Shown here: positions 1-23,193 of the stretch, piece by piece
Layout of the letters: each line of letters begins with the position of its first letter
Numbering within the stretch: the first letter of the stretch is position 1
IMG/VR virus record: IMGVR_UViG_3300025138_007121
Span: 1-23,193 of that record
Reading direction: 5' to 3' (one strand)
DNA length: 23,193 bases
From: a virus
Translations under genes and position numbers: made by a program
Notes under the pieces: generated by a model
Database searches by the model: none
Told to the model about the DNA's origin: nothing
What the model saw: the letters and a program-made list of their open reading frames with translations, nothing else

Positions 1-2061
1 GTCAACAAACTTAATCATCTCAGACTCAGTTCCCGTGAGAATAATAGAGATAGACTTCTTCAACCACTGCCTGACCACCTGTGGTGTAGAACTTCTGGTG
101 GTTTCGATTCCCATGATCTTGAGTTTAGGTTTCTTGTATCGAACACCTTCACTATCCCACACGTTAAGCATGTATCGTTTCTTTGCAGTCCAGATGCCAC
201 AATCAGCAATAACTTCTCGACCCATGACCATCTTGTTTTGGTATGCGTTCATCAAGTCTGATAGTTTGTTGTATTCCCGTTCAATGAATGGTTCCAAAGT
301 ATTCGTGGAGTAATCATCCAAGTAATCAACAACGTTGTCAGAGTCACACTTCTTCTTGACTAGATCACCAAAACTAATGTAAACACTATCGGTGTCACTT
401 GCAATGATATAATCCTTACCATCCGTCTCTAAAGTCTCGTTCAAATACTTGTTCAATGATTCCTGAATCCATCGAATAGACAACTGACCCGAAAGTGTAA
501 TCGCTTCAGCCATATCAACGTCAAAGTATCGGAACCACTCATTACCAATTGCACCATAAGCAGAGTTCAACTGAATCTTACGAACCTGTTGAAAGTTATG
601 ATACTTGGAGATCTCAAAGTCGATTAATCTGTTGTCAGGATCTTCCTGCTTTCTCTTTTGAGCATCAATCATCAACTTCTTGTACATACTACGTTCTTCG
701 TACATCTTCTCCATCAGTGCAGGCAGAAACCCCTGACGGTCTTTGGTATAGCAAGTCCCGTTTGCAGCAAGGGAATACTTTGTTTCGGGGGGAATCTTAC
801 CTCCCAAAATAGAGTTTGGTGTAATAGTGTAATCTTTTTCATCTTGAATTTTTGTCTCTGGACTGATGTTGTACTGCATGATCAAGTGGGGATACAGACT
901 GTTCAAGTCAAAAGAGACAACCCATTCGTGACGACCAACGATTGGATCCTTAACGTATGCACCAGCATACTGTTCGTCCTTCTTACTACCACTCTTCATC
1001 GGGATCACGATGTTTTGTTCTGACAAATAGTGGTAGATGATCTGGTCCCAAGTACGAACCTGAGAGTAAACATCAACGAAGTTAACCTTGGCAGAATAAC
1101 CAAGAGCAACTGCAAGTTCCATCAACTTCATCTTCTCTTCGAGACGGACAATCAATTCAGTATCTTTATGGTTGTACCGAACAAACTTATTAAAGTCTTT
1201 CTTGTAGAACTCTGCCATACTATCGAACTCATCATAAGATAACTTACTCTCACCGAGTTCAATGTTTGCAATGTGATCCAATCGATATGACTCTTGGTTT
1301 GTGTATGTGAACGTCAAGTACAGTTCATAATAATCTAGTGTAGAAATACCAACCAAATCGTATGCAGTCTGTTCTCGGTTCATTCGAGTGATGGTCTTCT
1401 CTTGAACGATTCCCCAAGGAGACATCCTTTTTGCCTGTGATCTTCCACGTACGGCCGAGATCCTACTGTAGAGATATGGTATATCGAAGAACCTAACGTT
1501 CCAACCACTAACAATGTCTGGTGATTCGTATTCCCAGATCTCAAGGAACTTGTCAATGAGATCTTCCTCACGGAAGAATCGGTGACACTCTGCACCCTTG
1601 ATGTCTTCGAACTCACCAAGACCAAGAACATATTGATTATCACCAATGATCATGGTGATTGCATTAATTTCTTCTTGTGGATCGTCTACATTGGGAAAAC
1701 CAAGTTCGCATGTAGTTTCGATATCAATATAAGCAACTTTCAGATGTGCAAAATCATACTCAACTTCTCCCGGATGAATCTTACCAATGAACTGATAAAT
1801 GTAATCCGTGTTACCATAAACATCGAAACCTTTAATTCCAGAATATGTCTGAATAAAGTCTCGACACTCTTTCATTGTGCCTGGATTTACTGGCGACACA
1901 GAAGATCCTTCCAAGGTCTTATATTTCGTTTCCGTATTTGACGGAACGAAAAGAGTTGGGTTGAACCTAATCCGGCGAGAAAAAGCTTTTCCGTTATTGA
2001 TACCACGGAGAAGGATATAATCACCTCTCCGAGATACGTTTGTATAAAATAGTTTATCCAT
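1..2061 (-). CDS. 43: DNA polymerase gp43, family B (C-terminus beyond window)
   Basis: Replicative DNA polymerase with 3'-5' proofreading exonuclease, T4 gp43 type. The frame is open from ATG at 2061 to base 1 (687 codons) with no stop, so the C-terminal part (thumb and clamp-binding tail) lies outside; T4 gp43 has 898 residues. Visible motifs: Exo I DIET (D113, E115), Exo II NVRFFDIPYL (188-197), an Exo III-like YNHKD, Pol A SFDLNSLYP (D385), Pol B KIQLNSAYGAIGN (from K495), Pol C SDTDSVY (D556, D558) and KKRY (627-630). Near the edge LKIMGIETTRSSTP closely matches T4. The start overlaps the upstream stop by one base (TGATG), and no strong Shine-Dalgarno is seen, so translational coupling is likely. 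In T4 this gene directly follows regA; here about 16 kb separates them. Frame and identity are certain; only the end is missing. Confidence 0.97.
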   Translation of the reverse strand, partial: MDKLFYTNVSRRGDYILLRGINNGKAFSRRIRFNPTLFVPSNTETKYKTLEGSSVSPVNPGTMKECRDFIQTYSGIKGFDVYGNTDYIYQFIGKIHPGEVEYDFAHLKVAYIDIETTCELGFPNVDDPQEEINAITMIIGDNQYVLGLGEFEDIKGAECHRFFREEDLIDKFLEIWEYESPDIVSGWNVRFFDIPYLYSRISAVRGRSQAKRMSPWGIVQEKTITRMNREQTAYDLVGISTLDYYELYLTFTYTNQESYRLDHIANIELGESKLSYDEFDSMAEFYKKDFNKFVRYNHKDTELIVRLEEKMKLMELAVALGYSAKVNFVDVYSQVRTWDQIIYHYLSEQNIVIPMKSGSKKDEQYAGAYVKDPIVGRHEWVVSFDLNSLYPHLIMQYNISPETKIQDEKDYTITPNSILGGKIPPETKYSLAANGTCYTKDRQGFLPALMEKMYEERSMYKKLMIDAQKRKQEDPDNRLIDFEISKYHNFQQVRKIQLNSAYGAIGNEWFRYFDVDMAEAITLSGQLSIRWIQESLNKYLNETLETDGKDYIIASDTDSVYISFGDLVKKKCDSDNVVDYLDDYSTNTLEPFIEREYNKLSDLMNAYQNKMVMGREVIADCGIWTAKKRYMLNVWDSEGVRYKKPKLKIMGIETTRSSTPQVVRQWLKKSISIILTGTESEMIKFVD

Positions 2062-2456
2062 CAACAGTTTTCTGAGTATTCCACATCATCAAAATTAGGT
2101 GTCTCTTCCAACGCATCCCATAGGGTGGGTTCTTCTTCTTGTTCTTCCCTGTCCTTAACATATGCACCAAGAAGAACCATGTAGTTAATGACATCCACAA
2201 TGGTATCATAGAAACTTTCATCTTCAACGTGCATTTTACCAGAACGGAGGAAAGAACTCAAGCGGCTCATCTTGTCAGTAACTCGGACCATAAATCCAGC
2301 TTCTGTCTTACAAATGCCCATAGCTTCACACCGGGTAAAATTGGCGAAAGGTTCTGTTCCGTCACTACCAGCATAGTCTCTATTCTTTAGAGACATAAGT
2401 TCTCTTGCTTCGGTGCAAAGTTCGGCGTGATATTGTAATAGTTCATCTCTAGTCAT
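2061..2456 (-). CDS. DUF1599/Nmad1 (MazG-like) protein
   Basis: A 131-residue all-alpha protein with the pattern typical of phage DUF1599 (nucleotide modification associated domain 1) proteins: KNRDYAGSDGTEPFANF, then AMGICKTEAGFMVRVTDKMSRL, then a DESFYDTIVDVINYMVLL helix with acidic residues that would bind a metal in MazG-type NTP pyrophosphohydrolases. The C-terminal 25 residues are acidic. I place the start at ATG 2456 because AGGA precedes it by 7 bases and it overlaps the upstream stop by 8 bases; an ATG 27 bases further upstream (2483) has no ribosome site. It lies directly before gene 43 and two genes after dUTPase, which suggests a role in the nucleotide pool. Enzyme activity is inferred, not shown. 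Confidence 0.7.
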   Translation of the reverse strand: MTRDELLQYHAELCTEARELMSLKNRDYAGSDGTEPFANFTRCEAMGICKTEAGFMVRVTDKMSRLSSFLRSGKMHVEDESFYDTIVDVINYMVLLGAYVKDREEQEEEPTLWDALEETPNFDDVEYSENC

Positions 2457-2760
2457 TGGTTGTTCCTGTCTTGTGGTATCCATTTTTTATAAAAAAATTA
2501 AATTTTTCTTCCGTACCTTCTTTTAATTTAAAAGTTTGCGGTGTAGTAGGATCAAGGTAACAATCCGATCTACAAATATTAATGTCGGAAGAAAAATATA
2601 AGTTATTGTCTAATATTCCATCCACATGTTTGAGTACTAATCTCTCTGATCGATTTGAATATGGAAGATAGTCTAGAGATCGGCAATGAGCGTTTATTCT
2701 ATCTTTTATCTCACCAGTGTTCTTATCGTATATTAGAAATTCCCAGATCTGTATATCCAA
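2449..2760 (-). CDS. Hypothetical 103-aa protein, TTG start
   Basis: Not recognised. A soluble protein of 103 residues with no signal peptide or membrane segment. It begins LDIQIWEFLIYDKNTGEI, which looks like beta strands with a turn, and has three cysteines (in AHCRSL and ICRSDCYL). No ATG exists near the 5' end; the start is TTG at 2760, supported by GGAG seven bases upstream. The gene lies 2 bases after the dUTPase stop, and its own stop overlaps the start of the DUF1599 gene by 8 bases. That packing and the ribosome site make it a real gene in the dUTPase-polymerase operon. Function unknown. Confidence 0.72.
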   Translation of the reverse strand: MDIQIWEFLIYDKNTGEIKDRINAHCRSLDYLPYSNRSERLVLKHVDGILDNNLYFSSDINICRSDCYLDPTTPQTFKLKEGTEEKFNFFIKNGYHKTGTTND

Positions 2761-2762
2761 AT

Positions 2763-3320
2763 CTATACTCCAGTAGATCCAAATCCGCCTGAACGGTTTG
2801 TCTTTTTCTTTTTAGGTGTTGCATGTGTATATGTAATATGATTTACTACACGTTGGTATTCAATGATTTCCACTTGTGCAATACGATCACCATGTTTAAT
2901 CTCGAATGGGATGTTAGTTGGATTCCAGACAGGAACAAAGACTTCCTCACAGTAATCAGAGTCAATAACTCCCTCAGCATTGATTAGAGTGATTCCGTTC
3001 TTCCATGCAAGACCAGATCTTGGATGTAGTCTTGCTGAAAATCCTACGGGAATATCAAAAACCATCCCGGTGGGAATTAACGCACGACATTTAGGGCCCA
3101 GTGTGAAAGTTACGTTAGGAATATCACTAACAAAAACAGTCTCCGGTGTAGTTTGATGTGGTTGGTTATAACAATCAAACCATTTCACAGTTCTAATTAT
3201 GGGGGTAATATCTTCCGGGGGAACCTCGGGCCTAAGATGAGCATGAATATCATAACATGCCGCTTCGTCTGTACTTAGCTTCATTTCCAATGTGTTTGGA
3301 AACAACTTATAAATTTTCAT
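2763..3320 (-). CDS. dut: dUTP diphosphatase (dUTPase)
   Basis: Hydrolyses dUTP to dUMP and pyrophosphate, keeping uracil out of phage DNA and feeding dTMP synthesis; the family is a homotrimer. All five dUTPase motifs are visible: motif 1 ACYDIHA, motif 2 PRSGLA, motif 3 NAEGVIDSDYCEEV (catalytic Asp and uracil-stacking Tyr kept; Arg of the usual DYRGE replaced by Cys), motif 4 GDRIAQVEI, and motif 5 RSGGFGSTG at the C-terminus. With 185 residues it is longer than the usual ~150; the extra ~30 residues lie between motifs 1 and 2. I chose ATG 3320 (MKIYKLF). ATG 3332 is in frame but falls at the predicted transcription start, so it would be leaderless. First gene after the 3340-3367 promoter. 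Confidence 0.93.
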   Translation of the reverse strand: MKIYKLFPNTLEMKLSTDEAACYDIHAHLRPEVPPEDITPIIRTVKWFDCYNQPHQTTPETVFVSDIPNVTFTLGPKCRALIPTGMVFDIPVGFSARLHPRSGLAWKNGITLINAEGVIDSDYCEEVFVPVWNPTNIPFEIKHGDRIAQVEIIEYQRVVNHITYTHATPKKKKTNRSGGFGSTGV

Positions 3321-3339
3321 AGTTTCACTCATAAAGTAT

Positions 3340-3367
3340 ATTATATCACAATATTCAATTGTGTCAA
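3340..3367 (-). promoter_or_regulatory. Consensus sigma-70 promoter with inverted repeat in spacer
   Basis: On the minus strand TTGACA (3367-3362) and TATAAT (3345-3340) are separated by 16 bases: both hexamers match the bacterial consensus perfectly. Transcription would start near 3333 and run into dUTPase, the 103-aa gene, the DUF1599 gene and gene 43. The spacer holds a perfect 6-base inverted repeat, CACAAT-N5-ATTGTG (3347-3363), which overlaps the -35 by two bases and could be an operator. T4-like phages drive early genes from strong host-type promoters; that this one is early is inference. Confidence 0.82.
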
Positions 3368-3370
3368 GGG

Positions 3371-3481
3371 TTAATTGGTCTTAAGTTCTAAAGTCTTTGT
3401 CTTTGCAATGACTTTAATTCTATTCTTTTCCGATGTTCGTCTAACAAAAAACTCTGTTTTTGTAACTTTAACAGCATTCAT
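3371..3481 (-). CDS. Small basic protein, 36 aa
   Basis: A short frame, MNAVKVTKTEFFVRRTSEKN..., ending in TAA at 3371. It is lysine- and arginine-rich, without membrane segment or cysteine. The start ATG overlaps the stop of the virion-like gene by four bases (ATGA), and GGAG lies eight bases upstream, inside that gene. Both features match the other coupled gene pairs here. It ends three bases before the -35 element of the dUTPase promoter, so it fills an otherwise empty gap. Function unknown; chance occurrence cannot be excluded at this length. Confidence 0.55.
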   Translation of the reverse strand: MNAVKVTKTEFFVRRTSEKNRIKVIAKTKTLELKTN

Positions 3482-3930
3482 CGAGTTATCTCCGATCCAA
3501 CTTCGAATCTACCTTCGAGTATTCTAGTGACTTCAGAACCATTTGTCAACTCAAGATCATAAAAATGTTGTCCTCTTGGAACATTTTTCATTGTGGTCGC
3601 ATCAATCAAAATGTATATACCACCAGTGTTAGATCCAGAACCAGTTACACCACCAGTAGAAGCATTAAGATATATCCCACCAGACCCTATTGTATTAGAT
3701 CCGGTTCCTGTTATAAAATAACCAGTAGATCCACCACCGAGTACAGAACCTCCAGAAGTATTCCCAATAGCAGAAACCAAAATCTTATCAGTAAAAATTG
3801 ATTTCCTGACCTGCATAGAAGCAGAGTAATTAATCAAATCCACCTCAGACTCTAAATCAGTTAGGTAAGAAACATTAAAAACAAATGTACTACCCTGATC
3901 TACTTGTATGTCGTAGTTTGCAGATGCCAT
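3478..3930 (-). CDS. Putative virion structural protein, Gly/Ser-rich insert
   Basis: A 150-residue protein with a plan seen in small phage virion proteins: an N-terminal beta domain (QGSTFVFNVSYLT, then DLINYSASMQVRKS) and a C-terminal strand set ending RGQHFYDLELTNGSEVTRILEGRFEV. Between them, about residues 57-105, lies a Gly/Ser/Thr/Asn-rich stretch with an internal duplication (TGTGSNTIGSGGIYLNAS versus TGSGSNTGGIYILIDA). The start ATG 3930 has AAGGAG upstream, and a late-promoter-like octamer lies at 3948-3955. Placement between a glycan island and DNA metabolism genes is unexpected for a structural gene, and the separate late signal fits independent timing. It is a candidate surface protein and perhaps a glycan acceptor (inference). 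Its exact position in the particle cannot be told. Confidence 0.65.
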   Translation of the reverse strand: MASANYDIQVDQGSTFVFNVSYLTDLESEVDLINYSASMQVRKSIFTDKILVSAIGNTSGGSVLGGGSTGYFITGTGSNTIGSGGIYLNASTGGVTGSGSNTGGIYILIDATTMKNVPRGQHFYDLELTNGSEVTRILEGRFEVGSEITR

Positions 3931-3947
3931 AAGAAGACTCCTTTATC

Positions 3948-3955
3948 TATTTATG
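3948..3955 (-). promoter_or_regulatory. T4-late-like promoter octamer CATAAATA
   Basis: CATAAATA on the minus strand, one base from the T4 late consensus TATAAATA, sits 17 bases upstream of the virion-like gene and overlaps the stop of the preceding glycosyltransferase gene. Late promoters of T4-like phages need only this -10 element. The same octamer also occurs inside the DUF6165 gene (6135-6142), so the motif alone is weak evidence; position before a structural-type gene raises it. Confidence 0.5.
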
Positions 3956-5249
3956 CTTTAACCTTTTTCTTCCTCTTGGATCTTTCTTTTCTGGCTTTGG
4001 CAAAAGACTTTTGTTTATTATCGGTTTTATTTTTCTCTTCGATGTCATACTTATCAAAAAGTTCTCGTCGTTGCAACATCTGTTTATCAATCGCCTTCTG
4101 TCTTTCAGAAATAGCTTGTTCATATAGCGACAAGTTGGCCGTAATTCTATCATGTTCACTCTCTGGAATCTTATCAAAATTACTAATTAATTTTTTAGTA
4201 GCATCTAAACCTTCTTCTAATTGACCCACATAAAAAGCGGACGCAGAAAGTTCATCTAACATTTGCCATTCATAAACATCACCAGCAATGAACAATATAT
4301 CAGCGTGTGGGAAAGTCAATTTAGAACCCATAGATGCGTAAAGATAACCCAACCTTGGTTTATTATTTAATCTAAAAACTCTAGCTAATTGATGAAGAGG
4401 TTCTGCTCTATTTGGTCTGTAGTTCCAAGCTTCCATAAATCTTAGGGTTGTCTTTTCAAATTCTTCATTCAACAAACCAGAACACATAGCAGACCTAAAA
4501 ATTGAATAATAAACTTCTTCTGCCCATCCACCCATAGAGGCTCTCTTCTCGTACCACTTCATGGCATTTCTAAAATCACCAGAATCAAAGTAACTCTGAG
4601 CTAAGTAAAAATGATACCTATCGTTGTGTGGTTCATAATCTGGATTGCTGGCATTTGTGACTGCATCAAGTAGAAGAGCAGCATCTTTTTCGTATTTCTC
4701 TTTCGGGTCAATACCGACATTTCTGGCACCCTCAGTCCTAGCGTGAATACCATATTCACCGGGAAGTTGAGCCATCTGTTTATTTTCTCTATCTTCACAG
4801 TCAGCATATTCATGTAGAATACCAACGTACTTCCACTTATCTTCAAGTTTGAAAATTTGATTCCTCCACCAAGTGAAGTTTTCTCCACGGGTTATTCTCA
4901 AACTATAAGAACTGAATCTAGTTTTATCAATGAAGTCCAAAGACTCAGTGAAGTCTCCCTCAAGATTGTCGTCAGCATCAATCACCCAAGCGTAATCAGA
5001 TTTACCTTCAGCATTTTTGAAGGATGTAGTTCGGGACTTACCGAAACCCTCCCAAGGTTCATCATATACCTCTCCCGGTATTCCCTTTTCATCAAAAAAT
5101 TTCTTGATGATTTCTTTTGTTTTATCTGTAGACCCAGTGTCGGTTATATCGTATCGATCAATATACTTATAAACAGATTCGATACACCTCTCGATCACAT
5201 GTTCTTCATTTTTTACGATCATACAAAGTGTAATAGTAGGTTTACTCAT
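3951..5249 (-). CDS. GT2 glycosyltransferase with TPR-like C-terminal region
   Basis: A 432-residue two-part protein. Residues 1-~200 are a GT-A family 2 glycosyltransferase: ITLCMIVKNEEHVIERCIES at the N-terminus, DTGSTDKT (37-44) and the metal-binding DADD (91-94). The rest is helical and TPR-like (for example HFYLAQSYFDSGDFRNAMKW), ending in a very basic coiled tail (ERSKRKKKVKA). Such GT2-TPR proteins transfer sugars to glycans or proteins, with the repeats usually binding a partner. ATG 5249 has GGAG five bases upstream and overlaps the GT9-like gene by four bases. It is the last gene of the island; its stop lies inside the late-promoter-like octamer. Confidence 0.88.
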   Translation of the reverse strand: MSKPTITLCMIVKNEEHVIERCIESVYKYIDRYDITDTGSTDKTKEIIKKFFDEKGIPGEVYDEPWEGFGKSRTTSFKNAEGKSDYAWVIDADDNLEGDFTESLDFIDKTRFSSYSLRITRGENFTWWRNQIFKLEDKWKYVGILHEYADCEDRENKQMAQLPGEYGIHARTEGARNVGIDPKEKYEKDAALLLDAVTNASNPDYEPHNDRYHFYLAQSYFDSGDFRNAMKWYEKRASMGGWAEEVYYSIFRSAMCSGLLNEEFEKTTLRFMEAWNYRPNRAEPLHQLARVFRLNNKPRLGYLYASMGSKLTFPHADILFIAGDVYEWQMLDELSASAFYVGQLEEGLDATKKLISNFDKIPESEHDRITANLSLYEQAISERQKAIDKQMLQRRELFDKYDIEEKNKTDNKQKSFAKARKERSKRKKKVKA

Positions 5250-6079
5250 GATATCTCCAAATTAATATTCTTCTCTACGAAATTATATAGTTCTTTCTTA
5301 ATAAAGTCAAGCTCAGGATCCCAATTTCCTTCGATGACACATACAGCTGGTGTTTTGTGCGTGTTGGTCCAATCGACCATTCTTTCTCTCAAGTCCGCAC
5401 CCTCTCCCCAAGTAAACAGGGGGCATCCGCACATGGTAGACAAATGACTAGTACCAGTGTTACTTCCAAAATGAAACTTGGAATGTGAGAGTAGTGATAT
5501 ATGATCACCAACATTTTTAGTTTCTGGTACAATGACACCATCGGGGACAAAATTATCTTTCTCTAACCCGACAAGATATATCGGTAGGTTGTATTCCTCA
5601 ATGATCCAATTGACTAGACTTTGATACTTTTTAGGATCCCAGTTCTTTTCGGCACCCCTGTTCAAATTTCTACAAGAAATTGTAATGTACTCATCGGAGT
5701 CTACCATTTTATCTTTATAGAATTTACGATGACTCTCCTCAACATCCCACTGGTCAAATCTATTTTCATATGGAATCTTGAGTATATGTTCGGGGTTATA
5801 ATGTTCTTGTGTTCTTTGAATGAGTTGATTGTAGAAATTTGGGTTGTGAAGACCATAGTGATCTTCAGCACCTCTACCACATGGTGTGAAACTTTCGGGC
5901 AGTTCGATAGGAACTACCTCGTCGGCCAGTTCAAACAGTTCACTGAAAGCCGGATTACCAACAACCACCTTATGGCAGTCTTCGTGGTCTTCAAAGAATT
6001 TTCTAACTTTAGGTTGTATATCAAAAACAACCCAACCAAATTCCGCAACAACAGGAGAAACTACTGCTTTTTTTTTCAT
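5246..6079 (-). CDS. GT9-like (heptosyltransferase-type) glycosyltransferase
   Basis: A 277-residue GT-B type protein. The clearest signature is the C-terminal donor site SNTGTSHLSTMCGCPLFTWGE, matching the N-D/T-G-x-x-H-x-A-x-x-x-G-x-P block of GT9 heptosyltransferases and ADP-heptose-like enzymes. The strand YITISCRNLNRGAEKNW resembles the start of the second Rossmann domain. It would add a sugar from a nucleotide donor in the cytoplasm. I use ATG 6079 (MKKKAVV), 11 bases after GAGG; a TTG at 6085, 5 bases after the same GAGG and overlapping the upstream stop, is an alternative adding two residues. Shorter than usual GT9 enzymes (~340). Confidence 0.78.
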   Translation of the reverse strand: MKKKAVVSPVVAEFGWVVFDIQPKVRKFFEDHEDCHKVVVGNPAFSELFELADEVVPIELPESFTPCGRGAEDHYGLHNPNFYNQLIQRTQEHYNPEHILKIPYENRFDQWDVEESHRKFYKDKMVDSDEYITISCRNLNRGAEKNWDPKKYQSLVNWIIEEYNLPIYLVGLEKDNFVPDGVIVPETKNVGDHISLLSHSKFHFGSNTGTSHLSTMCGCPLFTWGEGADLRERMVDWTNTHKTPAVCVIEGNWDPELDFIKKELYNFVEKNINLEIS

Positions 6080-6081
6080 AA

Positions 6082-6459
6082 TCAATTTATCCTCGTGTAA
6101 TTTTTTTCTTCTACTATTGAAGAACTTGTTTCTATATTTATGACTCTCTTTATATCACATCTTTCCTCATTCCATAGTCTAATGGATCTAGCAATATCAA
6201 CAAAATCATCTTCAATGTTTTTACGAGTCTCTTGTTCTCGTAGACGATCCTCTCCATCCCATATATTTTCATTGACGCTCAACAATCGTAAATAATCAGA
6301 AGAAGATTCTGTCACACCAATCTGTTCAAAGGATGGCATAAGATATTCTATCTCTGTATTGATATTTTTCAGTTTGATTGGATCGGAAATTCTAGACTCT
6401 TTGATTCTAAGAATTGTCATCTTATCAACTATGTCGCCATTAGATACTTCTATTTTCAT
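6082..6459 (-). CDS. DUF6165 family protein
   Basis: A 125-residue, mainly helical protein matching the DUF6165 pattern: N-terminal EVSNGDIVDKMTILRIKESRI, a middle LLSVNENIWDGEDRLREQE, then DFVDIARSIRLWNEERCDIKR and a terminal IVEEKNY. The family has no established biochemical role that I know of; members are often beside glycosyltransferase genes in bacteria and phages. Here it lies between a GT8-like and a GT9-like gene with four-base (ATGA) overlap upstream and a ribosome site GGTGA. A helper or partner of glycosyltransferases is plausible but only inferred from context. Confidence 0.78.
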   Translation of the reverse strand: MKIEVSNGDIVDKMTILRIKESRISDPIKLKNINTEIEYLMPSFEQIGVTESSSDYLRLLSVNENIWDGEDRLREQETRKNIEDDFVDIARSIRLWNEERCDIKRVINIETSSSIVEEKNYTRIN

Positions 6460-7163
6460 AATTCACCCATGCCTATTAACACTTCACGATCCTTTTTAAT
6501 TTGATCTATTCTAGAATGCGAATCGAAAATACCCGCACCCGCGTAGTGTATAATGTGAGATTTAAACCTATCCGGATTTCCGTTCCACTCCTCACTATAC
6601 ATGGTCATATGATTAAATTGATATGGTAGTTCATGAATACAATGTTCGTATTTGTGTATCAGGTATCCCAACTGTACATCATCAAATCCACCCTCAAAAA
6701 CAGAATCTTCCGCATAACCACCATTAATTTTATTAAATATATTTTGGTGTGGTTTAGATACAACAAAAACTCCCGTGTTTATGTACCCCTCCGTCCAACC
6801 AATATCACCAAATATCCTATTAGCAGCAGATATTCTAGCTCGGCGATTAGAAGTTCTAGAACCAACATCTTCTAAATTAGTCCCAACACATTCATAAGGA
6901 ACAACATCAAAAAGATTAGGACAACTGTTCTTTATTAGAATATCAGAATCGATACAAATAATTCTATCGTAGTCATCCAAAAGTTCATTCAACTGTAAGA
7001 TTTTAAAATGCCACCGTCCATGTCCAACTGTACAATCGGAATCTTTGGTTAAAACTTTAAAATCAGCACCACACCTTTCGGCATACGAAGAAAGAATCGG
7101 ATGAGTTATCTCAGTCATCTCTGTAATTTTAGAATCAGCTCTAGTTGTGATTAAATATTTCAT
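6456..7163 (-). CDS. GT-A glycosyltransferase, GT8-like
   Basis: A 235-residue GT-A protein. It has a basic Rossmann-like start (MKYLITTRADS), ILSSYAERCGADFKVLT typical of GT8/GT34-like enzymes, the metal-nucleotide site DRIICIDSDILI with DSD at 72-74, and a later substrate block GYINTGVFVVSKP followed by DDVQLGYLIH. A C-terminal H-x-x-G-like HYAGAGIF is also present. Donor and acceptor are unknown. AAGGA precedes ATG 7163, which overlaps the dehydratase stop by four bases (ATGA). Retaining chemistry is inferred from resemblance to GT8. Confidence 0.82.
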   Translation of the reverse strand: MKYLITTRADSKITEMTEITHPILSSYAERCGADFKVLTKDSDCTVGHGRWHFKILQLNELLDDYDRIICIDSDILIKNSCPNLFDVVPYECVGTNLEDVGSRTSNRRARISAANRIFGDIGWTEGYINTGVFVVSKPHQNIFNKINGGYAEDSVFEGGFDDVQLGYLIHKYEHCIHELPYQFNHMTMYSEEWNGNPDRFKSHIIHYAGAGIFDSHSRIDQIKKDREVLIGMGEL

Positions 7164-8056
7164 TTGTTAAGTTCCTTAAAATCATATTCATACATGTTTC
7201 TTGCTAAGTCTTCCATTGTATGTTTGGGTTGCCACCCTAAATATTCTTTTATTTTTTTATTGTTACCAACGATACCAAGTTCAATGTCCATGTCATATGA
7301 AATATAATCAAGTGGGTCACCCAACTCAGCAACTTCACACACAGATCTAGCAAAAGAAAGAACACTATTTGACTTTCCAGTTGATATTACAAAGTCTTCT
7401 GGGTACTCAGACTGAAGCATCATCCACATTGCTTCTACATAATCACCAGCAAAACCCCAGTCTTTAGTTGCACCAATATTATTTAAGTGAAATTTATCTC
7501 TCATGCCCATCTTTATTTCAGCAAACGATCTACTTATGGTTCTCGTCACATATGTTAAATTTCTTTTATGGGACTCATGATTGAAGAGTATACCAGAGGA
7601 ACCCCTAATTCCATAATGATCCCAATAGGTTCTAACTAGATTTTTAGAAAATAATTTGGAACAAGCATGTGGTGTTTTTGGGGTGCATGTGTCATTCTCA
7701 TCCAGAAAACCTGTAGTCTTTCCGTATATTTCAGAAGAACATGAGTTAAAAAATCTAGTATCTGGGCTATAATTTTTAAGTGTCTCTAAAATGTTTACAG
7801 TTCCCTCTGCAACGGTTCGATAGACTTTTCTAATGAAGTCAAATGATTTTCGATCTTCATCCAATCCGCATAGATTGTAGAGTTCATCCGGTTTTGTTTC
7901 TAAAATGAATTTGTTTAAATATATTTGATCTAATATGCAGGCTCGTCTTCCATTTGGATACTCATATGGTATGACTCGATAACCTTTACTGGATAAAAAT
8001 TTACTTAGGTAGTATCCATCTTGGCCGTTGTGTCCTATTATAACGGCAGTTTTCAT
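7160..8056 (-). CDS. GDP-mannose 4,6-dehydratase-like SDR, altered active site
   Basis: A 298-residue extended SDR closest to GDP-mannose 4,6-dehydratase, which makes GDP-4-keto-6-deoxymannose, precursor of fucose, rhamnose, perosamine and related sugars. Visible: cofactor loop GHNGQDG (8-14), NSCSSEIYG (104-112, with Ser107 and Glu109 at the catalytic Thr and Glu positions), NHES (nucleotide-sugar site) and GATKDWGFAGDYVEAMW. The family's YxxxK is HxxxK here: TPHACSK, His130 and Lys134, from a CAT codon. With 298 residues it is shorter than the usual ~345-370. Loss of the catalytic Tyr may change or abolish the reaction; a related NAD-dependent epimerase or reductase is the alternative. ATG 8056 overlaps the upstream stop by four bases. 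Confidence 0.82.
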   Translation of the reverse strand: MKTAVIIGHNGQDGYYLSKFLSSKGYRVIPYEYPNGRRACILDQIYLNKFILETKPDELYNLCGLDEDRKSFDFIRKVYRTVAEGTVNILETLKNYSPDTRFFNSCSSEIYGKTTGFLDENDTCTPKTPHACSKLFSKNLVRTYWDHYGIRGSSGILFNHESHKRNLTYVTRTISRSFAEIKMGMRDKFHLNNIGATKDWGFAGDYVEAMWMMLQSEYPEDFVISTGKSNSVLSFARSVCEVAELGDPLDYISYDMDIELGIVGNNKKIKEYLGWQPKHTMEDLARNMYEYDFKELNK

Positions 8057-9306
8057 TTTGTAATTACCTCAAATTTTGGACAAGGCACTATAAACGAACC
8101 ACCACCATCTAGGTATTCACTCTCTCGTAGAGAAAACTCATGAATGAAGTGCCAAGGCAAAATCAAAAGATAGTCTGGATTGACCTTCCTCATGTATTCT
8201 TCTGAATAGATTGGTATGTTTGTACCAACAGTTCTGTGTCCATACTTCTCAGGATTCCTCTCTGCTATACCATCGATCAAGTTTTCGTCCAGACCATACC
8301 ACTGCAATAACGTATTACCCTTTGTCGATGCACCGTACCCCCATATAGTCTTACCTTTTAGTTTCTCGGTCTTGATAAAATCCACCGTCTCATCTCTAAG
8401 ATTACATATCTCATCATAAAAATCAATATACACTTGTGGATCATTTAGTCCCAGTGTCTTTTCGTACTCTAGTATACTTTGAATTCTATAATTCGCAACA
8501 TCCCTATACGGGGACGTTTTGAAATTTGTTTCCGAAGCAATGTTTTTCCGAATGTACACTCTAAAACTACCACCATTTACATCATTAAACTGACAATCAA
8601 CAATCTTGAACCCACACCTGTCTAGAACATACTTCATAGATGTTAAGGAATAAAAACAAATATGTTCATGACAAATATTATCGAAGGCCAATTGTTTGAG
8701 CATCAATGGTGTATAACTCAATTGAACGACAAACAAACCTTCATCGTCCATAACATCATAAACATCGTCTAAAAATTTCTTAGGATCATCTAGATCATAA
8801 AACATAGCAATGGTTGTTATGATCTTTGCTTTATTTTTAGCACAGGACCAGTAAGACTCTGATGTAAAATAATCCTGAACTATGTGGTCGGCATGTTTTC
8901 GAGAACTTTCCACGATTGATCCTTTACATGGGTCAATACCAATCCTAGTGAAACGATCAGAGGGAACCGAACTAAGCAAAGTTCCATCGTTAGAAGCTAT
9001 ATCCAAAAAGACATCACCAACATTAGTAGGAATTGAATCGATACAAGATCTTGAGATGTCATATAGTTCTCGGGTCATAGAATCATTGACCCCGGACTTG
9101 TACCAGTACTTACCGTACATCAGATCCGGGTCAACTGTCTTTTCCATCTGCAACAAACCGGAGTCCTCACATAACAAAAGTTTCATTTCCTCTTTACCAC
9201 CACGCGGTGATTCGTCATTCTTTACGAAATCAGAAATAAACATGGAACCCATGTTCATAACTTCAACCAATTCACCACCAGAAATTCTACACTTAACATC
9301 TGTCAT
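8053..9306 (-). CDS. Sugar C-methyltransferase (NovU/TylC3 type), Zn site degenerate
   Basis: A 417-residue protein with the three-part plan of SAM-dependent nucleotide-sugar C-methyltransferases: N-terminal putative zinc-binding part, central Rossmann methyltransferase with FLDIASNDGTLL (100-111) and the conserved HEHICFYSL, and a C-terminal domain with IWGYGASTKGNTLLQ and PDYLLILPWHF. The family adds a methyl carbon to a keto-sugar nucleotide. The two CxxC pairs usual in the N-terminal part are CxxS here (CRIS and CEDS), so zinc binding is doubtful. I use ATG 9306, one codon after a TTG, with AGGA seven bases upstream; it overlaps the preceding stop by one base. It fits a pathway producing a branched deoxysugar. 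Confidence 0.88.
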   Translation of the reverse strand: MTDVKCRISGGELVEVMNMGSMFISDFVKNDESPRGGKEEMKLLLCEDSGLLQMEKTVDPDLMYGKYWYKSGVNDSMTRELYDISRSCIDSIPTNVGDVFLDIASNDGTLLSSVPSDRFTRIGIDPCKGSIVESSRKHADHIVQDYFTSESYWSCAKNKAKIITTIAMFYDLDDPKKFLDDVYDVMDDEGLFVVQLSYTPLMLKQLAFDNICHEHICFYSLTSMKYVLDRCGFKIVDCQFNDVNGGSFRVYIRKNIASETNFKTSPYRDVANYRIQSILEYEKTLGLNDPQVYIDFYDEICNLRDETVDFIKTEKLKGKTIWGYGASTKGNTLLQWYGLDENLIDGIAERNPEKYGHRTVGTNIPIYSEEYMRKVNPDYLLILPWHFIHEFSLRESEYLDGGGSFIVPCPKFEVITK

Positions 9307-10643
9307 CAATCTTTCCTCACATAAAAATCATTAACTTTGTATCTTCTGTCTTTAACGTATCCAAATTGTTTCAGGTAAGTCTCTATATCAGACTCATCAT
9401 GATTATTTTCTACAACCAAAAGATCAATCTTCCACTTACTAAAATCTATACCCATAAGAACATCCAACTCAGTTGACTCCGTATCGATTGATATGAAATC
9501 AATTTTTTCATCGAAACCACGCTCATCCAAAATTGTATCCAGTTTAACGACTGGGACTTTAATTTTGTAGGTGTCCTTGATTAAATGTTTATGAGATTCA
9601 ACTAGTTTCTCATCAACTACTAGCCCACTAATCGAAGTCATGATATCACGTTCACCCACAACAAAAACATTAAAATCAACTTCTTCGTTCTCATCAGAAC
9701 CAACAGCAGTCATTACCACATCTTTCCTGCAAGATTTAAGATCATTCTCAAATTCAGGATTAGCCTCTATACAAAGAGTCTTCCATCCCCTATCCTCAAA
9801 GTATTTTGTATTTGATCCCTTTATACCATCTCCAGCACCAACTTCGATACAAGTACCAACAAAATCTTCATCAAAGTACTTTGATATTATACTGTCTGTC
9901 TCCCATTGACCATAGTATTCACTCGTATCAATTTCAGATGGATCATACAAATCTCTTCTAGCTTGTTCGAATATTTCTCGATCATCATCAGATATAAATT
10001 GTCCGCACCCACCAAGAAATTCGGATTCTAGAATCCTATCCTGAAACCCACCGTTCCTGCAAGCATCTAGTTGAGGATAAACCCAATCATTCGTAACAAA
10101 CAAAACATCCCTACCGTCCCTAACTCTACTTTGGTTTTCAAAACTATGAACACCTAAGTCGGATTCAATATACTTCATAAACAAATCTTTTTTCCATATA
10201 GACGCACAAAGACTAGTGGAAAGAGGAGAATTGCCAGACTGGTTCCAAACTCCGAAGTCATCAGAATATTTTTCTCCAGATCTACTCATGTTATTGGGGT
10301 CATAACAACAACAGACTTTGGAGACTGTATCCTTTTTAATTTCAGATTCAGCTTTGTCCAACAAAGAAAAATTCATATCCTTGAACATGAAATGATCTTC
10401 TAGTGCGAGTAGAAAATAATCATCCTGTAAATTTTCAAAGTAACTTCTTAGTGGTGCAGTCCAACACCCCCCACTACTGTCGCCTAATGAAATTAAATTA
10501 AAATTTTTAGGCAATTTGAATTTTGGTTTCTCATAACATAGAACATCAACCTCTTTATTTTCAGACCAGTGTCTATTAAAAAGTCTGGAAAAACTATTAA
10601 GGAGATTCACATACTTATCAGACGATACTATTATTACTTTCAT
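9306..10643 (-). CDS. Fusion: glycosyltransferase-like domain + FkbM methyltransferase
   Basis: A 445-residue two-domain protein. Residues 1-~215 look like a GT-A-type domain: MKVIIVSSDKY start, DDYFLLALEDHFMF (EDHF 82-85, in the position of a DXD site), and a later TSLCASIWKKDLF. Residues ~240-445 are an FkbM-type SAM methyltransferase: TCIEVGAGDGIKGSNT (264-279), TLCIEANPEFE, VPVVKLDTIL, and IDFISIDTESTELDVLMGI. FkbM enzymes methylate sugar hydroxyls, so the fusion could add and cap one sugar. The first 26 bases overlap the sulfotransferase gene. The ribosome site is weak. The glycosyltransferase assignment for the first half is less certain than the second half. Confidence 0.75.
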   Translation of the reverse strand: MKVIIVSSDKYVNLLNSFSRLFNRHWSENKEVDVLCYEKPKFKLPKNFNLISLGDSSGGCWTAPLRSYFENLQDDYFLLALEDHFMFKDMNFSLLDKAESEIKKDTVSKVCCCYDPNNMSRSGEKYSDDFGVWNQSGNSPLSTSLCASIWKKDLFMKYIESDLGVHSFENQSRVRDGRDVLFVTNDWVYPQLDACRNGGFQDRILESEFLGGCGQFISDDDREIFEQARRDLYDPSEIDTSEYYGQWETDSIISKYFDEDFVGTCIEVGAGDGIKGSNTKYFEDRGWKTLCIEANPEFENDLKSCRKDVVMTAVGSDENEEVDFNVFVVGERDIMTSISGLVVDEKLVESHKHLIKDTYKIKVPVVKLDTILDERGFDEKIDFISIDTESTELDVLMGIDFSKWKIDLLVVENNHDESDIETYLKQFGYVKDRRYKVNDFYVRKD

Positions 10644-11334
10644 AACCCATATACCCCACTAATTCTTCACATCGATCTATAATATACGATAAATTCATTT
10701 CATAATTTTTAAAAAAACCATCATACACATCATCACCTCTTTTCCACAGAGAAACTTGAGACTTATCAAGAGTTCTATATCTGTTTCGTTTAAACTCGTT
10801 TCTCATTCTTGGTACAAAGTCAACCATGTTATCTTCATACGGGATACCCAAGAAACTGCAAATTTCTTTTAGTGTACCAACCTGATTCAAAATCAAGTCT
10901 TCCATTCTTACAGTATAATTTCTAGAAGAATCATAATCCATAGCACATTTTCTTTTATTGAACATGTCGGTTATATCTTGAATTGCAGTATCTAGAGTTG
11001 CGTCATCGGCAAGAACCGTCCGACCTGATCGGTGATCACCACTCTTTGGTTGTCCCCTCACAATTTTAGATAAAATCATATCTCTAGGATCTCTGAAGGT
11101 CCAAATTAATTTTAAGTTTGGATTTGTATCCATAGTAGAAATAAGTTCATCTTTATTATAGTACACCACATCACACTTAGTCAAAGTTCCATCTTCATGA
11201 ACAGAATTAATTCTGAAGAAGTTGCGATCCTCCTCTTCTTCTGTTGGGGTTAGGTGGGTATTTCCAGTAAGCATTTCTAAACACAAATTAGTTCCACTAC
11301 GACCACAACTAGGTAAACAAACAATAGGTTTCAT
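10618..11334 (-). CDS. Sulfotransferase
   Basis: A 238-residue PAPS-dependent sulfotransferase by motifs: the 5'-phosphosulfate loop LPSCGRSGTNLCLEML (7-22) and the 3'-phosphate block LIWTFRDPRDMILSK. Later RMEDLILNQVGTLKEICSFLGI resembles the usual YEDLxxxP-x-x-x-x-x-x-I-x-x-FLG segment. It would put sulfate on a carbohydrate or protein hydroxyl, using PAPS made by the host. ATG 11334 has AGGAG upstream and overlaps the short DegT gene by four bases (ATGA). Its location inside a glycan island suggests sulfation of a sugar. No PAPS synthesis gene is in the window. Confidence 0.85.
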   Translation of the reverse strand: MKPIVCLPSCGRSGTNLCLEMLTGNTHLTPTEEEEDRNFFRINSVHEDGTLTKCDVVYYNKDELISTMDTNPNLKLIWTFRDPRDMILSKIVRGQPKSGDHRSGRTVLADDATLDTAIQDITDMFNKRKCAMDYDSSRNYTVRMEDLILNQVGTLKEICSFLGIPYEDNMVDFVPRMRNEFKRNRYRTLDKSQVSLWKRGDDVYDGFFKNYEMNLSYIIDRCEELVGYMGYESNNSIV

Positions 11335-11939
11335 CTATTTATCTCCTTAAATATAGTAAACTCTCTCAGGTCTCGGTATCCACCATCTTCAATAAGATCT
11401 GGTACGTTCTCTGGGTAGTTCTGCATCAATGCAAGTCCATGAGATGCCTGTTGTGGAGTCATATACATATTCCACCCAAGCATCGTAATATCATCTTCCT
11501 TGTATGGTACTGCGTGTCGTCCTTCGTATCGTGCAACACGAAGCCAATCAACAATATCTTTGTTGTCAGTCAGAACCATACCACCCTTACCGATTGGAAG
11601 ATGTTTTTTGATGTGGAAAGATAGACACATGTTTGTGCCTTCGATATACATGTTAGAAGTAAGTCGTTTGGCGGAATCATAAATCGGATATGGTTTGAGT
11701 TGGTAAATACCTTCCCACTCATCATCAGTAAACTTCACTATACCACCCGAATGAATGATAGACTGAGGCACTGAGAGATAAGTCTTTGCGGGTATCTCAA
11801 CCTCACCAACATCAAAATACTTACAACAAAGAAACAGAGCATCGGTACAGGAAGTAACCGCAACAGCGTACGGCGCACCGGTGTACTCAGCAACTGTCTC
11901 TTCAAACATATCTACAATTTTAAAAGGGTTGTGTTTCAT
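11331..11939 (-). CDS. DegT/DnrJ/EryC1-type PLP protein, C-terminally short
   Basis: A 202-residue protein covering only the large PLP-binding domain of sugar aminotransferases (usual length ~370). It has YTGAPYAVAVTSCTDALFL (19-37), EIPAKTYLS, PIYDSAKRL (Asp88 at the pyridine-nitrogen position) and SFHIKKHLPIGKGG with the presumed PLP lysine at K112. The usual Gln/His after the Asp is Lys91. After residue ~165 the homology stops, so the small domain completing the active site is absent. It may be a partner of another protein, a relic or a non-enzymatic scaffold. The reading frame is intact and packed by four-base overlaps on both sides, so it is not an obvious pseudogene. No strong ribosome site; probably coupled to the FkbM gene. 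Confidence 0.8.
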   Translation of the reverse strand: MKHNPFKIVDMFEETVAEYTGAPYAVAVTSCTDALFLCCKYFDVGEVEIPAKTYLSVPQSIIHSGGIVKFTDDEWEGIYQLKPYPIYDSAKRLTSNMYIEGTNMCLSFHIKKHLPIGKGGMVLTDNKDIVDWLRVARYEGRHAVPYKEDDITMLGWNMYMTPQQASHGLALMQNYPENVPDLIEDGGYRDLREFTIFKEINR

Positions 11940-12637
11940 ATATTTTCATTCGGAATACATAGGTATTCACCCCAACCTTCAAACAAGTTTGGGGTAACTT
12001 TATAATTAAGATCTGTAAATGAATTAAAATCGAATCCACCATCACTGACAGAAACAAATCCGGGATATCCATCCAACGACTCATCTATACCAAAATGATA
12101 ACCAATCTGGAAAATGGGTCTAATATTTTCCAATAAATTTTTCATACCATACAATGCAAGAGTTTCCATTCCCTCAATATCAATTTTTACATAGTCAGGG
12201 TTTGGTATATTATGTTCTTGTATATAATCATCAAAAACTCTATAGTTTATTTCTCGGTATGGATTTTCTTTTTGATCCATACAACTATTAAACTGAGATT
12301 TAATACTTTTATTTTCATTACTAACAGATACCAAATGTGTTTTTATATTTTTATAGGGTTTAGTATTTTTCTTTAATCGTTTGTAATTATCAGGAAACCC
12401 TTCAAACGCATATACTTCCATTCCCTCTATCTCAAGAGGTATAGAAAAAGTTCCAATATATGCACCGATATCATATACTACACTACCCTTGTTTAGTAAA
12501 CTCGTAACCTCAGAAAATTTATGATCAGGTCTGGTGTATAAATCATCTGCTATTATATTATGATCTATATTGTGGCCACTTTCTAGTAAATCGTAAAATG
12601 TTATATCATGATCTTTATATTTAATCGTTTTAATCAT
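11936..12637 (-). CDS. FkbM family methyltransferase
   Basis: A 233-residue SAM-dependent O-methyltransferase of the FkbM type. Motif I VVYDIGAYIGTFSIPLEIEG, acidic loop VYAFEGFPDNYKRLKKNT, and the family signature PDYVKIDIEGMETLALYGM are all seen, followed by RPIFQIGYHF. FkbM enzymes methylate hydroxyls on sugars or other small molecules. The start ATG 12637 follows AGGA by nine bases; the stop overlaps the short DegT gene (ATGA). This stretch is noticeably AT-richer than neighbouring genes, which may reflect separate acquisition. Substrate unknown; the island context suggests sugar capping. Confidence 0.88.
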   Translation of the reverse strand: MIKTIKYKDHDITFYDLLESGHNIDHNIIADDLYTRPDHKFSEVTSLLNKGSVVYDIGAYIGTFSIPLEIEGMEVYAFEGFPDNYKRLKKNTKPYKNIKTHLVSVSNENKSIKSQFNSCMDQKENPYREINYRVFDDYIQEHNIPNPDYVKIDIEGMETLALYGMKNLLENIRPIFQIGYHFGIDESLDGYPGFVSVSDGGFDFNSFTDLNYKVTPNLFEGWGEYLCIPNENI

Positions 12638-12648
12638 TTGGTATTATC

Positions 12649-13404
12649 CTATAATATTAAATCACTGTGTCTATTATCTATCTCTTGATGACACGGGTGA
12701 TTTCCTTCGACGAATTCCATGTCATGAACAACCTCCCCCTGTCGTCCCTGAATCAGAGGGGAAAAAGTTTTATTGTTGGAAAGGAAAGATGACCACCAAC
12801 CGAAAGTGGAGTTGGATCTAAACAATACATCGGCATTCATCAGAAGGAAAAAGTCATACAGAAAGTCTATGTTACCATGAAAACTTTTATCACTGGAGTA
12901 ATTTCTGGTATCGTTGGGTTGTTTTATTTCTTCACCAACGAACAGGATGTCATCTAAACTATAACCATGTTTCTCCACAGCACGAAGATACGAATCCTCA
13001 TGAATACAAGCATAGTGTGGGTTATTTACGAAGTCACCTCTACGAAGGTGACATGCAATGTAGTAAGATTTAACTTTAGGAAACATGTCAACCCACACAT
13101 CTTTAAATTTAAAAAAAGATCTAACTGTATCAGGATTCATGATTTTTAAAAAATCTTGATGTTGGTAAAACCCATGCAAGTCAATACTGTGTTCATTCTC
13201 CACCCTTTGATCCAATTCTGTTGAGGGAAATCTATCCCTGAGTTCAGGATCCTCTATATCAAATAAAGATCTACCAATCCAGTCTGCGGGGATCTGGAGT
13301 TCATATCCATTCTTCATCGCATAGGATTTAGCAAAAGCGTATTGGAACAATTGATTTCCAAATCTACCATACTTTCCTAAACATGACATACTAACACTAA
13401 ACAT
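12649..13404 (-). CDS. GT11-type (alpha-1,2-fucosyl) glycosyltransferase
   Basis: A 251-residue GT-B protein of family GT11. It has the N-terminal signature GKYGRFGNQLFQYAFAKSYA (10-29), the donor-binding CHLRRGDFV (HxRRGD motif), DILFVGEE, and FRSNSTFGWWSSFLS, which are the four conserved blocks of alpha-1,2-fucosyltransferases. Known members transfer fucose from GDP-fucose to galactose-ended glycans. GDP-fucose would need the dehydratase product plus a host or undetected GDP-fucose synthase, as no fcl gene is in the window. I use ATG 13404, next to an upstream TTG, overlapping the preceding stop by one base (TGATG). Other GDP-deoxyhexose donors are possible. Confidence 0.88.
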   Translation of the reverse strand: MFSVSMSCLGKYGRFGNQLFQYAFAKSYAMKNGYELQIPADWIGRSLFDIEDPELRDRFPSTELDQRVENEHSIDLHGFYQHQDFLKIMNPDTVRSFFKFKDVWVDMFPKVKSYYIACHLRRGDFVNNPHYACIHEDSYLRAVEKHGYSLDDILFVGEEIKQPNDTRNYSSDKSFHGNIDFLYDFFLLMNADVLFRSNSTFGWWSSFLSNNKTFSPLIQGRQGEVVHDMEFVEGNHPCHQEIDNRHSDLIL

Positions 13405-14207
13405 CAATTACATTCCGGGCATCTTGCAGTGATACAATGACCAGTTTCAGGCCAACCAATGTGACAGTCTTCCCACTTCGGTCTGGTGAATGGATCTGTT
13501 CCGGAACCAATATCAATTACCGTCAATGTTGGATTCGCTTCGAACCACTCCTTAGCAAGAATTCTACTCAGAGGACCACAACTTAAACCAATCACATCAC
13601 CGTCTTTGAACTTATTGACCATAGGGAGTATATCTTCATAAACACTCCAAGAATTTTGTCTGGGGACATGTGCCTTAAAATCAAGTTCAATACCCCAGTC
13701 GTCGAACACATCAAACTTCTGGTCATCTCCACCAACCCAATTTAGCTTTCTACCGTCCAAAGAGTCCTTGAAGTTCTGTATGAAGTAAAGCCAATTCCTA
13801 TTGGTTATACAACACGCACGAATCTTATAGGGGTAATCCGACCTCACCAAACTATCTGCTGTGTCTCTCATGTGAGAAAAACATGTTTTACAGGGCATAC
13901 CCACGAAGTAATTAGTTTGTTCATGTTTGATACACTCTATTAATTTATTGTGTAGTGAATTATCTACGATCTGATCACCTCTAGCAATAGAAGCTCCAAC
14001 TCGTTGTATTCCTCCCATTTCCCCGTCATTGAATCTAGAAAGAGAAAATGGAATTCTATGCTTCATCATTGACATCAACATTTTAACTTCATGATCTGCG
14101 GAGTTTTCTTTAATATCAAAGTAATCAGTAATCTTACCCATATGTTTTGTTGGGTGAACGTATTTGTGTAAATCAAAATCATAACGACTTTGGTATGGAT
14201 GCGACAT
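13404..14207 (-). CDS. GT-D fold putative glycosyltransferase (DUF1792-like)
   Basis: A 267-residue protein with features of GT-D glycosyltransferases, first described in streptococcal DUF1792 proteins: FSLSRFNDGEMGGIQ (DGE at 61-63, the metal site of the fold), VPRQNSWSVYEDILPMV, DGDVIGLSCGPLSRILAKEWF, and VIDIGSGTDPFTRP near the end. A C-terminal CxxC (CPECN) follows. The family transfers hexoses onto glycoprotein glycans; the acceptor here is unknown. ATG 14207 has AGGA five bases upstream, and the gene follows the exostosin-like gene by 7 bases. Confidence 0.72.
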   Translation of the reverse strand: MSHPYQSRYDFDLHKYVHPTKHMGKITDYFDIKENSADHEVKMLMSMMKHRIPFSLSRFNDGEMGGIQRVGASIARGDQIVDNSLHNKLIECIKHEQTNYFVGMPCKTCFSHMRDTADSLVRSDYPYKIRACCITNRNWLYFIQNFKDSLDGRKLNWVGGDDQKFDVFDDWGIELDFKAHVPRQNSWSVYEDILPMVNKFKDGDVIGLSCGPLSRILAKEWFEANPTLTVIDIGSGTDPFTRPKWEDCHIGWPETGHCITARCPECN

Positions 14208-14214
14208 AGTTTTC

Positions 14215-15003
14215 CTAACTTAAATTATTAATAATATTTTTTGTGACTAAAAATGATCCGGCGGGAGATGCGTTTCGATCATACCATTCTTGTCCCGATC
14301 GAAGGATTCTCTCCCATTGTTTTTCATCGACTGAGTTTATAACCTGTTCGACTTCACTGGGATCATTCACTCTAAGAAAATGAACACCTTCAACCAAAGG
14401 TTCGTGATATGTGTTGTCAACTTCGGGAGCAAATAAAGGCACCACACCCATACCAATAAGTTCAATTTCTCTATTGCACTTGGGCCCATATCCCGCAAGA
14501 CATAAACCGAAACGAGAATTCATCAGTTTCTCCAGATACTCCTCTTTGGTGAAGGGGTAATGATCTGGTCCGGGTTTATCCACCGGACAGTGAAACAATT
14601 CTACACCAGAAGATCCCCAGTCACGATTTCTTCTGTTACCATCTTGTACATTATTTTCGATCTTACCCAGAAATATAGATTCTATTTCTCTGTCTTTGTA
14701 TGATTTCAATCGTTTTCTTCTAGCTTCTAACAATCGTCTAGGGCTTCTTGCCCAAAAAATCCAAGGGTGACATGATGCGTGATCCGGAACCGTATTACCG
14801 AACAACCCTTTTTTAAAAGTTGGAATAGGACGGTCGTCTATTCGTGGGTAATCATATAAAATAACATCCCCATGTGTACCCGCCCAACAAAAATCATCTG
14901 GACTATTTTCTACTTCACACAGATCCCATTCTTGCCAAATACCAACAAGTTCTCTGAAAGTATCACCACAGTGACTACCAGCATCAGGTATTAAAATCTT
15001 CAT
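14215..15003 (-). CDS. Exostosin-like (GT47-type) putative glycosyltransferase
   Basis: A 262-residue protein whose C-terminal half resembles the donor domain of exostosin/GT47-like GT-B enzymes: EKLMNSRFGLCLAGYGPKCN, REIELIGMGVVPLFAPE, then VEGVHFLRVNDPSEVEQVI. The N-terminal half has a short HGDVILYDYPRID and many aromatic residues but no clear motif. It would be a soluble cytoplasmic protein, with no membrane anchor. ATG 15003 overlaps the ketoisomerase stop by one base (TAATG), with AGGGA upstream. Family placement rests on one region, so a more general GT-B enzyme remains possible. Confidence 0.68.
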   Translation of the reverse strand: MKILIPDAGSHCGDTFRELVGIWQEWDLCEVENSPDDFCWAGTHGDVILYDYPRIDDRPIPTFKKGLFGNTVPDHASCHPWIFWARSPRRLLEARRKRLKSYKDREIESIFLGKIENNVQDGNRRNRDWGSSGVELFHCPVDKPGPDHYPFTKEEYLEKLMNSRFGLCLAGYGPKCNREIELIGMGVVPLFAPEVDNTYHEPLVEGVHFLRVNDPSEVEQVINSVDEKQWERILRSGQEWYDRNASPAGSFLVTKNIINNLS

Positions 15004-15419
15004 TAACTTCCCTTTAGTCTCTTGAACTGATCCCAGTCATGAATATAATCAGAAGGATCGTATGATGTACTGGACAAGACCACAAGAACAGAATCCGATG
15101 TTCTATAAACCTGTTCATCCCAAATCATTTCTGGAATATACAGGGCCTGTTGAGGAGACTCTAGTAGAAATCTAGACTCTTTCAACCCATCCTTACACAC
15201 AACCTCAACCTTACCAGACAAACAAATTAACAGTTGCTGTGTCTTGTAGTGTGCATGTTGACCTCTAGTATCCTTGTCATTTACACCATAGACATAGAAA
15301 ACTCTTTTAATATCAAACGGAACATCTTTCGATCCCTCTATTGGACATAAGTTTCCGGTTGGGTCTACTACCGTTTTGGTGTTATAGAACGAAACATCAT
15401 TTACAGTTTTATTAGGCAT
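15003..15419 (-). CDS. FdtA/WxcM-type sugar 3,4-ketoisomerase (cupin)
   Basis: A 138-residue cupin with the hallmark RGQHAHYKTQQLLICLSG; His55 and His57 correspond to the catalytic His pair of FdtA. Also VFYVYGV, QALYIPEMIWDEQVY and a DYIHDWDQF-like end, all family features. FdtA/QdtA enzymes move the keto group of dTDP-4-keto-6-deoxyglucose from C4 to C3, setting up transamination at C3. The next gene upstream is a full DegT aminotransferase, reproducing the FdtA-FdtB pair. ATG 15419 has AAGGA upstream and overlaps that gene by 19 bases. The nucleotide (dTDP or GDP) cannot be told; no RmlA/RmlB gene is here. Confidence 0.88.
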   Translation of the reverse strand: MPNKTVNDVSFYNTKTVVDPTGNLCPIEGSKDVPFDIKRVFYVYGVNDKDTRGQHAHYKTQQLLICLSGKVEVVCKDGLKESRFLLESPQQALYIPEMIWDEQVYRTSDSVLVVLSSTSYDPSDYIHDWDQFKRLKGS

Positions 15420-16351
15420 TCACTTTCCTTCACGGTTTTCATTATATACTCAACCTGTTCATTTGTCAACTTATCATGTAGGGGAATCGATAAAGTTGTT
15501 CTCGATGGTGTCGTTACCATCTCATGGAAAAAGAATTCTTCATGTAAATCATTATATTCACCGAACACCGGATTCAGATGTTGAGGTGTATAATGTATTC
15601 CTGTAACTATTCCCATTTCTTTGAAGTACGGAATAGCCTCTACATTATTCTCAACATGAATCCTATACAAATGACGACTGGTATTTTCCAATCCGAATTC
15701 ACTGTTATATTTATCACGAATCTCATCGATGCGTTCGTACCTCGAATCCAAGTTCTTAAGGTTTCTAGAAGCGATGGTGGCCTGCATAGTTGACATGTAT
15801 GCCTTGAACCCAACCTGTTTCTGTACTCGACTCCATGAATCCTCTGCGTACTCCATACCGTAGAAACTTAGACTTTTCAGATCATCGATCTTCTCTTTAT
15901 TGTTAGACACAACGATACCACCATCCAAAGACGGTAGAGGTTTGGTTGGGTACATAGAGAACACCATAAGGTCATCGGATTCACATTCATTTGCAAACTG
16001 GTTTCTATCCAAACGTTGTGCGGAATCCACCACACCATCAGTTAGAATGTAAGAGTTACCAACCCAATCAACGTCCGATGTGAATTTAATTTTCTTACCA
16101 GCATCAACTAAAAGATTAGGCACAACGGCCGGAATCATGGAAGGTATAGAAATAGACTCTGGGGTTTGTATGACCTTACTGTTCATTATAGAATACAAGG
16201 CATATGAAGCACTGAAAAAAGATGCAGCGTACTTTGCACCAACATATTCACATATCTCTTGTTCAAAATCTTTGACGATTTGACCGTGAAGGAAGTGATC
16301 AAACTCAGATGTGTCGATCACATGATTATCAAATTCAAATAAGTTTATCAT
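15401..16351 (-). CDS. DegT/DnrJ/EryC1-type PLP sugar aminotransferase
   Basis: A 316-residue aspartate-aminotransferase-fold protein. It contains VGAKYAASFFSASYALYSIM (37-56), SIPSMIPAVVPNLLVDAG, GVVDSAQRL (Asp109, Gln112) and SMYPTKPLPSLDGG with the PLP-binding Lys137. The C-terminal small domain is present (GIHYTPQHLNPVF, TTLSIPLHDKLTNEQVEYI), though the whole is shorter than the usual ~370. With the overlapping FdtA-type ketoisomerase it should make a 3-amino-3,6-dideoxyhexose nucleotide, as FdtB or QdtB does. ATG 16351 overlaps the methyltransferase stop by four bases (ATGA) with GGTGA upstream. Confidence 0.85.
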   Translation of the reverse strand: MINLFEFDNHVIDTSEFDHFLHGQIVKDFEQEICEYVGAKYAASFFSASYALYSIMNSKVIQTPESISIPSMIPAVVPNLLVDAGKKIKFTSDVDWVGNSYILTDGVVDSAQRLDRNQFANECESDDLMVFSMYPTKPLPSLDGGIVVSNNKEKIDDLKSLSFYGMEYAEDSWSRVQKQVGFKAYMSTMQATIASRNLKNLDSRYERIDEIRDKYNSEFGLENTSRHLYRIHVENNVEAIPYFKEMGIVTGIHYTPQHLNPVFGEYNDLHEEFFFHEMVTTPSRTTLSIPLHDKLTNEQVEYIMKTVKESECLIKL

Positions 16352-16947
16352 TTTTTCACCAAGTAAAAATTATCTTGCATCGAGTACACATTATACGAGT
16401 ATTTGTCACACATGTCAAGGAAATTATTTTTATTATGATGATATGCACAAGTTTCTATCTCATCATATGCTTTGTATGTTATATGATAACTTTCATTTTC
16501 TGTTAGTTTCATTCTACTTATCAACATAGAACCAGAACATATACTCATAAGATGTTCCATAGCCTCATCACCATTAGGCATCACATCAAACAAAGCTCCA
16601 ACAAGTAACAAATCATATTCAGAAACATCTTGTTTCTTAGTATCCATCACGTCTTTGACATAAAAATCAAAAGACTTCCAAGTTTTCTTTGCTAACTGAA
16701 TTGCATCTTCTGAATAGTCGGTGCCTGTATATTTGACATCAGGAAGTTCTCTACGAAAGACCTCCGACAAAGCCCCACATCCACATCCTATGTCAAGTAC
16801 AGATTTTGGACTGAAGTGTTGGATTAAAGATATACAAGTTTTCCAGTGCGGTGCATATGATTCTTTAGACTTAAGTTCTTTTAGATTATAGTCCAACTGT
16901 TTCTGAAAGACTTTTTCATTCTTCCACGCATTCTTTAGATCAGACAC
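16348..16947 (-). CDS. Class I SAM-dependent methyltransferase, GTG start
   Basis: A 199-residue Rossmann methyltransferase with motif I SVLDIGCGCGALSEVF (49-64), acidic loop YTGTDYSEDAIQLAKK and motif DLLLVGALFDVMP. The C-terminus ends in FYLVKK, as in many small phage methyltransferases. Target unknown; island context suggests a sugar or lipid carrier. The start is GTG at 16947, inside the end of the GT8-like gene (8-base overlap), with GGAG ten bases upstream. The first in-frame ATG is far downstream of conserved sequence, so GTG is favoured. Small-molecule rather than DNA methylation is inferred, because no target-recognition domain is visible. Confidence 0.82.
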   Translation of the reverse strand: MSDLKNAWKNEKVFQKQLDYNLKELKSKESYAPHWKTCISLIQHFSPKSVLDIGCGCGALSEVFRRELPDVKYTGTDYSEDAIQLAKKTWKSFDFYVKDVMDTKKQDVSEYDLLLVGALFDVMPNGDEAMEHLMSICSGSMLISRMKLTENESYHITYKAYDEIETCAYHHNKNNFLDMCDKYSYNVYSMQDNFYLVKK

Positions 16948-17797
16948 CTTTCAATACTCCATCATAATCAATATACATTTTCTGAACGGATGGGATTCCA
17001 TAAACAGCACCACCCATAGTATGAACACCATATGCCCCTCGATCAGGCCATATTCTACCATCTTCAGTGTAACCAAATTTAGAGAAGTGATTGAATACAA
17101 GAGGTTGCCTCTTATCACCCCAAACAACAGAACCATCTTGATCGAAATAATCATAGACATATAATCTGAAGTTCCAAGGCGCACCGTGGGCAACAGTTTC
17201 ATCAATCACACAAACAGAGTCTCCGAACCTCGGAATAAAACCCTCAAGGTATTTCTGATCTCCACATGTCGCAAGTTCTGGGTTAGTCCCCAGAATGATG
17301 GCATCGTTCCACCAATTGAGGCAACCCAACCCATCCTCATCATTCTTGAAGTACACAACCCCAACATTAAACTCACCATCTACAGAGACAGGTGTGTTGT
17401 GACGATGACGGATGATACCTATACTTCTATCCCCAATCTCATCGAAGATAAGTTTGGGGTCTTGGTAAAAGAATATATCAGAGTCGATGTAGAAAATAGA
17501 ATCCAAGTTCTTTTGTTCGAGAAGGTATCTGGAAAAACCAGAAGCCAAAGTCCAACAAAAGGCATTATATGGATTGTTATTTTTATATGATTCTAATGTC
17601 AGGTACTTAGAAAGAACCTCTTCGATTTTAACAGGGACAACTCTGGGATCATAATCTACCAGTTCGTCGTAACAATCATCATCTATACACAAGTAATATA
17701 AAACAAAATCTTCACTGCTGGATTCTATTAATGATTTGATTAGTGCTTTACCGAACGTGAGATAATTACTGTCAGATAGTGTGCAATAGTTTCTCAC
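16940..17797 (-). CDS. GT-A glycosyltransferase, GT8-like, GTG start
   Basis: A 285-residue GT-A enzyme. Features: LSDSNYLTFGKALIKSLIES at the N-terminus, DSIFYIDSDIFFYQDP with the metal-binding DSD at 105-107, FNVGVVYFKND, then GDQKYLEGFI and HGAPWNFRLY, an arrangement found in GT8 and in bacterial surface-glycan transferases. The start is GTG at 17797, supported by GAGGAG seven bases upstream; it overlaps the preceding gene by 26 bases. The acceptor is not known. It sits near the beginning of the island. Confidence 0.82.
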   Translation of the reverse strand: MRNYCTLSDSNYLTFGKALIKSLIESSSEDFVLYYLCIDDDCYDELVDYDPRVVPVKIEEVLSKYLTLESYKNNNPYNAFCWTLASGFSRYLLEQKNLDSIFYIDSDIFFYQDPKLIFDEIGDRSIGIIRHRHNTPVSVDGEFNVGVVYFKNDEDGLGCLNWWNDAIILGTNPELATCGDQKYLEGFIPRFGDSVCVIDETVAHGAPWNFRLYVYDYFDQDGSVVWGDKRQPLVFNHFSKFGYTEDGRIWPDRGAYGVHTMGGAVYGIPSVQKMYIDYDGVLKGV

Positions 17798-18491
17798 GAA
17801 GTCTCTCCTCTAACACATCTGTTTCAAATTTACGAGACATTCTTTCTTGAAAAACCTTACCGTCTCTATCATAAAAACTTTCATTTCTCTTATGAAGTTC
17901 GTCCGCTCTTTCATCCTCAGAAGACATCCACTGGTGTTGGATAATACAAATACCACTTACGGCCAGTTTGCCAATCATGGCACAGGCCTGAGTCTGTTCG
18001 TTGTCGCAGTATAGAGATTCATAATCTGGGTGGTAAACATAACCAAACGACTCGTACAACTTCCAACCAAGACACGGGAGTGTCATTAGAGTATCACTTC
18101 GAAGTCCATCATTAAACTTAATAGCACCACTATAATCCGGGAACACATCTTGGTAGTTTTCGTAAATTGTATGATCGTAGTTCCTAACTACAGGAACCAT
18201 ATCATCGGAAACCAAAAGTAAAACGTCACCAGACTCACCGTCTAGGTTGGCGTTACACGCTTCGATCTTTGTCTTTGAGTGTCCATAGTGGTAAACAATA
18301 TCAATGCCATTCGACTTGTGATTTTCAATGAAAGACTTAATGTCATCATTGTTCATAGTCTCATCATCCTCATCCATCGTAATCACGAATCGAACGTCAT
18401 GTTTACCAGACAAGAAATCAATATACTTGTCTAGGAGAGGCTTAAATTTATGGGGTCTACTTCGAGTTGGAAATTTTATCACTAGATTCAT
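17772..18491 (-). CDS. GT2-like glycosyltransferase
   Basis: A 239-residue GT-A protein, first gene of the carbohydrate island. The N-terminus reads VIKFPTRSRPHKF, followed by RFVITMDEDDETM, and a DXD-like SDDM at 95-98 in LLLVSDDMVPV. Later DTLMTLPCLGWKLYESFGYVYHPDYESLYCDNE resembles phage and marine-bacterial GT2 enzymes. It starts 13 bases after the RegA stop with AGGA nine bases upstream, so it could be transcribed from the replication promoters and be expressed early to middle. Donor and acceptor unknown. Confidence 0.78.
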   Translation of the reverse strand: MNLVIKFPTRSRPHKFKPLLDKYIDFLSGKHDVRFVITMDEDDETMNNDDIKSFIENHKSNGIDIVYHYGHSKTKIEACNANLDGESGDVLLLVSDDMVPVVRNYDHTIYENYQDVFPDYSGAIKFNDGLRSDTLMTLPCLGWKLYESFGYVYHPDYESLYCDNEQTQACAMIGKLAVSGICIIQHQWMSSEDERADELHKRNESFYDRDGKVFQERMSRKFETDVLEERLREKLLHTI

Positions 18492-18504
18492 AATGTAGGT
18501 TCCT

Positions 18505-18909
18505 TTATTTTTTACCTATGTGGTACTTGGGACACAGTTCCCAATCTTCTTTATCCCGATGTGAGATTATTTTTAGATGATGAATGGGAACTCTCTCATC
18601 CTCTGGATCTTTTTCAACGATATCAACTAGTCCCCATTCTTCCAACAAATCAGCAATTGTGTTTCGTCGGAAGATGTCATTGTCGGAAAGATTTGTTGGT
18701 AAACCATCAAGGGCAAATAGTTCTTTAAAGTGAACAATATAATATTTGCCACGTTTGTGTAGAATATGACATGATTGCCATAGTTTTTTTTCTTTTTTAG
18801 ATGATACACCAATTCTCGTCAAGGTCTCTCTCACTTTAAGAAAATCATCTGGTTCCTTAAGAGTAACCTCTAATAAATCAGCTGGTTGTAAGTCTAAATA
18901 TTCTTCCAT
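18505..18909 (-). CDS. regA: Translational repressor RegA
   Basis: RNA-binding repressor that, in T4, blocks ribosome loading on many early mRNAs including genes 44, 45 and its own. This 134-residue protein matches T4 RegA (122 residues) nearly end to end: EVTLKEPDDFLKVRETLTRIG, LWQSCHILHKRGKYYIVHFKE, LLEEWGLVDIV and the C-terminal WELCPKYHIG. It has about 11 extra residues at the N-terminus (MEEYLDLQPAD). ATG 18909 has AAAGGTGA upstream. A 56-base gap before it holds a late-promoter-like octamer. In T4 the next gene is 43; here the glycan island follows. Confidence 0.96.
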   Translation of the reverse strand: MEEYLDLQPADLLEVTLKEPDDFLKVRETLTRIGVSSKKEKKLWQSCHILHKRGKYYIVHFKELFALDGLPTNLSDNDIFRRNTIADLLEEWGLVDIVEKDPEDERVPIHHLKIISHRDKEDWELCPKYHIGKK

Positions 18910-18945
18910 GATAATTCACCTTTACATATTTCGAATCATTCATGG

Positions 18946-18953
18946 TATTTATG
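18946..18953 (-). promoter_or_regulatory. T4-late-like octamer CATAAATA upstream of regA
   Basis: In the 56-base gap between gp62 and regA the minus strand reads GCATAAATACC, one mismatch from the T4 late -10 TATAAATA, ending 36 bases before the regA ATG. It could allow regA and the following island to be transcribed late, separately from the clamp genes. The motif is short and AT-rich, so chance is possible; the gap itself is longer than almost all others in the window. Confidence 0.38.
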
Positions 18954-18965
18954 CTTTTTGATATT

Positions 18966-19340
18966 TTATCCACCATAATTATAGAATTCTCTTATAGACT
19001 GAAGTTGATCTTCAGTCAAAACACGAATTGACTCTTTTGCTTTTTCGTTAGAGTAATTGAAATACTCCTTGACCAGTTCCAAGTTCTCTTCTTCTTTCTT
19101 ATTTATCCACTTACTAAATCTCTTACGAGCTCGAAGAGAGTGTCGAAGATAATCATACTGCATTTTTTTCGAAAGATGATTATGAAAGTTCATCATGTTT
19201 GCCTGGAGAATTGTGTCTGGAAAATAAGATAGACACCTATTAATAGGAAACGCGGGATACAGTTTTTCTGATCTTGCGTCATCCCCAATGATATCTTCTT
19301 TGCTGTGGTTTATGGAATTAAGATAGTCTGTAAGTTTCAT
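18966..19340 (-). CDS. 62: Clamp loader small subunit gp62
   Basis: Joins gp44 in the clamp loader that opens the gp45 ring and sets it on primed DNA. The 124-residue sequence shows the compact form typical of marine T4-like phages: LTDYLNSINHSKEDI, FPINRCLSYFPDTILQANMMN, LRARKRFSKWINK and a C-terminal region VKEYFNYSNEKAKESIRVLTEDQ. T4 gp62 has 187 residues, so this is a short version. ATG 19340 has AGGTGA upstream, and only three bases separate it from the preceding stop. It is normally next to gp44, but here two other genes intervene. Confidence 0.92.
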   Translation of the reverse strand: MKLTDYLNSINHSKEDIIGDDARSEKLYPAFPINRCLSYFPDTILQANMMNFHNHLSKKMQYDYLRHSLRARKRFSKWINKKEEENLELVKEYFNYSNEKAKESIRVLTEDQLQSIREFYNYGG

Positions 19341-19343
19341 TTG

Positions 19344-20465
19344 TCACCTGATAATATCAATAGTGTTCATGTTGTCTTCGGTCCAAACCTCAGACTCAGT
19401 TCGTAGTCTTCCGTCAGAAAGCAAAGAGTTATATCGTTTGGTTGCTTTCTTCTTCCACCATTCTATCACATTTTGCAATTCATATCTATCGTAATTTTCT
19501 TTCTTTTGTAGTTCTTTTTCTTTACCCAACATGACATCTACAACATTTGAAAACCCGTAATCGGACCAATACTGTCTCTTTCTTGTGGTCAGATTGTCGA
19601 TAGAGTCTTCTATGAATTCAGAAAACTTCGTGCGTTCTTCGATACGTCCCTGACTCTTGAGACTGGCCTTAATTACAGACAACATCTTAGTTTGAATCTT
19701 TAGTTTTCTACTAGAAGCTTCACGATGAATAATTTGTTCTCCATCGTTTTTCATTATAAACCAGTCATTCAAATTGTAGAACTCTTTACCCATCATAGTC
19801 AAAAGGAATCTACTCTCCGTTTCACCAACATGACGAATGAAAGGTTTCATTCCATCATACTGACTACACGACTTGATATTGCCATACAAAGAAGTAGTTT
19901 CAAATCCACAGATATTGACTCCATACTTTTTGTTAATCAATCTTCTCATATAGTGAGAGCAACAGATTCCAGTGAGAAGTTTACCACCAAGATAATTAAA
20001 TCCAAACGGTTGAGCTGGAACAATAACAAATCCCATGATAATATGTTGATTCAATCTACTTAGATTAGGTGGACCACCTAACATATCGTTTCTGGGTTTT
20101 GAATTTATGGTAGGGGAACCGAGTCGAATAAAACCAACAACAGTATTAGTGTTCTTTTCTTTAACTAAGAACCTAATATTTTTACCGGGGTTTTCATCTG
20201 ACGGGAAAGATCCAATATGAATAAACAAATCATTCCATATACCTCTACCAGCCTCAACGATCTCAAACTCCATGTCCATAGGGCTCATAGTAAAGTCATG
20301 AAAGAATTCGTCTTCCACCGGGAAAAGTCGAGAGGCGGTGTTAGACAATCTCTCGACCTTTGTTTCCCGGAAGTAGTCATCAATCCTATCGAAATCAGAA
20401 TAGTAACCGTACACTTTCGACAGTGCATAGTCGGTATCTTTTTCGTTTAGAATAAGTTCAGCCAA
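19344..20465 (-). CDS. DUF4338/DruA-like protein, TTG start
   Basis: A 373-residue protein of uncertain function. Its middle resembles DUF4338, the domain of Druantia DruA: KNIRFLVKEKNTNTVVGFIR, then RLGSPTINSKPRNDMLGG, then a block LNQHIIMGFVIVPAQPFGFN with a helix and KKYGVNICGFETTSLYGN. The same layout (G-x-L/I-R-x, RD/RN-x-x-G, N-x-x-x-FLILP, YG-x-x-P-x-x-ETF-x-D) also suggests a GNAT-like fold. The C-terminal ~130 residues are helical and basic. The start is TTG at 20465, with GAAGGAG six bases upstream, and overlaps the GroES-like gene by 8 bases; upstream codons overlap that gene fully. Position between gp44 and gp62 suggests a DNA-related role. The similarity is from memory of patterns, not from a search. 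Confidence 0.5.
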   Translation of the reverse strand: MAELILNEKDTDYALSKVYGYYSDFDRIDDYFRETKVERLSNTASRLFPVEDEFFHDFTMSPMDMEFEIVEAGRGIWNDLFIHIGSFPSDENPGKNIRFLVKEKNTNTVVGFIRLGSPTINSKPRNDMLGGPPNLSRLNQHIIMGFVIVPAQPFGFNYLGGKLLTGICCSHYMRRLINKKYGVNICGFETTSLYGNIKSCSQYDGMKPFIRHVGETESRFLLTMMGKEFYNLNDWFIMKNDGEQIIHREASSRKLKIQTKMLSVIKASLKSQGRIEERTKFSEFIEDSIDNLTTRKRQYWSDYGFSNVVDVMLGKEKELQKKENYDRYELQNVIEWWKKKATKRYNSLLSDGRLRTESEVWTEDNMNTIDIIR

Positions 20466-20751
20466 TGCGAACTCCTTCTTCGATGACTGCGAAGATTCTA
20501 AACTGGTGCATGATGGTATAACCATATACACTGTCGTATTGATCCTTCTCAAAGAGAACTCGATCACCTTCTTTATACTGAAGTTCAACTAGATTACCGT
20601 TCTTGTGTAGTTCTGAGGAACCAATACTCACAACCTTACCAACTCCAATTTTAGGATTACCCTTCTCTTCGTAGATAATTTCACCTTCCGCGTTCTGCGG
20701 GGCCTCTACTAGAACGGCAACCTTGCCTTTACTTGGATAAAATTTACTCAT
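20458..20751 (-). CDS. GroES-like co-chaperonin
   Basis: A 97-residue protein, exactly the usual GroES length. The diagnostic part is GVGKVVSIGSSELHKNGNLV followed by YKEGDRVLFEKDQY and a final FRIFAVIEE, equivalent to GKVxAVGxG, VKxGDxVxF and ILAIVE of GroES. The segment about residues 17-35 (EAPQNAEGEIIYEEKGNPK) would be the mobile loop binding GroEL. T4 makes its own co-chaperonin gp31 to fold the major capsid protein gp23 with host GroEL, so a similar task is likely. The start ATG overlaps the gp44 stop by four bases (ATGA). A GroES homologue inside the clamp-loader operon is unusual compared with T4. Confidence 0.8.
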   Translation of the reverse strand: MSKFYPSKGKVAVLVEAPQNAEGEIIYEEKGNPKIGVGKVVSIGSSELHKNGNLVELQYKEGDRVLFEKDQYDSVYGYTIMHQFRIFAVIEEGVRIG

Positions 20752-21686
20752 TTGAAACTACACTCCATCATAATCTCGATTAAACATGCGGTTAGATTAA
20801 TTTCCAAATCAGAAACGAAAGCTGACTTGTACTGATACTCGGCAATAATAAGAATTGACTGTGGGATACTATGAGGACTTAGATGTACATACAGATTATC
20901 ATAGATCTTTCTGAAGATAATTGTAGGATCATTGTCTAGGTTCTCTACGACCCACTTACGAACATTAGTGAAGTCTTTCTTTGACATCGCATCCATCAGG
21001 GACTTGATGTTGACCTCACCCAGCTGGGAAAGAATTCCCTCGTCAATTGTACCAGAAACCGAGTATCTTTGCAACTCATTAAGACATCGACGGAAGTCTG
21101 GGAAGTGTTTAATCACCAGTTCACTGAGAACCTTTTCCTTGAACGGGATCTCCTCCTTTTCAAGGATGAACTTACACCGATTAAAGAATTCACCGGCAAG
21201 ATTAGGTTTTTCCTTCGAGTCAATCTTAAACTCAACGTTTGTACATCGAGAGTGAAGAGGTTCGATAATTCTATTCTTGTAGTTACAAGTTAGAATAAAC
21301 CGGCAGTTATTTGCAAACTCTTCTATAAACCCACGAAGTGCCGGTTGTGTAGACTGTGCGTTCGAGTAATCGAACTCGTCTAGAATTACGACCTTCTTGT
21401 TGTCAGATAAAGAAACAGTACTGGCAAAGTTTCGAATCTTAGTCCGTAAGGTATCGATGTTTCCATCTTCCGAACAGTTAATCAGAATACTTTCACACCC
21501 AAGTTCTCCACACAAAGCACGAGCAACCGTAGTCTTTCCAACACCGGCCTTACCAGACAAGAGTAAGTTTTGCATCTCACCCGAATGAACAATGTCTGAA
21601 AAGTTTGCCTTAATTTCATTAGGAAGTACACAGTCATCGATACAGTTAGGTCGATACTTTTCGACCCACAAATAATGATCTTTCAC
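20748..21686 (-). CDS. 44: Clamp loader ATPase subunit gp44, GTG start
   Basis: AAA+ ATPase of the clamp loader, acting as a tetramer with gp62. Visible motifs: LWVEKYRP (6-13), Walker A GKAGVGKTT (45-53), Walker B VVILDEFD (99-106), sensor 1 TCN (133-135), and SRC (146-148) with the arginine finger. The C-terminal collar ends MMECSFK, like the CEMQWK end of T4. Length 312 against 319 in T4. I use GTG 21686, seven bases after GAGG; the alternative TTG 21692 lies one base after the same GAGG, too close to it. It starts two bases after the gp45 stop and overlaps the GroES-like gene by four. Confidence 0.96.
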   Translation of the reverse strand: MKDHYLWVEKYRPNCIDDCVLPNEIKANFSDIVHSGEMQNLLLSGKAGVGKTTVARALCGELGCESILINCSEDGNIDTLRTKIRNFASTVSLSDNKKVVILDEFDYSNAQSTQPALRGFIEEFANNCRFILTCNYKNRIIEPLHSRCTNVEFKIDSKEKPNLAGEFFNRCKFILEKEEIPFKEKVLSELVIKHFPDFRRCLNELQRYSVSGTIDEGILSQLGEVNIKSLMDAMSKKDFTNVRKWVVENLDNDPTIIFRKIYDNLYVHLSPHSIPQSILIIAEYQYKSAFVSDLEINLTACLIEIMMECSFK

Positions 21687-21688
21687 AA

Positions 21689-22366
21689 TCAACCCTCGTA
21701 GTTAGAGTTATTTTCCAAAGCGATCCAGTAAGTCAAATCAGTATTAGAACTGGTAAACTTACTAACCAACTTAGAAGAAATTTCAACATCATAATCACCC
21801 GGAAGCATCTTCATGTTCTCGGTCTTGAAGAAGAACTCAAACGAAGGTGAATTATCAGAAACCTCACCCACTCCAATGGAGTAAGTGTTACAAGATGAGT
21901 CCTTATTGTCTAGCGCAACAAGTTGCAAACCATCTCCGTTACTTCTAACACAAAGGTCGGGAAGTTGAAGAACCGCAGCTGCCTTCATGATCTGGTTGAA
22001 GTTACCCTCAGTCAATCTGAAGTCAACGACAGGATCAGGCATATTGATTGTCTGCGTAACAGACTGAATCAGTTCCGGTTCTGCGTAATGGTACTTAGTC
22101 TTTGCAGACTTACCACTATCCGAAATCACGACATGGTTTTCGTGAAACTCGAACGTGGGACTATCGAACAGAGAAACAGTACCAAGGAACTTGTTCAGAT
22201 CCCAGATAGCAATAGTCTGTTCAAAAGTTTCCGAGATAGTACACTCGGACATAACATTCTTAACGGGCGATAGAGTCTTTAGAACATTTCCCGGTTCGAT
22301 AATAATGTTTGAATTAATTGTAGAGTAATTCTTAAGGTACTCTAACGTTTCTCTAGACATTTTCAT
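21689..22366 (-). CDS. 45: Sliding clamp gp45
   Basis: Trimeric processivity ring tethering gp43 to DNA and, in T4, activating late transcription. A 225-residue match to T4 gp45 (228): start MKMSRETLEYLKNYSTINSN, then AIWDLNKFLGTVSLFDSPTF, EGNFNQIMKAAAVLQLPDL, KTENMKMLPGDYDVEISSK and a final YWIALENNS. The start at 22366 aligns with T4 MKLSKDT, but its ribosome site (GGAAATTAATACT) is modest; in-frame ATGs at 22390 (MTTVEIN) and 22408 (MENDYIM) are alternatives, the last overlapping the upstream gene. It is the first replisome gene of the block. Confidence 0.95.
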   Translation of the reverse strand: MKMSRETLEYLKNYSTINSNIIIEPGNVLKTLSPVKNVMSECTISETFEQTIAIWDLNKFLGTVSLFDSPTFEFHENHVVISDSGKSAKTKYHYAEPELIQSVTQTINMPDPVVDFRLTEGNFNQIMKAAAVLQLPDLCVRSNGDGLQLVALDNKDSSCNTYSIGVGEVSDNSPSFEFFFKTENMKMLPGDYDVEISSKLVSKFTSSNTDLTYWIALENNSNYEG

Positions 22367-22397
22367 AGTATTAATTTCCACAGTTGTCATAATATAA

Positions 22398-23003
22398 TCA
22401 TTCTCCATTTTTCGGCTGAACGGCCGGGTGTTCTGGTATTTCAATTCCAGACGATTTTAAGTAAGCTTCAATAATTTTCTTTCTTTCCATTCCTTCTTTT
22501 TTATCCCCAAAATCATTCTGGTCTTCTATATCGAATGATTTAAAATCACCAAAACCGGGATTGCGGATGGGACAAGAAACCCAAGGGAAATGAAGTTTAG
22601 TATAAGCCTCACTATCTTCTGGGTTATTCAACCACGTCATGGGTCTATCCCCGCAACCGCAAGCAGTACAATAATGATACCCATCACGAACTTCGCTATC
22701 ACCTCTATACGGACATGGTGCAATTTCATCATCTCCGTGACAGGACAGTTGTCTTAGTTTTACAATCGAATCGTCAGCTTTTCCCTGAGTGACTCTAGAG
22801 GCTACAGCCTTCGTAAAGTTTTTTACTTTTTGACCTAACGATGGTTGTTTGATCTTTATAACTGTTTTCTTGTTATCCGGATCCCGAAAAGTATTTGTCT
22901 GTACCTGAGGCACACTTTCCGGTTTAACTTCAGACTCAAAAGATTCTGACAATCTTTGTGTTCTAGCAGATGCAGATTTATTTTTTCCACAATTACAACC
23001 CAT
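22398..23003 (-). CDS. Hypothetical Cys-rich 201-aa protein
   Basis: Not recognised. Begins MGCNCGKNKS, followed by a polar, probably disordered region to about residue 75. A cysteine block follows: C88 and C97 (SCHGDDEIAPC), C112, C115 and C117 in YHYCTACGCGDRP, and C144 in WVSCPIRNPGF. That spacing could bind zinc or an iron-sulfur cluster. The C-terminus is charged and ends in KNGE. The ATG directly follows the stop of the 59-aa gene; its stop lies 31 bases before the assigned gp45 start. The MGCNCGK beginning is common in unnamed phage proteins. A nucleic-acid or assembly role cannot be assigned. Confidence 0.78.
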   Translation of the reverse strand: MGCNCGKNKSASARTQRLSESFESEVKPESVPQVQTNTFRDPDNKKTVIKIKQPSLGQKVKNFTKAVASRVTQGKADDSIVKLRQLSCHGDDEIAPCPYRGDSEVRDGYHYCTACGCGDRPMTWLNNPEDSEAYTKLHFPWVSCPIRNPGFGDFKSFDIEDQNDFGDKKEGMERKKIIEAYLKSSGIEIPEHPAVQPKNGE

Positions 23004-23183
23004 TTAAATCTCCTCCGATTCGCCGTCCCAGAAATCAATGTCATTTTCAATTTCATCTATTGACATGTTATTATAATCTTTAAGAGACTGTTTGTTTTGG
23101 TTTCTTCTAGACTTCTTTTTAGTCTTTTTTGTAGACTTAGTAAAGTCTTCCCAGTCATCGTCGTAATATTGAAAATCATTCAT
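23004..23183 (-). CDS. Small charged protein, 59 aa
   Basis: A 59-residue frame from ATG 23183 to TAA 23004. The N-terminal part is acidic-aromatic (MNDFQYYDDDWEDF), the middle is a Lys/Arg run (TKSTKKTKKKSRRNQNKQ) and the C-terminal part is acidic again (IDEIENDIDFWDGESEEI). It looks like a flexible, alternating-charge peptide without a fold that I recognise. It lies directly before the Cys-rich gene with no bases between (TAA then ATG). Only ten bases of upstream sequence are in the window, so the start (ATG 23183) cannot be checked with a ribosome site and a longer protein is possible. Confidence 0.6.
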   Translation of the reverse strand: MNDFQYYDDDWEDFTKSTKKTKKKSRRNQNKQSLKDYNNMSIDEIENDIDFWDGESEEI

Positions 23184-23193
23184 CTGTAAATTT

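What the first reader, a model, noticed from the sequence alone, without database searches (positions are those of the whole stretch)
3951..18491. 14.5-kb glycan island between regA and gene 43
Seen: 18 co-oriented carbohydrate genes fill the place where T4 has regA directly followed by gene 43. Glycosyltransferases of at least six types are joined with deoxysugar-making, methylating and sulfating enzymes. This suggests a hot spot for glycan modules inside the most conserved replication operon. A product could decorate virion proteins, the host envelope or DNA.
Basis: partly seen in the sequence, partly recalled or inferred. Interest (0 to 1): 0.65.

Follow-up and report, generated by a model that had tools for sequence, protein, structure and literature searches.

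The report
Swappable sugar-gene island in phage
A marine relative of phage T4 carries, inside its DNA-copying genes, a block of 18 sugar-building and sugar-attaching genes whose two ends are fixed but whose middle is exchanged between close relatives, which looks like a serotype-switching system that most likely decorates the virus's own proteins.

Summary
Eighteen co-oriented carbohydrate genes (3951-18491, minus strand, 15 of 18 junctions overlapping) lie between regA and gene 43 of an uncultured T4-like marine phage; four further genes, including dUTPase and a MazG-like gene, separate them from gene 43. It is not a misassembly. The same locus occurs in many independent IMG/VR contigs with fixed ends: a GT-A-type glycosyltransferase after regA (regA on the same strand in 78 of 80 relatives, within 200 bp in 74), and a GT2-TPR glycosyltransferase before a tail-module-family protein, dUTPase, MazG-like gene and gene 43. 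Between them the cargo is replaced: a relative with 89-95% identical core proteins shares none of the window's 16 interior genes, and three close relatives encode three different sugar pathways. Sixteen contigs show a near-empty site. In cultured T4-likes tested the interval is 0.07-12.6 kb, without such genes where annotation was read.

Function is inferred. The conserved GT2-TPR enzyme best matches protein glycosyltransferases (GmaR, SunS); no island protein is membrane-bound, and flippase, O-antigen ligase and dCMP-hydroxymethylase families are absent from the clade records tested. Virion-protein glycosylation is favoured (about 0.5), host-envelope change is the main rival (about 0.3). No glycan was measured.

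The parts
18505..18909 (-). regA (translation repressor), right-hand anchor of the island; a CATAAATA late-promoter-like element lies 44 nt upstream of its start
   Evidence: phrog_242 E 1.9e-57; motif in window, G004, G002 and L002
17772..18491 (-). bookend 1: GT-A-type glycosyltransferase, fixed next to regA
   Evidence: phrog_14945 glycosyltransferase E 6e-10; regA same strand in 78/80 relatives, within 200 bp in 74; weak structural matches led by GT-A enzymes from a poor model
16940..17797 (-). GT8-like glycosyltransferase; 97% identical copy in G004
   Evidence: Pfam Glyco_transf_8 E 0.0016, below cut-off
16348..16947 (-). SAM methyltransferase; a precise one-gene presence/absence difference from G004
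   Evidence: Methyltransf_12 E 3e-12; DNA alignment gap
15401..16351 (-). DegT aminotransferase (QdtB/FdtB-like; lysine present in the DegT-type motif)
   Evidence: Pfam; best PDB match QdtB 3frk E 6e-13
15003..15419 (-). FdtA-type TDP-4-oxo-6-deoxyhexose 3,4-ketoisomerase
   Evidence: Pfam FdtA E 4e-45
14215..15003 (-). conserved island protein, possible glycosyltransferase; also in G004 (88%) and G007 (71%)
   Evidence: no Pfam or PDB match
13404..14207 (-). GT-D fold glycosyltransferase
   Evidence: Pfam GT-D E 2e-7
12649..13407 (-). GT11 fucosyltransferase-like, HLRRGD motif
   Evidence: Pfam E 1.6e-9; phrog_2644 glycosyltransferase
11936..12637 (-). FkbM methyltransferase
   Evidence: Pfam E 5e-13
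11331..11939 (-). short (202 aa) DegT aminotransferase; 51% homologue of similar size in G004
   Evidence: Pfam E 6e-23
10618..11334 (-). sulfotransferase with N-terminal GRSGT motif and RDPRD motif
   Evidence: Sulfotransfer_3 E 2.5e-13
9306..10643 (-). fusion of an unassigned N-terminal domain and an FkbM methyltransferase
   Evidence: FkbM at residues 267-430, E 3e-19
8053..9309 (-). sugar C-methyltransferase (Methyltransf_13/23/14)
   Evidence: Methyltransf_14 E 2e-43
7160..8056 (-). GDP-mannose 4,6-dehydratase-like SDR; Tyr of YxxxK replaced by His, so activity uncertain
   Evidence: Pfam E 3e-63; alignment
6456..7163 (-). GT8 glycosyltransferase
   Evidence: Pfam E 4.5e-6
6082..6459 (-). 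DUF6165 protein
   Evidence: Pfam E 7e-11
5246..6085 (-). unassigned island protein
   Evidence: no Pfam, PHROG or PDB match
3951..5249 (-). bookend 2: GT2 glycosyltransferase with TPR region, related to protein glycosyltransferases; DNA homology between close relatives resumes at its start
   Evidence: Pfam GT2 E 3e-17 plus TPR; GmaR E 6e-16 and SunS-type E 3e-8
3478..3930 (-). phrog_1084 protein, Ser/Thr/Gly-rich centre; in isolates the family sits in the tail/baseplate module; candidate glycan acceptor; CATAAATA 25 nt upstream
2763..3332 (-). dUTPase, left flank; 12/12 sigma-70-like promoter just upstream (3367-3340), also in G004
   Evidence: phrog_135
2061..2483 (-). MazG-like protein (phrog_1485), left flank; the name is by position and size, PHROGs gives no function
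1..2064 (-). gene 43 DNA polymerase, cut by the window end
   Evidence: phrog_262 E 1e-264

Best explanation
Shown: the regA-gene 43 interval of this uncultured T4-like clade is a bookended, exchangeable glycan locus. A fixed glycosyltransferase (17772-18491) follows regA; a fixed GT2-TPR glycosyltransferase (3951-5249) precedes a phrog_1084 protein and dUTPase; between them 4-22 nucleotide-sugar, glycosyltransferase and tailoring genes are replaced as blocks. Inferred: phage and host supply NDP-sugars; the GT2-TPR enzyme uses its TPR region to hold a protein and adds the first sugar in the cytoplasm; interior transferases, methyltransferases and the sulfotransferase extend and cap the glycan; the acceptor is a virion protein, with the adjacent phrog_1084 tail-module protein the first candidate. 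Block exchange changes the glycan, as in bacterial O-antigen or flagellin-glycosylation loci, and so changes how the particle is seen or bound.
For: Fixed ends and swapped interior. Near-empty site in 16 contigs. Different sugar pathways in three close relatives: window FdtA plus QdtB-like, G004 NeuB, NeuA-type and NeuC-type, G002 SIS, GHMP kinase, nucleotidyltransferase and epimerase. The four best PDB profile matches of the GT2-TPR bookend are GmaR and SunS-type enzymes; GmaR has a GT domain that glycosylates flagellin followed by a TPR domain (PMC9638930). phrog_1084 homologues sit beside baseplate and tail proteins in HTVC008M, S-SSM7, S-SM2 and S-SRM01; the protein is found with the GT2-TPR gene in 50 of 80 loci, within 215 bp in 45. 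No island protein of the window has a predicted membrane segment; no Polysacc_synt flippase or Wzy_C ligase/polymerase in 13 clade records. NATAAATA-type elements recur before regA and before phrog_1084 (motif described for S-PM2 in PMC2984593).
Against: No glycan, glycoprotein or transcript has been measured. The phrog_1084 protein is missing from 30 of 80 GT2-TPR loci (some truncated), so it cannot be the only acceptor, and its AlphaFold model was poor (pLDDT 41). GT2 is a very large family and GmaR/SunS similarity is distant; PHROGs calls the nearest phage family a beta-1,4-glycosyltransferase. Host flippases and ligases could be used in place of phage ones. Near-perfect sigma-70 sites inside the island suggest early expression as well, which would also suit envelope modification. 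NATAAATA is not over-represented in the window as a whole.
Confidence: 0.5

Rival explanations
1. Host-envelope modification. The island changes the LPS O-chain or capsule of the infected cell so that other phages cannot adsorb or newly released virions do not stick to debris; block exchange follows the host's own polysaccharide type.
For: This is the explanation published for LPS-type genes in cyanophages and pelagimyophages (PMC2984593; PMC7029224). Contents resemble bacterial O-antigen loci. Consensus sigma-70 promoters inside the island point to early expression.
Against: No phage flippase or ligase/polymerase family and no membrane protein in the island. The invariant GT2-TPR bookend resembles protein glycosyltransferases, and a tail-module-family protein is its usual neighbour.
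Confidence: 0.3
2. DNA hypermodification. Sugars are attached to modified bases to block restriction enzymes, as with glucosylated hydroxymethylcytosine in T4.
For: Position inside the replication operon; phage-encoded DNA glycosyltransferases exist (cited in PMC12619734).
Against: No PF00303 (thymidylate synthase/dCMP hydroxymethylase family) in 8 clade contigs of 89-157 kb. No hydroxymethylpyrimidine or base-modifying gene identified in the island. Sulfation, C-methylation, nonulosonic-acid and heptose pathways go well beyond known DNA glycans (own knowledge).
Confidence: 0.06
3. The island is a non-selected landing site: regA-43 tolerates cargo, and host polysaccharide genes accumulate as filler for headful packaging.
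For: The interval holds unrelated cargo in other T4-likes; 'stuffer DNA' was raised for cyanophage LPS clusters (PMC3037559).
Against: Open overlapping reading frames; bookends conserved at about 43-60% identity across deep divergence; whole island kept at 88% median identity between G023 and G036 and 73% between G011 and G023; replacement by functionally equivalent glycan genes.
Confidence: 0.08

Closest known systems
LPS gene clusters of cyanophages P-SSM2, S-SSM7, S-SM2 (Sullivan et al. 2010, PMC3037559)
   Same: Large blocks of LPS-type sugar genes in marine T4-like genomes, function unproven
   Different: Those lie near hli03 or phoH; regA-43 in the same phages is 5.8, 3.0 and 1.3 kb, and no sugar genes are annotated there in P-SSM2 and S-SSM7. 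No fixed bookends or block replacement between near relatives described in the text read.
Host recognition cluster of pelagimyophages (Zaragoza-Solas et al. 2020, PMC7029224)
   Same: Hypervariable island with glycosyltransferases in a T4-like genome, proposed to alter the host O-chain
   Different: Lies between VrlC and gp14 in the structural region with tail fibres; HTVC008M has 0.26 kb between regA and 43.
Cyanophage hyperplastic region between g15 and g18 (Millard et al. 2009, as described in PMC2984593)
   Same: Plastic cargo site between conserved T4-like modules
   Different: Different position; metabolic rather than glycan cargo.
Bacterial O-antigen, capsule and flagellin-glycosylation loci (own knowledge)
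   Same: Conserved flanking genes, exchanged interior, nucleotide-sugar pathways such as Fuc3N/Qui3N, nonulosonic acid and heptose
   Different: On a phage, inside a replication operon, without flippase or polymerase/ligase.
Virion glycosylation of mycobacteriophages (Freeman et al. 2023, as cited in PMC12619734)
   Same: Phage-encoded transferases decorate virion proteins
   Different: Described there as glycans on capsid and tail-tube subunits of another phage group; no exchangeable multi-pathway island is mentioned in the passage read.

Membership tests
T4-like replication operon (gp45-44-62-regA-43) | Orthologues in conserved order on one strand | tested here: met
   PHROG matches and order in window, with groES-like and DruA-domain ORFs between 44 and 62
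Marine Synechococcus/Prochlorococcus cyanomyovirus | psbA (Photo_RC) in the genome | tested here: not met
   No PF00124 in 8 clade contigs of 89-157 kb; the window itself is too short to tell
Cyanophage LPS clusters / pelagimyophage host recognition cluster | Location near hli03/phoH, or between VrlC and gp14 | tested here: not met
   Island lies between regA and gene 43
Variable island with conserved flanks | Same flanks, different interior in near relatives, and an empty site | tested here: met
Protein-glycosylating GT2 enzymes (GmaR/SunS type) | GT2 domain with DXD-like motif followed by TPR or helical region, sequence relation to GmaR or SunS | tested here: met
   Pfam GT2 and TPR; DADD invariant in 10 orthologues; PDB profile E 6e-16 and 3e-8; SunS equivalog model matched far below its cut-off, so not a SunS orthologue
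Protein-glycosylating GT2 enzymes (GmaR/SunS type) | Transfers sugar to a protein | not testable with these tools
   needs enzyme assay
Wzx/Wzy-dependent polysaccharide locus | Flippase and polymerase/ligase | tested here: not met
   PF01943 and PF04932 absent from 13 records; no membrane segment in window island proteins
T-even-type DNA glucosylation system | dCMP hydroxymethylase | tested here: not met
   PF00303 absent from 8 large clade contigs; the window's own genome is incomplete

The most novel reading that the evidence does not exclude
A widespread uncultured clade of T4-like phages carries a dedicated serotype locus for its own particle: a protein-linked, phage-built glycan whose sugar chemistry (nonulosonic acid, heptose, sulfated aminodeoxyhexose) is switched by block exchange between two fixed glycosyltransferase genes inside the replication operon.
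Probability: 0.4. Interest if true: 0.85.

Novelty: new variant of a known kind. Interest (0 to 1): 0.62.

Why it matters
Sugar-gene clusters in marine phages have been known for years with the question of what they modify left open, even to the point of being called possible stuffer DNA. Here the fixed bookends, the single-gene empty site and the linked tail-module-family protein name a small set of genes (GT2-TPR enzyme, phrog_1084 protein) with which that question can be tested. If the glycan sits on the virion, phages would have a serotype system comparable to bacterial surface antigens, and block exchange would be a route of rapid change in particle surface.

Tried and rejected
Misassembly: rejected by recurrence of the junctions. 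Cyanophage assignment: no psbA in large relatives, gene 43 at most about 51% identical to cultured phages among the best rows. Structure route: AlphaFold models of the phrog_1084 protein (pLDDT 41) and of the regA-side bookend (pLDDT 49) are too poor; the Foldseek result for the latter (GT-A enzymes on top, no E below 0.001) is only a hint. PDB search for ORFs 5246-6085 and 14215-15003: nothing. Linking phrog_1084 to cyanophage LPS clusters: the homologues in isolates are mostly in the tail module, not beside the LPS clusters. Late-promoter motif enrichment in the window as a whole: not above chance; only its conserved position is used. Repeats, tRNAs or recombination sites at the borders: no tRNA found and only short, diverged repeats. 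Literature searches found no description of a glycan island between regA and gene 43, within a library that lacks most subscription journals.
Full report
What is there. The window is a 23,193-base IMG/VR fragment with no near DNA match among 50,697 phage records. On the minus strand it reads gp45, gp44, a groES-like gene, a DruA-domain gene, gp62, regA, then 18 carbohydrate genes, then a phrog_1084 protein, dUTPase, a hypothetical ORF, a MazG-like gene and gene 43. The 18 genes at 3951-18491 are confirmed. Fifteen of the 18 junctions, counting regA, overlap, so they form one compact operon. Pfam gives GT2-TPR, GT8, GT11 and GT-D transferases, a weaker second GT8, FdtA, two DegT aminotransferases, a GDP-mannose-dehydratase-like SDR, a C-methyltransferase, two FkbM methyltransferases, one further methyltransferase, a sulfotransferase and DUF6165. 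GC content hardly differs from the flanks; third-position GC is somewhat lower than in gp44, gp45 and gene 43.

Is the place unusual? In cultured phages the regA-43 gap, measured on HMM matches, is about 70 bp in T4, 0.26 kb in HTVC008M, 0.65 in KVP40, 1.3 in S-SM2, 1.4 in S-PM2, 1.6 in S-SRM01, 3.0 in S-SSM7, 5.8 in P-SSM2 and 12.6 in S-H38. Where I read the annotation the cargo is heat-shock, purine and carbamoyltransferase genes, or in S-H38 plastocyanin, dehydrogenases, a terminal oxidase and transaldolase. Ten environmental T4-likes outside the clade have 1.4-7.0 kb and two (G015, G016) about 13 kb. Across 11 of these 12 the leading Pfam families are HSP20, deaminase and ATP-grasp; the only transferase-like entry shown is DUF4422 in two members, and the table shows 25 of 37 families. 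So the interval is plastic across T4-likes, but glycan cargo marks one clade.

The bookends. In the window's clade the interval is 10.7-24.7 kb. The gene next to regA (17772-18491) and the GT2-TPR gene (3951-5249) recur at the two ends while the interior changes. In a separate scan for the first bookend, 78 of 80 loci have regA on the same strand and 74 have it within 200 bp. For the second, 74 of 80 loci show regA or gp62 upstream or phrog_1084, dUTPase, MazG or gene 43 downstream; the remaining six include short or truncated loci. Sixteen of these have the GT2-TPR gene 26-52 bp after regA with no island between, a near-empty site. Two clade members (G005, G012) lack a recognisable first bookend. 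The first bookend has no tblastn match in cultured phages; the second has 12 weak ones, none named as a T4-like.

Exchange of the interior. Window against G004 (regA 93%, gp44 96%, gene 43 92% identical): DNA homology runs from the core through five island genes, interrupted by a clean absence of one methyltransferase gene, stops at the end of 14215-15003, and resumes at the start of the GT2-TPR gene, with 9.0 kb of the window replaced by 12.6 kb. Five of 16 interior genes are shared. Window against G002 (regA 92%, gp44 95%): homology stops inside the first bookend and resumes just before the GT2-TPR start; none of the 16 is shared. G033 against G023 (regA 91%): one shared. In contrast G023, G036 and G011 share nearly the whole island (11 of 11-12 genes), so an island type can also be kept. 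The three near relatives encode different sugars: FdtA and a QdtB-like DegT in the window, implying a dTDP-3-amino-3,6-dideoxyhexose; NeuB, a cytidylyltransferase and a UDP-GlcNAc 2-epimerase in G004, implying a nonulosonic acid; SIS, GHMP-kinase, cytidylyltransferase-like and epimerase proteins in G002, implying an activated heptose. Product names are inferred from families and pathway knowledge, not assays.

How it probably works. The GT2-TPR enzyme is the constant part. A profile of ten orthologues finds GmaR (E 6e-16) and SunS-type enzymes (E 3e-8) as its best solved relatives. GmaR attaches GlcNAc to flagellin and has a TPR domain after its transferase domain (PMC9638930); SunS is annotated as a peptide S-glycosyltransferase. 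The neighbour of the GT2-TPR gene is a phrog_1084 protein in 50 of 80 loci, within 215 bp in 45. In HTVC008M, S-SSM7, S-SM2 and S-SRM01 that family sits beside VrlC, baseplate and neck genes, and P-SSM2 has two copies elsewhere. No window island protein has a predicted membrane segment, and 13 records of the clade lack flippase and ligase/polymerase families. This favours soluble, protein-directed glycosylation of a virion component. It does not exclude host machinery moving the glycan to the envelope, nor phrog_1084 being an unrelated neighbour. The phrog_1084 protein is missing from 30 loci, so another acceptor would be needed there.

Expression. Near-consensus sigma-70 sites are enriched on the coding strand of the window island: six at 11-12 of 12 matches against none on the other strand, with about 0.4 expected in shuffled sequence. 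Three are perfect; two of these stand 22-39 nt before DegT and FdtA starts, with the FdtA one conserved in G004, and the third stands before dUTPase and is also present in G004. Most other clade islands lack such enrichment. NATAAATA, described as the late promoter motif of S-PM2 (PMC2984593), or the related CTAAATA, lies about 40-47 nt before regA in most clade contigs. In the window, G004 and G002 it also lies 24-25 nt before the phrog_1084 start. In the 150-kb relative G036, 15 of 27 CTAAATA sites fall within 60 nt upstream of an ORF, against 0.8 expected. Early and late transcription are therefore both possible; nothing was measured. Overall motif counts in the window are not above chance.

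DNA as target. None of eight clade contigs of 89-157 kb has the thymidylate synthase/dCMP hydroxymethylase family, and no base-modifying gene was identified in the island. DNA hypermodification is unlikely but not excluded, because the window's own genome is incomplete.

Host. No psbA was found in eight large relatives, so these are probably not typical marine cyanophages. The host is unknown; bacterial relatives of the GT2-TPR enzyme are at most about 40% identical and scattered over phyla.

Novelty and limits. The parts are known kinds: phage sugar clusters, T4-like plastic regions, GT2-TPR enzymes. New, as far as the searched literature and records show, are the location, the two fixed transferase bookends with an empty site, and block replacement of whole sugar pathways between near relatives. 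Held literature is open-access only. ORF calls are mechanical, and shared-gene counts use a 30% identity, 50% coverage rule. The marine origin is inferred from the relatives and the phage group, not read from a record of the window.

Noticed in passing
window 19344-20588 (-): A DruA-domain protein (PF14236 E 9e-8; PADLOC DruA E 5e-6; phrog_19197 E 9e-141) sits between gp44 and gp62 in the clamp-loader operon; found in window, G004, G002, L002, with a 49% relative near gene 43 of the 136-kb contig G003 (L083). A lone Druantia-type domain inside a phage replication operon is unexplained.
   Followed up: partly
window 20458-20751 (-): GroES-like co-chaperonin (phrog_3188) between gp44 and gp62; a divergent homologue lies at the same place in G005 and just before gp62 in G012.
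   Followed up: partly
window 7160-8056 (-): GDP-mannose-dehydratase-like protein has His in place of the catalytic Tyr of YxxxK and lacks a stretch present in relatives; possibly inactive or altered.
   Followed up: partly
window 11331-11939 and 15401-16351 (-): Two shortened DegT aminotransferases (202 and 316 aa) that keep a DegT-type lysine motif; the 202-aa form has a 224-aa relative in G004.
   Followed up: no
L003:9257-9955: Extra 232-aa ORF between gp62 and regA in G002, absent from the window and from G004 at that place, so gp62-regA is a second small variable site; its family also occurs in the G004 island.
   Followed up: no
L446-L453 (G036, 149,886 bases): CTAAATA sites lie upstream of ORFs far more often than random (15 of 27 against 0.8), a probable promoter element of this clade.
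   Followed up: partly
NC_070964 155999-168615 (S-H38): In this cultured cyanophage the regA-43 interval is 12.6 kb and holds plastocyanin, dehydrogenase, terminal oxidase and transaldolase genes, mostly on the opposite strand.
   Followed up: no
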